Source: Flavobacterium piscinae
GTDB lineage: Bacteria; Bacteroidota; Bacteroidia; Flavobacteriales; Flavobacteriaceae
Direction of reading: 5' to 3'
DNA length: 64,000 nt
NCBI RefSeq assembly: GCF_004122145.1
Contig: NZ_SBKQ01000008.1
Span: forward strand, 120,361 to 184,360
Under the pieces are notes generated by a model. It saw only the letters and a list, made by a program, of their open reading frames with translations. It was not told where the DNA came from and searched no databases. A program made the translations under genes and the position numbers. Within the stretch, counting starts at the first letter, position 1, and the number at the start of each line of letters is the position of its first letter. This document shows, in pieces, positions 1-64,000 of the stretch.

Positions 1-1783
1 TTGTTCCGGTTGAGGTGTTGACTAACATAATCCATAATTCATCATCATATTTCCCTTCAGCATTGGAATAATAAAATTTGATAGCATCAGACCAAGTACT
101 AAATTTTCCAATATAAACACTTTTATAGTTTGTTGTAGGATTATATAGAATTTGTGCATCTAAACCTTTGCTCTTTAATTTAGATTCAAAACGTTCTGCA
201 TTATTTGGTTTTGCAAAAACATTGGCGACCACATAATATCCTTTGGGTTGGTTTGGAATTAATACATCGGCACCCGGTATTACGGTTATTCTTTTTTTGA
301 TTTCGTTTTCACCAATTTCAGCATTCATTTTTTCACTTTCTTTAATCATATCGCGAATGCTGAAATACGTTCTTGCGGGAGGTGGTGAAACTTTTTCTTC
401 TTCAATTTGAGTTTCTTTAGCTTCTACTGTTTTTTCTTTTACATCGTTTTTGGGCTCTATTTCTGCAATAGCTTGTTCTAACACAGTAGGCTTTTCCAGG
501 CTAATATTTTCATTTTTAATTGAATCTGAATCGTTACTATTTTCTTTCTCAGTAACAACCAAATATGGATTTGCTGCAGCCGGTTTTTGAACTTCTTTTA
601 TCTCTTTTGAAGTCAAAAGGTGTGATCCGATTTCTTTTACAGGATCTTTTACTTCCACATTAAAAGCACTGAAAAACATACTATAGCGATCGCCTGATGA
701 TTTCAATTTCAATGAAACTTTTGAAGTATTGTTCTGAATAACAGAATTATTCTCATTGTCAATAGGGATAAGAAAAGTATCATACCCTAATGTGTTTAAG
801 CTATTAGGGTTTCTGTTTTCAAAGTAAGAATCATTTACCACAATAGTGCTGTTGAAGAAATTATCCACCGGTTTTAAAGAATGGCTTAATAACGTATAAT
901 TTTTACTATCCCCTGATTTAATTTCCAATTGATCACCTACTAAGTTTCTGTCGCCTTCTAGCACTGATCCAGCTAATTTAGCATTAACTTTTCCTTCCGG
1001 TAAGGTACTAAATCCGGTATATAATATTTCTACCGGTCTAGCAGTTATTCCAACAAAACCATCGAAAGAGGTGATGAATTTTCCGGTTTCTGTTTCATCT
1101 TCATACACCAAAAATAATGTCCAACCACCGGCAACCCCACCACTAATTATACCTTTTGTGGCACGAATGTTGGCAACAGTATATTCTCCATTAGGATTTT
1201 GAAGTGATTGAATTTCTTTCGTTACATCGGCATAAACCGCATAAGGAGCACTTTCTTTAAAGTTCTTCACTGACAGTCCATCAAAAATAAGTTCACCAGT
1301 AATGGTGATATATTCATTTTGTGTAGGAAGTTTTAATTTAATTTCATTTACCGAAGCTCTATTTTTATCTACCGCCACATATCTCCAGTTTTTATCTCTT
1401 TCACCGGAATCATATTTGTACGTAGCAGACCAATATAAACCGGCATATTTTATTTTCTTTGATGAAACATTGCTCAAATTTAACACGGCAGAACTTGAAC
1501 TGAAAGTTGACTCATCATTATCGATGTCGATGTAGTTCATTTCAAATTGATCATTCAATTTCGCGATTTCTGTAATGTCGTTATAGGGTTCAGATGTAGA
1601 AGTTCTATTTTCTTTTCGATTGACTATTGTATTTGATATGACCATCATATCTCCTTTAACATACGATTGATAACGAACTTTAAATGGAACTGCCAGCTGA
1701 GAATAGGAGTTCTGTGGCAATAACAAAAAAGCTAGATAAAAAGTAAAGAGCGATAAAGTTTTTACAGCAAATATTTTTTTCAT
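1..1783 (-). CDS. Exported protein with C-terminal SPOR-like domain (3' end outside window)
   Basis: The reading frame starts at an ATG complementary to 1781-1783 and stays open to base 1, so the C-terminus is missing; about 594 codons are visible. The N-terminus MKKIFAVKTLSLFTFYLAF is a signal peptide. A long beta-rich region follows, then a low-complexity stretch rich in E, K and P (roughly residues 395-480). The last ~80 residues, beginning near KGYYVVANVFAKP, resemble a SPOR peptidoglycan-binding domain. It follows two T9SS type B surface proteins on the same strand. In Flavobacteria such genes often sit beside PorP/SprF and OmpA genes, so it may be an envelope partner of the secreted adhesins; that is inference. 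The family itself was not recognised. Confidence 0.75.
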   Translation of the reverse strand, partial: MKKIFAVKTLSLFTFYLAFLLLPQNSYSQLAVPFKVRYQSYVKGDMMVISNTIVNRKENRTSTSEPYNDITEIAKLNDQFEMNYIDIDNDESTFSSSSAVLNLSNVSSKKIKYAGLYWSATYKYDSGERDKNWRYVAVDKNRASVNEIKLKLPTQNEYITITGELIFDGLSVKNFKESAPYAVYADVTKEIQSLQNPNGEYTVANIRATKGIISGGVAGGWTLFLVYEDETETGKFITSFDGFVGITARPVEILYTGFSTLPEGKVNAKLAGSVLEGDRNLVGDQLEIKSGDSKNYTLLSHSLKPVDNFFNSTIVVNDSYFENRNPNSLNTLGYDTFLIPIDNENNSVIQNNTSKVSLKLKSSGDRYSMFFSAFNVEVKDPVKEIGSHLLTSKEIKEVQKPAAANPYLVVTEKENSNDSDSIKNENISLEKPTVLEQAIAEIEPKNDVKEKTVEAKETQIEEEKVSPPPARTYFSIRDMIKESEKMNAEIGENEIKKRITVIPGADVLIPNQPKGYYVVANVFAKPNNAERFESKLKSKGLDAQILYNPTTNYKSVYIGKFSTWSDAIKFYYSNAEGKYDDELWIMLVNTSTGT

Positions 1784-1914
1784 AGTGCAAATAAATTATA
1801 CTACCAAAGTACAAATTTATGCTTAAGCTTTTTCTTTAAAAGTTATATTTTTTTAACATTTTTCATTAATAACTTTTCATTTACATTCAAATGAAAAGAG
1901 TATTCGTTGAGGCA

Positions 1915-2832
1915 CTAAATTTTCAGTAAAAATTCAATAGGAATATGAAGTCTTTTTCGCCATGCATTTTCAGAATGATTTTCTCCTTCAAATTTTTGAG
2001 TAATCCAGTTTTCATTTGAAAATCTTTTGGATGTCATTATTGCATCAACTTTTGATTGTAAAGGTGGATATAAAGCATCTAATTCTTCGGTACCGTAATC
2101 GAAATAGAACTTATTTTGATTAGGATTTGGAAGATTTTTAGTTAAGTAATTATAAAAAACATTGGGAACCGGATTGTTATCCGCTTCAAATGTTCCAGGC
2201 CAATGAGTAGATAAACAGGCTGCACCACCAAAAACGTTGGGATATTCACAAACAGCATACATAGAAATTAGTCCACCCATGCTAGAACCGGCGATGAAGG
2301 TATTTTTTTTATCCGTTAATGTGGAATAGGTAGAATCAATAAAAGGTTTGAGTTCTTCTACAATAAACTTTAAATAATTATCAGAGGAAGGTGTAAACGT
2401 TGCAGACATACCAATTTTTTTCAAAGAAATACTTACGTTTTCTTTTTCTTCTTTTGATAAATTTTCATAAGGTTTTTGAGGAAAATATTCTTGATGTCTG
2501 TTTTCATTTGTATTCCAAATACCAACTACAATGGTGTTTTTTATTTTTCCTTCCCGCATTAATTTTGTTAAACATTCATCAACTCCCCATTCGGTTTTGT
2601 TAAAAGTAACAGTGGAATCAAAGAGCATTTGTCCATCGTGCATGTATAAAACAGCATACTTTTTCTTGGGAGTATAGTTTTGTGGGAGCCAAACACCCAC
2701 ATTTCGCGGTGGTACATTAACGGATTTAAAATTTTCATAAACCTCTAAAATACCATATTTTACATTGATTTTTTGAGCATTTGTCATCGTAAAATTAAAA
2801 CAAAAGAAAATTAAAAAGTATATTTTTTTCAT
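1915..2832 (-). CDS. Secreted esterase, alpha/beta-hydrolase fold
   Basis: A 305-residue protein with signal peptide MKKIYFLIFFCFNFTMTNAQ. It matches the putative-esterase (Esterase D/IroE-like) family. VLYMHDGQMLFD near residue 65 is the family's early beta-strand/oxyanion motif, AGSSMGGL near residue 180 is the nucleophile elbow, and FEGENHSENAWRKR near residue 280 carries the probable catalytic His. The start codon lies 2 bp beyond the stop of the upstream T9SS gene, so the two are probably co-transcribed. The substrate cannot be told from sequence; relatives hydrolyse siderophore, feruloyl or acetyl esters. Confidence 0.85.
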   Translation of the reverse strand: MKKIYFLIFFCFNFTMTNAQKINVKYGILEVYENFKSVNVPPRNVGVWLPQNYTPKKKYAVLYMHDGQMLFDSTVTFNKTEWGVDECLTKLMREGKIKNTIVVGIWNTNENRHQEYFPQKPYENLSKEEKENVSISLKKIGMSATFTPSSDNYLKFIVEELKPFIDSTYSTLTDKKNTFIAGSSMGGLISMYAVCEYPNVFGGAACLSTHWPGTFEADNNPVPNVFYNYLTKNLPNPNQNKFYFDYGTEELDALYPPLQSKVDAIMTSKRFSNENWITQKFEGENHSENAWRKRLHIPIEFLLKI

Positions 2833-2834
2833 TG

Positions 2835-5800
2835 TTACCGTTTTAATGAAAAATGTCCTTTAGCTCTTCGACCATCTTCAAATTCAATAGAATACCAATA
2901 ATCATCTGCCGGGAGAGGTTCTCCGTTGTAAGTTCCGTCCCAACCTTCTCCGGTAGTTCCGATTTGTTTTATTAACTTTCCAAATCGATTAAAAATATAA
3001 ATTGTAGAATTAAAATTATACTTTTCATTTGCTCCTCTAATTTTCCATGTATCATTATAACCATCGCCATTTGGAGTAAAAAATTTTGGAACACCCAGAA
3101 CAGCAATTTCTTGTTCTACTACTCCGCAGCCATTTAAATCTTTTACATATACGGTGTAGATTCCGGCAATTACATTTTCAAAAAAGTTAGCTGTTTGGTA
3201 AAGTCCGTTTGCAGAATCTAAGCTGTAAACATAATTTCCCGAACCGGTTACAAAAATGCTTACCGTATTATTTTCAACTAAATCAACCACAACAATATTT
3301 TCAAAAGTGGCTGGTTGTGAGTAAACAATTTCGATTATTCTTTCTTGTGTACAACCAAATGTATTTTCGACAATCACTTTATAAATACCATCTTCATCGA
3401 CTGTTAAATTATAATTTGTTTCGCCTGGGATAAGCACATCATTTCTGAACCATTGGTAAGTAAAATCAGAAATGTTTCCATCGATTAGACCGGCATCAAA
3501 TGTTACCGCATCTACACCAAAACAAATAATTTCCTTAAAACCTTCTTCTAATTGCGGTAATGGATTTACAATGAAATTAATTGTCGTTGAAACATTACAA
3601 TTTGTATTTGCTAAATTTGTTATTACAGCAGTAATAGTTTGTGTTTTTGTAAAGAAGCTTGTTGGAAGAGGATTAAGTTCAATACCATTTTCATCAAAAT
3701 AAGTAATACTCATTCCTGTTTGACTTCCTAGTAAAGTAGATGTAAACGAAGAAGTATCAAAATTGAAAAAACCATCTTCTTCATTATCAATATCACAGGT
3801 TATTTGATTGGGAATAGCATTGGCAATAAACGGAAGCTTATCTACAATAAAAGTTAGCGTTGTTTCCTCAGAACAAGGTCCGTTAGGGTCTTGTGTAGTA
3901 GCATTTGTCACAACAATTTTAATTGTTTGCGAAGCGGTTAAGAACGGATTTGGTAACGGACTTGGTATTGGAATATTATCTTCATCAAAATAGGTAATAA
4001 TGAAATCATTCGGATTTTGAGTGCCGAGTAAATCAGTTATGATTGATGAAGTATCAAATGAAAATAGCCCATCCTGATCATCATCACATTCAATTTTTGT
4101 GGTTAGTGGCGTTAAAATTGGTAAAGGTTCAACCGTCAATTCAATATACGGACCTAGACCAAAGCAAGCATTATCTAAAGTACTTTCTACTCGAATCCAA
4201 ATTTGCTGAAAGTTTGGTGAATTTGTATTCCTAAAATTACTAATAGTTGTAATTTCTAATGAATTTCCATTATTGTCAGTTTCAGCAAGAGCATCTGCTT
4301 CTGTTTCAAAATATTTTATGGTAAATGGGGTTGAAGCTGGCAAGATTCCAATTAAATCAGCAGTAACACTGCTAAAATCAAAAGTGGAAATACCATCTCT
4401 ATCGTCGTTGGCGGTATCAATAAAATCATCACATTTGGCAAAAGTGCGAAGAAAACTTGACGGAATTTGTGTAGCAGAAACAAAAATATCAATTTGTCCA
4501 ACTTCAAAGCAACCAAACGTATTTTCTACGCGAACCCAAACGGTCGAATTTCCGGTATTATAAGCTATAGGATTTGTAATTTGTAACGTTGAATCATTAT
4601 TTACAGCAGCAATTTGTGTCGTAAAATAGGTAAATGTTTCGGTTGCAAAATTCGCAGAGATTACGTCATTTTTTTGAAGTAAATTAATATCAGAAATACC
4701 ATTATTTGTATCGTCATTATCACATTGAATAATTGAAACCGGCGATGTTAGTATGGGTGTTGGATTGATTGTTAACACAGCTTCTTCAGAAGTTAAACCA
4801 CAACTATTCCCAATGCGATTTAAAACCACCCGATAGCGATAGTTATTCATTGCATTAACAGCTCCACTAATTTGTAGAGTTGGAGTTGTAGCACCAGCGT
4901 AAGTTGTATTATTAGAAATGTTTGTCCAATTTACTCCATTGTCACTACTTAGCTGCCATTGATAACTATCGGAAATCGTTCCTGTTAATGTAAAACTTGT
5001 ATTTTCAAAATTACATGTTGTTTGACTTGCCGGTTGAGTTGTAATTTCAATAGGTGCACCAATGGTATAGTTTTGATTAGGTGGGCTATAGCCTCCCGAA
5101 CCTAAAACTAACCCGTTTGCGTCAACAGAAAAAGAGGTATTACCCAAGAGGCCATCTCCATTACCGTCTGTAAATCCCGCTTCAATAACATCGTTGCATA
5201 AATCTCCATCACTGTCTAATGAAATATAATTTAGAATTCCATCTGCATTGGTATCAGCAATAGTATAGTTTAATATACCATTGTTTGAACCGGTTTCTAA
5301 ATTATCAAACAATCCATTGTTTCCAAATCCAGTACCGTCAATCACACCATTTAGATCAGTATCTGTAGCATTTGAACCGGATTCATTCAAATCATAAATT
5401 CCATCATTGTCGCTGTCTAAATCCAAATAATCAAGAATTCCATCGCCATCCGAATCAATTGGTACGAGACCAACTCCAAAGGCATCACTAATCCCGTCAT
5501 TATTTGAATCTATTGGGGTAGAGGCTATAAAATTTTCTCCTTGAGCTTCAATATTATCAGGAACCCCATCGTTATCACTATCTAAATCCATTGCATCTGA
5601 AATTCCATCACCATCAGAATCTTTTGGAATACAGGTGGCAATTAATTTGAAAGAAGCTTTTGAAGAGTTATCTGAAATATTTTTGTGCGTGATTGAAATA
5701 AATTCGGTTAAATTAACCGTAAATCTGAACGTTCCAGTTCCGGCAGCAAGCGGAACTGCACTATTTAATCGAAAACGAATTTGGAATGATGAATATTCAA

Positions 5801-7892
5801 AAACCCCATTTTCATATATACCGTCATAATTAGTATCAACTAACAATTGTCCGTCAGGATTTAATAAGGTAATTGTTTTGTTAACAGCTGTTTCAATTAT
5901 AAATTCTCCCGTAGACGATAATAAATTGGCAGTATTTGCAGTTTGCACATACTCTATCCCTAAACTGATGGGTTGGGCAAAATCTAAACGATAAGTAACA
6001 GAATTCTCTTTTCCATTTGCCGGATGGGTTACAAAATCACCATTGGCATTTCCAATGAGAGGTTGGGGAGTAGGAATTCCCGGGCCATCAGTATTGACCG
6101 TTCCCAGGAAAGAATTGGAATAATTTCCAATAACGATAGTGCCTGCAGTTGAATTACTTAAATTAATTTCTTGATTGCCAAATGATTCTGTGCAATTTGC
6201 AATGCCGTCATTGTCAAAATCTAGGTCAATGTTATTGTTAACTCCATCAGAATCACTGTCTTCCGGACAGTCACTTACCGGAATTTCATCTGATATTAAA
6301 GTAATATTACATTCAGTTACAGTTGCAGAAAGATAATAAAATCCTGGTTCCGTAGGTGTGTATTCAGGATTAGTAGCTCCCACAATTGGATTTCCATTAA
6401 AAAACCATTGGTAGGTATCAAAGGGAGAAAGTGTATTGATGGAAAGGTTAACATTGGGAATACAATTGGAAGAATCTAAATCTAATCTTTCAAAAGAAAT
6501 TTCGGGTTTAAATGTAAAACCGGAATAATAACCACCGTAAGTTGCTGCGTTGTTAGAACCAAAGTAAGAAAGATACAATTGCTTATCTGAAAAAACAGAA
6601 ATATTTCCTGTAAGCCCAACAATTTGATAAGTTTCGTAATCCGTATTTCCGGGAATTGAAAAAGGGCCTTGAAGATTAATACCTCCGGGAAGAGTAGCAA
6701 TGGTATAATTAACGCCGTCAACAATAAAATTTAAAGCGGCTCCTGTCTCGGTTACAATATTGATACCGCTATTGGTTGTATACGAAATATTCCCAATTAA
6801 ATTCACTAAAGGGATGTTATCAATGATTTTAGGCGTTTGACAACTTAAAGGTGGAACAAAGTACATTTCTTGGTTGGCTTGAATGGCACCACCAACGCCT
6901 TGATAGGCAAACACATTTTTTGATGTTTGTACGTACATGTTTCCTTGTGGACTGTAAAACCCTCCATCAATTGCTAAATATTCACCGGCATTTATTATTT
7001 GTGCCAAATTACCATTGATAGAAACTTCTGTGTTATCTTCATGGGCTACAATCAAAGGTTTTTCAGTTAGATTATCGCCAAACCCTCTTACAAAAATATA
7101 TTCAGTGCCAGTTCTTTCAACAGAAACAATTTGATCAATTCCTACATCTAAATTGTTATCAACATTTCCATTTGTACCGGCGAATGAACCACAATTGACC
7201 ACAATTGGTTTGTCAGAATTAATCAATGCACCGATTAGTCCATCTCGATTAGCAAAATTAGGTCCAGTTACTCCCATTACAAAACTTTCCCCACTATTCA
7301 ATGTGATGTCGCCGGGATTGTTTCCAACTCCAACATTATTTATTAATTGAACCCCTGGTTTGATATCACTAAATGAAACGGTTGTGTTATTTTCAGTTGC
7401 CAAAATGGAAATAAAGGTCAAATGATTATTTGTATACCCTGTACTAGACAACCCGGTATTTGTAAATGCACCAATTCTAAATTGTGTTCCCAATCCTGCT
7501 AGACCTTTGGAAACAATTCCGGTGGCTTGATTACTTGCAGTTGAAGCAGTAAAACGTACAGCGGCATATATCTGATCTTCCGCTTCAATAATAAAACCTT
7601 TATTCGTAAAAACACTATTTAGGTTTGTAGCCGGAACGAATAATGGTGTGTTATCCCCAAATCCAATAGTATAAACAAAAGGTACATCTCTGGAAACGGT
7701 TCCGTTGATTGGTGTTCCTCCTATCGGATTTATTGTAAAATTTACCGGGGTTAAACTTGGAGATGAAATGTAAATGAATTGATTTTGAATAGGTTGTTGA
7801 TTAGTTCCTGTTATAGGAGGGATATAGTGTGTCTTACTAAATTGAGCAAAACAATTCAATGTGAATAACAGAAATAAAGCAATTTTTTTCAT
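2835..7892 (-). CDS. Giant T9SS type B surface protein with IgGFc-binding-like N-terminus
   Basis: The start is placed at MKKIALFLLFTLNCFAQ (signal peptide), giving 1685 residues. A longer frame to 7988 would run into the upstream gene and lacks a signal peptide. The first ~450 residues resemble the IgGFc-binding N-terminal domain. Next come calcium-binding thrombospondin type 3 repeats (DSDGDGISDAMDLDSDNDG and similar, roughly residues 560-960), Ig-like/PKD-like beta domains, and several repeats of the form CDNDDTNNGISDINL. The C-terminus (FFTPNGDGYNDTWKIRG ... GHFSLKR) is a type B (gliding motility-associated) sorting domain. It is therefore predicted to be exported by T9SS and held at the cell surface. 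An adhesive role is inferred. Confidence 0.85.
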   Translation of the reverse strand: MKKIALFLLFTLNCFAQFSKTHYIPPITGTNQQPIQNQFIYISSPSLTPVNFTINPIGGTPINGTVSRDVPFVYTIGFGDNTPLFVPATNLNSVFTNKGFIIEAEDQIYAAVRFTASTASNQATGIVSKGLAGLGTQFRIGAFTNTGLSSTGYTNNHLTFISILATENNTTVSFSDIKPGVQLINNVGVGNNPGDITLNSGESFVMGVTGPNFANRDGLIGALINSDKPIVVNCGSFAGTNGNVDNNLDVGIDQIVSVERTGTEYIFVRGFGDNLTEKPLIVAHEDNTEVSINGNLAQIINAGEYLAIDGGFYSPQGNMYVQTSKNVFAYQGVGGAIQANQEMYFVPPLSCQTPKIIDNIPLVNLIGNISYTTNSGINIVTETGAALNFIVDGVNYTIATLPGGINLQGPFSIPGNTDYETYQIVGLTGNISVFSDKQLYLSYFGSNNAATYGGYYSGFTFKPEISFERLDLDSSNCIPNVNLSINTLSPFDTYQWFFNGNPIVGATNPEYTPTEPGFYYLSATVTECNITLISDEIPVSDCPEDSDSDGVNNNIDLDFDNDGIANCTESFGNQEINLSNSTAGTIVIGNYSNSFLGTVNTDGPGIPTPQPLIGNANGDFVTHPANGKENSVTYRLDFAQPISLGIEYVQTANTANLLSSTGEFIIETAVNKTITLLNPDGQLLVDTNYDGIYENGVFEYSSFQIRFRLNSAVPLAAGTGTFRFTVNLTEFISITHKNISDNSSKASFKLIATCIPKDSDGDGISDAMDLDSDNDGVPDNIEAQGENFIASTPIDSNNDGISDAFGVGLVPIDSDGDGILDYLDLDSDNDGIYDLNESGSNATDTDLNGVIDGTGFGNNGLFDNLETGSNNGILNYTIADTNADGILNYISLDSDGDLCNDVIEAGFTDGNGDGLLGNTSFSVDANGLVLGSGGYSPPNQNYTIGAPIEITTQPASQTTCNFENTSFTLTGTISDSYQWQLSSDNGVNWTNISNNTTYAGATTPTLQISGAVNAMNNYRYRVVLNRIGNSCGLTSEEAVLTINPTPILTSPVSIIQCDNDDTNNGISDINLLQKNDVISANFATETFTYFTTQIAAVNNDSTLQITNPIAYNTGNSTVWVRVENTFGCFEVGQIDIFVSATQIPSSFLRTFAKCDDFIDTANDDRDGISTFDFSSVTADLIGILPASTPFTIKYFETEADALAETDNNGNSLEITTISNFRNTNSPNFQQIWIRVESTLDNACFGLGPYIELTVEPLPILTPLTTKIECDDDQDGLFSFDTSSIITDLLGTQNPNDFIITYFDEDNIPIPSPLPNPFLTASQTIKIVVTNATTQDPNGPCSEETTLTFIVDKLPFIANAIPNQITCDIDNEEDGFFNFDTSSFTSTLLGSQTGMSITYFDENGIELNPLPTSFFTKTQTITAVITNLANTNCNVSTTINFIVNPLPQLEEGFKEIICFGVDAVTFDAGLIDGNISDFTYQWFRNDVLIPGETNYNLTVDEDGIYKVIVENTFGCTQERIIEIVYSQPATFENIVVVDLVENNTVSIFVTGSGNYVYSLDSANGLYQTANFFENVIAGIYTVYVKDLNGCGVVEQEIAVLGVPKFFTPNGDGYNDTWKIRGANEKYNFNSTIYIFNRFGKLIKQIGTTGEGWDGTYNGEPLPADDYWYSIEFEDGRRAKGHFSLKR

Positions 7893-7924
7893 TTTATTTT
7901 TCAAAGGATAACAAAGATAATGAA

Positions 7925-10216
7925 TTATCTTTTTAAAGTGAAGTGTCCTTTGATGATTCTTCCATCTTCTAAATAAAGAGTAAACCAATAATCAGAAGCT
8001 TGCATAGGAGAACCGGAAAAATTTCCGTCCCAACCCAAACCATTCGAACCAATTTGTTTCAAAAATTTCCCATAACGATTGAAGATATAAATTTTTGCAG
8101 CGGGTTGATTTAAGTTTTCAATTTTCCAATAATCATTGATGCCATCACCGTTAGGAGTAAAGAATTTTGGGTAATCCAACACAATTATTGTTTCAAAAGT
8201 AGCCTCGCAACCATTTAGATCATTGATGGTAATGGTATATTCACCGGCACTTACATTAGTAAAAATCGGACTGTTTTGAAAAAAACTTCCGTCTAATGAA
8301 AAAACATAATTTCCTAATCCGGTATAATTGATTTCAACAGTATTATTGCTTTCTGCAAAATCTTTAATATTTATTGATGTTATGGTGGCCGGTCCGGAAG
8401 CAGTTACAATAAAAGTCTTTTGAGCGGTGCAACCTTCTGTATTGGTAACTGTTACTATGTAAGTTCCGGGTTGATTTACAACAATTTCCGGTGTGGTTTC
8501 TCCATTATTCCAAACATAGCTTTCAAAAATAGCATCCACACCAATAATTAGCGATTCATTTTCACATAAAAAAAGCGTCTCGTTTTCAAAATTTGTAGGT
8601 ACAAAAGTGTTAATGTTAATTGTAATTGGGATTATCCCAAAACAACTTACACCATCTGTAATTCGGGCAAAAATAATTTCCTGAAAAGCTGTTAAATTAA
8701 TGTAGGGTGAAGCGATTTGATTTACTTGAAGCTGCGCATCTCCTTCCGTTGGATAATAATTTACAACTAAGCCCGGGGTGAAATTGGATAATAAGGTAGG
8801 TGAAATTTCATTATTTAAATCGATGGCAGTAATTCCATTTTGTTCAACATCACCATCGCAAATTGCAAATGGTGTAATTGCGACAGTATTGTTTGACGTA
8901 GAAAGTGTCACTTCCGAGATACCAAAACAACCAAAATTATTTTGTAGTCGGGCATAAATAACTTGGTTTACAACTGTGTTTTGAAATGATGAAAAATTTG
9001 CAATCGGGTTTTGTGCATTTTCCGCGTCAGCTTGAGTGAGGTAATAAAAAGGAGAACCTACATTTGTGTTTGAGCCAATCACATCGTTATTTGCATCGTT
9101 TAGATTGAACAAAGCAAAACCATCTCCGTCGGAATCGCATTGTGTTAATGTGGTGTCATTAGGAACAGGGTTTGTACTGTATTCAATTTCAATTTCGCCA
9201 AAGGAAGAACAGGTCGGATTGAAAATGACTTCCACTTTATAAATTCCAAAATCATCTACCAACAAAGTTGGACCCGTTTCGCCAATTATTTCAATCGTAT
9301 TTCTAAACCATTTATATCCAACAGCCGTTGAATTGGTGGCGTTTAACAACAAAGTTTCGTCAGGACAAAGTGGATTTCCGGTAGCAATGAGTCGGTCTTC
9401 ACCCAAATCGGTTTCTATAGTAAAACTTCCGCCTCCTAAAAAAATGGAAGAATCATATAAATTATTTCCTTGGTCTGCGATTACTAACTTAATATGGTAC
9501 AAAACTCCAGGAGTAACATTGCTTTCAGCTTTTAAAATTTTGGTTTGTCCATTGTAATTGGTTGGATGTTCAAAACCATTAAATGCATCAAAATATTCCT
9601 CATTAGCTGGCGGACAGATGGTTCCTTGTCCACGTACAGTTGTTATTTTTACAGGAATGTTAGTGTTGGGAACAACTGCTAAGTTTGTATATTCTGAAGA
9701 ACTTGCTTCTTTTAAAAGAAAAGCAAATCCATCAGAGAAATTACATTGGTTCGGACTCGGATTGGACAAATATTGTTCAGAGGAAAAAATATAGTCGAAA
9801 CTTACTTTGTTGGCAAAAGGGAGGAAGTCAAACTCAATAACAGTAGCGTTGATGGTATTGTTTTCGTTAATTGCATTTTGCAAATCATTATCGCCTAGCC
9901 AATTGGTTGGGCCTTCACTAAGCAGGTTTCCATTTGGTCCCACCGCAGAGGCAGCTCTTCCGGTTGAAATAATCACACCGTCTTCAAAAGGAAATGAAGT
10001 ACCGGAAGCATTAAAAAACCCATAACTGTTTCCACTCGTAAATGCCCAACCGGAAACCGAAATATTAGACACATTGGCACAAGAGGAGTTGATGAGAATA
10101 TTTTCTACTAAATCTTCAACGGTTCGGTTGTCATCCACTAGAATATATTGTGCATGATTACTTTGAGTAAAAGTAATCGTAAGCAGTAAAATGGCAATGT
10201 TTTTGGCAAACTTCAT
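7925..10216 (-). CDS. T9SS type B surface protein with choice-of-anchor L domain
   Basis: A 763-residue protein with signal peptide ending near QSNHAQ. Residues ~30-260 match the choice-of-anchor L domain: SGWAFTSGNSYGFFNASG, the DGVIISTGRA motif, LGDNDLQNAI, and FDYIFSSEQYL. Ig-like and repeat regions follow. The C-terminus has FFTPNGDGINDYWKI and the terminal GHFTLKR of a type B sorting domain, closely matching the end of the next gene downstream. The two genes are separated by only 32 bp, so they are probably one transcription unit. A -7 element (TATCTTTG on the minus strand, 10225-10232) lies just upstream of the ATG. Confidence 0.88.
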   Translation of the reverse strand: MKFAKNIAILLLTITFTQSNHAQYILVDDNRTVEDLVENILINSSCANVSNISVSGWAFTSGNSYGFFNASGTSFPFEDGVIISTGRAASAVGPNGNLLSEGPTNWLGDNDLQNAINENNTINATVIEFDFLPFANKVSFDYIFSSEQYLSNPSPNQCNFSDGFAFLLKEASSSEYTNLAVVPNTNIPVKITTVRGQGTICPPANEEYFDAFNGFEHPTNYNGQTKILKAESNVTPGVLYHIKLVIADQGNNLYDSSIFLGGGSFTIETDLGEDRLIATGNPLCPDETLLLNATNSTAVGYKWFRNTIEIIGETGPTLLVDDFGIYKVEVIFNPTCSSFGEIEIEYSTNPVPNDTTLTQCDSDGDGFALFNLNDANNDVIGSNTNVGSPFYYLTQADAENAQNPIANFSSFQNTVVNQVIYARLQNNFGCFGISEVTLSTSNNTVAITPFAICDGDVEQNGITAIDLNNEISPTLLSNFTPGLVVNYYPTEGDAQLQVNQIASPYINLTAFQEIIFARITDGVSCFGIIPITININTFVPTNFENETLFLCENESLIIGVDAIFESYVWNNGETTPEIVVNQPGTYIVTVTNTEGCTAQKTFIVTASGPATITSINIKDFAESNNTVEINYTGLGNYVFSLDGSFFQNSPIFTNVSAGEYTITINDLNGCEATFETIIVLDYPKFFTPNGDGINDYWKIENLNQPAAKIYIFNRYGKFLKQIGSNGLGWDGNFSGSPMQASDYWFTLYLEDGRIIKGHFTLKR

Positions 10217-10224
10217 AGCGTTTG

Positions 10225-10232
10225 CAAAGATA
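10225..10232 (-). promoter_or_regulatory. Bacteroidetes -7 element TATCTTTG
   Basis: This matches TAnnTTTG and lies 8 bp upstream of the ATG of the choice-of-anchor L gene. No clear TTTG -33 element was found at the usual spacing. It is the likely start of the surface-protein transcription unit. Confidence 0.5.
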
Positions 10233-11072
10233 CTACAAATCTCTTTTCTTTAGAATTTTATAGGACATTAACATAAAAATAACTATCCAACAAATGACGA
10301 TGAGCATCGAATACCAATGCACACCATAATCTTTACTATTAGCCGCTCCACCAATGGTTTCCTCTATATTTTTGATTACGCTTAAACGTGTGAATGGTTC
10401 TTTTATTAAATTAGACATCGATTCTAAAGGCAAGAATTGAGTGAAATATTGGTAATCATTTGAATTAACATATACTTCCCACTTTAAAAACCCAATGATA
10501 ATTCCTTCTATTATATTCCATACAAAAAGAAATCCAATCGCAAAAGCCGATCGTTTGACCAATATTCCAAGGAATAAACAAAAAGAGAAAAAAGCAGTCA
10601 GTTTCAAAAAGTAGGCAAGAATATATTCTAAATCTGAAAAAATAATATCGATTTCATTATAGGAAGAAAAGCTTAATCCCAGTATTAACGACATAATGAA
10701 AACAAAAACAGTAGATGCCAATGCAAACACTAAAACGGTTATGAACTTGGATTGTATGAATTCTTTTTTACTGAAACCATCGATTAAATTTTGTTTTAAG
10801 GTGCCGTAACTGTATTCATTTGCCATCATCGAAACGATAACAATCGCAAGAAAAAACTTTAAAATAGCTGCAATATACGTGTTGAAATGCCAAATATAAG
10901 GGAAATTGAAAATGCCTTGTTCAGCAATTTGCAATTCAAAGTTTCCTATTTTAAATTTAATCGAAGCAATTAGAGCGATAAAGGAAAGTATCACAAAATA
11001 AGCAATCGTTAATATCCGACTGGCTTTGTTTTTCCATATTTTTTGAAATTCTATTTGAAGAAGTCTATTCAT
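10233..11072 (-). CDS. ABC-2 type exporter permease
   Basis: A 279-residue membrane protein with about six hydrophobic segments, beginning with a cytoplasmic MNRLLQIEFQKIWKNKAS typical of ABC-2 permeases (ABC2_membrane family). The EYSYGTLKQNLIDGFSKKEF motif after the second segment is characteristic of this family. It lies 27 bp after the ATP-binding subunit and forms a two-gene exporter with it. The substrate is unknown. Confidence 0.85.
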   Translation of the reverse strand: MNRLLQIEFQKIWKNKASRILTIAYFVILSFIALIASIKFKIGNFELQIAEQGIFNFPYIWHFNTYIAAILKFFLAIVIVSMMANEYSYGTLKQNLIDGFSKKEFIQSKFITVLVFALASTVFVFIMSLILGLSFSSYNEIDIIFSDLEYILAYFLKLTAFFSFCLFLGILVKRSAFAIGFLFVWNIIEGIIIGFLKWEVYVNSNDYQYFTQFLPLESMSNLIKEPFTRLSVIKNIEETIGGAANSKDYGVHWYSMLIVICWIVIFMLMSYKILKKRDL

Positions 11073-11075
11073 GAT

Positions 11076-11103
11076 GGTTATTGGTAAAAGGTAATAGGTT
11101 TAG
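11076..11103. repeat. Degenerate 7-bp tandem array at ABC gene junction
   Basis: Four consecutive 7-mers, GGTTATT GGTAAAA GGTAATA GGTTTAG, fill the gap between the two ABC genes. The stop codon of the ATP-binding gene lies inside the last unit. The unit resembles the GGTAATG array at 53023-53050. Confidence 0.55.
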
Positions 11104-11996
11104 TTTTTGTTGGTCAATTGTAAAAACTGTTCTTCCAAACTGTGTTTTCGCTTCACTAAATGGTTGAGGTAAATTCCTTTTTCCACTAAATATTTATTTA
11201 TGTCTTTTGCTTCCAAAGCAGATTTTAAATAAACAACCAATTTGCCTTCTTCCAACTCCATTTTTTCAATGGCGGGATGATTTTGCAAGGCAGACATTAA
11301 TTCGTTTATATTCTCAGATTGAAGTTCAAAAAAGCCTTCGTTGGAAATCATTCCGTCTACTTTTCCGGAATATAAGATTTCGCCTTTTCGAAGAACTAAA
11401 ACGTGACTACAGACTTTTTCAACTTCATCCAATAGGTGTGAAGCCAACAAAATAGTAGTTCCTTGCGAAGCAATGGTTTTGATTATATCGCGAATCTGAC
11501 GAATTCCTTGCGGATCTAACCCGTTGGTTGGTTCGTCTAAAATCAAAATTTCGGGATCGTTTAGTAGGGCAGAAGCAATCGCTAAACGTTGTTTCATCCC
11601 CAACGAAAAAGTCCTGAATTTACTGTCTTTTCGGTCTAAAAGCCCAACCACTTCCAGTTTTTCTGCTACCTTGTTATAGGATGCTCCTTTGATTTTACAA
11701 ACCAATTCCAAATTTTCTTGTGCAGTCATGTAAGGATAGAAATTAGGGCGTTCAATGATGGCTCCCACTTTTTTGAGAGCTTCATGCGTTTCCATTGTTC
11801 CGCCAAACCAGCGGTATTCACCGGAAGTTTTGTTGACTACATTTAATACAATACCTAATGTAGTTGATTTTCCGCTACCGTTTGGACCGAGAATTCCGTA
11901 AACATTACCTTTTTTTATTTCAAGTGATACGTTTTTTACCGCATGAACGGCTCCGAATCGTTTGTTTAAATTTTCAATGGTGAGAATAGTTTCCAA
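11100..11996 (-). CDS. ABC exporter ATP-binding subunit
   Basis: A 298-residue ABC ATPase. Walker A is GPNGSGKST (near residue 38), the signature is FSLGMKQRLA, Walker B is ILILDEPTNGLDPQG, and the H-loop is LLASHLLDEVEKV. The C-terminal ~80 residues resemble the extension of drug- or bacitracin-type exporter ATPases. It pairs with the ABC-2 permease immediately downstream. A perfect inverted repeat over its promoter (12008-12033) suggests repression by a DNA-binding protein, but no regulator gene is adjacent. Confidence 0.9.
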   Translation of the reverse strand: METILTIENLNKRFGAVHAVKNVSLEIKKGNVYGILGPNGSGKSTTLGIVLNVVNKTSGEYRWFGGTMETHEALKKVGAIIERPNFYPYMTAQENLELVCKIKGASYNKVAEKLEVVGLLDRKDSKFRTFSLGMKQRLAIASALLNDPEILILDEPTNGLDPQGIRQIRDIIKTIASQGTTILLASHLLDEVEKVCSHVLVLRKGEILYSGKVDGMISNEGFFELQSENINELMSALQNHPAIEKMELEEGKLVVYLKSALEAKDINKYLVEKGIYLNHLVKRKHSLEEQFLQLTNKN

Positions 11997-12007
11997 GATA
12001 ATTCACT

Positions 12008-12033
12008 TTAGTCGTTAAAGATAGGACGACTAA
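12008..12033. promoter_or_regulatory. Palindromic operator candidate over ABC promoter
   Basis: TTAGTCGT and its exact complement ACGACTAA are separated by 10 bp. On the minus strand the spacer contains TATCTTTA, one base off a TAnnTTTG -7 element for the ABC ATPase. A dyad enclosing the -7 box is the expected geometry of a repressor site. No protein can be assigned. Confidence 0.45.
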
Positions 12034-12091
12034 GTTACCAATTTGTTACGCATCGATCTTGAAATCAATAGAACTTTTACGAATGTAGTAG

Positions 12092-12331
12092 TCAAATATG
12101 AATTTGCCTCCTTCTGAAAATCATATGCAAAGTTTCATTAATATCGCGAAGTTCAGGAGTTAATGAAATTAAACGACCTCTTGGGTCTTCGGTCATTTGT
12201 TTTCCGCAACAACGGCATTGGTATTCACTAAAGTGATTGGTGATTTTTCTGGTTGATCGAAATTTGTGCCCCAAAATGGAGCAAATCACGGAAGTGCCCG
12301 AAACGGACAGAGTGCTAGTGTAGGTTTTCAT
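12092..12331 (-). CDS. Small zinc-ribbon-like protein (DUF1660-like)
   Basis: A 79-residue protein with the pattern C-x4-GH followed ~17 residues later by QCRCCGKQM, so CxxC plus an upstream Cys/His pair could bind one zinc. The layout resembles the short DUF1660 zinc-binding proteins often annotated from prophages, although no phage genes are near. The C-terminus (RDINETLHMIFRRRQIHI) is basic. It stands alone between an ABC operon and the terminator of the nucleoid-protein gene. Function is unknown. Confidence 0.55.
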   Translation of the reverse strand: MKTYTSTLSVSGTSVICSILGHKFRSTRKITNHFSEYQCRCCGKQMTEDPRGRLISLTPELRDINETLHMIFRRRQIHI

Positions 12332-12451
12332 AGATGTGGTATTTAAATTGTGGCAAGCTAAACTTACTTAATTATGGACAAAACCACAAAAAAACTCGAC
12401 AAAACACTGAAAATTAACACATTAGGAAGTAAAAGACTACAAATAATAAAA

Positions 12452-12483
12452 AAATCCTCAACTATATAACTAATTGAGGATTT
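12452..12483 (-). terminator. Rho-independent terminator of the nucleoid-protein gene
   Basis: On the minus strand a 10-bp stem (AAATCCTCAA / TTGAGGATTT) with a 12-nt loop is followed by a run of T. It starts 6 bp after the stop codon of the nucleoid-associated protein gene. Confidence 0.75.
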
Positions 12484-12488
12484 GCGAT

Positions 12489-13547
12489 TTACGATTTCTG
12501 TTCTTTATTGAAATAAACCAAATAGTAATACATTTGTTTTTCTTCGTCCCAGCCTTTTTCCACAAATTTTTCAGCACTTTCGGGGTTGATGAAATCCAAT
12601 TTAATTTGAATATTGGTATCTAAATTGATGACGTTTTTAATTTTCTTTCGGGCATCGGAAACCGCTGCATTGGCGATAGGGAAGTTGGTGACATCTTCGA
12701 TGCTGTATTTTTCACCTTTATCCACTTTATAACTTTTAAATTCCGGAATCAGGTCAGGGTTGTCCATCACTTCGTTCAAGAAATTACTTTCTTCAAACTC
12801 ATCATTCTTGGCAAAATAATTCACCGAACGATTCATAAACATCACTTCCTGTTTTTTGTCTTCGGCAGGAAAAACTACATCTTTGGCAAAATCCTGACAG
12901 AATTTCAAGTATTTTTTGGTGATGAAGTTTTCATCTTGAAAAGCGTCTACGCTCAAGAAATGCTCTAACCAATAACGTGCATCATAGCGGTTACTATCGA
13001 CGGTTAAGATTTTGTAGCCTTCTTCTTTTTTGTAATTAAAAATCAAACAACCTTTATCTAATTTATTCAAATTGATGCCGTGTTGAAGCAACATTTCAAG
13101 GTTTGTTCCTTTCTCTTCAAATTGTAAAAAGTCGGCTTGCACTTCACTTTTAAACACACCAATGGCATCTACTTGATTATTGTCAATGGTTAAATGCGTG
13201 AAGTAAGCCACATACACTTCACCATTTTTAATGTGCGGATGATTGGATTGTTCAAACAAATGTTTTGTAATTTTCTTTGAAATATCATGAATGTTGGCTG
13301 GATTTTCAAACACTTCAGATGCCAATTTGAACATATCGTTGTATTCCAAATCTACTTCATGAGCAAATTGATAATAGTTCTCTTCTTTTTCACGAAACGA
13401 TTTTAGGAAAAACTCTTTCAACAATGGCGTAATTTCGTCATTGGTTTGGTATGGGTTTTCCGATAAAAAGATAGCTTCGTTACGGCTTTTGTTTCCAACT
13501 CGGTGGATGGAAAGGGATTCGATGTGGGCGTTGAATAAATTGATCAT
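12489..13547 (-). CDS. Nucleoid-associated protein, NdpA/YejK (37-kDa) family
   Basis: A 352-residue soluble protein whose beginning (INLFNAHIESLSIHRVGNK) and overall length match the bacteroidete branch of the nucleoid-associated protein family (PF04245). The E. coli relative YejK is a nucleoid-associated, spermidine-related protein of poorly known role. The N-terminal half contains the conserved FEKSNHPHIK-type stretch (here FEQSNHPHIKNGEVYVA). A repeat array begins 13 bp upstream of the ATG, so a cassette appears to have inserted close to its promoter. Confidence 0.8.
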   Translation of the reverse strand: MINLFNAHIESLSIHRVGNKSRNEAIFLSENPYQTNDEITPLLKEFFLKSFREKEENYYQFAHEVDLEYNDMFKLASEVFENPANIHDISKKITKHLFEQSNHPHIKNGEVYVAYFTHLTIDNNQVDAIGVFKSEVQADFLQFEEKGTNLEMLLQHGINLNKLDKGCLIFNYKKEEGYKILTVDSNRYDARYWLEHFLSVDAFQDENFITKKYLKFCQDFAKDVVFPAEDKKQEVMFMNRSVNYFAKNDEFEESNFLNEVMDNPDLIPEFKSYKVDKGEKYSIEDVTNFPIANAAVSDARKKIKNVINLDTNIQIKLDFINPESAEKFVEKGWDEEKQMYYYLVYFNKEQKS

Positions 13548-13560
13548 TTTTTTTTAAGTT

Positions 13561-13590
13561 GCTGAGTAGCTGAGATGCTGAGATGCTGAG
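13561..13590 (+). repeat. Left arm: four GCTGAGNN octamers
   Basis: The units are GCTGAGTA, GCTGAGAT, GCTGAGAT and GCTGAG, followed by TTTTTATTT. The array ends 3 bp before the stop codon of the four-helix-bundle gene. Confidence 0.85.
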
Positions 13591-13593
13591 TTT

Positions 13594-13953
13594 TTATTTA
13601 GATTCGTCAATTTTTTTGATGAATGAAACAAGCATAGCTTCTAGTTCTCTACTGAACTCATATAATTTGTTAAATTGATTTTCGTTTAAATAATATATGT
13701 TTTTTGAAATTTCTATTTGCGTTTGAAATTCAAAAAGTGAACTTAAAGAGATTCTTAAAAACCTCAGAAATTCTTTATTTCCATCTCTACCAAATCCTTC
13801 AGCAATATTGCTCGGAATTGAGATTGAACTACGTCTAATTTGTGATGTTAAACCAAAAATTTCTTCTTTAGGGAATTCTTTTGTTATTAAATAGGTTTCG
13901 GTTACTAATGACATTGATTTTTGCCAAATAAGTAATGATTTGAAATTTTTCAT
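13594..13953 (-). CDS. Four-helix-bundle protein (23S rRNA intervening-sequence/S23 family)
   Basis: A 119-residue, mostly helical protein. It has the family hallmarks LLIWQKSMSL near the N-terminus, FGLTSQIRRSSISIPSNIAEG around residues 40-60, and GNKEFLRFLRISLSSLFEFQTQ. The family is known from intervening sequences in 23S rRNA genes, and the retroelement accessory protein Avd shares the fold. Its biochemical function outside those settings is unknown. It is the only gene between two inverted 8-bp-period arrays, on the same strand as both neighbours. Confidence 0.9.
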   Translation of the reverse strand: MKNFKSLLIWQKSMSLVTETYLITKEFPKEEIFGLTSQIRRSSISIPSNIAEGFGRDGNKEFLRFLRISLSSLFEFQTQIEISKNIYYLNENQFNKLYEFSRELEAMLVSFIKKIDESK

Positions 13954-13993
13954 GGCTAATAATTGTTTTAAATGGTTTATAGTTTTTAATTTT

Positions 13994-14044
13994 CAGCTAC
14001 TCAGCTACTCAGCTACTCAGCTACTCAGCTACTCAGCTACTCAG
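13994..14044 (-). repeat. Right arm: six perfect 8-bp repeats
   Basis: Six identical CAGCTACT units plus CAG. Perfect units suggest recent expansion by strand slippage. The stop codon of the neighbouring pRiA4b ORF-3-like gene (TGA, complement of 14041-14043) lies within the array. Confidence 0.9.
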
Positions 14045-14577
14045 TTCCAATTCTCCTCAAATCCAAAATCTTCAAACGAATCGTCTCCATCAAACATGTT
14101 CAAGTCATCTTCGTCTAATTCGTCTTCAAATTCGGAGAATAATGAATCTTCATCAGCTTCAAAAGTAGGGTCGTTGTCACCAAGTGGCATTAATCCGTGT
14201 GAGAACAATAATTCCGGATAGGTGGCTCCAATTTGTCTTTCTTCGATGGCGGCTAACTCAACCAAAAAGGTCCACATATTTAGAAAATCATAGACATAAA
14301 TGATTTTAGTTTGCTTTTCATACAACATGTCTTCGAGGGTCAAATCGCTCATAATCCGCATTTCACCCGGAACATCACCGGTGTCAAAAAGCGGAATTTC
14401 ATCTTCTTGATTCCAGTTGTCATCACAAGTGTAAAAGGAGGCCATTTCGCTTCCGTCAAAGCCAAAAGCATTCACAATAGCATTGTGTAAATCTTCTAAA
14501 GTATCCGTGTTTTCAATGGCTAAATCTCTAAAAACATCGTCTTCGTTGTCGAGTATTACTCGTAATTTGTAAATCAT
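14041..14577 (-). CDS. Plasmid pRiA4b ORF-3 / IS1096 passenger-like protein
   Basis: A 178-residue protein. The first ~110 residues (MIYKLRVILDNEDDVFRDL, then DTLEDLHNAIVNAFGFDG, ASFYTCDDNWNQ, and KIIYVYDFLNMWTFLVEL) match the pRiA4b ORF-3-like family (PF07929). That family is named after a plasmid gene and also found as an IS1096 passenger, but in Bacteroidetes it occurs as a lone chromosomal gene. The C-terminus is very acidic (EFEDELDEDDLNMFDGDD). Its stop codon comes from the adjacent repeat array, so the last residues may differ from orthologues. Function is unknown. Confidence 0.8.
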   Translation of the reverse strand: MIYKLRVILDNEDDVFRDLAIENTDTLEDLHNAIVNAFGFDGSEMASFYTCDDNWNQEDEIPLFDTGDVPGEMRIMSDLTLEDMLYEKQTKIIYVYDFLNMWTFLVELAAIEERQIGATYPELLFSHGLMPLGDNDPTFEADEDSLFSEFEDELDEDDLNMFDGDDSFEDFGFEENWN

Positions 14578-14663
14578 CTTCGTTGCATTTTTACGGAAGG
14601 CAAAAGTAACGATTATTTACGATTTATGTGGGAAGATTTGTGAATTGTTGATAAGATTTTGGA

Positions 14664-15242
14664 TCATAATAGTTGGTTATTTTTTGCATGTAAAAGCAAC
14701 ATAATGGTCTTTGCATCTTTGATTTCGCCATTATAAACCATCTCCATCGCTTCGTTGAAATTGAGTTCTAACACTTCAATGTATTCATGTTCAGTGGCCA
14801 ATCCGCCCCCTTCACTCACTTTCATTTCAAGTTGGTATTCAGCAATAAAGAAATGTAAAATTTCGGTCACAGCTCCGGGCGACATGTAGGCTTCAAATAC
14901 TTTTTTGACGTCTTGAATGCGGTAACCGGTTTCTTCTTCGGTTTCGCGTTTGATGCATTCTTCCGGATTATTTTCGTCCAACATACCGGCACATACTTCA
15001 ATCATCATACCGCTTTCGTTTCCATTTAAAAAAGTGGGTAAACGAAATTGACGGGTTAAAATAACGGTTTGTTTTTTTTTGTTGTACAATAAAATTGCGG
15101 CACCATTTCCGCGATCATATACTTCTCTTCTTTGGATTTCGGATTCACCGTTTTGAGGAGTAAATTCGTAAGTAACTTTGTTAAGTATATACCAATTGTC
15201 AGAAAGTAACTCGGTTTTGGTGATTTGGATTTTTGGATTCAT
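14664..15242 (-). CDS. nudK: NUDIX hydrolase, GDP-mannose pyrophosphatase (NudK-like)
   Basis: A 192-residue protein aligning along its length with NudK. The Nudix box region is AGMLDENNPEECIKRETEEE, followed by TGY, with the catalytic RETEEE core. Downstream are the NudK-typical EAYMSPGAVTEILHFFIAEY and EGGGLATEHEYIEVLEL segments. NudK hydrolyses GDP-mannose to GMP and mannose-1-phosphate. As in E. coli NudK, the box departs slightly from the textbook consensus before the RE motif. It is followed 11 bp upstream by a small exported-protein gene on the same strand. Confidence 0.82.
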   Translation of the reverse strand: MNPKIQITKTELLSDNWYILNKVTYEFTPQNGESEIQRREVYDRGNGAAILLYNKKKQTVILTRQFRLPTFLNGNESGMMIEVCAGMLDENNPEECIKRETEEETGYRIQDVKKVFEAYMSPGAVTEILHFFIAEYQLEMKVSEGGGLATEHEYIEVLELNFNEAMEMVYNGEIKDAKTIMLLLHAKNNQLL

Positions 15243-15253
15243 TAAAAAAAGAA

Positions 15254-15829
15254 TTAGTCTGTTAGTAAGATGAGTTCAGGAAAAAATAAAATTACAAGTG
15301 AAATTTGAACTATATCTTTTTTTAATTCATTTTTGTTCAAGTTCATTCTAATTGAACTGACAATAAGTTCTTGACTAACTCCAGGAGCTCTTTCTACATG
15401 TTCTAACGTTATTCCAATTGCATAAATGCCTGATTTGTTTTCTAATTTACTTTTGTTGGTTTTATAGAAATCCATTAAACATTTTAATTGTCCTCTTTTA
15501 ATGATGTCAGAATTTGAAATATTTAATTTTTTTATTAATTCAACTAAACTATTTTTATTCTGAAATTTGGGTAATTTTTTTGGAGGATTTTCCAATATCT
15601 TTAAAATTGCTTCATATTTTTTGTCCGTTGTTAAATTTGAATCAATTAATTTATTTACAATGAAATATGACTCAAATTGATTTTGAAACTCAACTAAATC
15701 TACCTCACTTTTTTTGAACCAATTATTATAACAAGATGCAATATTTTTCTCTGTGGTAATAGTTGAATTGTCTTGAGAATTAGATTGGAAACTTATTGAA
15801 AGAACGAGAAGAAATAAAATTTTTTTCAT
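15254..15829 (-). CDS. Exported protein of unknown function
   Basis: A 191-residue protein with signal peptide MKKILFLLVLSISFQSNSQ and a helical, lysine- and asparagine-rich mature part. Two cysteines (SCYNNW and QLKCLMDF) could form a periplasmic disulfide. The C-terminus is hydrophobic (DIVQISLVILFFPELILLTD) and might be a tail anchor. No family was recognised. It lies directly upstream of nudK on the same strand. Confidence 0.6.
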   Translation of the reverse strand: MKKILFLLVLSISFQSNSQDNSTITTEKNIASCYNNWFKKSEVDLVEFQNQFESYFIVNKLIDSNLTTDKKYEAILKILENPPKKLPKFQNKNSLVELIKKLNISNSDIIKRGQLKCLMDFYKTNKSKLENKSGIYAIGITLEHVERAPGVSQELIVSSIRMNLNKNELKKDIVQISLVILFFPELILLTD

Positions 15830-15881
15830 TGATGCATTGAATTTATACTATGTTACGAAAGTAATTCTTTTTTGTTGATAT

Positions 15882-15952
15882 ACAATTCATCCTTCATTTT
15901 CCACAACTCAGTAACATTCAATTTTAAAAAGGAATATTTTGAAGCAACTTTG
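15882..15952 (+). promoter_or_regulatory. Putative LytTR operator and promoter of the TonB receptor
   Basis: Direct repeats ACAATTCAT (15882-15890) and ACAACTCAG (15903-15911) start 21 bp apart, i.e. 9-bp sites with a 12-bp gap, the known layout for LytTR-family regulators. A weak -7 element CAACTTTG (15945-15952) begins 42 bp after the second repeat. The same blocks with the same spacings recur at 18218-18288 upstream of the operon that encodes the LytTR regulator. Confidence 0.65.
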
Positions 15953-15972
15953 TCTCATCAAAATCAAACAAA

Positions 15973-18126
15973 ATGAAAACAATATTTACTTTTTTACTTT
16001 TTATCTTAGCGTTACAAAGTTTTGCTCAAACCGAACTATCCGGAAAAATTACCGATGAAAGAGGAATGGCCATTCCGGGAGCCAATATTTATTTAGAAGG
16101 AACATATGATGGAGCTTCCTCCGATGAAAACGGAAATTTTTCATTTTCGACTTCTGAAACCGGAACAAAAGTTGTAGTGGTAAGTTTTCTTTCGTTTGAA
16201 ACCTTTAAAAAGGAAATTGATGTATCCAATTTCAAAAACCAAACCATCAAATTAAGAGAAAGTGTCAACACGTTGGATGCGGTGATTGTGACTGCCGGTA
16301 CATTTGAAGCCGGTGATAAAGCTCGAGTTTCTGTTCTAAAACCATTAGATATTGTTACTACTGCCGGTGCGGCCGGAGATATTATAGGAGCACTCAATAC
16401 ACTTCCAGGAACACAAACGGTGGGGGAAAGCGGACGCTTATTTGTTCGTGGTGGTGAAGCCGATGAAACACAAACCTTTGTAGACGGACTTCGGGTGGCT
16501 CAACCATATGGAGCAACAGCTCAAAATTTACCTACTCGCGGACGATTTTCACCATTTCTGTTTAATGGAATTTCTTTCTCCACGGGGGGGTACAGTGCTG
16601 AATTTGGTGAAGCTCTTTCAAGCGTATTAACCTTAAACACGATAGATGAACCGACACAAGAACAAACCGATATTTCGTTAATGACAGTTGGTTTAGGCAT
16701 TGGAAATACGCAAAAATGGAATAAAAATTCATTCACTTTCAATGCAGCCTACATCAATTTAGAACCCTATCAAAAATTAGTTCCGCAAGCGGTAGATTGG
16801 AATAAACCATATCAATCTTTAGCTGGTGAAATGGTTTATCGCTATCAATTCAAAAATGGATTGCTAAAAGTGTATGGAGCATTTGATGTTGCTCAATTGG
16901 ATATTAATCAGGAAGATATCAATCAACCGGAGAAAGTACGTTTTGACTTAAGAAACGATAATTTTTATGGAAATGCTTCTTACAAAGGAACTTTCGGAAA
17001 CAGTTGGAACCTTCACACCGGAGTGAGTTACGGTTTGGGTTTAAATAAAATCGGCATCAATTCTGATCAAGTGAAAAATGATGAAAACGCGATTCACTTA
17101 AAAATGAAAGTAGGTAAAAAAATTACTGAACGCATCAAAATTTCTGCCGGTGCAGATTATTTTGTGACTGATTTTGATGAAAAATTTACTGAATTTGAAG
17201 GACAATCTTTCAAGGTTGGCTATCAAAATTCAATAGCTGCAGTTTATGCTGAATCGGATATTTTCTTCAGTAAAAAGTTAGCCATGAAACTAGGAGCAAG
17301 GGCTTCGCAAACTAGTTTGTTAGAGGAATTCCGACTTTCACCAAGAGCTTCTTTTGCCTATAAAGTTTCAAAAAACAGTCAGTTTTCCTTTGCCTATGGC
17401 GATTTTGTGCAAACTCCCAGAGCTGATTATATCAAATATTCGGATGATTTTCAATCGGAAAAAGCAAGTCATTACATCTTCAATTTTCAACATAATAAAG
17501 ACGGACGTTTGTTCAGAGCGGAGGCGTATTATAAAAAATATCACGATTTGGTGAAATTTGATACCAATGGAGCTCAATTCAATTCTGCTTTTACCAATGA
17601 TGGATTCGGTTATGCCAAAGGAATTGATATTTTCTGGAGAGATAATAAGACCTTTAAAAATACAGAATACTGGGTTTCCTATTCCTATATCGATACCGAA
17701 CGCGATTATTTGAATTTTCCTAACCAAGTTACACCAAGTTTTGTGGCTGATCACACCTTATCGGTTGTTACCAAACATTGGATAGAGGACTGGAAATCGC
17801 AAATTGGGTTTTCTTACACAGTGAATTCCGGTCGTCCGTATAACAACCCGAATGAATTGGAGTTCATGAACGGAAAAACGAAAGCCTTTCAAAATTTGAG
17901 TTTTAACTGGGCGTATTTGCTTTCGCAACAAAAGATTTTGTATTTCTCGGTTTCTAATATCATTGGTACAGACAATGTTTTTGGATATCAATATGCTAAC
18001 TCACCGGATTTGAATGGTCAATTTCAACGCAGAGCCATTGGTCAACCCGCTGATCGATTCTTCTTTGTTGGTTTCTTTTGGACCATTAGTGAGAATAAGA
18101 AAACGAATCAGTTGGAGAATCTATAG
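15973..18126 (+). CDS. TonB-dependent outer membrane receptor with CarboxypepD N-terminal domain
   Basis: A 717-residue protein. Signal peptide MKTIFTFLLFILALQSFAQ is followed by a carboxypeptidase D-like regulatory domain (LSGKITDERGMAIPGANIYL, residues ~20-105), a plug domain (DIIGALNTLPGTQTVGESG, LFVRGGEADETQTFVDGLRV) and a beta-barrel to the C-terminus. TonB receptors take up large or scarce ligands such as metal chelates or vitamins. The ligand cannot be told here. Its promoter shares a two-block operator with the downstream LytS/LytTR operon, so the receptor is probably in that system's regulon. Confidence 0.9.
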   Translation: MKTIFTFLLFILALQSFAQTELSGKITDERGMAIPGANIYLEGTYDGASSDENGNFSFSTSETGTKVVVVSFLSFETFKKEIDVSNFKNQTIKLRESVNTLDAVIVTAGTFEAGDKARVSVLKPLDIVTTAGAAGDIIGALNTLPGTQTVGESGRLFVRGGEADETQTFVDGLRVAQPYGATAQNLPTRGRFSPFLFNGISFSTGGYSAEFGEALSSVLTLNTIDEPTQEQTDISLMTVGLGIGNTQKWNKNSFTFNAAYINLEPYQKLVPQAVDWNKPYQSLAGEMVYRYQFKNGLLKVYGAFDVAQLDINQEDINQPEKVRFDLRNDNFYGNASYKGTFGNSWNLHTGVSYGLGLNKIGINSDQVKNDENAIHLKMKVGKKITERIKISAGADYFVTDFDEKFTEFEGQSFKVGYQNSIAAVYAESDIFFSKKLAMKLGARASQTSLLEEFRLSPRASFAYKVSKNSQFSFAYGDFVQTPRADYIKYSDDFQSEKASHYIFNFQHNKDGRLFRAEAYYKKYHDLVKFDTNGAQFNSAFTNDGFGYAKGIDIFWRDNKTFKNTEYWVSYSYIDTERDYLNFPNQVTPSFVADHTLSVVTKHWIEDWKSQIGFSYTVNSGRPYNNPNELEFMNGKTKAFQNLSFNWAYLLSQQKILYFSVSNIIGTDNVFGYQYANSPDLNGQFQRRAIGQPADRFFFVGFFWTISENKKTNQLENL

Positions 18127-18217
18127 GTTCTGAGTTACTAAGGCTCTAAGGAACTAAGGTTTTTAAATGACAATTAAATCAGCTCCTTAGAACCTCAGTG
18201 CCTTAGTACCTTAAAAA
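18127..18217. repeat. Inverted pair of CTRAGG octamer arrays, no ORF
   Basis: The left arm reads TTCTGAGT TACTAAGG CTCTAAGG AACTAAGG. The right arm on the opposite strand reads TACTAAGG CACTGAGG TTCTAAGG. Both have 8-bp period and run inward into A/T-rich sequence. The element starts at the base after the TonB receptor stop codon and ends against the LytTR-type operator at 18218. It looks like an empty version of the cassettes at 13561 and 32799, and could also act as a hairpin terminator. Confidence 0.7.
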
Positions 18218-18288
18218 ACAATTCATCCTTAAAAATCAACAACTCAGTCAAACTCTTTTTTAAACCCATGATTTTCAAACGAAATTTG
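18218..18288 (+). promoter_or_regulatory. Putative LytTR operator and promoter of the DUF2141/LytS/LytTR operon
   Basis: Direct repeats ACAATTCAT (18218-18226) and ACAACTCAG (18239-18247) have the same 21-bp period as the site at 15882. A -7-like GAAATTTG (18281-18288) sits at exactly the same distance (second repeat to TTTG is 46 bp in both). The downstream TTTGNCTCATCAAAA block is also shared. This points to autoregulation by the operon's own response regulator. Confidence 0.65.
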
Positions 18289-18326
18289 ACTCATCAAAAA
18301 TTTATTAATCTTTAAATCTAAACAAT

Positions 18327-18731
18327 ATGAAAAATTTACTATTCATGATGATCATTTGTTTCAGTTGCGGCCTATTAGCCCAAAGTAAATTAACTGTCAA
18401 CATAAAAGGCTTGAAAAATAATAAAGGCCAAGTAGTAGTTGGCTTGTATCAAGGCGAAAAGAACTTTTTGCGAAAAGTATATTTTGGAAAAGTTGTTTCT
18501 ATTTCCAATAAAGAAGCAGTAGTAGAATTTGATCATTTACCTTCCGGTGAATTTGCGATTTCCTTATTTCATGATGAAAACGGAAATGGAAAATTGGAAA
18601 CAGGTTGGTTTGGCATTCCGAAAGAAGATTATGCTTGTTCAAATGGGGCAAAAGGATTTATGGGACCACCAAAATATTCTGATGCAAAATTTACAATTAA
18701 TCAAAACAAAACTATAAACATAAAAATCTAA
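18327..18731 (+). CDS. DUF2141 exported protein
   Basis: A 134-residue protein with signal peptide MKNLLFMMIICFSCGLLAQ. The body (LTVNIKGLKNNKGQVVVGLY ... FAISLFHDENGNGKLETGWFG ... EDYACSNGAKGFMGPPKY) is the DUF2141 family in full. DUF2141 is a periplasmic or outer-membrane beta-sandwich domain of unknown role, often beside TonB receptors. First gene of a seven-gene run reaching the LytTR regulator. 4 bp separate it from the next gene. Confidence 0.88.
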   Translation: MKNLLFMMIICFSCGLLAQSKLTVNIKGLKNNKGQVVVGLYQGEKNFLRKVYFGKVVSISNKEAVVEFDHLPSGEFAISLFHDENGNGKLETGWFGIPKEDYACSNGAKGFMGPPKYSDAKFTINQNKTINIKI

Positions 18732-18735
18732 AATC

Positions 18736-19356
18736 ATGACAAAAATTATTATTACCATCGTTTTATTTGTGACTACTCAATTGTTTTCACAAGGTCAATT
18801 TGAGCAAGGAATGGGAAAAGCATTCGCTCTTTGGGGAGAAGGAAAAAACACAGAAGCTTCGGCCATGTTTGAACGCATCGCTTCTGCAGAAAAGGAAAGT
18901 TGGCTACCTAATTATTATGTGGCTTTAGTCAATACAACTACAGCTTTTGCCACAAAAGATAAAGAGCAGATGAATGCTTTGCTATCAAAAGCACAATCAG
19001 CATTAGATATTGAGTTAACTAAATACCCAAATAATGCTGAATTGTTAGTGATGCAAGCCATGATTCATACCGCTTGGATTGCTTTTGACCCGATGACCAA
19101 TGGCATGAAATTATCCGGAAAAGTGATGGAATTGTATGGAAAAGCAGAACAAATTGAGCCCAATAATCCTCGAGTAGTATTGAGCAAAGCAGAATTTGAA
19201 TTAGGGTCTGCAAAGTTTTTTGGTACCGATACCAAACCAATCTGTGCTCAAATTGACAAATCTATTGAACTTTTTGCTACATTTAAACCTCAATCCGTTT
19301 TTCATCCAAAGTGGGGTTTAGACAGAGCACAAGAAATTGCTAAATCCTGTAAATAA
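18736..19356 (+). CDS. Exported TPR-like protein
   Basis: A 206-residue protein with signal peptide MTKIIITIVLFVTTQLFSQ and an all-helical mature part resembling tetratricopeptide repeats (ALWGEGKNTEASAMFERIAS, AQSALDIELTKYPNNAELLV, GKAEQIEPNNPRVVLSKAEF). It probably acts as a periplasmic scaffold. It is second in the operon between DUF2141 and the sensor kinase, an arrangement that suggests involvement in the same envelope response; exact role unknown. Confidence 0.7.
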   Translation: MTKIIITIVLFVTTQLFSQGQFEQGMGKAFALWGEGKNTEASAMFERIASAEKESWLPNYYVALVNTTTAFATKDKEQMNALLSKAQSALDIELTKYPNNAELLVMQAMIHTAWIAFDPMTNGMKLSGKVMELYGKAEQIEPNNPRVVLSKAEFELGSAKFFGTDTKPICAQIDKSIELFATFKPQSVFHPKWGLDRAQEIAKSCK

Positions 19357-19364
19357 TAATAGCT

Positions 19365-20702
19365 ATGCAAAAGTATATTCAAGAATTTCCGAGAGCAACA
19401 TGGATAAGTTTAGGTGTTTTTTTAGTGCTTGTACTAATCCGTTTTTTAACTGGTGTTCATTTTGCATTGAATACGGATTTATTAGTAAATTTTGGTTACA
19501 CCATGCTCTATGGATACTCTTTATACTTTGCAAATAGTTTTGTTTTTAGTAAGTTGGATGATTTTTATAAAGACAATCGCTTTACTCGAAAAAGAATAAT
19601 TATCGGAGGAATTCTTTCGTTTTTTGTCTCCATGTTTGTTATTTTTTTAATGCGAATTTTTGAAGATGTTATGATTGAAAAGAAATCATTAAGTGATTTT
19701 TTAGCTACCGAAAAGCCATCTAACTATATTGTTGCGATGGTAATCACGCTCATCATAACTTTAGGAATTCATGCTTTTTATTTTTACAAAGCCTATCAGG
19801 AAAACAAAGTAAAAGAACAAAAAGTTATAGCCGGAACAGCTTCCGCTCAGTTTGAAAGTTTAAAAAACCAAATTGATCCTCATTTTTTGTTCAATAGTTT
19901 AAATGTACTCAGTTCATTGATAGAAGAAAATCCCGAGAGTGCTCAAAAGTTCACCACTTCTTTATCAAAAATCTATCGTTATGTTTTAGAACAAAAAGAC
20001 AAAGAATTGGTAACTGTTCAGGAAGAATTAAACTTTGCTAAAACCTATATGAATCTGTTGAAAATGCGATTTGAAAACAGTATTACATTTGAGTTGCCAA
20101 CTGATTTTTCTAATGAGGACGCTAAAGTAGTTCCTTTGTCCTTGCAACTATTGTTGGAAAATTGCATTAAGCACAATGTGGTGAGTGAAAGTAAGCCATT
20201 ACACATTAAAATTTACATTGAAAATAATTTTTTAATAGTTGAAAATAATTTACAGAAAAAAGAAGTCTTGTCCGACAGAAAAGGAGTAGGACTTCAAAAC
20301 ATAGTGAACCGCTATGCTATATTGACCAAACGAAATGTGTTGGTTGAAGAAAATGAAAATGCATTTAAAGTTTTATTACCCATTTTAACAAAACAAATTA
20401 CATTTATGGAAACGCAAACAAAATATAGTGAAAACATGGCTTATACGCGAGCCAAAGAACGTGTAGAAAATTTAAAAGGGTTTTATGGAAATTTAATTTC
20501 CTATTGTGTAGTTATTCCCGTTTTGATCATCATTAATCTGAATACGTCAAATTTCCAATGGTTTTGGTTCCCCATGTTAGGGTGGGGATTAGGAGTATTT
20601 TTTCACGCTTTGGAAACTTTTGGTTATGGTAAATCATGGGAAGAACGAAAAATTCGTGAAATTTTGGAAAAAGAATCAAAAGAAAATAATAAATGGAATT
20701 AA
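19365..20702 (+). CDS. LytS-type sensor histidine kinase with C-terminal 2TM domain
   Basis: A 445-residue protein. Four hydrophobic segments occupy residues ~12-150. The His_kinase domain follows (SLKNQIDPHFLFNSLNVLSS, with the phospho-accepting His in DPHFLFN). The ATP-binding part has LLENCIKHN and KGVGLQNIVNRY near residues 265-325. Residues ~350-440 form an appended 2TM domain (YTRAKERVENLKGFYGNLIS ... FGYGKSWEERKIREI), duplicated in the next two genes. It should phosphorylate the LytTR regulator encoded at the end of the operon. Confidence 0.88.
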   Translation: MQKYIQEFPRATWISLGVFLVLVLIRFLTGVHFALNTDLLVNFGYTMLYGYSLYFANSFVFSKLDDFYKDNRFTRKRIIIGGILSFFVSMFVIFLMRIFEDVMIEKKSLSDFLATEKPSNYIVAMVITLIITLGIHAFYFYKAYQENKVKEQKVIAGTASAQFESLKNQIDPHFLFNSLNVLSSLIEENPESAQKFTTSLSKIYRYVLEQKDKELVTVQEELNFAKTYMNLLKMRFENSITFELPTDFSNEDAKVVPLSLQLLLENCIKHNVVSESKPLHIKIYIENNFLIVENNLQKKEVLSDRKGVGLQNIVNRYAILTKRNVLVEENENAFKVLLPILTKQITFMETQTKYSENMAYTRAKERVENLKGFYGNLISYCVVIPVLIIINLNTSNFQWFWFPMLGWGLGVFFHALETFGYGKSWEERKIREILEKESKENNKWN

Positions 20703-21019
20703 AGGACAATACTATGGAAACGAAATCAGAATACGAAAGTTACTTAAAAGCAAGTAAACACGTTAAAGAAATCAAGGGATTCTATGTTCATTTGTTGTGT
20801 TATGTATTGGTAATTTCCTTATTGGTTTATTTAAACCTGACGTTTTCACCCGAGCACTTATGGTTTATATATCCTATGGCCGGTTGGGGAATAGGTTTGG
20901 CTGGTCACGCGATTGGCGTTTTTGGAACCAACATGCTTTTCGGTAAAAACTGGGAAGAAAGAAAAATAAAAGAATTTATGGAAGAAGAACAAAGTAAAAG
21001 TACAAATTTTAAAAACTAA
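20693..21019 (+). CDS. 2TM domain protein
   Basis: A 108-residue protein consisting of one 2TM domain: ASKHVKEIKGFYVHLLCYVL, two transmembrane segments, then the family tail FGKNWEERKIKEFMEEEQ. It overlaps the kinase gene by 10 bp, so translation is probably coupled; an alternative ATG lies at 20714. The domain is almost identical in plan to the C-terminal domain of the kinase. It may associate with the kinase in the inner membrane. Confidence 0.85.
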   Translation: MELKDNTMETKSEYESYLKASKHVKEIKGFYVHLLCYVLVISLLVYLNLTFSPEHLWFIYPMAGWGIGLAGHAIGVFGTNMLFGKNWEERKIKEFMEEEQSKSTNFKN

Positions 21020-21024
21020 AAATT

Positions 21025-21333
21025 ATGAACATTCAAGACGAAATTAAATACCAAGAAGCGAAGAAAAGAGTACAAAAAATAAAAGGATTTTACACCCATT
21101 TACTTGTCTATATTCTTGTAAATCTGATGATTATTGTTTTAAATTTTAAAGATTTAGCTCCCGGAGAATCGTATTTTCAATTTAAAAATTTTATGACAGC
21201 CTTTTTTTGGGGAATCGGACTTGTTGCTCATGGATTTTCGGTTTTTGTACCGCAATGGTTTTTAGGGAATGATTGGGAAGAACGAAAGATCAAAGAAATC
21301 ATGGAAAAAGAGAAACAAAACAAGTGGGAATAA
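21025..21333 (+). CDS. 2TM domain protein
   Basis: A 102-residue protein, the third consecutive copy of the 2TM domain: EAKKRVQKIKGFYTHLLVYI, two hydrophobic segments, and the tail LGNDWEERKIKEIMEKEKQN. It starts 5 bp after the preceding 2TM gene. Separate and kinase-fused copies in one operon suggest the domain is an oligomerisation or signal-input module; this is inference. Confidence 0.85.
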   Translation: MNIQDEIKYQEAKKRVQKIKGFYTHLLVYILVNLMIIVLNFKDLAPGESYFQFKNFMTAFFWGIGLVAHGFSVFVPQWFLGNDWEERKIKEIMEKEKQNKWE

Positions 21334-21411
21334 CTATGACTTGATTTCTGTTTTAACATTACCAATTCGTTGAATACAGTCTTATTCATTTAATCAAAAA
21401 ATCTAAAAACA

Positions 21412-22605
21412 ATGAAAAGTTTATATTCCATTTTACTTCTTATTTTTCTGATCCCTTATAGTTATGCACAAAATAGTATAAAAGTAGGGGATAAAGCTCC
21501 AAAAATAAATGTTACAGATTATCTTCTTAATTCTCCAAAAGATAAAAATTTTGAAAATAAGTTTATCGTTCTTGAATTTTGGGCCACTTGGTGTGCACCT
21601 TGTTTAAGTGCAGTACCACATTTGAACGATTTACAAAGCAAGTATAAGGATCGAAATGATTTAGTATTTCTTTCTTTAACTTATGAAAAGCCTGAAAAGG
21701 TGAAAAGAACGCTTGAAAAAGTGAAATTCAATACCATTGTAATTTCAGATCAAACTAAGCAAACGGAGTCAAATTTTAATGTAAAAGGTATTCCACACAC
21801 CGTATTAATTGATAATAGAGGTATTATAAAATGGATTGGAACACCTATGGAATTGACTGCATCGCTACTCGATAATTTACTAGCGGGACAACCAATCAGC
21901 TCAAATGTAATAGTTGAGAAAGTAGAAGAAAATTCAGAAAAGGTTTCGATAAAAAAGAACGTTGAAGTGGCGATGGGTTTTTTAAAAGATTCAAATAATC
22001 ATTACACTTTCAGCTTATCAAAAGCTTTAGAGAATGATGATATAATGTCAATCGATGCTTTATTCAAAGGTAAATACCTCGATTTGAATAGTGATGTAAA
22101 ATCAATGTTTTCTAAAATTAATAAAATACCTGAATCGCAAATCATTGTTCCTAAAGAATTGAAAAGTAATTATAATTTGTTTTACAAAAATCTGAACGAA
22201 ATGGACTTACAAGCTCATGGTAACATTTTGAAAAACAACCTTCTCACAGCCTTGAATTTATACGAAACCATTCAAACTAAAAAAGTTGATGTATACCTTT
22301 TTAAAGTGAACGATTCAAAAAAAATACCTGTTTCAATAGATCAAAATGAAGAAAATCATTCGGGTAGTAATGAAACACATTTTATCTTTTCCAATGCAAA
22401 AGTAGAAACATTAATTACCGATATGAGTGATTTTTATAATGTAATTTTACTTGATGAATCAAATCTAAAACAAAATATTGACTTGCTAGTTAAAAAAGGA
22501 AGCTTTGACGATTTTGAAAAGGATTTGTTGGAAAGTGGTTTTATTTTAGAAAAAGTCTCAAAGGAGGTTGATTTTTATAGTTACAGTTTAAAAAATAAAT
22601 CATGA
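21412..22605 (+). CDS. TlpA-like periplasmic thioredoxin with long C-terminal extension
   Basis: A 397-residue protein. Signal peptide MKSLYSILLLIFLIPYSYAQ is followed by a TlpA/ResA thioredoxin fold with active site WATWCAPC (near residue 60) and the cis-Pro segment GIPHTVLID. Residues ~170-397 form a second domain (NHYTFSLSKAL ... KKVDVYLFKVND ... LLESGFILEKVS) that loosely recalls the TIGR03435/DUF3738 family; that assignment is tentative. It overlaps the response regulator start by 4 bp. A thiol-redox protein between sensor and regulator genes suggests the stimulus involves envelope redox state or a metal. Confidence 0.8.
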   Translation: MKSLYSILLLIFLIPYSYAQNSIKVGDKAPKINVTDYLLNSPKDKNFENKFIVLEFWATWCAPCLSAVPHLNDLQSKYKDRNDLVFLSLTYEKPEKVKRTLEKVKFNTIVISDQTKQTESNFNVKGIPHTVLIDNRGIIKWIGTPMELTASLLDNLLAGQPISSNVIVEKVEENSEKVSIKKNVEVAMGFLKDSNNHYTFSLSKALENDDIMSIDALFKGKYLDLNSDVKSMFSKINKIPESQIIVPKELKSNYNLFYKNLNEMDLQAHGNILKNNLLTALNLYETIQTKKVDVYLFKVNDSKKIPVSIDQNEENHSGSNETHFIFSNAKVETLITDMSDFYNVILLDESNLKQNIDLLVKKGSFDDFEKDLLESGFILEKVSKEVDFYSYSLKNKS

Positions 22606-23357
22606 GAATAATTATCATTGAAGACGAAAAACCAGCTGCTCGATTATTGCAACGCAAAGTTGAAAAATTAGGTTTACAAGTGGAGTCACTATTGCATTCT
22701 GTTGAAGAAGCTTTACAATGGTTTCATTCCAATGAACACCCGGATTTAATTTTTTTAGACATACAGTTGTCGGATGGTTTATCGTTTGAAATTTTTGAAC
22801 AAATAGAAATAAAAAGTGCGGTGATTTTCACGACAGCTTTTGATGAATATGCGTTGCGGGCTTTCAAATTGAATAGTATTGATTATTTACTAAAACCAAT
22901 TGATGAAGATGATTTGTCTATGGCAATAACAAAATTTAAAAATCAATTTCAAAAGAGCAGTATATCATCGTTGGACTTTGAAGCGATTAAGCGTATGTTA
23001 GTTAATCCAAATGAAAGAACATACAAGCAACGTTTTACCATCAAAATCGGAGAACATTTAAAAATGATTTCCATTGAAGAAGTAGAATGTTTTTATAGCG
23101 AAAACAAAGGTACTTATCTTCATACGATAGACAATCGTGATTATTTGTTGGATATTACTTTAGAACAACTGGAATCCGAACTAAATCCGAAAGATTTTTT
23201 TAGAGTGAGCCGAAAATTCATCATTCCTTTAAGAACTATTAAAGATATTGTGGTCTACAGTAATTCGCGTTTAAAAGTTATTCTTCCTACTTATAAAGCC
23301 GATGAAGTTATTGTAAGTCGTGAGCGGGTTAATGATTTTAAAGAATGGTTGGGATAA
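22602..23357 (+). CDS. LytTR-family response regulator
   Basis: A 251-residue protein. The receiver domain spans residues 1-120 (acidic pocket IIEDEKPAAR, phospho-acceptor Asp in LIFLDIQLSDG, conserved FTTAFDEYALRAF and Lys in YLLKPIDEDD). The LytTR DNA-binding domain spans ~145-250 (RFTIKIGEHLKMISIEEVEC, RDYLLDITLEQLE, FFRVSRKFIIPL). It ends the operon that begins at 18327 and is followed by a strong terminator. The paired 9-bp repeats at 15882 and 18218 are its likely binding sites. Confidence 0.92.
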   Translation: MRIIIIEDEKPAARLLQRKVEKLGLQVESLLHSVEEALQWFHSNEHPDLIFLDIQLSDGLSFEIFEQIEIKSAVIFTTAFDEYALRAFKLNSIDYLLKPIDEDDLSMAITKFKNQFQKSSISSLDFEAIKRMLVNPNERTYKQRFTIKIGEHLKMISIEEVECFYSENKGTYLHTIDNRDYLLDITLEQLESELNPKDFFRVSRKFIIPLRTIKDIVVYSNSRLKVILPTYKADEVIVSRERVNDFKEWLG

Positions 23358-23359
23358 AA

Positions 23360-23387
23360 AAAAGACTGTCTTTTCGGACAGTCTTTT
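23360..23387. terminator. Bidirectional terminator
   Basis: A perfect 11-bp stem AAAAGACTGTC / GACAGTCTTTT with a 6-nt TTTTCG loop, flanked by A and T runs. It lies 3 bp after the LytTR gene and serves the plus strand; it can also face the convergent Omp28 gene. Confidence 0.85.
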
Positions 23388-23408
23388 GTAAATTATTGAA
23401 ATTTATTT

Positions 23409-24461
23409 TTATAATTCTTCAAAATCTTGATTATCACCGGGAGATGCTTTACGCACATTGATAGTTTTATTGTTTTCGTCGACCACAAAAGCAACAAATT
23501 CAATGTTATTAACATTTTCAATATTTGCAGGAACAGGAACTGAAAAAGTTTTAGTAAATGTTTGACCAACAGTTGTATTGCTATTGGCAATTGATTCGCC
23601 TAAAAGAGGCGTTAAACAATTTCTCAGCACATGGTCATGTAGAAAATTAGAAATTGTACCCGGACCGGTAAAAAAGTTCGTATAATTTACTTGATCGTAG
23701 ATTAATCCATTTTCAAGAACATATACAACTAATTTTATATTAGAGAAATCTTTACTAAATTTTACTTTTGTTTCCAGATTTAGAGTAGAACCAACAATTG
23801 AAACATCCATGGCTATACCTAATTTAGGGTTTTCACCTTGCGTTAAATTGATAACTTGAGTAATGTTATTCTGTTCAAGGGGTTGCCAACGCGTCATTCT
23901 GTTTAACAATGCTTTCGGATAGCCGGACATATTTAATATCCCTTCTAATTCAGAAGAATCAAAATTATAAGGATCGTAACTCGCATCAGCAGGATTCGAA
24001 CTGGAACGATGAATTCCAACAGTAACAATTTTGTCAGTTTGAGCACGAGCTAACTCAATAGCATGATTCACACGTGGGCAATTACCACACCAAGTACCGG
24101 TATAATCTTCGATTAATACACGTTTCACGAAATTGATTTCAGATCCATCGTGAAATCTCACGGTGATTGGTTCTGATTCAACACCAAGGTATTTAGCTTT
24201 TATTACTAGATCTCCAATTTCAGACCCCGTGAAGTTATTTCCATTAATTTCTGTATCATTAACGTAAATTGTTGCTTCATCGGTGATGTCATTTCCACCA
24301 TTTGTCGTTACTGAAAAAGTTATGGTTTCACCAATTACTTTAACAGAACTGTCAGCAGTCAAACTGATTGATTCAACAGGATCTAAAATGGTGTAGTCAC
24401 TACTGCAAGAAAATAAAGTCAAGACTAAAGTAACAACACTTAAGAAACCAAATTTATTCAT
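23409..24461 (-). CDS. Omp28-related lipoprotein with thioredoxin-like CxxC
   Basis: A 350-residue protein. The lipobox LTLFSCSS at residues ~15-21 predicts a lipid-anchored N-terminus. An Ig-like segment spans residues ~30-105, followed by an Omp28-type domain beginning VLIEDYTGTWCGNCPRVNHA, with the CGNC motif of a thioredoxin-like fold. It has no T9SS sorting tail, unlike the related protein encoded at 25270. Third gene of a minus-strand run of three exported proteins. Confidence 0.85.
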   Translation of the reverse strand: MNKFGFLSVVTLVLTLFSCSSDYTILDPVESISLTADSSVKVIGETITFSVTTNGGNDITDEATIYVNDTEINGNNFTGSEIGDLVIKAKYLGVESEPITVRFHDGSEINFVKRVLIEDYTGTWCGNCPRVNHAIELARAQTDKIVTVGIHRSSSNPADASYDPYNFDSSELEGILNMSGYPKALLNRMTRWQPLEQNNITQVINLTQGENPKLGIAMDVSIVGSTLNLETKVKFSKDFSNIKLVVYVLENGLIYDQVNYTNFFTGPGTISNFLHDHVLRNCLTPLLGESIANSNTTVGQTFTKTFSVPVPANIENVNNIEFVAFVVDENNKTINVRKASPGDNQDFEEL

Positions 24462-24465
24462 TTAC

Positions 24466-25173
24466 TTACTCTTTAATTATTTTAATGGATGAAGATTTTC
24501 CTTCAGCTGATGAAAAGCTTGCTACATAAATTGCTGAACTTAAATTAGATAAATTCAAATTTTGAATACCTTCAAAATAGTTGTATTCACTAATTAACTG
24601 ACCATTCAAGTTAAAAATTGAAAGATTTCCAGCTTGTGTTGAGTTAAATTTAAATTCGTTTTTTACAGTAGTATTTTCAATATTAATTCCTAATGAAGAT
24701 AAATTTTCAAAAGAATTAACAGATAAATTTGAATCATATCTGTAAACAAAATTTATAGCATCATTTTCAAAACCAACGGCATAAACTGAAAAATGAAATT
24801 CCATGATTTCTCCGTTTCCGGCATTAAAATTAACAAAATGATCCCCTTGAGCAGGATTACTTTGACCAGGTAAAAGAGGATTGTAATAATCTGGATAAAT
24901 ACCATTTACAGCAACACTGTCAAAACAAGAACCTCCATAACAAAGTTCAAACTGGGTTCCGTTAGTATTAACAAGATTAGTGCATTTTACTTTAATGTCT
25001 AGTTCTTGGTTGCTTGTATTTTGCACTCTAAAGTTAAGATAATTATCTCCTGGTCCATAAGTTAATACAGCACCGTCATTGATTGTTGTTCCATCAGACT
25101 TTTTAAAAGTAAACTGAGAAAAAGCATTTAGAAATACCAAACAAAATAAAATTGAGAACGAAATTTTTTTCAT
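24466..25173 (-). CDS. T9SS type A exported protein
   Basis: Start set at the second in-frame ATG, giving signal peptide MKKISFSILFCLVFLNAFSQ; 235 residues. The body is beta-rich with two cysteines in FELCYGGSCF. The last ~75 residues (LSIFNLNGQLISEY ... NLSNLSSAIYVASFSS ... SIKIIKE) form a T9SS type A sorting domain, here without the usual YPNP motif. It lies 4 bp upstream of the Omp28 lipoprotein and 96 bp downstream of another Omp28 protein, suggesting one transcription unit. Function unknown. Confidence 0.8.
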   Translation of the reverse strand: MKKISFSILFCLVFLNAFSQFTFKKSDGTTINDGAVLTYGPGDNYLNFRVQNTSNQELDIKVKCTNLVNTNGTQFELCYGGSCFDSVAVNGIYPDYYNPLLPGQSNPAQGDHFVNFNAGNGEIMEFHFSVYAVGFENDAINFVYRYDSNLSVNSFENLSSLGINIENTTVKNEFKFNSTQAGNLSIFNLNGQLISEYNYFEGIQNLNLSNLSSAIYVASFSSAEGKSSSIKIIKE

Positions 25174-25269
25174 TTTTGTAGTTTTAGTAATGTACAAATC
25201 TAGTAAAAAAATAGATTTAAGGATAAATTAAGGGTGTTAAATAAAATTTAACACCCTTTGTATTATTTA

Positions 25270-26997
25270 TTATTTGATGATTATCTTATCGGTTTTAGCA
25301 AAATTGTCCCCGGCAAAATTAATTAAATACATGCCGCTTGAAAGTGACCCTAAGTTGATAGTACTTTCACCTGCCTCAGCTTGTTGAGCCAATACTTGTT
25401 TACCGCTTAAATCGGTTAATGTAATCATTGCATTTTCAGGCAATGAAATTGTCACTAAACCATTTGTTGGGTTAGGGTAAAATTTAATTAATGAAGCGTC
25501 AAAATCATTTACACTTAAGTTTGTATTTACGCCGAATTTTCTTGTATCTGTACTAGTAAAAGTTCCACCGCTCATTCCTGGTATTAAAACTCCATTTGCC
25601 AAAATTTGGTAACCACCAAAACCATAAGCTGCACTACTCATACCATCACCATAACTATCATTAACAGTTAAAGTATAACAATCATTTGCTAAAGTAACAT
25701 TAACATCAGGTTGCGGATAGGCACCTGCAGCACCTGCATCAGCATATGGGCCTCCTGAAGCAACAGTAACTCCGGCGTTGTTTTTTAAATTCCAAGTTGT
25801 TTCACTACCATAACGGTCTGTTGTAATACGAATGGTAATATTTGTTTGATCAGTTTCTGCTGCTTTGTTAAAATTAGTAGAACCTACATTATCCGCATTG
25901 TTGTCATCATTTGGAATAGTAATTGTCAAAGTATTTGTAGGGTTTAAGGTAAAACTATAACTTGGTAATTCTACCACTGTACTAGTTAATGGTGCTAGAT
26001 TCCCTGTCCAAGTATAAACAGAATTTGCACCTGAATTAATGTTATATTCAATTGGTAAACTTGTTAAAGGAGTTTGACTTAAGTTTTGAATAGTAACTTT
26101 AGGACTAATGGTGTTTACACATTGAGCACCAATACTTTCGATGCTTTTTACTTTTACATCATTATTTGCTAAACCTGTGTAAGTAGGTTTTGCACCATTA
26201 CCACTGATTATTTTTTGTTGTGTTTCTGCAACAAAAGCAACTAATTCCATTTCACCAATTTCAGCAGAAACACTGTTGTAAGATTCCGGAATTGTATAAG
26301 TAAAACTTTGTGTGTAGAATGAACCGGTTGAAGTAGAAGTAATATCAACACCCCATTGACCAGTAATCATGTGAACTAAACGGTGCATGTGATTATAATT
26401 ATTCCCCATATTTCCTCCTGTTTGAGGACCTAACGTATTATTTTGTAATAAAGCAATATTTAATTTGTTTGTGCTTACAGGGCTGTTACCGGTGTAATAA
26501 ACTTCTACAGTAACTGTTAATTCTCTTGTTTGAGCATTTATAACTCCTTGAACACCAACGTTTACGTATGAACTTTGGTTAACTATTTGACTGGCAGCGT
26601 TAGCCCAATTATTTCTAAACATGGCAGTATAACCAGAATGAATTGAAAGACCTGAAAATACATTTCTGTTCATTGAACCAGCTGGATAACCAAATCCTGA
26701 TTGAGCAGGGTTATAAGATTGTTGAACAATTGCATTACCAAAAGAAGTTCTAAAATCAGGTTGACCGGCACCTGGTGTGGAAAACCCACCTTGGTGGATA
26801 TTGATAATAAATGCATTGTTGGGGTTAGCGTTAACAATGCTGTTTGCAATTGCATGACCTTGAGGACAAAAAACGCAATTCACACCTGTATATTCCTCCA
26901 AAATTGCTTTTCTGTTCTCTGGAGTTGTACTAACGAAAGTTTGGCTATAAGAATAACCAAATGTCAACAATAACGCTGAAAGTAATGTTTTTTTCAT
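25270..26997 (-). CDS. Omp28-related T9SS-secreted protein
   Basis: A 575-residue protein. Signal peptide MKKTLLSALLLTFGYSYSQ is followed by an Omp28 domain starting AILEEYTGVNCVFCPQGHAI (CVFC, a thioredoxin-like CxxC). A beta-rich middle follows, with NDSYGDGMSSAAYGFGGY near residue 445. The C-terminus from IKFYPNPTNGLVTISLP to KTDKIIIK is a type A sorting domain. A -7-like TATTTTTG lies upstream on the minus strand, divergent from tlpA/DUF6029. The CxxC is shared with its neighbours, so this island may handle thiols or redox-sensitive cargo outside the cell; that is inference. Confidence 0.85.
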   Translation of the reverse strand: MKKTLLSALLLTFGYSYSQTFVSTTPENRKAILEEYTGVNCVFCPQGHAIANSIVNANPNNAFIINIHQGGFSTPGAGQPDFRTSFGNAIVQQSYNPAQSGFGYPAGSMNRNVFSGLSIHSGYTAMFRNNWANAASQIVNQSSYVNVGVQGVINAQTRELTVTVEVYYTGNSPVSTNKLNIALLQNNTLGPQTGGNMGNNYNHMHRLVHMITGQWGVDITSTSTGSFYTQSFTYTIPESYNSVSAEIGEMELVAFVAETQQKIISGNGAKPTYTGLANNDVKVKSIESIGAQCVNTISPKVTIQNLSQTPLTSLPIEYNINSGANSVYTWTGNLAPLTSTVVELPSYSFTLNPTNTLTITIPNDDNNADNVGSTNFNKAAETDQTNITIRITTDRYGSETTWNLKNNAGVTVASGGPYADAGAAGAYPQPDVNVTLANDCYTLTVNDSYGDGMSSAAYGFGGYQILANGVLIPGMSGGTFTSTDTRKFGVNTNLSVNDFDASLIKFYPNPTNGLVTISLPENAMITLTDLSGKQVLAQQAEAGESTINLGSLSSGMYLINFAGDNFAKTDKIIIK

Positions 26998-27226
26998 AGT
27001 TTAGTGGTTTGTTAATTAAAATTGTTTAGTCGTTTGTTAATTAATAGATTAACTTAAAAATTAGAATTTTCAAAAATATACTTTTTTTCAAAACAATTCA
27101 CGTTTTATTAATTTTTTTTAAACATTTTTTTAACTATTAAACTAAATTTGAAAGTATTTTTTTAATATTGTCCCAAAATCATTAAACAAACAAATATTTT
27201 ATAATCTCTTTAAACAAACCACAACA

Positions 27227-27706
27227 ATGAAGAATTTTTATGTCGCATTTCTCCTTGTCTTAAGTTGCAGTCTCTATGCTCAAAAACAAATGCCAAATGT
27301 TGTTTTGAAATCTAACGATAACAAATCATATAATGTTAAAAATGACTTTAATGAAAAAGATAAATTATATGTATTTACCTTTTGGGCCACTTGGTGTGCT
27401 CCTTGCCTGAATGAACTAGATGCTATTAAAGAAAATTATTCTGAATGGACCAAAGAGCTGAATATGGAAGTTGTAGCAGTTTCAATTGATGATACGCGTA
27501 CTCAAAAACGTGTAAAACCTTTATTAAATGGTAAAAATTGGCCTTATACAGTTCTATTGGATACCAATCAAGATTTAAAAAGAGCTTTAGCTATTGCAAA
27601 TGTTCCCTACACCGTTGTTGTAAAAAATCAAAAGATTGTATATGTTCACAATGGTTACAGTCAAGGTGCCGAAAAAGAGTTGTTTAACAAATTGAAACAA
27701 CTTTAG
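27227..27706 (+). CDS. TlpA/ResA-family thiol-disulfide oxidoreductase
   Basis: A 159-residue protein. Signal peptide MKNFYVAFLLVLSCSLYAQ precedes a thioredoxin-like domain with active site FWATWCAPCLNEL near residue 60 and NVPYTVVV containing the cis-Pro. The length is that of a minimal TlpA. It starts 2 bp upstream of the DUF6029 gene and is divergent from the Omp28 genes, which also carry CxxC motifs. It probably keeps exported cysteines reduced. Confidence 0.85.
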   Translation: MKNFYVAFLLVLSCSLYAQKQMPNVVLKSNDNKSYNVKNDFNEKDKLYVFTFWATWCAPCLNELDAIKENYSEWTKELNMEVVAVSIDDTRTQKRVKPLLNGKNWPYTVLLDTNQDLKRALAIANVPYTVVVKNQKIVYVHNGYSQGAEKELFNKLKQL

Positions 27707-27708
27707 TA

Positions 27709-29418
27709 ATGCAATTAAATAAAATTCTATTATTCGTTTTCTTAGGCAGTTTCTCTTGTTTGTTTTCACAAGTTGATTCTACCGAGGTTAAAAAAGATTA
27801 TGGCAGAATTTTTGGAGGATTCGAATCCAATTCGCAATGGTATTTGAATGACAAAGGGCGTGGAATTATTCAGCCCGAAGATCCAATCCGTTCCAATAGT
27901 TATTTGTTTTTAAATTATCAAATTAAAGGATGGACAGCCGGCGTTCAAGTGGAAGCATATGAAAAAAATGCATTATTAAATTACAATCCGGAGTTTGAAG
28001 GAACGAATGTTGCTACCTATTTCATTAATTACAAATCAAACAAATTTGATATTACAGCCGGTTATTTCTATGAGCAATTTGGAAGCGGTATGTTACTTCG
28101 TGCATGGGAAGACAGAGCGTTAGGAATAAATACCGCTTTACGAGGAGGTAGAATTATTTACCGTCCTTCGGATAATATTCGACTTACTGCTTTATACGGT
28201 CAACAACGAAGCGGTTTTAATGTTTCAGATGGAAAAATTTATGGTTTTGATTCCGATTTTCAACTCACACAATTATTAAAATTGGAAAAATCTGATTTAT
28301 CCTTTGGTTTGAGTTATGTGGGACGCGATGAAGCAATTGATTTAGCAATAGAAAATCCTCAATTTGATGAAATTACACATGGAATTTCCGGAAGAGTAAA
28401 TTATAGTTATAGTTCTTTTTATTCCAATTTTGAATACAATTACAAATCCAAAGATGCCGTTTTAAATAGAATCAGTAATACCCTTGATGAAAATTTGATT
28501 AAAGACGGAAATGCAGTTAGTCTGAATTTAGGATATTCCAAACAGGGTTTAGGAATTGATGCGACCTTACGTAGAACTGAAAATATGACTTTTTTGTCTG
28601 AAAGAGTACCCACTGTTTCTGGCGATAATACAAGTTTAAATTTTAATGATAAAGTATTGAATTTTACACCTGCTTTGACAAAACAACACCATTCTAATTT
28701 GGCTAATATTTATGTTTATCAAGCTCAAGCAGGTTTTGATTTTAAAGATCCTCGCATTTTAAAAGTTGGTGAGACCGGTGGTCAAATTGATTTATTTTAT
28801 GAGTTTGCCAAAGACACTAAATTAGGTGGAAAATACGGAACTAAAATCGCTGTAAACATGGCTTCTTGGTATAATCTACCGGGTCAATACCGATTAACAC
28901 CTGCTGAATATAAAACGGATTTTTTTGGGGTAGGAACCAAATATTATTCAGATTACAATTTAGAAGTAAAAAAACAATTATCTGAAAAATGGCATACCGG
29001 ATTTTATTACATCAATCAATATTACAATAAACCTTGGGTAGAAGACGGTAGTTCTGATGTCAATACTAACATTGTTACAGCAGAAGCGGTATATAATTTT
29101 ACCTCTAATAAATCCATTCGTGTAGAAGCTGAACACATGTGGGCCGATGCCGATTTTAAAAATTGGGCCGGTGGAATAGTTGAATTAAACTTGAACGATA
29201 AATATTCGTTCTATGTCTGGGATATTATTAATTACGGAAACGATGATTCTTCCAAACAAAAACACTACTATAACTTTGGTGGAGCGTATCGAATTAATTC
29301 AACGCGTATTGCAATGAATTATGGTCGTCAACGCGGTGGTTTGGTTTGTGTGGGAGGAGTTTGTCGTTTTGTTCCGGAAAGTACAGGTTTTACTCTTTCG
29401 ATTAATACCGCTTTCTAA
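27709..29418 (+). CDS. DUF6029-like outer membrane beta-barrel protein
   Basis: A 569-residue protein with signal peptide ending near SCLFSQ. The rest alternates short aromatic-ended strands (SYLFLNYQIKGWTAGVQVEAY, FDITAGYFYEQFGSGMLLRA, LRGGRIIYRPSDNIRLTALYG) and ends in F (FTLSINTAF), typical of an outer-membrane barrel. It matches the bacteroidete family annotated DUF6029, usually found behind a TlpA gene, as here. Substrate unknown. Confidence 0.8.
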   Translation: MQLNKILLFVFLGSFSCLFSQVDSTEVKKDYGRIFGGFESNSQWYLNDKGRGIIQPEDPIRSNSYLFLNYQIKGWTAGVQVEAYEKNALLNYNPEFEGTNVATYFINYKSNKFDITAGYFYEQFGSGMLLRAWEDRALGINTALRGGRIIYRPSDNIRLTALYGQQRSGFNVSDGKIYGFDSDFQLTQLLKLEKSDLSFGLSYVGRDEAIDLAIENPQFDEITHGISGRVNYSYSSFYSNFEYNYKSKDAVLNRISNTLDENLIKDGNAVSLNLGYSKQGLGIDATLRRTENMTFLSERVPTVSGDNTSLNFNDKVLNFTPALTKQHHSNLANIYVYQAQAGFDFKDPRILKVGETGGQIDLFYEFAKDTKLGGKYGTKIAVNMASWYNLPGQYRLTPAEYKTDFFGVGTKYYSDYNLEVKKQLSEKWHTGFYYINQYYNKPWVEDGSSDVNTNIVTAEAVYNFTSNKSIRVEAEHMWADADFKNWAGGIVELNLNDKYSFYVWDIINYGNDDSSKQKHYYNFGGAYRINSTRIAMNYGRQRGGLVCVGGVCRFVPESTGFTLSINTAF

Positions 29419-29441
29419 TACATTTATCTAAAAAAAAACAT

Positions 29442-29472
29442 AAGCCTTTTCATTTTTGAAGAGGCTTTTTTA
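29442..29472. terminator. Terminator between convergent genes
   Basis: Stem AAGCCTTTTC / GAAGAGGCTT (one G-U pair) with a 6-nt loop, followed by a T run; it serves the DUF6029 gene and lies against the convergent transferase gene. Confidence 0.75.
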
Positions 29473-30240
29473 TTGAATAAGTTTTTTTCTAATACCGATT
29501 AAAACAAATAGTAAGATCGAGTAAGTAATAAAAAAAGGAACTATCCATTCAATCCAACCCAACGGGAGCATAATAGCGATAATTAACAATTGAAAACCCA
29601 ATCCATAAGCAGAAAGTAAGGTCATAAACCAATTTGGAAAGGTTTTTACTTTATATGCCTCAGAATCTAAAAAGTAAATAATTTTGTCAAAAGTTCCATA
29701 AACAATAGTATAAATTTTGAAAAGAATATTTACCAATTGCTGACTTTCTCCGGGTAAAGCTTTGGGGGTTTTGTATTCAAAAATCTTACTGGTAGAATCG
29801 CCTCCCACAGATTTTGTTCGCAAGATTACATAGTAATAATTGTATAATGTTCCTTGTAATTGTATGGCAAAAAAGGCTATAATCGTAAACCAAAACGAGG
29901 TGGTAGAAACATAACAAATTACCATTAGAAAACCGAAATTCAAGAAAATATCGAAAATACTGTCTAAGTATCTGCCGGAGTAGGAAGGTGTTTTTTTCAA
30001 TCGAGCCAATTCACCATCGGCCGCATCAATAATGGATTTAAGAATGATGAAAAAAGCAGCCCAAACATAATATTGATTGAGGATGCAATACATCGCAATC
30101 AATCCACTAATACCAAAAAGTAGTGTCACGTGGATGGGTGTAAAGCGAGTATTTTTTAATTGTAAAGCAAAAATTCTTCCGAACCTTCTACCATAATCGG
30201 ATAAATCTAAAAATTTATCCTGAGCGGCGAGTTTAGACAT
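29470..30240 (-). CDS. CDP-alcohol phosphatidyltransferase family protein
   Basis: A 256-residue integral membrane enzyme with about six hydrophobic segments. The family signature D-x2-DG-x2-AR-x8-G-x3-D-x3-D is present as DAADGELARLKKTPSYSGRY followed by LDSIFD. Such enzymes transfer a phosphoalcohol from a CDP-activated donor to make phospholipids or related products. The exact acceptor cannot be read from sequence. It is 42 bp downstream of ctaA on the same strand. Confidence 0.88.
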   Translation of the reverse strand: MSKLAAQDKFLDLSDYGRRFGRIFALQLKNTRFTPIHVTLLFGISGLIAMYCILNQYYVWAAFFIILKSIIDAADGELARLKKTPSYSGRYLDSIFDIFLNFGFLMVICYVSTTSFWFTIIAFFAIQLQGTLYNYYYVILRTKSVGGDSTSKIFEYKTPKALPGESQQLVNILFKIYTIVYGTFDKIIYFLDSEAYKVKTFPNWFMTLLSAYGLGFQLLIIAIMLPLGWIEWIVPFFITYSILLFVLIGIRKKLIQ

Positions 30241-30282
30241 GTAAGGTATTCTAACAAAAACTGCGACAATATAGTCTGATAT

Positions 30283-31302
30283 TTATTTACTAAAGCGATG
30301 CAAAGTAAATGTCATGGCACTCAGTAATAAAAAAGCCATCAACTGATGAGCTAATCCCAGCCAAAGCGGTACATGAAATAAAAGGGTAAAAATACCTAAA
30401 ATAAATTGAAAAAACACAAAAGCAACCAATGTTTTAACACCTTTTGATTGTAAAGTAGTTAAAGTATATTTTCTACTTTGAACGTAAAGTAATATCATCA
30501 AACCGACCACAACATAGGCTAATGTTCGATGTACAAATTGCACTCCGCTTTTTCCCTCGGTTAAATTTTTAACTAAAGTAGGTTGTTCCATCCAAACGGT
30601 TTCATGAATTAATTTTCCTTCGCTCATCAATGGCCAATGATTGTGTATTAAACCGGCGTTTAATCCGGCTACGAATCCGCCATAAATGATTTGTAGGATT
30701 AAAACGATCATCGCAATTCGAGCTAGTTTTCGCAATGGTAAAATAACTTCATTTTTATCGGGGTAAATTAAATCCAACGCAACCCACAACGTATAGGCAA
30801 AAGTGATAAAAGCAAAAGTTAAGTGTAAAGCCAAACGATAATGACTCACATCCGGATTGTCAATTAATCCGCTTTTCACCATGAACCAACCTAAAAAACC
30901 TTGAAATCCACCCATAAAAAGGAGAATAATACATTTTTTGATGGTTTCTGAATCTAATTTTTTCTTAATCAGAAAATAGACAAAAGGAATAATAAATACG
31001 ATACCAATAATTCTTCCGATGAAGCGGTGGAACCATTCCCAGAAATAAATAAATTTATAATCATCCAACGTGAAATCGTTATGAATATTGATTTTTTGGT
31101 ACTCCGGAAATTTCTTGTATTCTTCAAATGCTTCATTCCACGCTTGGTCCGATGTGTGAGGAAATGTATCGGTCACCAAATGCCAATCGGTCATCGAGAG
31201 TCCGGAATTGGTAAGGCGAGTTATGCCACCCACCATCACCATGATAAACAATAAAAGACAGCCGGAGAGCAACCAAATAATTACGGGTTTGTTTGATTTC
31301 AT
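30283..31302 (-). CDS. ctaA: Heme A synthase (COX15/CtaA)
   Basis: A 339-residue membrane protein with about eight hydrophobic segments. Family markers include VGGITRLTNSGLSMTDWHLV near residue 25, FEEYKKFPEYQK, the haem-ligand segments FIYFWEWFHRFIGR and VQFVHRTLAYVVV, and GLNAGLIHNHWPLM. The enzyme converts heme O to heme A for aa3-type oxidases, so the organism probably has an aa3 oxidase besides the cbb3 enzyme encoded at 47693-51040. Confidence 0.93.
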   Translation of the reverse strand: MKSNKPVIIWLLSGCLLLFIMVMVGGITRLTNSGLSMTDWHLVTDTFPHTSDQAWNEAFEEYKKFPEYQKINIHNDFTLDDYKFIYFWEWFHRFIGRIIGIVFIIPFVYFLIKKKLDSETIKKCIILLFMGGFQGFLGWFMVKSGLIDNPDVSHYRLALHLTFAFITFAYTLWVALDLIYPDKNEVILPLRKLARIAMIVLILQIIYGGFVAGLNAGLIHNHWPLMSEGKLIHETVWMEQPTLVKNLTEGKSGVQFVHRTLAYVVVGLMILLYVQSRKYTLTTLQSKGVKTLVAFVFFQFILGIFTLLFHVPLWLGLAHQLMAFLLLSAMTFTLHRFSK

Positions 31303-31374
31303 GTTTTATAAACTTAATGCAAAATTACATCACTTTTGGTTATTGAGTTTTATAAACAAAAGTTAATCTTAACG

Positions 31375-32796
31375 TTAATTTTTAATTGATTGCAAGCCTA
31401 ATTTTTCTGCTTTTTTCAACATATAAGCATAAGCAGCTTCATAATCATTAGGAATTTCTCCTTCTAAAATCGCTTCCTTAATTGCTTCTTTTAATATTCC
31501 GATTTCACGAGAAGGCTTCAAATTGAAAATCGCCATAATTTCTTCACCTGAAATTGGGGGTTGGAAGTTTCGCACGTGATCGCGTTCTTCCACTTCCACA
31601 ATTTTTTGACGAACCACCTTAAAATTGTTGTGGTATTTTTTAAACTTAGTTGGGTTTTTTGTGGTGATATCCGCTTCACATAAAATCATTAAATCTTCAA
31701 TGTCTTCGCTGGCATCAAACAGTAAACGTCGCACCGCAGAATCGGTTACAATATCTTGTGAAAGCACAATTGGACGGGAACTTAACATCACCAATTTGGA
31801 AACATATTTTAATTTATGGTTTAATGGCATATGTAACCGCTCGAAGATTTTCTTAACCATTTTGCCACCTAAAAATTCATGACCATGGAATGTCCAACCT
31901 TGTTTTTTATTGAATTTTTTAGTGGGAGCTTTACCAATATCATGCAACAATGCCGCCCAACGCAACCAAACATCATCGGTATTTGGACAAATGTTATCTA
32001 CTACTTCTAAGGTGTGATAAAAGTTGTTCTTGTGAGTATGACCTTCTATTTCTTCCACTTGATTGAGAGCAGTCAATTCGGGTAGAATCAAATCCAACAA
32101 TCCGGTTTGATACAATAAAATAAAACCAATTGACGGTTTTTCTGTGGAAAGTATTTTGTTTAATTCCTCCACAATTCGTTCACCGGTTATAATTTTGATT
32201 CGTTCACAATTTTTGGTTATGGATGCTAATGATTTTTCTTCAATCGTAAAATTCAATTGCGAAGCAAATCGAATCGCACGCATCATTCGCAAGGGATCAT
32301 CCGAAAAGGTGATGTCAGCATCTAAAGGAGTTCTGATTATTCCATTTTCTAAATCTTCCAAACCATTAAAAGGATCAATTAAATCGCCATAATTTTTTTC
32401 ATTCAATGAAAAAGCCAAGGCATTGATGGTAAAATCGCGTCGGTTTTGATCGTCTTCCAACGTCCCGTTTTCCACTACCGGATTACGACTTTCAAAATGA
32501 TAACTTTCTTTTCGGGCTCCTACAAATTCGATATCAATTTCTTGAAAACGCAGCATAGCTGTACCATACGTTTTAAAAACCTGAACTTTTGGATTGTTGG
32601 GGAGAAGTTCAGAAACTTTAAGGGCTAGTTCTATTCCGCTTCCAACAGCAACAATGTCGATGTCTTTTTTAAAATCGCGTTCTAACAAATAATCACGCAC
32701 AAAACCACCAATGACGTAGCATTCAACACCAAGCTCTTGTGCAGCTTGTGAGATGATTTTGAAGATGGGGTTATGTAGGGCTTGTGTGTAATTCAT
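31375..32796 (-). CDS. cca: CCA-adding tRNA nucleotidyltransferase with HD domain
   Basis: A 473-residue protein. The class II nucleotidyltransferase head has the motif [20 protein letters not shown] (residues ~27-47) and the [11 protein letters not shown] motif near residue 115. The RNA-binding region is [20 protein letters not shown]. An HD hydrolase domain ([38 protein letters not shown]) spans residues ~255-330. It completes or repairs the 3' CCA of tRNAs. A GxxExxY cassette begins 3 bp upstream of its ATG. Confidence 0.93.
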
Positions 32797-32798
32797 TT

Positions 32799-33261
32799 TT
32801 TTTTAGCCGCTGATTCGCTGATTTTATTTTGAAATTATTATTCTTTTGTATTCAACTGATGTTTGGTTAAAGTTTACTAATAAGGCTAGTTTATTGTTAG
32901 AAACTTTTAAATAGTTTAGACATTGTGCATAGTGATTGTTAACAAACGAATCGGTAGATTTAATTTCTAAAATTATTTTATCAAACACCACAAAATCAGC
33001 ATAAAATTTGTGTTTTAGTACTGTATCTTTATAATGTACTTTATATTCTTTTTCGCGTTCAAAAGGAATTTTATTTTTATTAAATTCATATTCCAAAGCA
33101 TCTTTATAAACTATTTCAGAAAAACCTTTTCCTAGATTTTTATGAACTTCATATAAAATTCCTATTATTTTATAACTTTCATTTTCATACAGATATTCAG
33201 GCATATATTAATTATTTTGGTTTATAAAAATAAAAAAATCAGCGAATCAGCGGCTAAAAAA
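32799..33261. mobile_element. Candidate repeat-bounded cassette carrying a GxxExxY gene
   Basis: A perfect 27-bp inverted repeat, 32799-32825 and 33235-33261, brackets one ORF. Its core AGCCGCTGATTCGCTGATTT contains GCTGAT twice at 8-bp period, as in the octamer arrays of the cassette at 13561. The left copy includes the stop codon of the enclosed gene. The right copy lies 30 bp before its ATG. No transposase or target duplication is visible. Confidence 0.55.
32824..33204 (-). CDS. GxxExxY family protein
   Basis: A 126-residue protein with the family-defining motif in HKNLGKGFSEIVYKDALEYE (G-F-S-E-I-V-Y). It then shows a PD-(D/E)XK-nuclease-like arrangement: HKFYADFVVFDKIILEIKS, i.e. D followed by E-I-K. 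The family is common and multicopy in Bacteroidetes and its function is not established; a restriction-endonuclease-like fold is plausible. It is the sole gene inside a perfect inverted repeat and on the same strand as cca and the threonylcarbamoyl-AMP synthase gene. Confidence 0.92.
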   Translation of the reverse strand: MPEYLYENESYKIIGILYEVHKNLGKGFSEIVYKDALEYEFNKNKIPFEREKEYKVHYKDTVLKHKFYADFVVFDKIILEIKSTDSFVNNHYAQCLNYLKVSNNKLALLVNFNQTSVEYKRIIISK

Positions 33262-33285
33262 TATTATTATTTGTGGCGTATAACT

Positions 33286-33867
33286 TTATTTCCTAATAAT
33301 TTGAACCTGACTATCCAATGTTAATTTAATTATCGTGGAGGGCTTGTCGCACATTTTTTCGCGGTGCAAATTTACAACATAGTCTACACCTTTAATAATT
33401 TCAGGACTAATTTCTTTAAATGATTTTGGAGTAGGTTCACCGGAAACGTTTGCCGAAGTAGATACCAGCGGTCTTTTCATACGTTCCATTAATTTAAAAC
33501 AAAAGGGTTCTTTTACGATTCGAACAGCCAAGGATTGATCTTCTGCAATGATATTTGAAGCCACATTTCGTGGTTTATCTAAAATTAAAGTCGTTGGTTT
33601 CTCTGCTAAATCGAGAATTTGCCAAGCTACTTCGGGAATATCCTTGAAAACAGTGTACATCATTTTTTCGCCATTCATCAACACAATCATGCTTTTGGAT
33701 TCTTCTCTTTTTTTGAGGGCATAAATTTTTTTCACAGCTTCCGGATTGGTAGCATCGCAGCCAATTCCCCAAACGGTATCGGTCGGGTAGAGGATGATGC
33801 CTCCGTTTTGGATGATTTGAAAGGCGTGGTGGATTTCGTGGTTTTGAATATCTATAGAATTTAACAT
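33286..33867 (-). CDS. L-threonylcarbamoyladenylate synthase (Sua5/YciO/YrdC)
   Basis: A 193-residue protein matching the YrdC domain end to end: GGIILYPTDTVWGIGCDATN, KKREESKSMIVLM, PRNVASNIIAEDQSLAVRIV, LVSTSANVSGEPTPKSF. It makes threonylcarbamoyl-AMP for the t6A37 modification of tRNA. It lacks the extra Sua5 domain, so it is a YrdC-type enzyme. Upstream neighbours are glycosyltransferases; downstream is the repeat cassette and then cca. Confidence 0.92.
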   Translation of the reverse strand: MLNSIDIQNHEIHHAFQIIQNGGIILYPTDTVWGIGCDATNPEAVKKIYALKKREESKSMIVLMNGEKMMYTVFKDIPEVAWQILDLAEKPTTLILDKPRNVASNIIAEDQSLAVRIVKEPFCFKLMERMKRPLVSTSANVSGEPTPKSFKEISPEIIKGVDYVVNLHREKMCDKPSTIIKLTLDSQVQIIRK

Positions 33868-33880
33868 GTCGCTTTGAAAA

Positions 33881-34984
33881 TTATTGTTTTAAAATAGCTT
33901 CTTTATAGACTTCTATAGTTTGTTCAGCCATAATATTTGAATCAAATTTGTTTATGATCATTTCAAATCCATTTTCTGTTATTTTTTTTTGCAAAGATGA
34001 GTCATTTATTAATTCGATTAAGTTATTTGCAAGACTTTCAAAGTCATTAGTATTAGATAATAAACCGTTATGCTTATGAATAATAACTTCAGGTATACCA
34101 CCTACATTGGTTGTTATAACTGGAATTTTGTAATATAATGATTCTAAAATAGTTAAAGGCATGCCCTCACTTTCTGAAGTCATCATAAAATAGTCAAATT
34201 GTGGAAGAAATTTATGGCCATTTTGAATAAAACCTTTGAGTTCTATATAATTGGTTAGGTTTTTTTCAAGAATCATATTATTTAATTCTTCTGTCAAATC
34301 TGTAAATCTACCAATTTGAATGAAGTAAATGTTTTTAATATTTTTAACATTCACCAAAAAATCAACTGTCAAAATTAAGTTTTTTAATCCTTTTGCTCTA
34401 ACATGATTAGCTATATTTCCAACAACTATTTTATCTTTAATTAATTTAAAATCAATATCAATTTCTTTATTTTTTTTTAGTTCACTAATGTTTATTCCAT
34501 CTCTTATTACGATTAATTTATGATGATTTCTTTTGAATAAAATTTTTTCAAACCTTTTTTTTATAGCTTCAGTTACACAAGTTGTTTTATAAATACCACT
34601 GTAATTGTATTTAATTTTGCTAAATAAACTCGAACTTCTACTCATATCCTTTTTCGAAAATATTGCTTTACATTTTAAGTTAAATAATATGTTCGATAAC
34701 ATAAACGATAAAATAAACTTTCCGTTATGAATGTGAATTAAATCAATGTTTTCTTCCTTAACAATTTTTTTTATTTTTTTTATAACCTCTAATGAATATA
34801 TTTTTTTTGGAGGAAGAGTAATAAAGTCAGCTTTTGTAACATCTTTGTAATTATACAATTCAGAAGTATCAAAACAAAAAATATAATTTTTTATATTTCT
34901 TTTGTCTGTAGCTTCTACTAAATGTATTAATTGTTGTTCACTTCCCCCAAATTTAATGTTACTAGAAAGATGTAGTATTTTCAT
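33881..34984 (-). CDS. Glycosyltransferase family 4
   Basis: A 367-residue GT-B enzyme. The N-terminus MKILHLSSNIKFGGSEQQLI has the GG loop, followed by DLIHIHNGKFILSF. The C-terminal donor site has the E-x7-E signature in SESEGMPLTILESLYYKIPV, followed by TTNVGGIPEVI. It probably builds a surface glycan. Base composition is lower in GC than in flanking housekeeping genes. Confidence 0.88.
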   Translation of the reverse strand: MKILHLSSNIKFGGSEQQLIHLVEATDKRNIKNYIFCFDTSELYNYKDVTKADFITLPPKKIYSLEVIKKIKKIVKEENIDLIHIHNGKFILSFMLSNILFNLKCKAIFSKKDMSRSSSLFSKIKYNYSGIYKTTCVTEAIKKRFEKILFKRNHHKLIVIRDGINISELKKNKEIDIDFKLIKDKIVVGNIANHVRAKGLKNLILTVDFLVNVKNIKNIYFIQIGRFTDLTEELNNMILEKNLTNYIELKGFIQNGHKFLPQFDYFMMTSESEGMPLTILESLYYKIPVITTNVGGIPEVIIHKHNGLLSNTNDFESLANNLIELINDSSLQKKITENGFEMIINKFDSNIMAEQTIEVYKEAILKQ

Positions 34985-34990
34985 TACTTT

Positions 34991-35842
34991 TTATTTAGCT
35001 TTATAAATCCCTAATGTTTTCTTAATTTGTTTACTAAGTAAAACTTGTTTAACATATAAATAGTTTTTTAAACTTAAAAACCACCATTTAGAAAATGATA
35101 ATTGTTTACTCTCAATTGTTTTTGAAACTTTTTCAGAAATAATAAAGTCATTTTTCAGACTATTCCATTTGATATTTCCATAACCATCAAATTCATTGAC
35201 TTTATTTTTTCCATGAATGATGGATAACCATAACCGTTTTTCTGATAAATGAATTAATCGGGGCTCTTTTTTCCACATGTTGTGAACATAATGCCATACG
35301 GTTTTAGGATTTTCATTTTTTTCAATCAAACTAATAAACGGATTAAAAATATGTTCTTTTTTTCCTAATATAAATTGTGGTTCTACTTGTAAAGTGTAAC
35401 CGTTGATATTATCTATTGCCAAAAAATCTTGATAATTAAATTGTCTTTGTATTTCATCAATAAAATCCTTGTGAATACAATCATCATTGTCAATTCTCGA
35501 AGTTATCAAATATTTTGTTGAAATATTTTTTTTCACATAGTTAAGGATGCTTTCATTGAAAACAGGCATTCCATCAATAAAGAATGTGTTTATGTTAGTG
35601 TAGTTCTCAATAATTTCTTCAATTTTTTTTCTATGAATGGCTTTTGTTGAGACATCAAAATAAATTATCCATTCAAAGTTTTGATTGGTTTGATTTATTA
35701 CAGAAGGTAAGCAATAGTCTGAAAATAATGCTAAACGTTCATTCATCCAATTATCATCTAAAATTGATTCATTGTTTTTTGTTAACTGTTTCCACTCAGG
35801 ATTTCTAAGATTAAATCTAGTAATTAAAAGATGTTTGAACAT
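34991..35842 (-). CDS. Glycosyltransferase, putative rhamnosyltransferase family
   Basis: A 283-residue protein resembling the putative rhamnosyl transferase family (PF11316): HLLITRFNLRNPEWKQLTKN at the N-terminus, DYCLPSVINQTNQNFEWIIY, and the acidic SRIDNDDCIHKDFI, a DxD-like metal site. The sugar is not certain. It lies 6 bp upstream of the family 4 gene and is divergent from the InaA-type kinase gene. Confidence 0.78.
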   Translation of the reverse strand: MFKHLLITRFNLRNPEWKQLTKNNESILDDNWMNERLALFSDYCLPSVINQTNQNFEWIIYFDVSTKAIHRKKIEEIIENYTNINTFFIDGMPVFNESILNYVKKNISTKYLITSRIDNDDCIHKDFIDEIQRQFNYQDFLAIDNINGYTLQVEPQFILGKKEHIFNPFISLIEKNENPKTVWHYVHNMWKKEPRLIHLSEKRLWLSIIHGKNKVNEFDGYGNIKWNSLKNDFIISEKVSKTIESKQLSFSKWWFLSLKNYLYVKQVLLSKQIKKTLGIYKAK

Positions 35843-35885
35843 GTTTTATTTTTTTGTAAAAATAAACCAAATAAATAAAAAAACT

Positions 35886-35893
35886 TACTTTTG
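35886..35893 (+). promoter_or_regulatory. -7 element TACTTTTG
   Basis: Matches TAnnTTTG and lies 22 bp upstream of the InaA-type kinase start, supporting the start at 35916 rather than an upstream in-frame ATG. Confidence 0.5.
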
Positions 35894-35915
35894 TAACATA
35901 TTAGAAGAAATTATA

Positions 35916-36680
35916 ATGAAGAAGGTTTTTCGCTCAAATTTTAACTATTTAGAAAATCAGTTTGATGATATTTTAAATAAATTTAAAAAAGAAGGCAACT
36001 TGATTGGTTCTGAAAAGCGAAACATAATCAAATTCTTTGATTTAAATGGAGGTACAAAAGTAAATGTAAAGTCATTTAAAAAACCAAATTTCATTAATGC
36101 TTTAATTTATGGATATATAAGAAAGTCAAAAGCTAGACGTTCTTTTGAATATGCCACAATTCTCCAAGAAAAAGGAATTGGTACACCCCAACCGTTTGCT
36201 TATTTTGAGAATATCTCGCTATTTGGATTGAGAGAAAGTTACTATTTTAGTGAGCAACAAGAGGTAAATTGTGAATTGAGAAAAGTTATTTTTGATATTA
36301 ATTATCCCGAGAGAGAAATAATTTTTAAACAGTTAGCTCAGTTTTTTTACAAAATCCACAATTTTGGAATAGAGTTTATTGATAATACTGCCGGAAATAC
36401 ACTTGTGAAAAAAGTGAAAGACGAAGAGTATTACTTTTATTTGGTTGACTTGAACAGAATGGCTTTTCATGATAATCTAACCATTCAAAAAAGAGCTTCT
36501 AATTTAGCAAAACTAACAAATGATAATATTGTAAATGAACTAATTAGTGATGAGTACTCTAGATTAATGAAAGTTCAAAAAAATATTTTCTCAAAACTTT
36601 TACAGAGTGAATCAGACCGCTTCTTGAATAAATTTAACCGAAGAAAAAATTTAAAAAAGAAACTCTTTTTTTGGAAATAA
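35916..36680 (+). CDS. Lipopolysaccharide kinase, InaA/WaaP-like
   Basis: The start at MKKVFRSNFNYLENQFDD (254 residues) was chosen because the longer frame from 35772 overlaps the divergent gene and lies upstream of the -7 element. Kinase-like features are KVNVKSFKKPNFINALIYGY with a candidate ATP-site Lys, a helix SFEYATILQEKGIGTPQPFA, the catalytic-loop-like FIDNTAGNTLV, and FYLVDLNRMAF in place of DFG. Members phosphorylate Kdo or heptose in the lipopolysaccharide core. Neighbouring glycosyltransferases fit that role. Confidence 0.82.
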   Translation: MKKVFRSNFNYLENQFDDILNKFKKEGNLIGSEKRNIIKFFDLNGGTKVNVKSFKKPNFINALIYGYIRKSKARRSFEYATILQEKGIGTPQPFAYFENISLFGLRESYYFSEQQEVNCELRKVIFDINYPEREIIFKQLAQFFYKIHNFGIEFIDNTAGNTLVKKVKDEEYYFYLVDLNRMAFHDNLTIQKRASNLAKLTNDNIVNELISDEYSRLMKVQKNIFSKLLQSESDRFLNKFNRRKNLKKKLFFWK

Positions 36681-36719
36681 AACATAAAAAGGTTTAATTT
36701 TCCCATCTAATCTGATTTG

Positions 36720-37541
36720 ATGAAATTATCGGTTATAATAACTACATACAATTCCGAAGAATGGCTGAGAAAAGTGTTCATAGGCTACTCTATTCAAACG
36801 GATTCAGACTTTGAAATTGTGGTTGCCGATGATGGTTCAACCTTTAAAACCAAAGAGTTAATAGACAGTTTTTCATCAAAATTTAAAAATCCAATTGTTC
36901 ACGTTTGGCATGAAGATGATGGTTTCCAAAAACCAAGTATTTTAAATAAAGCAATCTTAGCTTCCCAATCCGATTACTTACTTTTTACGGATGGCGACTG
37001 TATTCCGCGAAAAGATTTTGTTGCCACACACTTGAAACATAAAGAGGAGGGTTATTTTCTTTCCGGCGGCTATTTTAAACTTCCAATGTCTATTTCAGAA
37101 AAGATAACCGAACAAGATATTCTTACTCAAAATTGCTTTTCCATTTCATGGTTAAAAAAACAGGGGTTAGCTTTCAATTTCAAACTAACAAAGTTAACAC
37201 ACAATAAATGGTTAGCAACCTTTATGAATTGGATAACACCCACCAAACGTTCTTGGAATGGCCATAATTCGTCGGGTTTTAAAAAGGATATTTTAGCCGT
37301 CAATGGGTTTAACGAAGCAATGAAATACGGGGGGTTAGACCGTGAGTTAGGTGAAAGAATGTTTAACAACGGTATGCTTTCTAAACAAATTCGTTATTCA
37401 GCCATTTGTTTACACCTCGACCACAAGCGTTCCTATGCCACACAGGAAAGCATTGCCAAAAATAAAGCGATTCGGAGTTTTAATAAAAAAAATAAAATTA
37501 CATGGATTCCTGATGGAATTTATAAAAAAGCATCTCCTTGA
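36720..37541 (+). CDS. Glycosyltransferase family 2 (paralogue 1)
   Basis: A 273-residue GT-A enzyme starting at the ATG at 36720; the preceding TTG is less likely. Motifs are SVIITTYNSEEWL, VVADDGSTFKTKELI, the metal-binding LFTDGDCIPRKDFV, and AVNGFNEAMKYGGLDRELGE. The C-terminal galactosyltransferase-like segment IRYSAICLHLDHKR is typical of bacteroidete core-glycan enzymes. It is a tandem paralogue of the next gene. Confidence 0.9.
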   Translation: MKLSVIITTYNSEEWLRKVFIGYSIQTDSDFEIVVADDGSTFKTKELIDSFSSKFKNPIVHVWHEDDGFQKPSILNKAILASQSDYLLFTDGDCIPRKDFVATHLKHKEEGYFLSGGYFKLPMSISEKITEQDILTQNCFSISWLKKQGLAFNFKLTKLTHNKWLATFMNWITPTKRSWNGHNSSGFKKDILAVNGFNEAMKYGGLDRELGERMFNNGMLSKQIRYSAICLHLDHKRSYATQESIAKNKAIRSFNKKNKITWIPDGIYKKASP

Positions 37542-37605
37542 AAAGCTCAATTTTCAATGAAAAAATTAATCCTTACTTTTGTATCAATTATTGTAATACG
37601 CAAAC

Positions 37606-38430
37606 ATGAAAATTTCTGTCATCGTTAGTACCTATAATGCCGAAGAATGGTTGGAGAAAGTCCTGATAGGCTACAGTGTTCAAACCTATCACGATTTTGA
37701 ATTAATTATCGCTGATGATGGTTCCAGACCTTCCACAAAAGAGTTAATCGACCAATATCGAGAAAATTATCCGGTGCCAATCCGACATTTGTGGCACGAA
37801 GATGAAGGTTACAGACGACAAGAAATTTTGAATGTAGCTATAGTTGAAGCTTCACACGAATACATCATTATGACAGATGGCGATTGTATCCCTCGAAAAG
37901 ATTTTGTGGAAGTGCACGCCAAATATGCAGAAAAAGGCAGATTTCTCTCCGGAGGTTACTGTAAATTAAGCATGAAAGTCAGTAAACTCATTTCCAAAGA
38001 TGATATTATCAACGGTACTTGTTTTGATGTAAAATGGTTGAAGAGTAAAGATAAATTAGGTTTTTCTCAAACATTAAAGTTATCCACGGATGGGGTTATG
38101 GCCACTATAATGGATACTATTACACCGACAACTCCTTCTTTTAATAATTGTAATTCTTCCGGTTTCAAAGAAGATATGATTGCCATTAACGGCTATGATG
38201 AGCGAATGAAATATGGTGGACCCGACCGTGAGTTTGGTGAACGTTTAGAAAATAACGGCATCAAAGGAAAACAAATTCGCTACCAAGCTATAGTGTTGCA
38301 TTTAGACCATGCCAGAGGATATAAAACACCGGAGTCCTTAGCAGCAAATCTTGCGATTCGAAAAGAGGTGAAAGATAACAAGATTGTGTGGACACCTTTC
38401 GGCATTAAAAAAGGAGAAAAGCAAAGTTAA
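37606..38430 (+). CDS. Glycosyltransferase family 2 (paralogue 2)
   Basis: A 274-residue GT-A enzyme with SVIVSTYNAEEWL, IIADDGSRPSTKELI, IMTDGDCIPRKDFVE and the GGPDREFGERL segment. It is similar to the preceding gene over its whole length, consistent with tandem duplication and divergence. A -7 element TACTTTTG (37574-37581) lies upstream, so it may be transcribed separately. Its 3' end overlaps the convergent GT9 gene by 4 bp. Confidence 0.9.
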   Translation: MKISVIVSTYNAEEWLEKVLIGYSVQTYHDFELIIADDGSRPSTKELIDQYRENYPVPIRHLWHEDEGYRRQEILNVAIVEASHEYIIMTDGDCIPRKDFVEVHAKYAEKGRFLSGGYCKLSMKVSKLISKDDIINGTCFDVKWLKSKDKLGFSQTLKLSTDGVMATIMDTITPTTPSFNNCNSSGFKEDMIAINGYDERMKYGGPDREFGERLENNGIKGKQIRYQAIVLHLDHARGYKTPESLAANLAIRKEVKDNKIVWTPFGIKKGEKQS

Positions 38431-39476
38431 CCCCCAATTCTTTCGATAAAAGCAATCAATTTTTCTTTAAATAAATTAGGTTGAAATTTTTCATACCATT
38501 CCAACGCTTTGTCTTTGAAATTTTTAGGATGTTTATTTTGGTATAATTCAGGGAAATAATCGCTTAAATGAACTACATCGTGTAAACCGGTTTCTTCTAA
38601 AATATTCCAAGAAGTTTTATTTATCCAAGGAGCATATATCGTAAAAGTAGGGATGGAGAGAGCTTTTGCCATGTTGGTAGCACCTCCTTCGTTACCGATT
38701 AAAGCATCGCATTTCGATAAAATCCCTAGAAAATCACGCAATCCATTGGCATAAAAATCCAAATGTATTTGCGATTTTGTTTTCTCATTGCACAAATTGA
38801 ATATGTGCTCAACTTCTTCTCTTTGTTTCGGAATATAGTTGAAAAGAATGTGTGCTTCTTTTTTCTCTGCAACATAATCCAAAACTTTTGCCATATAGGA
38901 TGGTGGTAAGCTTTTGTTTTTCCCACTACCTAAAACACTAATCATAAAAATGGGATTGTTGGGCGAAAAAACACTCATTTTAGTTTTGGCATCATTCAAT
39001 TCGGATACTGCTAAGTGAATTGTTGGATAAACTGATTCAACTTTTTTGTTCAAAGCCGTACTGGCTAAAAGTAATCGATAAGCATTGGCTGTCCCGTTGC
39101 ATTCAGTATCCGGAACAACCGTTTTAGTATAAAAGAAAGTAGTATACCATTTGTAATGCCCAATAATTGTTTTGGCACCAGAAAAATAGGCCGGAATGAT
39201 GCTTTGCCATTTGCCATAAACATCAATCACTAAGCCATAATTCTCTTTTTTGAGTTGTTTCCCAAATCGAATTAATCGAAAAAGCCCTTTGTTAGCTTGT
39301 GGATCAAACAAAACGATTTTGTCAATATAAACATTGTTTTCAACAACAGGAAGTGTATTTTTTTCAATCAAATAATGAATTTCCCAATCAGGATGCTCTT
39401 TTTTCAGCACTTCACAAATGACTGTACTGGCCAAAACATCGCCAATCATTTTATGTTGAATTACCAGTACTTTCAT
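38427..39476 (-). CDS. Glycosyltransferase family 9 (heptosyltransferase-like)
   Basis: A 349-residue GT-B enzyme. It has VLVIQHKMIGDVLASTVICE at the N-terminus, where family 9 has the nucleotide-sugar acceptor loop, and SVLGSGKNKSLPPSYMAKVL. The later CDALIGNEGGATNMAKALS is the family's conserved G-x-E/D-x-G-x-x-H-like block, here with N in place of His. It probably adds a core sugar to lipopolysaccharide. It lies 9 bp downstream of dapD on the same strand. Confidence 0.88.
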   Translation of the reverse strand: MKVLVIQHKMIGDVLASTVICEVLKKEHPDWEIHYLIEKNTLPVVENNVYIDKIVLFDPQANKGLFRLIRFGKQLKKENYGLVIDVYGKWQSIIPAYFSGAKTIIGHYKWYTTFFYTKTVVPDTECNGTANAYRLLLASTALNKKVESVYPTIHLAVSELNDAKTKMSVFSPNNPIFMISVLGSGKNKSLPPSYMAKVLDYVAEKKEAHILFNYIPKQREEVEHIFNLCNEKTKSQIHLDFYANGLRDFLGILSKCDALIGNEGGATNMAKALSIPTFTIYAPWINKTSWNILEETGLHDVVHLSDYFPELYQNKHPKNFKDKALEWYEKFQPNLFKEKLIAFIERIGG

Positions 39477-39485
39477 CGCAAAAAA

Positions 39486-40301
39486 TTAAACCGCTACATT
39501 ATATTCTCTCAACGCATCGTTAAGCGACGTTTTCAAATCAGTGGATGGTTTACGTTGCCCAATAATCAACGCACAAGGCACTTGAAATTCCCCAGCCGGA
39601 AATTTTTTGGTATAACTACCCGGAATCACCACCGAACGAGCCGGAACATAACCTTTATATTCAACCGGATTTTCGCCGGTTACGTCAATAATTTTGGTAG
39701 AACCGGTTAAGACCACATTAGCACCCAAAACAGCTTCTTTTTCTACCCGAACTCCTTCTACCACTATACATCTCGAGCCAATAAACGCTCCGTCTTCAAT
39801 AATAACAGGAGCGGCTTGAAGCGGTTCTAAGACCCCACCAATACCAACGCCTCCACTTAAATGCACATCTTTTCCAATTTGAGCACAACTGCCTACCGTT
39901 GCCCATGTATCCACCATTGTACCTTCATCTACATAGGCTCCAATGTTCACATAACTGGGCATCATAATTACGCCTTTAGAAACATACGCTCCATAACGTG
40001 CCACAGCAGGAGGAACTACGCGAATGCCTTTTTCGGCATAGTTGCGTTTCAATTCCATTTTGTCGTGGTATTCAAAAATACCGGTTTCCCAGGTTTCCAT
40101 TTTTTGGATTGGGAAATACATGACCACGGCTTTTTTTACCCATTCGTTCACTTGCCAACCATTAGTTGTTGGTTCGGCAACGCGAAGTTTTCCGTTGTCT
40201 AATAATTCAATGACTTCTCTGATGGCAGCAATAGTAGTTTCTTCTTGCAATAAAGCTCTGTTTTCCCAAGCTTTTTCTATGATAGATTGTAGTTCGTTCA
40301 T
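39486..40301 (-). CDS. dapD: Tetrahydrodipicolinate N-succinyltransferase
   Basis: A 271-residue protein matching DapD. The N-terminal helical part (LQSIIEKAWENRALLQEETT) is followed by a left-handed beta-helix of hexapeptide repeats: GVIMMPSYVNIGAYVDEGTM, VDTWATVGSCAQIGKDVHLS, GGVGIGGVLEPLQAAPVIIE, IGSRCIVVEGVRVEKEAVLG. It acts in the succinylase branch of lysine/diaminopimelate synthesis. A -7 element TATCTTTG lies upstream on the minus strand. Confidence 0.95.
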   Translation of the reverse strand: MNELQSIIEKAWENRALLQEETTIAAIREVIELLDNGKLRVAEPTTNGWQVNEWVKKAVVMYFPIQKMETWETGIFEYHDKMELKRNYAEKGIRVVPPAVARYGAYVSKGVIMMPSYVNIGAYVDEGTMVDTWATVGSCAQIGKDVHLSGGVGIGGVLEPLQAAPVIIEDGAFIGSRCIVVEGVRVEKEAVLGANVVLTGSTKIIDVTGENPVEYKGYVPARSVVIPGSYTKKFPAGEFQVPCALIIGQRKPSTDLKTSLNDALREYNVAV

Positions 40302-40401
40302 TTTTTAAAATTTTGACAAAGATAAAATCTTTTGGCGATACATTTTGGTTTGATTTTTGTAAACTTAACACATATAAACAACAAAATGAATTAAATTTGT
40401 A

Positions 40402-41292
40402 ATGAACCTTATGAAATCTATTATGAGAACAAAAATAGCAACACTACTTTTTTTATATCTTTTGATAATGAGCTGTGCAAAAAAAGTAAAAGAAGAAGCA
40501 ACTGACGTTATAACAGTTGACTCAACTGAGATATTAATGAATAAAGAGCATAATGCTAAAATTTCATTAGATTATAGTGGGATGTATCAAGGTGTTTTAC
40601 CCTGTGCGGATTGCGAAGGAATTGAAACTACTTTATGGATTGATGAAAACAACTATGTCTTATTCACCAATTATTTGGGTAAAAAGAATAAAACTAAGTC
40701 TGAATTTAGAGGTTCATATGTTTGGAATGAATTTGGAAATACAATCATTTTAAAAGGTATTGAAAATGCTCCTAATCACTATTTTGTGGGTGAAAATTAT
40801 CTAAAACAATTGGATATGGATGGTAATAAAATTGAAGGTGATTTGGCTGAGAAATATGTATTACAAAAGAAATCTGACTCAGGAGAACTTCCTCCACCAC
40901 CACCACCAGCACCGGAAACTATAAAAAATTATTCGATTCATTCAAAGAGCCTTGAAAACATTTCTTTAGTTAAAAATAAATGGAGATTAATTGAGTTAAA
41001 TGGTAAACCAATTGAGTCAAAAGAAATGTTTATAAAACTTAATAGCGAAGAAGGATATGTTGCTTTTGCCGGTTGTAATAACATGATGGGTAGTGTTGAA
41101 TTCAAAGATGAAAAATCATTAATCAAGTTTACCAAAGGAGCTTCCACCCTAATGGCTTGCCCGGATATGACTACTGAACAAGAATTTGCCGAAATGCTTG
41201 AAAAAGTGGATAATTATAGTATTAACGGAAATAATTTATCATTCAATAGAGGAAGAATGGCTCCGTTGGCCAGATTTGAAGCAATGAAATAA
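40402..41292 (+). CDS. Lipoprotein with NlpE N-terminal and META domains
   Basis: 296 residues from the first ATG. A TAAATTTG -7 element at 40392-40399 abuts that ATG, so translation more likely begins at 40411 or 40423 (MRTKIATLLFLYLLIMSC). The lipobox cysteine is in LIMSCAKK. Residues ~55-165 are NlpE-like (GMYQGVLPCADCEGIETTLW, with CxxC). A short proline stretch links to a META domain (LVKNKWRLIELNGKPI, VAFAGCNNMMGSVEF, MACPDMTTEQEF). NlpE senses copper and surface stress in Enterobacteria; here an envelope-stress role is only inferred. Confidence 0.85.
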   Translation: MNLMKSIMRTKIATLLFLYLLIMSCAKKVKEEATDVITVDSTEILMNKEHNAKISLDYSGMYQGVLPCADCEGIETTLWIDENNYVLFTNYLGKKNKTKSEFRGSYVWNEFGNTIILKGIENAPNHYFVGENYLKQLDMDGNKIEGDLAEKYVLQKKSDSGELPPPPPPAPETIKNYSIHSKSLENISLVKNKWRLIELNGKPIESKEMFIKLNSEEGYVAFAGCNNMMGSVEFKDEKSLIKFTKGASTLMACPDMTTEQEFAEMLEKVDNYSINGNNLSFNRGRMAPLARFEAMK

Positions 41293-41305
41293 TCATGTAT
41301 ATTTG
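41275..41305 (+). promoter_or_regulatory. Consensus Bacteroidetes promoter of the toxin-antitoxin pair
   Basis: TTTG (41275-41278), exactly 19 bp, then TATATTTG (41298-41305) is a full match to TTTG-N19-TAnnTTTG. It overlaps the end of the NlpE-META gene and drives the antitoxin gene starting 15 bp downstream. Confidence 0.75.
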
Positions 41306-41320
41306 TAAAAACTATTTGTT

Positions 41321-41554
41321 ATGGAAACGATAAGAATTGATTGTGAACCCAATATCAAAACCAAAGTTATAGAGTTTTTGAATAATTTTTCTTCAAAAGA
41401 TTATAAGATAGTCACAGAAGACGCATCTTTTATTAATGATAAGAAAAAACTTGAGGTCACATTAGAAAAAATAGCTAATGGAAAAGCAGAATATTTTTCT
41501 CCAGATGAACTTGATAAGTATTTAGAAAAAACGATTTCTAAATATGAAGATTAG
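41321..41554 (+). CDS. Antitoxin of a RelE/ParE-type module
   Basis: A 77-residue acidic/helical protein (METIRIDCEPNIKTKVIEFL start; EYFSPDELDKYLEKTISKYE end). The size, the position directly before a ParE-like toxin and the 11-bp overlap mark it as the antitoxin. The C-terminal helix probably covers the toxin. No clear DNA-binding motif is visible. It has its own consensus promoter. Confidence 0.75.
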   Translation: METIRIDCEPNIKTKVIEFLNNFSSKDYKIVTEDASFINDKKKLEVTLEKIANGKAEYFSPDELDKYLEKTISKYED

Positions 41555-41825
41555 ATTTGAAAAAGATTTTTTATTGGCATTAAACGAACAAGTTGAATAT
41601 ATTGCAAAAGATAAACCCAGAGCAGCTAGAAAGTTTAAATCTGATTTAATCAAAAATTTACGCAAAGACTTAAAAAGCCCATTTCATTTTAAAAAATCCA
41701 TATATTTTGATACTGAAAATATTAGGGATTATGTTTTCAAAGGCTATGTTTGCGTTTATTTAGTTGATATAGAAAATGATTTAGTAACCGTTTTTGGTTT
41801 CATTAAATACAAAGAATCCTTATAA
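41544..41825 (+). CDS. RelE/ParE superfamily toxin
   Basis: A 93-residue basic protein. The ParE/RelE pattern is visible: helical RFEKDFLLALNEQVEYIAKD, KPRAARKFKSDLIKNLRKDL, and C-terminal strands IRDYVFKGYVCVYLVDIEND. Relatives poison gyrase or cleave mRNA. The final stop is 1 bp before ruvX, so the module sits tightly between the NlpE-META gene and ruvX-def. Confidence 0.82.
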   Translation: MKIRFEKDFLLALNEQVEYIAKDKPRAARKFKSDLIKNLRKDLKSPFHFKKSIYFDTENIRDYVFKGYVCVYLVDIENDLVTVFGFIKYKESL

Positions 41826-41826
41826 A

Positions 41827-42243
41827 ATGCCACGAATCCTCGCCATAGATTACGGAAACAAACGAACCGGTATTGCCGTGACCGATGAATTGCAAATCAT
41901 TGCATCGGGTTTAACCACCATTCCCTCTGAAACTGTTATTTCTTTTTTAAAAGACTATTTTTCAAAAGAAAAGGTTTCTACTGTTTTAATTGGTGAACCT
42001 AAGCAAATGAACGGATTACCTTCAGAAAGCACACCCGTTATCGAAAAATTTGTGGCGACATTTTCATCGGAATTTCCCGAAATGAAAGTCATTCGTGTCG
42101 ATGAACGTTTTACTTCCAAAATGGCTTTTCAAACGATGATAGACAGCGGATTAAGTAAAAAACAACGCCAAAATAAAGGCTTAGTAGATGAAATTGCAGC
42201 GACTATTTTGTTGCAGGATTTCTTAACCAGAAAAATGATTTAA
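41827..42243 (+). CDS. ruvX: Holliday junction resolvase-like protein RuvX/YqgF
   Basis: A 138-residue protein started at MPRILAIDYGNKRTGIAV; the longer frame from 41794 overlaps the toxin gene. The RNase H-like fold shows LAIDYGNKRTG (first Asp), LIGEPKQMNG, and VIRVDERFTSKMA. YqgF proteins act in pre-16S rRNA 5'-end maturation and may act on junctions. It is probably transcribed with def downstream or from the TA promoter upstream. Confidence 0.93.
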   Translation: MPRILAIDYGNKRTGIAVTDELQIIASGLTTIPSETVISFLKDYFSKEKVSTVLIGEPKQMNGLPSESTPVIEKFVATFSSEFPEMKVIRVDERFTSKMAFQTMIDSGLSKKQRQNKGLVDEIAATILLQDFLTRKMI

Positions 42244-42289
42244 AAGAAAAAGCTACCTGTTTTAAGGTAAAAGTCAGATTTCTTTTTAT

Positions 42290-42297
42290 TACTTTTG
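42290..42297 (+). promoter_or_regulatory. -7 element TACTTTTG upstream of def
   Basis: Matches TAnnTTTG, 53 bp upstream of the def start. A short ACCT/AGGT hairpin (near 42254-42269) precedes it. Confidence 0.45.
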
Positions 42298-42350
42298 CAT
42301 CCGAATTTAATCGAATTGGATTAGGTTTTAATTTACAAAAAATTGCTCAC

Positions 42351-42938
42351 ATGATTTTATCAATTGTAGGATATGGTGATCCGGTTTTACGAAAAGTTGG
42401 TACCGAAATATCACCGGAATATCCCAATTTATCTGAACTTATTGCCAACATGTACGACACCATGTACAATGCGTATGGCGTTGGTTTAGCCGCACCACAA
42501 ATTGGTTTAGCCATTCGACTATTCATTGTGGATACAGCACCATTTAGCGAAAGCGATGATTTGTCAACTGAAGAAGCTCAACAGTTGAAAGGATTCAAAA
42601 AAACCTTTATCAATGCCAAAATTATTAAAGAAGAAGGCAACGAATGGGGATTTAACGAAGGCTGTTTGAGCATTCCCGATGTTCGTGAAGATGTGTATCG
42701 AAAAGAGCGAATTACCATTGACTATTTTGATGAAAATTTCGTAAAACATACCGAAGTATATGACGGATTAATTGCTCGAGTAATTCAACACGAATACGAT
42801 CACATTGAAGGCATTTTGTTTACCGACAAAATATCGTCATTAAAGAAAACGTTAATTAAAAAAAGATTGCAAAACATCATCGACGGCAAAATCAGAGCCG
42901 ATTACAAAATGAAGTTTTTCAACAAAAAAGGAAGATAA
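42351..42938 (+). CDS. def: Peptide deformylase
   Basis: A 195-residue protein with all three deformylase motifs: GVGLAAPQIGL (motif 1), EGCLSIPD (motif 2 with metal Cys), and QHEYDHIEG (motif 3, HExxH). It removes the N-formyl group from nascent proteins. It contains a short insertion (ESDDLSTEEAQQLKG) common in Bacteroidetes enzymes. The DUF5606 gene follows after 24 bp. Confidence 0.95.
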   Translation: MILSIVGYGDPVLRKVGTEISPEYPNLSELIANMYDTMYNAYGVGLAAPQIGLAIRLFIVDTAPFSESDDLSTEEAQQLKGFKKTFINAKIIKEEGNEWGFNEGCLSIPDVREDVYRKERITIDYFDENFVKHTEVYDGLIARVIQHEYDHIEGILFTDKISSLKKTLIKKRLQNIIDGKIRADYKMKFFNKKGR

Positions 42939-42962
42939 TACAAGATAAATATTTTAATAAAA

Positions 42963-43400
42963 ATGAGTTTACAAAAAATATTAGCCATTTCGGGAAAACC
43001 GGGATTGTTTGAATTGAAACTACAAACCCGTACCGGTTTTGTAGCCGAAAGTTTATTAGACGGAAAAAAAATTACGGTTGGTATGCGAAGCAATGTGAGT
43101 TTGCTTTCTGAAATTGCGGTGTATACCTATAATGAAGAAATAAAGTTAGCCGAAGTTTTTAAAGCGATTGCAACCAAAGAAAATGATGGACCAACAGCTA
43201 TTTCACACAAAGAAGACAACAGTGTTTTAGTCACTTATTTCAGAGAAGTTCTACCTGAATTTGATGAAGAAAGAGTATACCCGTCTGATATAAAAAAAAT
43301 AATCAATTGGTACAATATGTTACAGCCAAAAGGAATCGTTTCTGTGGAATCTTTATCAAAAGAATTGAAAGAAGCAGAATCTGAAAAACCCGCTGAATAA
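42963..43400 (+). CDS. DUF5606 family protein
   Basis: A 145-residue cytoplasmic protein matching the DUF5606 bacteroidete family: LQKILAISGKPGLFELKLQT, FVAESLLDGKKITVG, MRSNVSLLSEIAVYTY. The C-terminal tail is charged. It regularly lies between def and mazG in Flavobacteria, as here. Function unknown. A terminator follows. Confidence 0.85.
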   Translation: MSLQKILAISGKPGLFELKLQTRTGFVAESLLDGKKITVGMRSNVSLLSEIAVYTYNEEIKLAEVFKAIATKENDGPTAISHKEDNSVLVTYFREVLPEFDEERVYPSDIKKIINWYNMLQPKGIVSVESLSKELKEAESEKPAE

Positions 43401-43423
43401 TTTTTTAAATAAATTTGAAAAGG

Positions 43424-43449
43424 AATCCTGCTTTCGAGTAGGATTTTTT
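43424..43449 (+). terminator. Rho-independent terminator after the DUF5606 gene
   Basis: Stem AATCCTGC / GTAGGATT (one G-U pair) with a short loop, followed by TTTTTT. It lies 24 bp after the stop codon. Confidence 0.75.
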
Positions 43450-43472
43450 ATTTTTACAAAAATCAGAATCAG

Positions 43473-44246
43473 ATGAATACCCGGGAAAAACAGTTAGAAG
43501 CTTTTGGAAGATTATTGGACATTATGGACGACCTTCGTGAAAAATGTCCATGGGATAAAAAGCAAACCTTGGAAAGTTTACGCCATCTAACCATTGAAGA
43601 AACCTACGAGTTAGGTGATGCCATTTTGGATAACGATTTACAGGAAATCAAAAAGGAATTAGGCGATTTATTATTACACATAGTTTTTTATGCCAAAATT
43701 GGCAGCGAAACCAATGCTTTTGATATTGCCGATGTGGCTAATAGTATTTGCGATAAATTAATCGACCGACATCCACATATTTACGGCGATGTAGTGGTGG
43801 CCAATGAAGAAGAAGTAAAACAAAATTGGGAAAAACTTAAATTGAAGGAGGGCAAAAAATCCGTTTTAGAGGGTGTGCCGAAAAGTCTTCCCGCACTCGT
43901 TAAAGCGAGTCGCATACAAGACAAGGTAAAAGGGGTAGGATTTGATTGGGAAGAACCGCACCAAGTTTGGGATAAAGTACAAGAAGAATTAAACGAATTA
44001 CAAGAAGAAGTAAAAGCCGGAAATAATGATAAAATAGAAGCAGAGTTCGGCGATGTATTATTCTCGATGATTAATTACGCTCGTTTTCTAAAAGTAAATC
44101 CTGAAGACGCGTTGGAACGAACGAACAAAAAGTTCATGAAACGATTTATGTATCTCGAGAGCAAAGCATCAGAACTTGGTAAACCCCTCTCAGATATGAC
44201 TTTAGCAGAAATGGATGTGTTTTGGGAAGAAGCGAAGAAATTATGA
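43473..44246 (+). CDS. mazG: Nucleoside triphosphate pyrophosphohydrolase MazG
   Basis: A 257-residue protein with two MazG domains. The first has CPWDKKQTLESLRHLTIEET, the EExYE-like helix ETYELGDAI and KKELGDLLLHIVF. The second has VQEELNELQEEVKAG and EAEFGDVLFSMINYARFL. It hydrolyses non-canonical or excess NTPs and can lower ppGpp in E. coli. It is convergent with the Crp/Fnr gene, with a 2-bp gap. Confidence 0.93.
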   Translation: MNTREKQLEAFGRLLDIMDDLREKCPWDKKQTLESLRHLTIEETYELGDAILDNDLQEIKKELGDLLLHIVFYAKIGSETNAFDIADVANSICDKLIDRHPHIYGDVVVANEEEVKQNWEKLKLKEGKKSVLEGVPKSLPALVKASRIQDKVKGVGFDWEEPHQVWDKVQEELNELQEEVKAGNNDKIEAEFGDVLFSMINYARFLKVNPEDALERTNKKFMKRFMYLESKASELGKPLSDMTLAEMDVFWEEAKKL

Positions 44247-44248
44247 TT

Positions 44249-44929
44249 TTACTCCGCCATTCTTTTCAATTTGTTCTTATCCAGAATACTTATTTTTTTT
44301 CCATTTAAATTGACCAAACCATTTTTAGCAAATTCAGACAATAATCGAATACAGCTTTCCGTAGCTGTACCAATCATTCCGGCCAATTCCTCTCTGGAAA
44401 GTTGAATATGAAGCGAACCGTCTTCATTTTTACCAAAAGTGTCCTCTAAGTATAATAATGTTTCAGCTAAACGTTCTTTTACTGTTTTTTGAGCCATTGA
44501 AACCATGTGATCGTCTGATTCTTTCAAATCACCACAAATGGTTTTCATCACGTTCATCGAAAATTGATTATTGTTATTGAAAAAACCTAATATTTCAGAC
44601 TTCGGAATAAAACAAACTTCCATATCTTCTAAAGCCACCGCACTTAAATTAGTGGGTTCGTCACTAATCATGGAGCGTTGACCCAATAATTCACCCGGTT
44701 TAACCAATTTAACAATTTGATCTTTTCCATTGGCACTTAGTTTAGAAAGTTTACAAACGCCATCTTTAACACAATAAATACCATTTACCGATTCACCTTC
44801 TTCAAAGATAGGTTCCCCTTTTTTAATGGTATAAGAAGTTTTACAGTTGGCCATTTTTAAAAGCTCTTCTTTATTTAAAGCTTTTAGAGAGCTAAATTCT
44901 CTCACAATACATTGTTCACACTTGCTCAT
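44249..44929 (-). CDS. Crp/Fnr family regulator, FNR-like
   Basis: A 226-residue protein. The N-terminal CEQC (Cys4, Cys7) aligns with FNR Cys20/Cys23, and Cys106 in LEDMEVCFIPKSEIL aligns with FNR Cys122. The position of FNR Cys29 is Ser13. The cNMP-fold is residues ~20-140, followed by the dimer helix and a winged helix with ELAGMIGTATESCIRLLSEF, where the Glu and Arg of the FNR recognition pattern E-x3-R are kept. It is divergent from ccoI. Three matching dyads (44970, 47434, 61646) are its probable operators, so it likely activates microaerobic genes. Confidence 0.85.
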   Translation of the reverse strand: MSKCEQCIVREFSSLKALNKEELLKMANCKTSYTIKKGEPIFEEGESVNGIYCVKDGVCKLSKLSANGKDQIVKLVKPGELLGQRSMISDEPTNLSAVALEDMEVCFIPKSEILGFFNNNNQFSMNVMKTICGDLKESDDHMVSMAQKTVKERLAETLLYLEDTFGKNEDGSLHIQLSREELAGMIGTATESCIRLLSEFAKNGLVNLNGKKISILDKNKLKRMAE

Positions 44930-44953
44930 GGTGTATTATTTTATTGGTCTTTA

Positions 44954-44961
44954 CAAAGATA
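44954..44961 (-). promoter_or_regulatory. -7 element TATCTTTG of the Crp/Fnr gene
   Basis: Matches TAnnTTTG on the minus strand, 25 bp from the ATG. The FNR-like dyad at 44970-44983 would overlap the -33 region of this promoter, suggesting negative autoregulation. Confidence 0.5.
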
Positions 44962-44969
44962 ATTAAAGT

Positions 44970-45013
44970 ATGACAAATATCATATTTTAATTTTTCACCT
45001 TTTGCAACCTTTG
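44970..45013 (+). promoter_or_regulatory. FNR-like operator and -7 element of ccoI
   Basis: The dyad ATGACAAATATCAT (44970-44983) has FNR-type half-sites (TGAY-N4-RTCA). Its centre is exactly 33 bp upstream of the centre of AACCTTTG (45006-45013), a near-match to TAnnTTTG. This is close to the classic class II activator position. Confidence 0.7.
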
Positions 45014-45035
45014 TTACAGGTAAAATGAGCAAAAG

Positions 45036-47456
45036 ATGGACACAGAAAATTGTTTCCATTGTGGTAATGAAATTAATAAAAAAGACGAAATTATTTTTGA
45101 CGAAAAAAGTTTTTGTTGCAATGGTTGCAAAACCGTTTACGAAATTTTCAGTCAAAATGATTTATCGTGTTATTATGATTTTCAGGCAGCTCCGGGTGCC
45201 ACACCACAAGATATACAAGGTAAATATGATTTTTTAGACAATGAAGACATTGTTATTAAACTTCTCGAATTCCAAGAGGATACAACTCATATTGTTTCAC
45301 TCTACATTCCGCATATACACTGTAGTTCGTGTATTTGGATTTTGGAAAATCTACAGAAACTTCAGCAGGGAATAATTACTTCTCAAGTAAATTTTCCTGA
45401 GAAAAAAGTCCGTGTCACTTTTCATCCTGAACAAACTTCTTTGAAGAAAATTGTCGAATTATTGAGTTCAATCGGTTATGAACCGTATATCAGTTTAGAG
45501 AATTTTGATAATGGAAAAAAAGACATCGACCGCAGTTTAATTTATAAAATCGGTGTAGCCTTTTTTTGTTTCGGGAACATCATGTTGCTTTCTTTTCCGG
45601 AATATTTTGAAGTAGAGGAATATTGGATTAACGAATACCGAGGATTTTTCCGTTGGTTGATTTTCGGAATTTCATTGCCATCTTTCTTTTATTCCGCCAG
45701 TGGCTATTATGTTTCAGCTTACAAAAGTATAAAATCAGGATTCTTGAACATTGATATCCCAATCGCATTGGGAATTGTAGTGATGTTTGTCAGAAGTACA
45801 ATTGATATCGTCTTCGATTATGGTCAAGGTTTTTTTGACAGTATGACCGGACTCATCTTTTTTATGTTGTTGGGAAAATTATTTCAACAAAAAACCTACG
45901 CATTTCTCTCTTTTGAACGCGATTATAAATCCTATTTCCCAATTGCGATTACTAAAGTTTTAGCCGATGGTTCAGAAACGTCTGTTCAAGTATATGACAT
46001 TCAAAAAGGAGATCGACTTTTAATCCGAAATCAGGAATTAATTCCGGTGGATGGAATTTTAATTTCCGAAAAAGCATCCATTGACTACAGTTTTGTGACC
46101 GGAGAAGCGGTTGCCATCGAAAAAAAATCGGGTGATAAAATCTATGCCGGGGGAAAACAAGTGGGGAAAATTATCGAAATGGAAGTGCTTTTTTCTGTTT
46201 CACAAAGTTATCTTACCCAATTGTGGAGCAACGACGTTTTTCAGAAAAAAGTGGAAGTAAAACACAAAACGGTAACTGATAAAATCAGTCGTTATTTCAC
46301 ACCGGCTTTACTTAGTTTGGCAATTGTTTCATTTTTGTTTTGGATTTTAATCGATACCAATACAGCCTTTAATGTGTTTACGGCGATATTGATTGTAGCT
46401 TGTCCTTGTGCTTTGGCATTAACCGCTCCTTTTACGTTGGGCAATGTGCTTCGAATTTTAGGTAAACGAAAATTCTATCTCAAAAACGCCACCGTAATTG
46501 AACAATTGGCTCAAGTAGATACCTTGGTTTTTGACAAAACAGGAACGATTACCACCAATAAAAAAACGGCTATTACATACGAAGGCATTCCTTTGAGCGA
46601 ACAAGAATTGAAATTGCTGAACAACGCACTCAGAGGTTCCAATCATCCATTGAGCAGAAGGTTATATGATTTTATTCCTGCCCAAGCGAAAGTAAATCCC
46701 ACCCATTTTGAAGAAATAATAGGGAAAGGAATTTTTGCCGAAATAGAAGGCAATACCATCAAATTAGGCTCATCACAGTTTTTAAAAACGATGACGGAGA
46801 ATACACATAAAAAAACCAAAGTACATGTGGAAATTAATGGGGTTTACAAAGGAAGTTATGTGTTTAATAATCAATACAGAGAAGGGTTAGAGCAATTGTT
46901 TTTTCAATTAGCTAAAAAATACAATTTAGTTATCTTATCCGGTGACAATGATGGCGAACGTAAGATTTTAGAAAAAATGTTACCTGAAACGACCACTTTA
47001 GTATTCAATCAAAAACCGGAAGAAAAATTGCAATACATCGAGAACCTTCAAAAACAAGGTAAAAATGTCATGATGATTGGCGATGGATTAAACGATTCCG
47101 GTGCCTTGGCTCAAAGTAATATTGGTATTTCAATTTCAGAAAATGTGAATGTTTTTTCACCGGCGTGCGACGGCATTTTAGATGCTTCTCAATTTTCTGC
47201 AATCGGTTTTTTTATGCAGTATTCCAAAAACGCCATGAAAACAATTTACATGAGTTTTGGTCTTTCTTTAACTTATAATTTGGTAGGATTGAGTTTTGCT
47301 GTAACCGGAAATTTATCTCCTCTTGTAGCCGCGATTATCATGCCATTAAGTACAATTACAATTGTGAGTTTTGTAACGATTATGACCAATCTTTACGCAC
47401 GAAACCCGCTACTCAAAACTAAAATTAATAAGCATGACAAATATCATGTTTTATAA
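45036..47456 (+). CDS. ccoI: Copper-translocating P-type ATPase for cbb3 oxidase (CcoI/FixI)
   Basis: An 806-residue P1B ATPase. An N-terminal zinc-ribbon-like segment (CFHCGNEINKKDEI, CCNGCKTVYEIF) is followed by an HMA-like domain with HIHCSSCIWILENL. Eight membrane segments follow, with the CPC metal site VACPCALAL, the actuator segment FVTGEAVAIEK, the phosphorylation site FDKTGTITT, and GDGLNDSGALA. It exports copper for CcoN assembly. Its last codons contain a second FNR-like dyad that serves the downstream oxidase genes. Confidence 0.95.
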   Translation: MDTENCFHCGNEINKKDEIIFDEKSFCCNGCKTVYEIFSQNDLSCYYDFQAAPGATPQDIQGKYDFLDNEDIVIKLLEFQEDTTHIVSLYIPHIHCSSCIWILENLQKLQQGIITSQVNFPEKKVRVTFHPEQTSLKKIVELLSSIGYEPYISLENFDNGKKDIDRSLIYKIGVAFFCFGNIMLLSFPEYFEVEEYWINEYRGFFRWLIFGISLPSFFYSASGYYVSAYKSIKSGFLNIDIPIALGIVVMFVRSTIDIVFDYGQGFFDSMTGLIFFMLLGKLFQQKTYAFLSFERDYKSYFPIAITKVLADGSETSVQVYDIQKGDRLLIRNQELIPVDGILISEKASIDYSFVTGEAVAIEKKSGDKIYAGGKQVGKIIEMEVLFSVSQSYLTQLWSNDVFQKKVEVKHKTVTDKISRYFTPALLSLAIVSFLFWILIDTNTAFNVFTAILIVACPCALALTAPFTLGNVLRILGKRKFYLKNATVIEQLAQVDTLVFDKTGTITTNKKTAITYEGIPLSEQELKLLNNALRGSNHPLSRRLYDFIPAQAKVNPTHFEEIIGKGIFAEIEGNTIKLGSSQFLKTMTENTHKKTKVHVEINGVYKGSYVFNNQYREGLEQLFFQLAKKYNLVILSGDNDGERKILEKMLPETTTLVFNQKPEEKLQYIENLQKQGKNVMMIGDGLNDSGALAQSNIGISISENVNVFSPACDGILDASQFSAIGFFMQYSKNAMKTIYMSFGLSLTYNLVGLSFAVTGNLSPLVAAIIMPLSTITIVSFVTIMTNLYARNPLLKTKINKHDKYHVL

Positions 47457-47477
47457 AAAGCAGTCAAATTAACTTTG
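47434..47477 (+). promoter_or_regulatory. FNR-like operator and -7 element of ccoS-NOQP
   Basis: ATGACAAATATCAT (47434-47447), identical to the site before ccoI, lies inside the end of ccoI. The -7 element TAACTTTG (47470-47477) is centred exactly 33 bp downstream, giving the oxidase genes their own FNR-type promoter. Confidence 0.72.
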
Positions 47478-47495
47478 TTAACATAAATTTAAGGT

Positions 47496-47690
47496 ATGAG
47501 CGTCATTTACATTTTAATCACTATCAGCATCATTGTGGCCGTATTTTTTCTTTATGCTTTTATTAAAGCAGTTAGAAGCGGTCAGTATGATGATGATTAT
47601 ACTCCTTCCGTCAGAATGCTTTTTGACGATGAACTCAAAATAAAAACCAACAAAAAACCAATACAAACAATTAAAGAAAAACAAGTATAA
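47496..47690 (+). CDS. ccoS: cbb3 oxidase assembly protein CcoS
   Basis: A 64-residue protein with one transmembrane helix (MSVIYILITISIIVAVFFLY), then the CcoS motif FIKAVRSGQYDDDYTPSVRM. CcoS is needed to insert haem and copper into CcoN. It sits 2 bp upstream of ccoNO. Confidence 0.93.
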   Translation: MSVIYILITISIIVAVFFLYAFIKAVRSGQYDDDYTPSVRMLFDDELKIKTNKKPIQTIKEKQV

Positions 47691-47692
47691 TT

Positions 47693-49882
47693 ATGGAGAT
47701 GCAACAATTTTATTACGACAACAAAATTGTAAAGAAGTTCCTCTACGCCTGTATCGTCTTTGGAGTAGTCGGAATGTTAGTAGGCCTCATTTTGGCCATC
47801 CTGTTTTTATTTCCCAATTTAACCGATGGAATTTCGTTCCTAAGTTTTGGTAGATTAAGACCTTTACATACCAATGCAGTAATCTTTGCTTTTGTGGGTA
47901 ACGCCATTTTTGCCGGTGTCTATTATTCCATGCAACGATTATTGAAAACCAGAATGTACAGTGATTTGTTAAGCAATATCAACTTCTGGGGATGGCAATT
48001 AATTATTGTTGCCGCTGCCATCACTTTACCTTTAGGGTATTCAACTTCAAAAGAATATGCCGAATTAGAATGGCCAATCGACATTGCCATTGCTCTAATT
48101 TGGGTAGTGTTTGGTATCAACATGATTATGACTATCATCAAACGGAGAGAACGTCATATTTATGTAGCGATTTGGTTTTATATTGCCACGTTCGTTACCG
48201 TTGCGGTGCTTCATATTTTTAACAGTTTGGAACTTCCTGTATCAGCTTTAAAAAGTTATTCGGTGTATGCCGGTGTGCAAGATGCTCTGGTACAATGGTG
48301 GTATGGACATAATGCGGTGGCATTCTTCTTAACGACTCCGTTTTTAGGTTTGATGTATTATTTTGTACCTAAAGTGGCCAATCGTCCTGTGTATTCATAC
48401 CGATTGTCAATCATCCACTTTTGGTCGTTGATTTTCATCTACATTTGGGCTGGACCTCACCATTTATTATATTCCGCCTTACCGGATTGGGCTCAAAATT
48501 TAGGAGTTGTTTTCTCAGTGATGTTGATTGCTCCATCTTGGGGGGGGATGATTAACGGATTACTGACATTAAGAGGAGTTTGGGACAAAGTGAGAACCGA
48601 TGCCGTTTTGAAATTCTTTGTAGTGGGTATTACCGGATATGGTATGGCCACATTTGAAGGACCAATGCTTTCGCTTAAAAACGTAAACGCAATTGCTCAC
48701 TTTACCGATTGGATTATTGCTCACGTGCACGTGGGTGCCTTAGCTTGGAACGGATTCATGACCTTTGGTATGATTTATTGGTTGATTCCTCGTATGACCA
48801 AAACCAAATTGTATTCTGAAAAATTAGCCAATTTCCATTTTTGGATTGGAACATTAGGAATTGTTTTATATGCTTTACCATTATATGTTGCCGGATTTAC
48901 ACAAGCTTCTATGTGGAAACAATTCAACCCTGATGGAACATTGGTGTATGGAAACTTCTTAGAAACGGTTACCCAAATCATGCCAATGTATTGGATGCGT
49001 GCCATCGGTGGAACACTTTATGTGACCGGTTTAATCGTGTTAGTATACAATGTTGTAAAAACAGTTGCCGCCGGTTCCAAAGTAGAAGACGAATTAGCGG
49101 AAGCCCCTGCTTTAGCTGTCATTTCTTCCAGAAGAATGAAAGGTGAAAAATGGCATTCTTGGTTAGAAAGAAGACCTATTCAATTTACAGTATTGTCATT
49201 AGTGGCTATTTTAATTGGTGGTATCATACAAATTATACCAACAATTGTAGTAAAATCGAATATACCAACAATTGCTTCCGTTAAACCATATACTCCGTTA
49301 GAATTAGAAGGCCGCGATTTATACATCCGCGAAGGTTGTGTAGGTTGTCACTCACAAATGATTCGTCCGTTCCGTTCTGAAGTGGAACGCTATGGTGAAT
49401 ATTCAAAAGCGGGTGAATATGTGTATGATCATCCATTCTTATGGGGTTCCAAACGTACCGGTCCTGATTTAAAACGTTTAGGTGGAAAATACAATGATAA
49501 TTGGCATTTTAATCACATGTGGGATCCGCAAAGTACCTCTCCGGGTTCGATTATGCCGGGCTACAAATGGTTATATGATAATAAACCAATGGATTATTCT
49601 CAAATTGAGAAAAAAATGGAAGTGATGGTGACATTGGGTGTTCCCTACACTCCTGAAGAAATTGCTAATGCCAGAAAATCAATTGATGAACAAGCTGCTC
49701 AAATTGAGAAAAATTTACATGCTGATCCTGATTTTGTAAAATCGTATGAAGAAAGTAAAAAGAATGCAGCTACACGTGGTGAAGAGTTCGTTGCTATGAA
49801 AGACAGAGAAATTACTGCTCTTATTGCTTACTTACAACGACTTGGTACAGATATTAAAGTTAAAGAAACTGCTCAAAAATAA
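47693..49882 (+). CDS. ccoN: Fused cbb3 cytochrome c oxidase subunits I and II (CcoN-CcoO)
   Basis: A 729-residue protein. Residues ~1-480 are CcoN with twelve or so membrane helices and the haem/copper histidines, e.g. RLRPLHTNAVIFAFVGNA, QWWYGHNAVAFFLT, WAGPHHLLYS and TDWIIAHVHVGALAW. After a linker and an anchor helix (~residues 500-520), a CcoO domain carries one haem c site REGCVGCHSQMIRPF. The fusion is usual in Bacteroidetes. It reduces O2 with high affinity in the inner membrane. Confidence 0.95.
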   Translation: MEMQQFYYDNKIVKKFLYACIVFGVVGMLVGLILAILFLFPNLTDGISFLSFGRLRPLHTNAVIFAFVGNAIFAGVYYSMQRLLKTRMYSDLLSNINFWGWQLIIVAAAITLPLGYSTSKEYAELEWPIDIAIALIWVVFGINMIMTIIKRRERHIYVAIWFYIATFVTVAVLHIFNSLELPVSALKSYSVYAGVQDALVQWWYGHNAVAFFLTTPFLGLMYYFVPKVANRPVYSYRLSIIHFWSLIFIYIWAGPHHLLYSALPDWAQNLGVVFSVMLIAPSWGGMINGLLTLRGVWDKVRTDAVLKFFVVGITGYGMATFEGPMLSLKNVNAIAHFTDWIIAHVHVGALAWNGFMTFGMIYWLIPRMTKTKLYSEKLANFHFWIGTLGIVLYALPLYVAGFTQASMWKQFNPDGTLVYGNFLETVTQIMPMYWMRAIGGTLYVTGLIVLVYNVVKTVAAGSKVEDELAEAPALAVISSRRMKGEKWHSWLERRPIQFTVLSLVAILIGGIIQIIPTIVVKSNIPTIASVKPYTPLELEGRDLYIREGCVGCHSQMIRPFRSEVERYGEYSKAGEYVYDHPFLWGSKRTGPDLKRLGGKYNDNWHFNHMWDPQSTSPGSIMPGYKWLYDNKPMDYSQIEKKMEVMVTLGVPYTPEEIANARKSIDEQAAQIEKNLHADPDFVKSYEESKKNAATRGEEFVAMKDREITALIAYLQRLGTDIKVKETAQK

Positions 49883-49887
49883 TTGTT

Positions 49888-50061
49888 ATGCTCAAGTTTA
49901 TTAAAGGTCATATGGACAGTATCTCCGGGATAGAGATTTATCCGATTATTTCGCTCAGCATTTTCTTCATCTTCTTTGCTTTACTTTTATTTTGGGTATT
50001 CACTTATAGCAAAGAAAAAATTAATGAATTAAGTGATATCCCTTTAAAAGAAGATAATTAG
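49888..50061 (+). CDS. ccoQ: CcoQ-like small subunit
   Basis: A 57-residue protein, MLKFIKGHMDSISGIEIYPI followed by one transmembrane helix (SLSIFFIFFALLLFWVFTYS) and a charged tail. Its position between ccoNO (5-bp gap) and ccoP (22-bp gap) and its single helix identify it as a CcoQ/FixQ subunit. CcoQ stabilises the oxidase in other bacteria. Confidence 0.85.
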   Translation: MLKFIKGHMDSISGIEIYPIISLSIFFIFFALLLFWVFTYSKEKINELSDIPLKEDN

Positions 50062-50083
50062 TTAACCTTATTAGTTGTAAAAT

Positions 50084-51040
50084 ATGAAAAAATTAATTCC
50101 ATCATACGTTCGTGTTCCGTTGATTTTTGCCCTTGTAATGGGTGCAATGGAATATTTTATTGACTCCGGCGATAAGCCTGCATTTATAGAATACCCTATG
50201 GTAGCTTTGTTTTTAGGGGTTTTCTTATTCCTGTTAGTTGCTATAGAAATTGTGGTAAGTGCCGTTGATAAAGTTACTTATCATTTACTTTCTGAGGAAC
50301 AGAAAAAACAATTGGAAGAAGCACAATCATTACCATTTACAGAAAGTGCTTTTTATCAAGGAATCATGAAAAAATTAACCCGTTCTAAAGAAATTGAAGA
50401 AGAACATGATGTAATGTTAGATCATGATTATGATGGCATCAAAGAATTGGACAATGTGCTACCTCCTTGGTGGGTGAATTTATTCTACTTAACCATCATT
50501 TTTGCTTTTGTCTATTTGGTAAGGTTCCATATTTTCAACGACTATGACCAAGCTTCTGAATTTGAAACAGAAATGGCCATTGCTAAAGCAGAAGTTGAAA
50601 AATACAAACTAACGGCACCTGATTTAATGGATAAAGAAAAAGTAACACTTTTAACGGATGCTACTGCTTTGGCTGAAGGAAAATCAATTTTTGAAGCAAA
50701 ATGTGTGGCTTGTCACAAAGCGGATGGCGGTGGTTCTATCGGACCAAACCTCACCGATAACCACTGGATTTTGGGCGGTGGAATCAAAAATGTGTTCAAT
50801 ACCATTATGGAAGGTGGTCGTGAGGGAAAAGGGATGGTGCCTTGGAAAACAGAAATCAAACCCTCTGATATTCAAAAAGTGGCCAGTTATGTGTTGTCTT
50901 TACAAGGAACTAATCCAAAAGAGGGTAAAGCTCCTGAGGGCGATGTTTGGGTAGATGAAAATGCTACAAAAACAGAAACAATCAAAGATACTACTGTTAC
51001 CGATACCACAAAGACAGAAATTGTAGCGGTAGTAAAATAA
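50084..51040 (+). CDS. ccoP: cbb3 oxidase subunit III (CcoP), mono-haem
   Basis: A 318-residue protein. The FixP N-terminal domain has DHDYDGIKELDNVLPPWWVN (residues ~117-136), with membrane helices on both sides. One cytochrome c domain has EAKCVACHKADGGGSIGPNL and the Met ligand in GKGMVPWKTE. Canonical proteobacterial CcoP has two haem sites; only one CxxCH is present here, as in many Bacteroidetes. The C-terminal tail is rich in T, D and K. Confidence 0.93.
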   Translation: MKKLIPSYVRVPLIFALVMGAMEYFIDSGDKPAFIEYPMVALFLGVFLFLLVAIEIVVSAVDKVTYHLLSEEQKKQLEEAQSLPFTESAFYQGIMKKLTRSKEIEEEHDVMLDHDYDGIKELDNVLPPWWVNLFYLTIIFAFVYLVRFHIFNDYDQASEFETEMAIAKAEVEKYKLTAPDLMDKEKVTLLTDATALAEGKSIFEAKCVACHKADGGGSIGPNLTDNHWILGGGIKNVFNTIMEGGREGKGMVPWKTEIKPSDIQKVASYVLSLQGTNPKEGKAPEGDVWVDENATKTETIKDTTVTDTTKTEIVAVVK

Positions 51041-51046
51041 AAAAAA

Positions 51047-51072
51047 CAAATCCCGGTGTAAATCGGGATTTG
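51047..51072 (+). terminator. Hairpin between ccoP and ccoG
   Basis: Perfect 9-bp stem CAAATCCCG / CGGGATTTG with an 8-nt loop. Only a weak T tract follows, so it may be a partial terminator or mRNA processing/stabiliser site inside the cco cluster. Confidence 0.6.
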
Positions 51073-51093
51073 TAAAATCTAAATTTTTAAGGT

Positions 51094-52512
51094 ATGAGCA
51101 AGTTACCCGACGAAAGTTTTAGAGATACCATTGGTACCATTAATAAAGAAGGCAAAAGAGCATTTATTTTTCCTAAAAAACCGAAAGGACCTTTTTACGA
51201 TAAACGAAAACTCTTGAGTTATTTTTTGTTGGTGTTCTTATTGGCAGCTCCTTTTGTCAAAATTAACGGACATCAGTTTTTGATGTTCAATGTATTAGAA
51301 AGAAGATTTAATATTTTCAGTTTTCCTTTTTGGCCTCAGGATTTTCACTTATTTGTGATTTCCATGATTATTGGTGTGGTAGGGTTGGCATTGTTTACAG
51401 TAGTTTTTGGTAGAATTTTTTGTGGATGGTTTTGTCCGCAGACCATTTTTATGGAAATGGTCTTTCGCCGAATCGAATATTGGATTGATGGCGATAGAGG
51501 AGCACAAATTCGTTTGCAAAAACAAGAATGGAATGCAGAAAAAATCAGAAAAAGAGTGACCAAATGGATTATCTTTTTTGTGATTTCGTTCTTAATAGCC
51601 AATGTTTTTTTAGCCTATTTGGTCAGTAGTGATCGGTTGTTGTTAATGATAAAAGAAGGTCCTGCCTTACACACCAGCACTTTAATAGCCTTATTGATTT
51701 TTACAGCCGTATTTTATTTTGTATTTGCTTGGTTCAGAGAACAAGTGTGTATTATTGCTTGTCCATATGGCAGAATGCAAGGCGTTTTGTTAGACAATAA
51801 ATCCATTAATGTGGCCTACGATCACGTTCGTGGTGAAAAAGAATTGGGCAGAGCAAAATTCAATAAACAAGAAGACAGAGCTGCCACCGGAAAAGGCGAT
51901 TGTATCGATTGTAAGCAATGTGTACATGTTTGTCCCACCGGAATAGATATTCGCAATGGAACACAACTAGAATGTATTAATTGCACCGCTTGTATTGACG
52001 AATGCGATACCATCATGGAAAGCGTAGGATTATCTAAAGGATTAATTCGTTACGCCAGTGAAGATGAGATTGTTAAAAAAGAAAAATTTGTCTTTACTAC
52101 TAGAATGAAAGGTTATACCGCTGTGTTAACCATTTTAATTGGCGTCTTAATCGGTATGTTGTTTTTAAGAAATGATGTCGAAGCAACAGTACTGCGACTT
52201 CCGGGTCAATTGTTTGAACACAAAGGTGAAAATATCAGCAATGTGTACACCTATAAAATTGTCAATAAAACCACAAAGCAATTTGAAGCAGTGACATTTA
52301 AATTGGTGGAACCAAAAGGTGAAATTATTCTGGTTGGTAAACCAAAAATCAAGGTAAAACCGGATGGAATTGCCAAAGGAACCTTATTTATCGAAATCAA
52401 TCCGGCCTACATTGAAGGCGATAAAATAAAATTAAAAATTGAAGTGTATGATGGTGAAAATCTTATAGAAACAGCTACTACTAACTTCATGGGGCCTAGA
52501 AGCTTTAATTAA
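51094..52512 (+). CDS. ccoG: cbb3 oxidase accessory protein CcoG
   Basis: A 472-residue membrane-bound ferredoxin-like protein. Helices lie at ~45-60, ~90-110, ~160 and ~200. Conserved Cys motifs are FCGWFCPQTIFMEM and IIACPYGRMQG. A 2[4Fe-4S] domain follows (CIDCKQCVHVCPTGID and CINCTACIDECD), then a C-terminal Ig-like domain. CcoG reduces copper during cbb3 assembly in Rhodobacter. The order of genes I-S-NO-Q-P-G-H is complete here. Confidence 0.95.
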   Translation: MSKLPDESFRDTIGTINKEGKRAFIFPKKPKGPFYDKRKLLSYFLLVFLLAAPFVKINGHQFLMFNVLERRFNIFSFPFWPQDFHLFVISMIIGVVGLALFTVVFGRIFCGWFCPQTIFMEMVFRRIEYWIDGDRGAQIRLQKQEWNAEKIRKRVTKWIIFFVISFLIANVFLAYLVSSDRLLLMIKEGPALHTSTLIALLIFTAVFYFVFAWFREQVCIIACPYGRMQGVLLDNKSINVAYDHVRGEKELGRAKFNKQEDRAATGKGDCIDCKQCVHVCPTGIDIRNGTQLECINCTACIDECDTIMESVGLSKGLIRYASEDEIVKKEKFVFTTRMKGYTAVLTILIGVLIGMLFLRNDVEATVLRLPGQLFEHKGENISNVYTYKIVNKTTKQFEAVTFKLVEPKGEIILVGKPKIKVKPDGIAKGTLFIEINPAYIEGDKIKLKIEVYDGENLIETATTNFMGPRSFN

Positions 52513-52534
52513 TCTTCTTGCTTTAGCTAACTTT

Positions 52535-52554
52535 CATCGGACTTCAGTCCGATG
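52535..52554. repeat. REP-like perfect palindrome
   Basis: A 20-bp perfect palindrome with CATCGGACT stems, flanked by further complementary TTAGC/GCTAA bases, lies between ccoG and the FixH gene. GGACTTCAGTCC-type hairpins are common dispersed elements in Flavobacteria; comparison with the genome would confirm it. Confidence 0.5.
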
Positions 52555-52572
52555 CTAAAAAAAATAAATATT

Positions 52573-53019
52573 ATGAAAATCAACTGGGGAACAGCCATTG
52601 TAATCGCATTTGGACTATTTATGACATTCATCTTATACTTTGTATTCAAAGTGCAATCGGATAGTAAATACGATAATGAATTAGTAGTGCAAGAATACTA
52701 TAAGCAAGAGCTTGTTTTTGAAAAACAAATGGAAAAAGAGCAAAATGATAAAAATTTAGCTCAACCCGTACAGATTATATCTCAGGAGGAAGGACTAAAA
52801 ATCGTCTTCCCAACCGATATGGATATTAGTAAAATCAAAGGAAAAGTGTCCCTTTACCGACCGTCAAACCAAAAACTGGATTTTGAAGTTCCTATTTCAC
52901 TTTCCGGTCCACATTTGCTCATACCTAAAAACAATTTGGTGGGCGGTCGTTGGGACATTTCTATTGATTGGACGTATGACGGAAAAGAGATTTTAACGAA
53001 GAAAACTATTTATTTATAA
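52573..53019 (+). CDS. ccoH: FixH/CcoH family protein
   Basis: A 148-residue protein started at MKINWGTAIVIAFGLFMTFI. An upstream in-frame ATG at 52552 lies inside the REP-like palindrome and is unlikely. One N-terminal helix is followed by a periplasmic FixH domain (VVQEYYKQELVFEKQMEKEQ, LLIPKNNLVGGRWDISIDWT). FixH helps deliver CcoI-exported copper to the oxidase. Confidence 0.9.
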   Translation: MKINWGTAIVIAFGLFMTFILYFVFKVQSDSKYDNELVVQEYYKQELVFEKQMEKEQNDKNLAQPVQIISQEEGLKIVFPTDMDISKIKGKVSLYRPSNQKLDFEVPISLSGPHLLIPKNNLVGGRWDISIDWTYDGKEILTKKTIYL

Positions 53020-53022
53020 AAA

Positions 53023-53111
53023 GGTAATGGGTTATAGGTAATGGGTAATTGGTCAAAATCATCACCCATCATCCATCATCCATCATCCATCATCCATCAC
53101 CTATCACCACC
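53023..53111. repeat. Inverted pair of 7-bp-period arrays
   Basis: The left arm (53023-53050) has GGTAATG GGTTATA GGTAATG GGTAATT. The right arm (53060-53111) reads on the opposite strand as seven GRTGATR heptamers (GGTGATA GGTGATG GATGATG ...). The array begins 3 bp after the stop of the FixH gene and runs up to the ATG of the next gene. It contains no ORF. Confidence 0.8.
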
Positions 53112-53813
53112 ATGCTATACACCGCACTCCTTTTCGGATTAATCAGCAGCTTTCATTGCATCGGCATGTGTGGCCCGATTGCCATGATGATTCCTGTTAA
53201 CCGAAATAATGCGGCAAAAAGGATTTTTCAAATTTTCCTTTATCATCTTGGTAGATTGACAGCATATGGGATGTTGGGTTTGTTTTTCGGAATTTTAGGA
53301 AAAGGACTTTTTTTGGCCGGCTTACAGCAACAATTATCTGTTTTAGTTGGCATTTTGATGATACTTTTTGTCATTATTCCTGAAAAGAAAATGGCTCAAT
53401 ACAATTTTTCAAAACCCATTTATAAAGTTATTTCAAAAGTAAAAAGTCATTTGGGAGCACAATTCAAAAGGAAAACGTTTGATGCTTTATTCACGATGGG
53501 TTTATTAAACGGCTTCTTACCTTGCGGAATGGTCTATGCAGCACTTTTCGGAGCTATTGCCATGCAAAGTGAATGGTTAGGAGCAACCTATATGTTATTA
53601 TTCGGAATAGGAACTATCCCCATGATGAGTGCCGTGGTGTTGATCGCGAATTTTATAACTGTACCGGTTCGCAATAAAATTCAAAAAATGATTCCCATCA
53701 TGGTATTCATCATCGGGAGTTTATTCATAGTGAGAGGGATGGGATTGGATATCCCTTATCTTTCTCCAAAAACTACCTCATTAATTGTTCAAGCCAATCC
53801 GGATTGTCATTAA
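53112..53813 (+). CDS. SafE/TauE-like urease-accessory-type membrane protein
   Basis: A 233-residue protein started at the ATG at 53112; the longer frame runs through the repeat array. Six or so helices include TALLFGLISSFHCIGMCGPI with the H-C-x3-M-C-G-P motif and a second NGFLPCGMVYAALFG, features of the sulfite exporter/UreH-like (DsbD_2-type) family. In Bacteroidetes this gene ends the cco cluster, so a role in copper or thiol handling for cbb3 assembly is inferred. Confidence 0.85.
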   Translation: MLYTALLFGLISSFHCIGMCGPIAMMIPVNRNNAAKRIFQIFLYHLGRLTAYGMLGLFFGILGKGLFLAGLQQQLSVLVGILMILFVIIPEKKMAQYNFSKPIYKVISKVKSHLGAQFKRKTFDALFTMGLLNGFLPCGMVYAALFGAIAMQSEWLGATYMLLFGIGTIPMMSAVVLIANFITVPVRNKIQKMIPIMVFIIGSLFIVRGMGLDIPYLSPKTTSLIVQANPDCH

Positions 53814-53947
53814 GATTTTTTAGTTTTTCAGTTTTGGAAACGAGCAACCCTTAAAAGTTGTTCGTTTTCTTTTATAACCTGATGAAAGTCATGTTTTAAC
53901 TGCGTATTTAATCCGAAATTTATGGTATAATTTCTAAATGTACAGTT

Positions 53948-56077
53948 ATGTTACAATTCGATAGTAAACACGTAAAAAATGTGGTGCTACTGGGTCATAC
54001 CGGTAGCGGTAAAACGACATTGGCTGAAGCCATGTTATTTGAATCAGGAATCATTAACAGAAGAGGAACAGTTGAGGAAAAAAATACAATTGCCGATTAT
54101 ACCGACATTGAACATGAAAAAGGAAAAACACTTTTCTCTAAATTGGTCAATTCAAAATGGAAAGGCTATAAAATTAACATATTAGACACGCCCGGTTATG
54201 ATGATTTGTCCGGTGAGATCATCAGTGCGATGCGGGTTTCCGAATGTGGTGTAATGCTTCTGAACGCTAGAATGGGAGTAGAAGTAGGCACCGATATTAT
54301 TTGGCAATATACCGATGAATTCAAACTTCCTGTCATTTTTGCGGTAAATCAACTCGATCATGAACAAGCTGATTTTGATAAAACAGTAGCTGAAGCTAAA
54401 GCTCATTTTGGTAATCAATTGGTAATAGTTCAGTATCCGGTTAATCAAGGTCCAAATTTTAATGCGGTGATTGATGTATTGAACATGGTCATGTATCAAT
54501 ATCCTTCTGATGGTGGAAAACCGGAAAAACTCCCTATTCCGGATGCAGAGAAAGAAAAAGCAAAACAATTGCACCAAGAATTGATTGAAACGATTGCCGC
54601 CAACGACGAACGTTTGATGGAAAACTATTTTGAGAAAGGCGAATTAAACGAAGACGAAATGAAATTGGGCTTGCATCATTCCTTACTCAAACATGAAATT
54701 TTCCCTGTTTTTTGTGTTTCGGCTAAATTAAATATGGGTGGAGGACGATTGATGGGATTTATTGATAATGTGTGTCCGTCTGCCTATGAAATGCCACCTC
54801 AATTAACTATTGACAACCGTGAGATTCCATGTGATGACAAAGCAAAAACAGCCATTTTTATTTATAAAACGGTTTCTGAACCGCATGTAGGAGAGTTGAG
54901 TTTCTTTAAAGTACTTTCCGGAACAATTAAAGTGGGTGATGAATTGACTAATGAAGAAACCGGACAAGTGGAAAAAATCATGCAATTGTTTGAAATGGAA
55001 GGCAATAAACGAATCGCTGTAGATGAGTTGACTGCCGGCGATATTGGAGCAACCTTAAAATTAAAAAATACGCATACCAACAACACGTTGCATGAAAAAG
55101 GTTTTCCCATATCTATTCAACCGATTCAATTTCCTTCGCCAACTTTTTCAATGGCTGTAGAAGGAACCAAAAAAGGGGAAGAAGAAAAACTTTCAGCAGC
55201 ATTGCATCAATTGGTGGAAGAAGACCCAAGTATCATTGTTGAGGTATCAGCCGAATTAAAACAAACTATTATTCATTGCCAAGGAGAATTACACATGGCT
55301 GTTATCAAATGGAAATTAGAAAATACGCATAAATTAGCTGTTGATTTTAAAAAACCTAAAGTGGCCTATCGTGAAACCATTCAAGCCGAAGCGGAAACCA
55401 CGTATCGCCATAAAAAACAATCGGGTGGAGCAGGGCAATTTGGTGAAATTTCTATGAAAATATTCCCAATTACAGCAGATACCGCAGACCCTAAAGGCTA
55501 TCCTATACGAGGTAAAGAAGAAATAGATTTACCTTGGGGCGGAAAATTAATTTATTACAATTGCATTGTGGGTGGAGCAATTGATGCCCGTTTTCATCCC
55601 TCCATTTTAAAAGGAGTGATGGAAAAAATGCAAGAAGGACCATTAACTGGTTCCCATGTGCAAGATGTAGGTGTTTTGGTGTATGATGGCAAAATGCACG
55701 CGGTTGACAGCAATGATTTGTCTTTCAAAATAGCCGGAATGATGGCGTTTAAAGAAAACTTTGTCAATGCTAATCCACAATTGTTAGAACCAATTCACGA
55801 GGTAATTATTGTAACTCCCGATGAAATCACAGGTGGAATCATGAGTGCGATTCAATCCCATCGCTCGATGGTGGAAGGCATGGATGCAGAAGGACATTTT
55901 ACTAAAATTAAAGCTTTAATTCCTATTGCCGAGATGCATGAATTCATGGGAACTGTTCGATCTTTATCACAAGGAAGAGCTAAATTAAACATGGAATTTT
56001 CTCATTACGAAAAAGTGCCGTATGAGATTCAACAAGAAGTAATTCAATCGTTTAAAGAAGATTTAGTAGAAGTGTAA
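53948..56077 (+). CDS. EF-G-like translational GTPase (EF-G paralogue)
   Basis: A 709-residue protein with EF-G domain order. G1 is GHTGSGKTTLAEAM. The switch I region has EHEKGKTLFS instead of the usual R-G-I-T-I. G3 is DTPGYDDLSG, so the catalytic His of D-T-P-G-H is Tyr. G4 is FAVNQLDHEQ. Domains II-V follow, with RHKKQSGGAGQFGEISMK and GVMEKMQEGPLTGSHVQDVG. These changes mark the EF-G-like group, which has ribosome-related but poorly defined roles. It is a second EF-G, not the str-operon FusA. A possible FNR-type half-dyad lies at 53880. Confidence 0.88.
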   Translation: MLQFDSKHVKNVVLLGHTGSGKTTLAEAMLFESGIINRRGTVEEKNTIADYTDIEHEKGKTLFSKLVNSKWKGYKINILDTPGYDDLSGEIISAMRVSECGVMLLNARMGVEVGTDIIWQYTDEFKLPVIFAVNQLDHEQADFDKTVAEAKAHFGNQLVIVQYPVNQGPNFNAVIDVLNMVMYQYPSDGGKPEKLPIPDAEKEKAKQLHQELIETIAANDERLMENYFEKGELNEDEMKLGLHHSLLKHEIFPVFCVSAKLNMGGGRLMGFIDNVCPSAYEMPPQLTIDNREIPCDDKAKTAIFIYKTVSEPHVGELSFFKVLSGTIKVGDELTNEETGQVEKIMQLFEMEGNKRIAVDELTAGDIGATLKLKNTHTNNTLHEKGFPISIQPIQFPSPTFSMAVEGTKKGEEEKLSAALHQLVEEDPSIIVEVSAELKQTIIHCQGELHMAVIKWKLENTHKLAVDFKKPKVAYRETIQAEAETTYRHKKQSGGAGQFGEISMKIFPITADTADPKGYPIRGKEEIDLPWGGKLIYYNCIVGGAIDARFHPSILKGVMEKMQEGPLTGSHVQDVGVLVYDGKMHAVDSNDLSFKIAGMMAFKENFVNANPQLLEPIHEVIIVTPDEITGGIMSAIQSHRSMVEGMDAEGHFTKIKALIPIAEMHEFMGTVRSLSQGRAKLNMEFSHYEKVPYEIQQEVIQSFKEDLVEV

Positions 56078-56100
56078 AATCTTCATGCATATTTAATTTT

Positions 56101-56125
56101 AAAGCCCGATATTTGTCGGGCTTTT
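56101..56125 (+). terminator. Terminator after the EF-G-like gene
   Basis: Perfect 9-bp stem AAAGCCCGA / TCGGGCTTT with a 6-nt loop, flanked by A and T runs, 23 bp after the stop. Confidence 0.85.
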
Positions 56126-56175
56126 ATTTTAAAAATAATTTCTCATAAAGAGTATAAATTAATTTTAGTCGGATT

Positions 56176-57798
56176 TTGTACAGTGCTATGAAGTATAGAA
56201 ATGTTTTCAGGTTAGTCTTATTTTTCTTTTTTTTAACTACAAGTTTTGTTGCTCAAAACAAATCGAATGAACTAAAAGCAATTTGGGAAAACACTAAAAA
56301 TGCGGATTCGATTCGATTTAATGCTTTAGCTGACTATTATAAATTAAATAATCAAGCCCAACCCGACTCTACCTTACTAGTATTAGAATATTACTACCAA
56401 CTAGCCAAAGAAAAAAACAATTCAAAGGAACTTTATAATGTTGCAAACGACCGAGGTGGTATATATAGACTAAAAGAAGAATTGGACCTATCAATGCATT
56501 ACTATGAAGAAGCTAAAAAATTGGCTATAAAATTAAACGACCCAATTTTAAAAGCTATAAATTTAGGTAATATAGGAAATGTTTATGCTAACAAAAAAAT
56601 GTATAAGGAAGCATTACAAAATTTCACTAATTCATTAACGATTTATAAGGAAATCAAAGACAAAATTGGAGAATCCCGAATGTTAAGCAGCATTGGTAAT
56701 GTTTACTTATACATACAAAATTATGATTTAGCTTTAGCATATTATCAAAAAGCACTCACGGCAAGTAAAAATAGTGACGTTCCTCCAAGAAGTATTGCGG
56801 TTATTTATATAAACATTGGCTGGACCAACTATGAACTTAAAAAGTACACGGAAGCTATACCACATTACGAAAAAGCTCTAAAAATATTGGAGGTGACTAA
56901 TGATAAGTTTTTTTTAGTTTCTTGCTATTCCACTTTAGCTAAAATTTACATCGAGTTAAATGACTTGCAAAAAGCTATTTATTTCGCAAATAAAAATAGT
57001 ATTATTAGTAAGGAATTGAAAATCGAGGGTTATATCGATGATAGTGAAATCGTATTTGCAAAAATAGATTTCAAAAAAGGAAATATCGAAGAAGCTAGAA
57101 AAAAAGGGGAAACGATATTGGCAAATTTAGATAAAAATTCCAGTCATGAATTAAAATTAAAACTTTATGATTTATTATACAAGGTTTATCAGGCTGAAAA
57201 CAATTCAAAAAAATCTTTAGAGATGTATCAGAAATACAGTACATATAAAGATAGTATTCAATTGGAAAGAAATAAACTTTCACTCATAAGAGAAGTCGTT
57301 AAAAATGAATTTGATGATCTACTTGTTAAAAATGAGCTAAAACTACAAAAAGAGAAAGCGGAACTAGTTTCTAAACAACAACAAAAAACCATTGGTATTG
57401 TTCTTGGTTCATTTATTTTAATAATTCTTATAATATTTTATTTCAATAGAAATAATAAAAAAAGTAGAGAAAAGAGAGATGAATTACTTGAAGAAATAAA
57501 TAATCTTAAAAGTAACGTTACTTCAAGTCTTGTTGTAAACACAAATGAATATCAATTAGTACGAGAAAAGATAGAAAATTTCATCCAACGAAAATTAAAC
57601 GAAACCGACTGGAATGTACTCAACATCTTATTAAAAGAACCGGATATTTCGAACAAAGAATTAGCAGAAAAAGCTTTTATGAGTGTGGATGGAATTGGTT
57701 CTTCATTAAGAAGAATGTATCTTTATTTTGATATTAAAGAATCCAAATACAAAAAAATAGCTCTTATTACAGTCGCAATTAAAGCGTCTAACGAATAA
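56176..57798 (+). CDS. TPR signalling protein with C-terminal HTH
   Basis: A 540-residue protein. The N-terminus is a signal-anchor (RLVLFFFFLTTSFVAQ). Tetratricopeptide repeats span residues ~70-330 (e.g. AINLGNIGNVYANKKMYKEA, IYINIGWTNYELKKYTEAIP). A transmembrane helix (TIGIVLGSFILIILIIFYF) lies near residue 410, a coiled coil follows, and a LuxR-like HTH lies at the C-terminus (NVLNILLKEPDISNKELAEK, SVDGIGSSLRRMYLYF). This is the common bacteroidete membrane-tethered TPR-HTH type. It precedes a T9SS propeller gene, which may be a target. Confidence 0.85.
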   Translation: MYSAMKYRNVFRLVLFFFFLTTSFVAQNKSNELKAIWENTKNADSIRFNALADYYKLNNQAQPDSTLLVLEYYYQLAKEKNNSKELYNVANDRGGIYRLKEELDLSMHYYEEAKKLAIKLNDPILKAINLGNIGNVYANKKMYKEALQNFTNSLTIYKEIKDKIGESRMLSSIGNVYLYIQNYDLALAYYQKALTASKNSDVPPRSIAVIYINIGWTNYELKKYTEAIPHYEKALKILEVTNDKFFLVSCYSTLAKIYIELNDLQKAIYFANKNSIISKELKIEGYIDDSEIVFAKIDFKKGNIEEARKKGETILANLDKNSSHELKLKLYDLLYKVYQAENNSKKSLEMYQKYSTYKDSIQLERNKLSLIREVVKNEFDDLLVKNELKLQKEKAELVSKQQQKTIGIVLGSFILIILIIFYFNRNNKKSREKRDELLEEINNLKSNVTSSLVVNTNEYQLVREKIENFIQRKLNETDWNVLNILLKEPDISNKELAEKAFMSVDGIGSSLRRMYLYFDIKESKYKKIALITVAIKASNE

Positions 57799-57912
57799 CT
57801 TTTTACTTTTTATTTTCTTAAAAAAAGTATTTTCACAACTACACGTGAAAGATTATATGAAAGGATAGTTGAATTTTGATAAAAAATTACTCAACCACCT
57901 AAATTTTAGACT

Positions 57913-59355
57913 ATGAAAAAAATTACACTTTTATTTTTATTAACTTCATTTGTTTCTTTCGCACAATGGAACCAAATAGGATTGGACATAGATGGAGAAA
58001 ATGCCGGAGATGAATCTGGAACATTTATAAGTATTAATGGTGATGGTACAATAATAGCAATTGGAGAACCTCGTAATGATGCATTAGCAAATAATGCAGG
58101 ACAAGTTAGAGTATTTGAACGAAATGGTACTACTTGGAGCCAATTAGGTACAGACATTAATGCCTCCGGAAATGGAGATAACTTTGGTCAATCTATTGAT
58201 ATTAATAATAATGGGGATATCTTAATAGTAGGAGCTCCGGGTATTTTAGCAGGTCCCACAGCTCCTGGATATGCACGTGTTTTTCAATGGAATGGTAGCA
58301 ATTGGATACAACGTGGAACAGATATTATTGGAGAAGCACCAGATGATTCTTGTGGCGGTTCAGTTGCAATCAATAATGATGGTTCTATAATAGCTGTTGG
58401 AGCAAGTTCTAATTCAGGCAATCAAGAGTTTGCAGGACACGTTCGTCTATTTCAATGGAATGGTACTAACTACACACAACTAGGTAATGATATAGAAGGA
58501 GAGGCTGCTCAAGATTTTTCAGGTAACTCTATAGATTTAAGTGCTTCTGGACATACAATTGCAATTGGTGCTGCAGGCAATGATGGAGGAGGAACCACAT
58601 CAGGACACATACGTGTATATGAATGGAATGGAACATCATGGGTACAAAAAGGTATGGATATAGATGGAGATGGTTTAAATGGTAATTTTGGTAGTTCAGT
58701 TTCGATTGATGCATTTGGAAACACTGTTACATCCGGAGCTTTTTCTTTTTCAAATGGTGCAATAGGCTCTACTCTAGTTTTCTCTTGGAATGGTTCTAGT
58801 TGGACGCAAAAAGGTTCAGCATTGACGGGTGATGTTGGTAGTGATTTTTTTGGAACTTCTACCAGTTTAAGTAATGATGGTAACATCATCGCAGTTGGTG
58901 CATTGGGTTATGCCAGAATATTTAAATTTAATGGTTCAGATTGGTTACAAGAAGGGGCAGACTTGTTAGAAGAAAATTCATTAGATCAATTTGGCAGATC
59001 AATTTCTTTAAACAATAATGGAAATATAGTAGCAATTGGTACTCCATATAATGATGGAAACGGCTCAAATGCTGGTCATGTAAGAATTTTTGAAAATATT
59101 ACACTTTCAACTTCTGATTTTGATACCAATACAATTTCTTTTTATCCCAACCCAACAAAAGATTTTGTTTATTTTAATTTAAATGAAACAATCGAAAGTC
59201 TATCACTTTATAATTTACTAGGCCAAGCAGTACTATCAAAACAAATTAATGCTGAAAATTTTTCTTTGGATATTAGTAGTTTCTCTGCTGGATCGTATAT
59301 TGCTAAATTGAATACTAAAGGAAAATCTAAATCAGTCAAAATAATTAAATTATAA
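57913..59355 (+). CDS. T9SS type A secreted seven-bladed propeller protein
   Basis: A 480-residue protein with signal peptide MKKITLLFLLTSFVSFAQ. Seven units of about 50-57 residues follow, each of the form W-x-Q-x-G-x-[DA]-[IL] ... G-x-S-[IV]-x-[IL]-[NS]-x-[DN]-G-x-[IT]-[IV]-[AV]-[IV]-G-A ... G-x-[VA]-R-[VI]-[FY]-x-[WF]-N-G. The number fits a seven-bladed FG-GAP/integrin-type propeller. The last ~80 residues (ISFYPNPTKDFVYFNL ... SVKIIKL) form a type A sorting domain. The ligand is unknown. Confidence 0.85.
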   Translation: MKKITLLFLLTSFVSFAQWNQIGLDIDGENAGDESGTFISINGDGTIIAIGEPRNDALANNAGQVRVFERNGTTWSQLGTDINASGNGDNFGQSIDINNNGDILIVGAPGILAGPTAPGYARVFQWNGSNWIQRGTDIIGEAPDDSCGGSVAINNDGSIIAVGASSNSGNQEFAGHVRLFQWNGTNYTQLGNDIEGEAAQDFSGNSIDLSASGHTIAIGAAGNDGGGTTSGHIRVYEWNGTSWVQKGMDIDGDGLNGNFGSSVSIDAFGNTVTSGAFSFSNGAIGSTLVFSWNGSSWTQKGSALTGDVGSDFFGTSTSLSNDGNIIAVGALGYARIFKFNGSDWLQEGADLLEENSLDQFGRSISLNNNGNIVAIGTPYNDGNGSNAGHVRIFENITLSTSDFDTNTISFYPNPTKDFVYFNLNETIESLSLYNLLGQAVLSKQINAENFSLDISSFSAGSYIAKLNTKGKSKSVKIIKL

Positions 59356-59461
59356 GTTAAGAATTTTCATATTTTGAAAAAGTAATTTATCAAATAGAAC
59401 AAGAAGAGATTCAATAGTTTACAGAGAATTAGTAGATGTGTAATTGAAAAGTTTTTAAAAT

Positions 59462-59488
59462 AAAGCCCGATGAAAGTCGGGCTTTTTT
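59462..59488 (+). terminator. Terminator between convergent genes
   Basis: Perfect 9-bp stem AAAGCCCGA / TCGGGCTTT, 6-nt loop, then six T. It shares its stem sequence with the terminator at 56101. Confidence 0.85.
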
Positions 59489-60098
59489 AGTAATATTTCC
59501 TTAATTCTATTAACTTTTGTTGGTTAGGAAAAGTAGAAATGGCTTGTTCAAGTGCAATTTTACCTTGCTCACATTCGAGGTTTTCATACCTACACAAATA
59601 AGCATATCCTAAACAAATTCGGTATTCCACATCAAACTGATTAGGAATTAATTTGGCAGCACTTTTATACCTAAAAATTGCATTTTCAAAGTTTCCGGTT
59701 TCCATCCATTCATCTCCGTCTTTGATTAATAATTGAAAGTCTTTATGAGTTTTTGAAAGTTTAAACGATTCAATTTGAGCTGTTTTTTGATTCTCATCTG
59801 CTTTTTTAACATTTGAAAAATAATATATGGTTACTGCAATTGTAAATGCTATAATCAAAAGAATAAATAGTATGTTCACTATAAAAGATTTCTTTTTTTC
59901 TTTTAATAGCTTGTTTCGGATTTCTTCTAAAAGTTCAGGTGAAGCTGTTTTATGGTCAATAAATTCAGTATGTTCATTCTCGTATGGTGAACTTAAATAA
60001 TCTTTCTTAGAAGAAAACATAGATTTCCTTTTACCAATCAGTGCTCTATTATTTTTCATAATAGTATTCATTGATTGTGCACTTCCAAATCCACCCAT
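59487..60098 (-). CDS. Membrane protein with C-terminal TPR-like helices
   Basis: A 203-residue protein. The N-terminal cytoplasmic part has GGFGSAQSMNTIMKNNRALI, similar to the start of many short bacteroidete membrane proteins. One membrane helix (FIVNILFILLIIAFTIAVTI) lies near residue 95. A helical region resembling TPRs follows (GDEWMETGNFENAIFRYKSA, YAYLCRYENLECEQGKIALE). No function recognised. It lies 72 bp downstream of hemN on the same strand. Confidence 0.65.
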   Translation of the reverse strand: MGGFGSAQSMNTIMKNNRALIGKRKSMFSSKKDYLSSPYENEHTEFIDHKTASPELLEEIRNKLLKEKKKSFIVNILFILLIIAFTIAVTIYYFSNVKKADENQKTAQIESFKLSKTHKDFQLLIKDGDEWMETGNFENAIFRYKSAAKLIPNQFDVEYRICLGYAYLCRYENLECEQGKIALEQAISTFPNQQKLIELRKYY

Positions 60099-60170
60099 GA
60101 TAAAAAGAGTTTATATGAGTTTTACGGTAAAAAGATTGAAATAGTTACAAAACGATAGAAGTATATTAAA

Positions 60171-61529
60171 TCAAACCGTCATCGAAAACAATTTGGTTTC
60201 CGGCAGTTTTCGAGTCATGCGTAAATCAAAAGCCATGCAAATGTTGCGAATAAACGCTTTTCCTTTTTCAGTTACTGTAAGCGAATGATTAGTAATAATG
60301 ACCAATCCGTCTTCTTCCATTTCATGCAATCGCTCCACTACTTGATTGATTTCAGAAAAATAATAACCGTATTCATTCCAAGACGTTTGTAACTGACACA
60401 TGATATTCAAAATGTGTTTGCGAATGATTAAATCTTCGTCCGTTAAAAGATGGCCTCTAAAAACCGGCAATTCATTTTGTACCAACGCATCATAATAGTC
60501 TTCCAGTGTTTTTACATTTTGTGCAAAACTATACCAACTGTCACTTATCGAAGAAACACCCAAACCAATCATCACTTGGGTTTTTGATGAGGTGTAACCC
60601 ATAAAATTGCGATGTAGTCTTCGTTCGTTAAACGAATGATATAAACTATCGGTTTCTAAGGCAAAATGATCCATTCCAATTTCGTGATAACCGTTTTCCG
60701 AAAGTCGTTTTTTACCCATTTCATACAACAGACGTTTTTCTTCATCTTTGGGTAAATCTTCGTCTTTGAATCCGCGTTGTCCATTTCCTTTAATCCACGG
60801 AACGTGAGCATAACTGTAAAAAGCCAAGCGATCAGGTTGAAGCGAATTGGTTTTATCAATCGTATCGATCACATCTTCCAAGGTTTGAAAAGGCAATCCG
60901 AATATTAAATCATGACCAACAGAGGTATAGCCAATTTCTCTAGCCCAAAAAGTTACTTTGGCCACATTGTGAAACGACTGAATACGATGAATGGCTTCTT
61001 GTACTATTGGCGAATAATCCTGAACGCCAAAACTAACCCGTCGAAACCCTAAGTCATATAATTTTTGAAGGTGAGCTCTTGTTGTATTGTTGGGATGACC
61101 TTCAAAACTAAATTCATGATTGGGATGTTTATCGGCATTTTCAAACAATCCATTGATGAGGTGCTCTAAGTTTTCAGGAGAAAAGAAGGTTGGGGTACCA
61201 CCTCCTAAATGAATTTCTTTGATAATGGGTTTTTTAGGCAAGAGTTCGCAATACAATTCCCATTCTTTTAAGACTGCATCTATATAGGGGTGCTCCACAT
61301 CATGGCGTTTGGTGATGCGTTTGTTGCATCCGCAAAAGGTGCATAAACTTTCGCAAAACGGCAAATGAATATACAAACTGATTCCTTCTGAAGTATTCGA
61401 TTCAAGGAAAGAATGTACCAATGTTTCCTTCCATGTTGAAAGTGAAAAATCTTCTTCATTCCAATAAGGAACCGTGGGATAACTGGTGTATCTTGGACCG
61501 GGAACATTGTATTTTTGAATTAAAGTCAT
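60171..61529 (-). CDS. hemN: Oxygen-independent coproporphyrinogen III oxidase
   Basis: A 452-residue radical-SAM enzyme. It has YIHLPFCESLCTFCGCNKRI with the CxxxCxxC cluster site, EIHLGGGTPTFFSPENLEHL, SFEGHPNNTTRAHL, and RVSFGVQDYSPIVQEAIHRI, as in HemN. It makes protoporphyrinogen when oxygen is low. The upstream region holds an FNR-like dyad with the same 33-bp geometry as the cco promoters, which fits anaerobic/microaerobic induction. Confidence 0.95.
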   Translation of the reverse strand: MTLIQKYNVPGPRYTSYPTVPYWNEEDFSLSTWKETLVHSFLESNTSEGISLYIHLPFCESLCTFCGCNKRITKRHDVEHPYIDAVLKEWELYCELLPKKPIIKEIHLGGGTPTFFSPENLEHLINGLFENADKHPNHEFSFEGHPNNTTRAHLQKLYDLGFRRVSFGVQDYSPIVQEAIHRIQSFHNVAKVTFWAREIGYTSVGHDLIFGLPFQTLEDVIDTIDKTNSLQPDRLAFYSYAHVPWIKGNGQRGFKDEDLPKDEEKRLLYEMGKKRLSENGYHEIGMDHFALETDSLYHSFNERRLHRNFMGYTSSKTQVMIGLGVSSISDSWYSFAQNVKTLEDYYDALVQNELPVFRGHLLTDEDLIIRKHILNIMCQLQTSWNEYGYYFSEINQVVERLHEMEEDGLVIITNHSLTVTEKGKAFIRNICMAFDLRMTRKLPETKLFSMTV

Positions 61530-61615
61530 CCTTTATCGCTTTTAAACCGTAAAAAGTTAAGAATGAATGAGAACATTTTCTTCTTAACTTCTCACTGTCG
61601 AAGTAAAATATAGTT

Positions 61616-61659
61616 CAAAAATAAGCGGATGGAATGAAGAATAAAATGATAATTGTCAT
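61616..61659 (-). promoter_or_regulatory. FNR-like operator and -7 element of hemN
   Basis: On the minus strand, dyad ATGACAATTATCAT (61646-61659) differs from the cco sites at two central bases. Its centre is exactly 33 bp upstream of TATTTTTG (61616-61623), a full TAnnTTTG match. This is the third example of the same arrangement in the window. Confidence 0.72.
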
Positions 61660-61706
61660 ACACTAGAGAATGCTCTATTTTTTTCAAATTTCTCCAATTC
61701 TTAAAA

Positions 61707-61806
61707 TCTGTGTTCACTCTTAAACTTTTAAACCTTTAAACTCTTAAACCATTTCCCTATCCGTGTTCCCTCTTAAACTTTTAAACCCTTATACTATTAA
61801 ACTATT
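61707..61806. repeat. Two 53-bp direct units, each an array of CTTAAACN octamers
   Basis: Each unit begins T-C-[TC]-G-T-G-T-T-C, then has four 8-bp steps such as TCTTAAAC TTTTAAAC CTTTAAAC TCTTAAAC, then a short pyrimidine stretch. The units start at 61707 and 61760. Confidence 0.85.
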
Positions 61807-61827
61807 TCAATTTCCAAAATTCTTCCT

Positions 61828-61835
61828 TATATTTG
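61828..61835 (+). promoter_or_regulatory. -7 element TATATTTG of the HMG-CoA lyase gene
   Basis: Full TAnnTTTG match only 7 bp before the ATG, with a TTTC (one base off TTTG) 19 bp upstream. The mRNA would be nearly leaderless. Confidence 0.6.
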
Positions 61836-61842
61836 AACACCT

Positions 61843-62706
61843 ATGCAACCAATAAAAATTATTGAATGTCCACGCGATGCCATGCAAGGCATTAAAACCT
61901 TTATTCCCACCGAACGAAAGGTACTTTATTTACAATCACTCTTACGGGTAGGGTTTGATACATTGGACTTTGGGAGTTTTGTTTCACCAAAAGCGATTCC
62001 GCAAATGGTGGATACGGCGGAAGTATTAGCACGGTTGGATTTATCGCAAACCCGTAGCAAATTATTGGCTATTATTGCTAATACCAAAGGAGCAGAATTG
62101 GCGTCGGTGCACAAAGAAATTCAGTATTTGGGTTTTCCCTTTTCGATTTCCGAGAATTTTCAAATGCGAAATACACACAAAACGATTGCCGAATCCATCA
62201 TCACGTTACAAGAAATTTTAGCCATTGCCGACCAATCCAACAAAGAAGTGGTGGCGTATCTCTCGATGGGGTTCGGAAACCCGTATGGCGACCCGTGGAA
62301 TGTGGAAATCGTAGGGGAGTGGACGGAGAAATTAGCCGGCATGGGTGTTAAAATTCTATCGCTTTCAGATACCGTAGGAAGTTCAACCCCGGAGGTGATT
62401 GATTATTTGTTTTCGAATCTCATTACCAAATACCCAGAAATCGAGTTTGGTGCTCATTTACATACCACTCCCGATAAATGGTTTGAAAAAGTTGATGCCG
62501 CTTATAAAGCCGGTTGTCGCCGTTTTGACGGAGCCATTCAAGGATTTGGCGGTTGCCCCATGGCAAAAGACGACCTCACCGGAAACATGCCTACCGAAAA
62601 ATTATTATCCTATTTCACCACCCAAAAACAGAACACGAACACCAGCCCAATGAGTTTTGAAAGTGCGTATAATGAAGCGACCAAGGTGTTTGGGGAGTTT
62701 CATTAA
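61843..62706 (+). CDS. Hydroxymethylglutaryl-CoA lyase
   Basis: A 287-residue TIM-barrel enzyme. It starts with IKIIECPRDAMQGIKTFIPT, where the family has the D-x-x-R-D-G-like catalytic entry. It continues with LSLSDTVGSSTPEVIDYLFS, FGAHLHTTPDKW (metal His-x-His) and FDGAIQGFGGCPMAKDDLTG, the catalytic-Cys signature G-x-G-G-C-P. It cleaves HMG-CoA to acetoacetate and acetyl-CoA in leucine breakdown. A 7-bp-period array starts 4 bp after its stop. Confidence 0.93.
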   Translation: MQPIKIIECPRDAMQGIKTFIPTERKVLYLQSLLRVGFDTLDFGSFVSPKAIPQMVDTAEVLARLDLSQTRSKLLAIIANTKGAELASVHKEIQYLGFPFSISENFQMRNTHKTIAESIITLQEILAIADQSNKEVVAYLSMGFGNPYGDPWNVEIVGEWTEKLAGMGVKILSLSDTVGSSTPEVIDYLFSNLITKYPEIEFGAHLHTTPDKWFEKVDAAYKAGCRRFDGAIQGFGGCPMAKDDLTGNMPTEKLLSYFTTQKQNTNTSPMSFESAYNEATKVFGEFH

Positions 62707-62709
62707 AGG

Positions 62710-62743
62710 GTAGTCTGTTGTCTGTTATCAGTTATCTGTTTTG
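62710..62743. repeat. Degenerate 7-bp tandem array
   Basis: Consecutive heptamers GTAGTCT GTTGTCT GTTATCA GTTATCT GTTTTG start 4 bp after the lyase stop codon. Their unit differs from the octamer arrays but their position against a stop codon is the same. Confidence 0.55.
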
Positions 62744-62787
62744 AACTTTTTTATTTAAAAAAATACAAAAGTTATTGGTCAATCAAG

Positions 62788-63060
62788 CTAAAATAAATCG
62801 CTATGGGTTCCGGTGACTAAGAGTAACAAGATTAATTCACTATCATTTTGTTTCCAAATTAAAAGCCAATCGGGTTTGATATGGCACTCCCAACAATCTT
62901 TATAGTTACCACTTAATTTGTGGGGTTTATATTTTTGAGATAACTTCCCTTTTTCTTGTAAAATGTCAATGACTTCCTTTAATAGATTTAAATTTTAATT
63001 TCTCTTTTGACAAAGTTTTACACTTTTATCAAATTTAGATGTAGTGACAATAGAATACAT
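62788..63060 (-). pseudogene. YafQ-type mRNA interferase toxin, inactivated by a nonsense codon
   Basis: The frame from ATG (complement of 63058-63060) to TAG (62788) spans 91 codons. Codon 22 is TAA (62995-62997), in the same frame as the rest. Downstream, GNYKDCWECHIKPDWLLIWK and LVTGTHSDLF match YafQ toxins almost to the letter, including the C-terminal catalytic His region. Orthologues commonly have Tyr at the stop position, so one base change (TAT or TAC to TAA) explains it. The paired antitoxin gene overlaps by 1 bp and is intact. Confidence 0.85.
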
Positions 63061-63245
63061 TAACGAAGCACTTTTTTAAACAAATCGTCACTGTTTTTAT
63101 ATTTTTTTACTAGGCCTTTTTTTTCATCTTCAAGAGCTTGATCAAGACCGGATACTTTTTTAAATACGCCTAGAGAAAGAATATAGTCAATGGTTTTCTT
63201 TGCTAAGGTATTTTTTGCATCAAATTGTAAGGTTATTTCCGCCAT
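63060..63245 (-). CDS. Antitoxin partner of the YafQ-type toxin
   Basis: A 61-residue protein (MAEITLQFDAKNTLAKKTID at the N-terminus; KKYKNSDDLFKKVLR at the end). The size, the stop/start overlap with the toxin gene and the basic C-terminal helix mark it as the antitoxin. A -7 element TAAATTTG lies at 63264-63271 on the minus strand. The toxin has a nonsense codon, so the pair looks like a decaying module in which only the antitoxin survives. Confidence 0.75.
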   Translation of the reverse strand: MAEITLQFDAKNTLAKKTIDYILSLGVFKKVSGLDQALEDEKKGLVKKYKNSDDLFKKVLR

Positions 63246-63323
63246 GATGAACAGTTTAGATTACAAATTTAAAAAATTATACTACTATTAAATCTTAAAT
63301 TAAGTACTATTTTTAAACGGTAT

Positions 63324-63674
63324 TTAATTCCAATGCCATGTCTTCCAAAGACCGTCTTTTAACCCTTTTTTAAAAACTCCTTTTTCGGCCAATTGATTAC
63401 TGAGATAAAACTTTTCAAATTCTCCATCTAATAATTCACCCGAAACACCATACTCTGAGGAATGGATAGCACCACCCTTAAACCAATAATAAAGTCGATC
63501 CTGTTTGGCAGAAACTTCTTTTTGAGTAGTATAAAACTCATATCGATACTCTTTATCGGTTATTCTTTTTTTTAAATTTGGTATTGCAAATGAACCAAAT
63601 AAAAAAATGAATAAACCGAATTGTAAAAAAGAAAATTTAGATGTGCTCAATGGTATAAATTTTGAATGGTACAA
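63324..63674 (-). CDS. Short YwqK/MORN-like membrane protein, perhaps truncated
   Basis: A 116-residue protein with a membrane segment (SFLQFGLFIFLFGSFAIP) and a C-terminal MORN/YwqK-type repeat (GELLDGEFEKFYLSNQLAEK, GVFKKGLKDGLWKTWHWN). YwqK-family proteins normally have several such repeats; this one stops right after the W-K-T-W-H core, so the 3' part may be lost. No function known. Confidence 0.55.
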   Translation of the reverse strand: MYHSKFIPLSTSKFSFLQFGLFIFLFGSFAIPNLKKRITDKEYRYEFYTTQKEVSAKQDRLYYWFKGGAIHSSEYGVSGELLDGEFEKFYLSNQLAEKGVFKKGLKDGLWKTWHWN

Positions 63675-63855
63675 TTTAATATTTTTTTTGTAATATAAAA
63701 CACCATTTCAAAAATTAACTATTTGATTAAAAAGGTAAATTTAAATCAATTATTTTCCTGTCATTTCATTAATTTTTTTATCTTTGATAAGTGACAAAAA
63801 AGCAAAAAATGAACATTTTTTTATTTTTTTTGTTCGCTACGTTCTAATAAATAAG

Positions 63856-64000
63856 GCTACTTATGACGATTTAGATTACTATCCTTTTGGCATGCTAATC
63901 CCAAACCGGTTTGAAAGCATAGATGATTACCGCTACGGCTTCCAAGGGCAAGAGAAAGATGATGAGTTAAAAGGAGAAGGGAACAGCTTAAACTATAAAT
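63856..64000 (+). pseudogene. 3' fragment of an RHS-repeat core domain (continues beyond window)
   Basis: The frame reads [20 protein letters not shown], then [20 protein letters not shown], then NSLNYK, the conserved YYPFGM...[13 protein letters not shown] core found near the C-terminus of RHS/YD-repeat toxins. The upstream DNA has no matching RHS repeats, no clear start codon and an in-frame stop at 63742-63744. It is a headless fragment, either decay or a displaced toxin-tip cassette. Confidence 0.8.

Follow-up and report, generated by a model that had tools for sequence, protein, structure and literature searches.

Probable operators of a CRP/FNR-type regulator at a fixed 33-bp spacing in cbb3 oxidase and hemN promoters of Flavobacterium piscinae and its relatives

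The window, i.e., the whole 64,000-nt stretch of Flavobacterium piscinae contig NZ_SBKQ01000008.1 whose positions serve as coordinates here, carries a cco gene cluster, a regulator gene divergent from it and hemN, together with the following promoter features.

44249-44929, minus strand: CRP/FNR-family regulator of 226 aa (PF00027 and PF13545), predicted reader of the dyads, with recognition helix GTATESCIR
44954-44961, minus strand: predicted -7 box of the regulator gene itself, TATCTTTG
44970-44983, plus strand: operator 1, ATGACAAATATCAT, predicted to serve both ccoI (at -41.5) and the regulator gene (near -27.5)
44985-44988, plus strand: TTTT, spanning -33 to -30 relative to the predicted ccoI start site
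45006-45013, plus strand: -7 box of ccoI, AACCTTTG, with one mismatch and no T at -12; predicted start site 45018
45036-47456, plus strand: ccoI, copper P-type ATPase (PF12156, PF00403, PF00122, PF00702)
47434-47447, plus strand: operator 2, ATGACAAATATCAT, within the 3' end of ccoI
47470-47477, plus strand: -7 box of ccoS-NOQP, TAACTTTG, perfect; predicted start site 47482
47496-47690, plus strand: ccoS, 64 aa, an ORF 18 nt past the box, named by position as the first gene after operator 2
47693-49882, plus strand: ccoNO fusion (PF00115 and PF02433)
50084-51040, plus strand: ccoP (PF14715)
51094-52512, plus strand: ccoG/fixG-like ferredoxin-type protein (PF13746, PF11614)
60171-61529, minus strand: hemN, oxygen-independent coproporphyrinogen III dehydrogenase (TIGR00538, 425 bits against a cut-off of 325)
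61616-61623, minus strand: -7 box of hemN, TATTTTTG, perfect; predicted start site 61611
61646-61659, minus strand: operator 3, ATGACAATTATCAT, preceding hemN

Each dyad is a 14-base palindrome, and the distance from dyad centre to box centre is 33.0 bp at all three sites in the window. A sequence-only reading of this DNA had reported three dyads with a TAnnTTTG-like box at this distance, and recomputation returned the same positions and spacing exactly, except that 45006, 47470, and 61616, given there as box centres, are box edges. The promoters had also been called unlinked, a generous term given that two of the sites flank ccoI and the hemN site is about 14 kb away. The motif ATGAYNNNNRTCAT matches four times in the window against 0.49 expected; the fourth match (53688) lies within an ORF and does not belong to the set of sites that have a box 33 bp away.

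Class II activators of the CRP/FNR family bind at sites centred at -41.5. In F. psychrophilum, the sigma-A box maps to -12 to -5 (PMC9723704), and a box at that position combined with 33 bp would place the dyad centre at -41.5. The spacing would thus correspond to the ordinary class II position rather than to a new geometry.

The layout is strongly conserved within the genus, in a sample whose loci were picked via the regulator and whose rows, as in the family, are not independent. Conservation of the dyads at orthologous promoters had been named beforehand as a test that could refute the proposal, which passed it. The dyad was present in all 79 ccoI promoters that could be excised; an NAnnTTTG box lies 33 bp away in 70 of them, 32 bp away in five, and 34 bp away in one, and the leading T is mostly missing from the ccoI box. 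At ccoS-NOQP, dyad and perfect TAnnTTTG stand exactly 33 bp apart in 73/73 excised promoters, and the same arrangement precedes hemN in 22/22 hemN-bearing genomes. Each T of the TTTT element is found in 93-94% of 70 ccoI and 96-99% of 73 ccoS promoters. The distal first base of the dyad is C in only 3 of 152 cco sites of the genus.

Searches of the F. piscinae genome found 33 dyads compared to 14 with the reversed pattern, and 18 dyads spaced 33 bp from an NAnnTTTG box compared to none in the control. Fifteen of the 18 precede an ORF start, while no target gene was seen for the other three. Predicted targets include hemN, ccoI, ccoS, a cytochrome c-nosZ cluster, an Rrf2-led nor cluster, ScdA/RIC, OmpW, and a cytochrome c gene adjoining hemB. 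The predicted enrichment before target genes was thus borne out for cco, hemN, and denitrification genes but not for nrd, as nrdD (L190:17306-19423) has no operator among the sites listed. The operator match at C1:149538 was considered as a possible small RNA and this was set aside: the single Rfam match is sub-threshold and covers different bases, and a 44-aa ORF lies there.

A scan of 149 family genomes from 148 genera, with the reversed pattern as control, gave 852 composite sites against 113. Among the 150 matches listed by spacing, 108 fall at exactly 33 bp, with about 0.86 per offset outside 32-34 bp. Together with the ccoS and hemN promoters, these results indicate that the layout is not due to chance; both the genome-wide enrichment and the argument that a fixed geometry is hard to ascribe to chance or composition were upheld.

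Beyond the window's own family, enrichment was seen in one family of the same order (f5) and in a few others. It does not extend to the most sampled family (f31; 64 genomes), where six sites were found against six in the control and where none of four genomes tested has a homologue of the regulator at E<1e-40; a promoter model for all Bacteroidetes, as initially proposed, is thus too broad. Such homologues occur in 16 of 25 non-family genomes tested, most of which were picked for having sites or for belonging to the same order. Three order-level outgroups (G174, G184, and G176) have the homologue and no dyad before hemN, and three f30 genomes (G254, G250, and G205) have five, four, and two sites with weaker homologues only (E ~1e-22 to 1e-26).

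The regulator belongs to the CRP/FNR superfamily by its CNB domain (PF00027, 7e-22), its Crp-type HTH (PF13545, 1e-17), and its fold, with a Foldseek match to the FNR structure 5e44 at E 1.8e-16; its structure model has pLDDT 80. Its profile alignment with Aliivibrio fischeri FNR chains spans positions 3-224, from the first cysteine to the end, at 105-108 bits. The gene is divergent from ccoI, as had been noted, in 79 of 80 loci examined. GTATESCIR is kept in 80/80 genus orthologs, and G187, T188, A189, E191, S192, I194, and R195 are invariant in 110/110 orthologs, as are Cys4, Cys7, Cys53, and Cys106; Cys29 and Cys59 are found in 109. FNR holds its cluster with C20, C23, C29, and C122 and reads TTGAT-N4-ATCAA with an E-x2-S-R helix. 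Cys4, Cys7, and Cys106 align with three A. fischeri FNR cysteines, the fourth being Ser13 here, so that in this alignment the regulator has no counterpart of the third cluster cysteine at the N-terminus; the helix is E-x2-I-R and the operator ATGAY-N4-RTCAT. The label "FNR" is therefore a loose one, and by cysteines, helix, and operator the protein is not an FNR proper.

Collectively, the three sites are very probably class II operators of a CRP/FNR-type dimer, likeliest the 44249-44929 protein, predicted to be active at low oxygen. The dimer would bind ATGAY-N4-RTCAT centred at -41.5 and bring sigma-A RNA polymerase to TAnnTTTG when oxygen is low, probably contacting the polymerase beside the -33 region, where the conserved TTTT sits. 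Low oxygen as the signal is suggested by the gene content and by the report that F. psychrophilum induces its cbb3 and haem genes when oxygen is limiting (PMC9723704). At the regulator's own promoter, the centre of operator 1 is 19 bp upstream of the box centre, i.e., near -27.5, and a TAnnTTTG box lies 18-21 bp from the dyad in 76/79 such promoters. This position predicts autorepression: the bound regulator would lower transcription of its own gene while raising that of ccoI.

The number of sites per family genome follows two regulators, the ortholog and a receiver-CNB-HTH fusion paralog absent from the window genome. It is 5.25 with the ortholog only (n=56; control 0.95), 5.37 with the fusion only (n=30; control 0.47), 10.43 with both (n=35; control 0.83), and 1.14 with neither (n=28; control 0.61). 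Genome size was rejected as the cause of the low counts, as 11 of these 28 genomes are at least 2.5 Mb and yet average 1.18 sites. G048 and G147, which are incomplete (82% and 73%) and yielded neither regulator, still have nine and seven sites, and one with the fusion (G098) has none. The 44249-44929 protein thus remains a likely reader of the dyads, as first suggested, but, given the fusion in relatives, not the sole likely one.

Another CRP/FNR protein responding to nitrogen oxides instead of oxygen could be the main reader of these dyads, which is unlikely. A DNR-like, possibly NO-responsive paralog (L148, contig C1) could read some of these sites: its recognition helix, VETVIR, retains the E and the IR, its gene bears a predicted operator (C1:64373), and the predicted targets include nosZ, the nor-like cluster, and RIC. 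However, that operator suggests that the DNR-like gene lies downstream, the operator is found at cco and hemN across the genus sample beside the divergent 44249-44929 gene, and the site counts follow the ortholog and the fusion, the two regulators that this tally covered.

Less probable still is a dyad-bound protein that represses in air and releases the promoters at low oxygen. Induction under iron scarcity in F. psychrophilum (PMC9723704) would fit the loss of an iron-loaded repressor. At the regulator's own promoter, the position of the dyad near -27.5 likewise suggests repression. CRP/FNR proteins are able to repress; nevertheless, a site exactly at -41.5 in many promoters is the mark of class II activation, and the presumed repressor site, at 18-21 bp, is much looser than the 33-bp class. 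Finally, shared ancestry of a few promoters or AT-rich composition without any regulator is a very improbable source of the spacing, for although ancestry is common within the genus and the surroundings are AT-rich, the control is 7.5-fold lower across the family, the offset is identical at three unrelated promoters, and genomes with neither regulator stay near control even at the larger size.

In the 30 family genomes with the fusion and without the FNR ortholog, dyad and 33-bp spacing are kept (cco dyad 26/28, hemN 22/23). The fusion joins receiver and CRP/FNR parts in one protein of ~350 aa; FixJ and FixK would thus be fused. A FixL-like PAS kinase adjoins it in 7/7 loci examined, its PAS domain aligning with FixL structures (1d06, E 9e-17); HisKA and HATPase were found in the three kinases scanned. 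The histidine and arginine of the haem pocket line up in all seven by alignment. Feedback on this system is not proposed, as the dyads upstream of the kinase genes lack a box 33 bp away in the kinase direction.

The somewhat favoured reading is a fixed module (ATGAY/CTGAY-N4-RTCAT at -41.5 of TAnnTTTG) whose oxygen sensor is exchanged, being the cysteine-rich FNR-type protein, the FixL-like kinase and fusion, or both; jointly with this, the kinase would phosphorylate the fusion, the FNR-type protein would have a non-canonical ligand set, and the distal first base would change from A to C where the fusion alone is present. In some relatives, a haem-sensor kinase and its partner would thus take over the role of the FNR-like switch.

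No operator/promoter model for oxygen control in Flavobacteriaceae was found in the open-licence literature, covered mostly as titles and abstract beginnings; in one report, CRP/FNR homologs of one Flavobacteriales genome were predicted as carbon sensors (PMC8510549). With a position-exact rule, the regulon for cbb3 respiration, haem synthesis, denitrification, and N2O reduction can be predicted at genome scale. Furthermore, the exchange of sensors at promoters of unchanged geometry becomes directly testable, with two different sensing chemistries expected at identical promoters.

Compared to known systems, the closest solved structure to the regulator in sequence and fold is Porphyromonas gingivalis 2GAU, whose aligned helix is NMTVSNAIR rather than GTATESCIR and which lacks cysteines at the positions of Cys29, 53, 59, and 106. 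FNR of E. coli and A. fischeri shares the CRP/FNR fold, three aligned cysteines, and, as predicted for the dyads here, the class II site at -41.5. It differs in that the regulator has Ser13 for the third N-terminal cysteine, extra conserved Cys29, Cys53, and Cys59, Ile194 where FNR has Ser, ATGAY instead of TTGAT, and a TAnnTTTG promoter. DNR and NnrR share denitrification targets and an E-x3-R helix, whereas the regulator has cco and hemN as core targets and a cysteine-rich N-terminus. The rhizobial FixL-FixJ-FixK system is similar in that the relatives' PAS kinase adjoins a CRP/FNR-type regulator and the cbb3 promoters bear the operator, whereas in these relatives receiver and CRP/FNR parts form one protein.

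The dyads and -7 boxes in the window very likely belong to a genuine regulon of the class II CRP/FNR type that is very strongly conserved, as predicted from sequence. Operators are 14-mers of the form ATGAY-N4-RTCAT, boxes are TAnnTTTG-type elements, and the reversed pattern serves as control.

44970-44983 (+), dyad 1, ccoI side, with paired box AACCTTTG at 45006-45013
47434-47447 (+), dyad 2, ccoS side, with paired box TAACTTTG at 47470-47477
61646-61659 (-), dyad 3, before hemN, with paired box TATTTTTG at 61616-61623 (-)

The sequence-only reading had proposed one fixed spacing at these three promoters, and the centre-to-centre distance is indeed 33.0 bp at all three. The window holds four 14-mers of the dyad form versus 0.49 expected. 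The fourth match, ATGAYNNNNRTCAT at 53688-53701, lies within an open reading frame (ORF; 53049-53813), is absent from the own-genome sites that have a box 33 bp away, and is probably due to chance. The host assembly (3.37 Mb, 61 contigs) contains 33 dyads versus 14 reversed patterns; when an NAnnTTTG box at 33 bp was demanded, 18 sites remained versus none in the control, which bears out the genome-wide enrichment expected earlier.

A predicted target lies downstream of 15 of these 18 sites: ccoI; ccoS-NOQP; hemN; a cytochrome c gene followed by nosZ; a cytochrome c gene adjoining hemB; an Rrf2 gene followed by ORFs read as nadA, nadB, norC and norB (Pfam: Rrf2, Cytochrome_CBB3, COX1); genes for a DNR-like CRP/FNR protein, ScdA/RIC, YceI, pgk, DUF2490, OmpW, a CBS protein and a protein with a T9SS tail; and a 44-aa membrane ORF. 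No target gene was seen in the stretches examined at C9:49306, C11:93791 and C59:178567. Among the targets expected beforehand, the cco, hemN, nosZ and nor-type clusters bear sites, but nrdD of this genome has none.

The 44-aa ORF (L332:604-738, +; contig C1, operator at C1:149538) was unlisted. It starts 22 nt past a box spaced 33 bp, between DCC1-like and valS-like genes, and its sequence is that of a single-pass membrane protein with a WDNGxFIM motif. Similar ORFs of 42-43 aa lie 24-25 nt past such a box in two other genomes (G398 and G252). A database search returned seven proteins at E<=0.01, all hypothetical or nameless. The ORF is a candidate low-oxygen small membrane protein.

Conservation in the genus was followed in 80 loci selected via the regulator (the best 80 of 468); among the matches listed, its closest named relative is that of F. 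filum (96% identical). The divergent arrangement of regulator and ccoI described earlier holds in 79 of the 80 loci. A dyad precedes ccoI in 79/79 promoters (78 loci plus the window), with NAnnTTTG spaced 33 bp from it in 70, 32 bp in 5 and 34 bp in 1. Upstream of ccoS (72 loci plus the window), both the dyad and a perfect TAnnTTTG at exactly 33 bp are found in 73/73. In a hemN sample drawn independently of the regulator (40 relatives, 27 with hemN above the cut-off), all 22 same-genus promoters carry the dyad and a perfect box at 33 bp; in other families of the order (n=5) the dyad occurs in one and the box in none. Conservation at orthologous promoters, the other check proposed, is thus upheld in the genus. 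T at -12 is rare in the ccoI boxes (2/70 of those at 33 bp), from which we infer stronger activator dependence.

The spacing has a ready meaning. According to PMC9723704, the sigma-A box TAnnTTTG of F. psychrophilum spans -12 to -5, and oxygen limitation strongly induces the cbb3 oxidase and raises haem biosynthesis; the terms "crp" and "fnr" are absent from its main text. The box centre is then -8.5, which puts the centre of a dyad lying 33 bp upstream at -41.5, where class II CRP/FNR activators classically bind. Beside the dyad, positions -33 to -30 hold a conserved TTTT tract, each T being present in 93-94% of 70 ccoI and 96-99% of 73 ccoS promoters.

Read towards the regulator gene, the ccoI dyad has a TAnnTTTG 18-21 bp away in 76/79 promoters (19 or 20 in 70), which places it around -27.5/-28.5 in the promoter predicted for the regulator gene. 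A single dyad would serve both activation of ccoI and repression of the regulator. In other genomes a single dyad can have divergent -7 boxes on both sides at 33/34 bp; in G125 (L270:4017) and G034 (L271:3677), for example, it separates a cytochrome c-nosZ-like cluster from an Rrf2-like gene, names assigned from ORF reading alone.

The regulator itself, the likely reader of the dyads, has 226 aa, and its profile aligned with A. fischeri FNR over a stretch that begins at the first cluster cysteine and runs to the end. Cys4, Cys7 and Cys106 correspond to three of the FNR cysteines, whereas Ser13 occupies the other position. Among 110 orthologs, Cys4, 7, 53 and 106 are invariant and Cys29 and 59 occur in 109. 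In family f5, of the same order, four of four aligned homologues (L245, L246, L248, L249) keep the GTATES-IR helix and lack the N-terminal cysteines, and the genomes carrying them are still enriched in sites. These homologues appear to have kept the reading head and altered the sensor part. Because of Ser13 and this cysteine loss, oxygen sensing via a standard [4Fe-4S] cluster cannot be taken for granted; a remark on iron scarcity in PMC9723704 also calls for caution.

Across the family (149 genomes, 148 genera; box allowed anywhere 12-42 bp past the dyad), the pattern occurs 852 times versus 113 for the control. Among 150 matches listed from 23 genomes, the spacing is 33 bp in 108, 34 bp in 12 and 32 bp in 6, the remaining 24 being scattered across the other 28 offsets. 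Across 296 genomes sampled from the phylum, with per-family counts made by us from the listing, sites exceed controls in f5 (six genomes, 49 versus 6), f36 (five genomes, 20 versus 2), G451 of f60 (25 versus 1) and G470 of f64 (5 versus 0); f31 (64 genomes) has no excess (6 versus 6). Regulator homologues at E<1e-40 occur in 16 of 25 further genomes, namely all those tested from f5, f36, f60 and f64, G392, and G174 and G184 of the order; none was found at that threshold in G179, G183, three f30 and four f31 genomes. A homologue is insufficient for a hemN dyad, as G174, G184 and G176 show.

Relatives carry a possible second reader, a receiver-CNB-Crp HTH fusion of about 350 aa (three scanned). 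With our cut-offs (ortholog E<1e-40, fusion E<1e-70), a full-length fusion is present in 65/149 family genomes; it was not found in the window genome. Sites per genome number 5.25 with the FNR ortholog only (n=56; control 0.95), 5.37 with the fusion only (n=30; 0.47), 10.43 with both (n=35; 0.83) and 1.14 with neither (n=28; 0.61). In 32 genomes the best regulator match is merely a paralog (E 1e-40 to 1e-20), and 30 of these have the fusion. All seven fusion loci examined encode the helix GIA[TL]E[ST]LIR and an adjoining PAS kinase; universal-stress-like genes also occur there, one of them Pfam-confirmed. At the position of the FixL haem histidine and 20 residues further on, 7/7 kinases have His and Arg, as in the FixL haem pocket. 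One kinase PAS domain, compared with solved structures, aligned to FixL (1d06, E 9e-17). Phosphorylation of the fusion, its DNA binding and haem binding by the kinase are putative.

Among the 30 fusion-only genomes, 23 have hemN, preceded by a dyad in 22 (once 371 bp upstream of the hemN match), with a perfect box at 33 bp in 17/23 and TAnnTTTA at that spacing in four more. The ccoNO genes occur in 28, with a dyad in 26 (of the two genomes without one, one has the locus close to the end of a contig), and all 26 have a box at exactly 33 bp (TAnnTTTG in 12, TAnnTTTA in 14). Three of the 28 genomes with neither regulator have hemN, none with a dyad. At the distal first base, C occurs in 34/48 fusion-only cco/hemN dyads, against 3/152 cco and 2/22 hemN dyads of the genus. 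Since dyad and 33-bp spacing are retained at cco and hemN in fusion-only genomes, we hold that the promoter geometry probably outlasted an exchange of sensors.

Compared with known systems, the geometry is known in kind. For the operator, promoter type and ligand set, and most of all for the alternative sensor, no counterpart was found in the accessible open-licence literature; these are variants of the known scheme.
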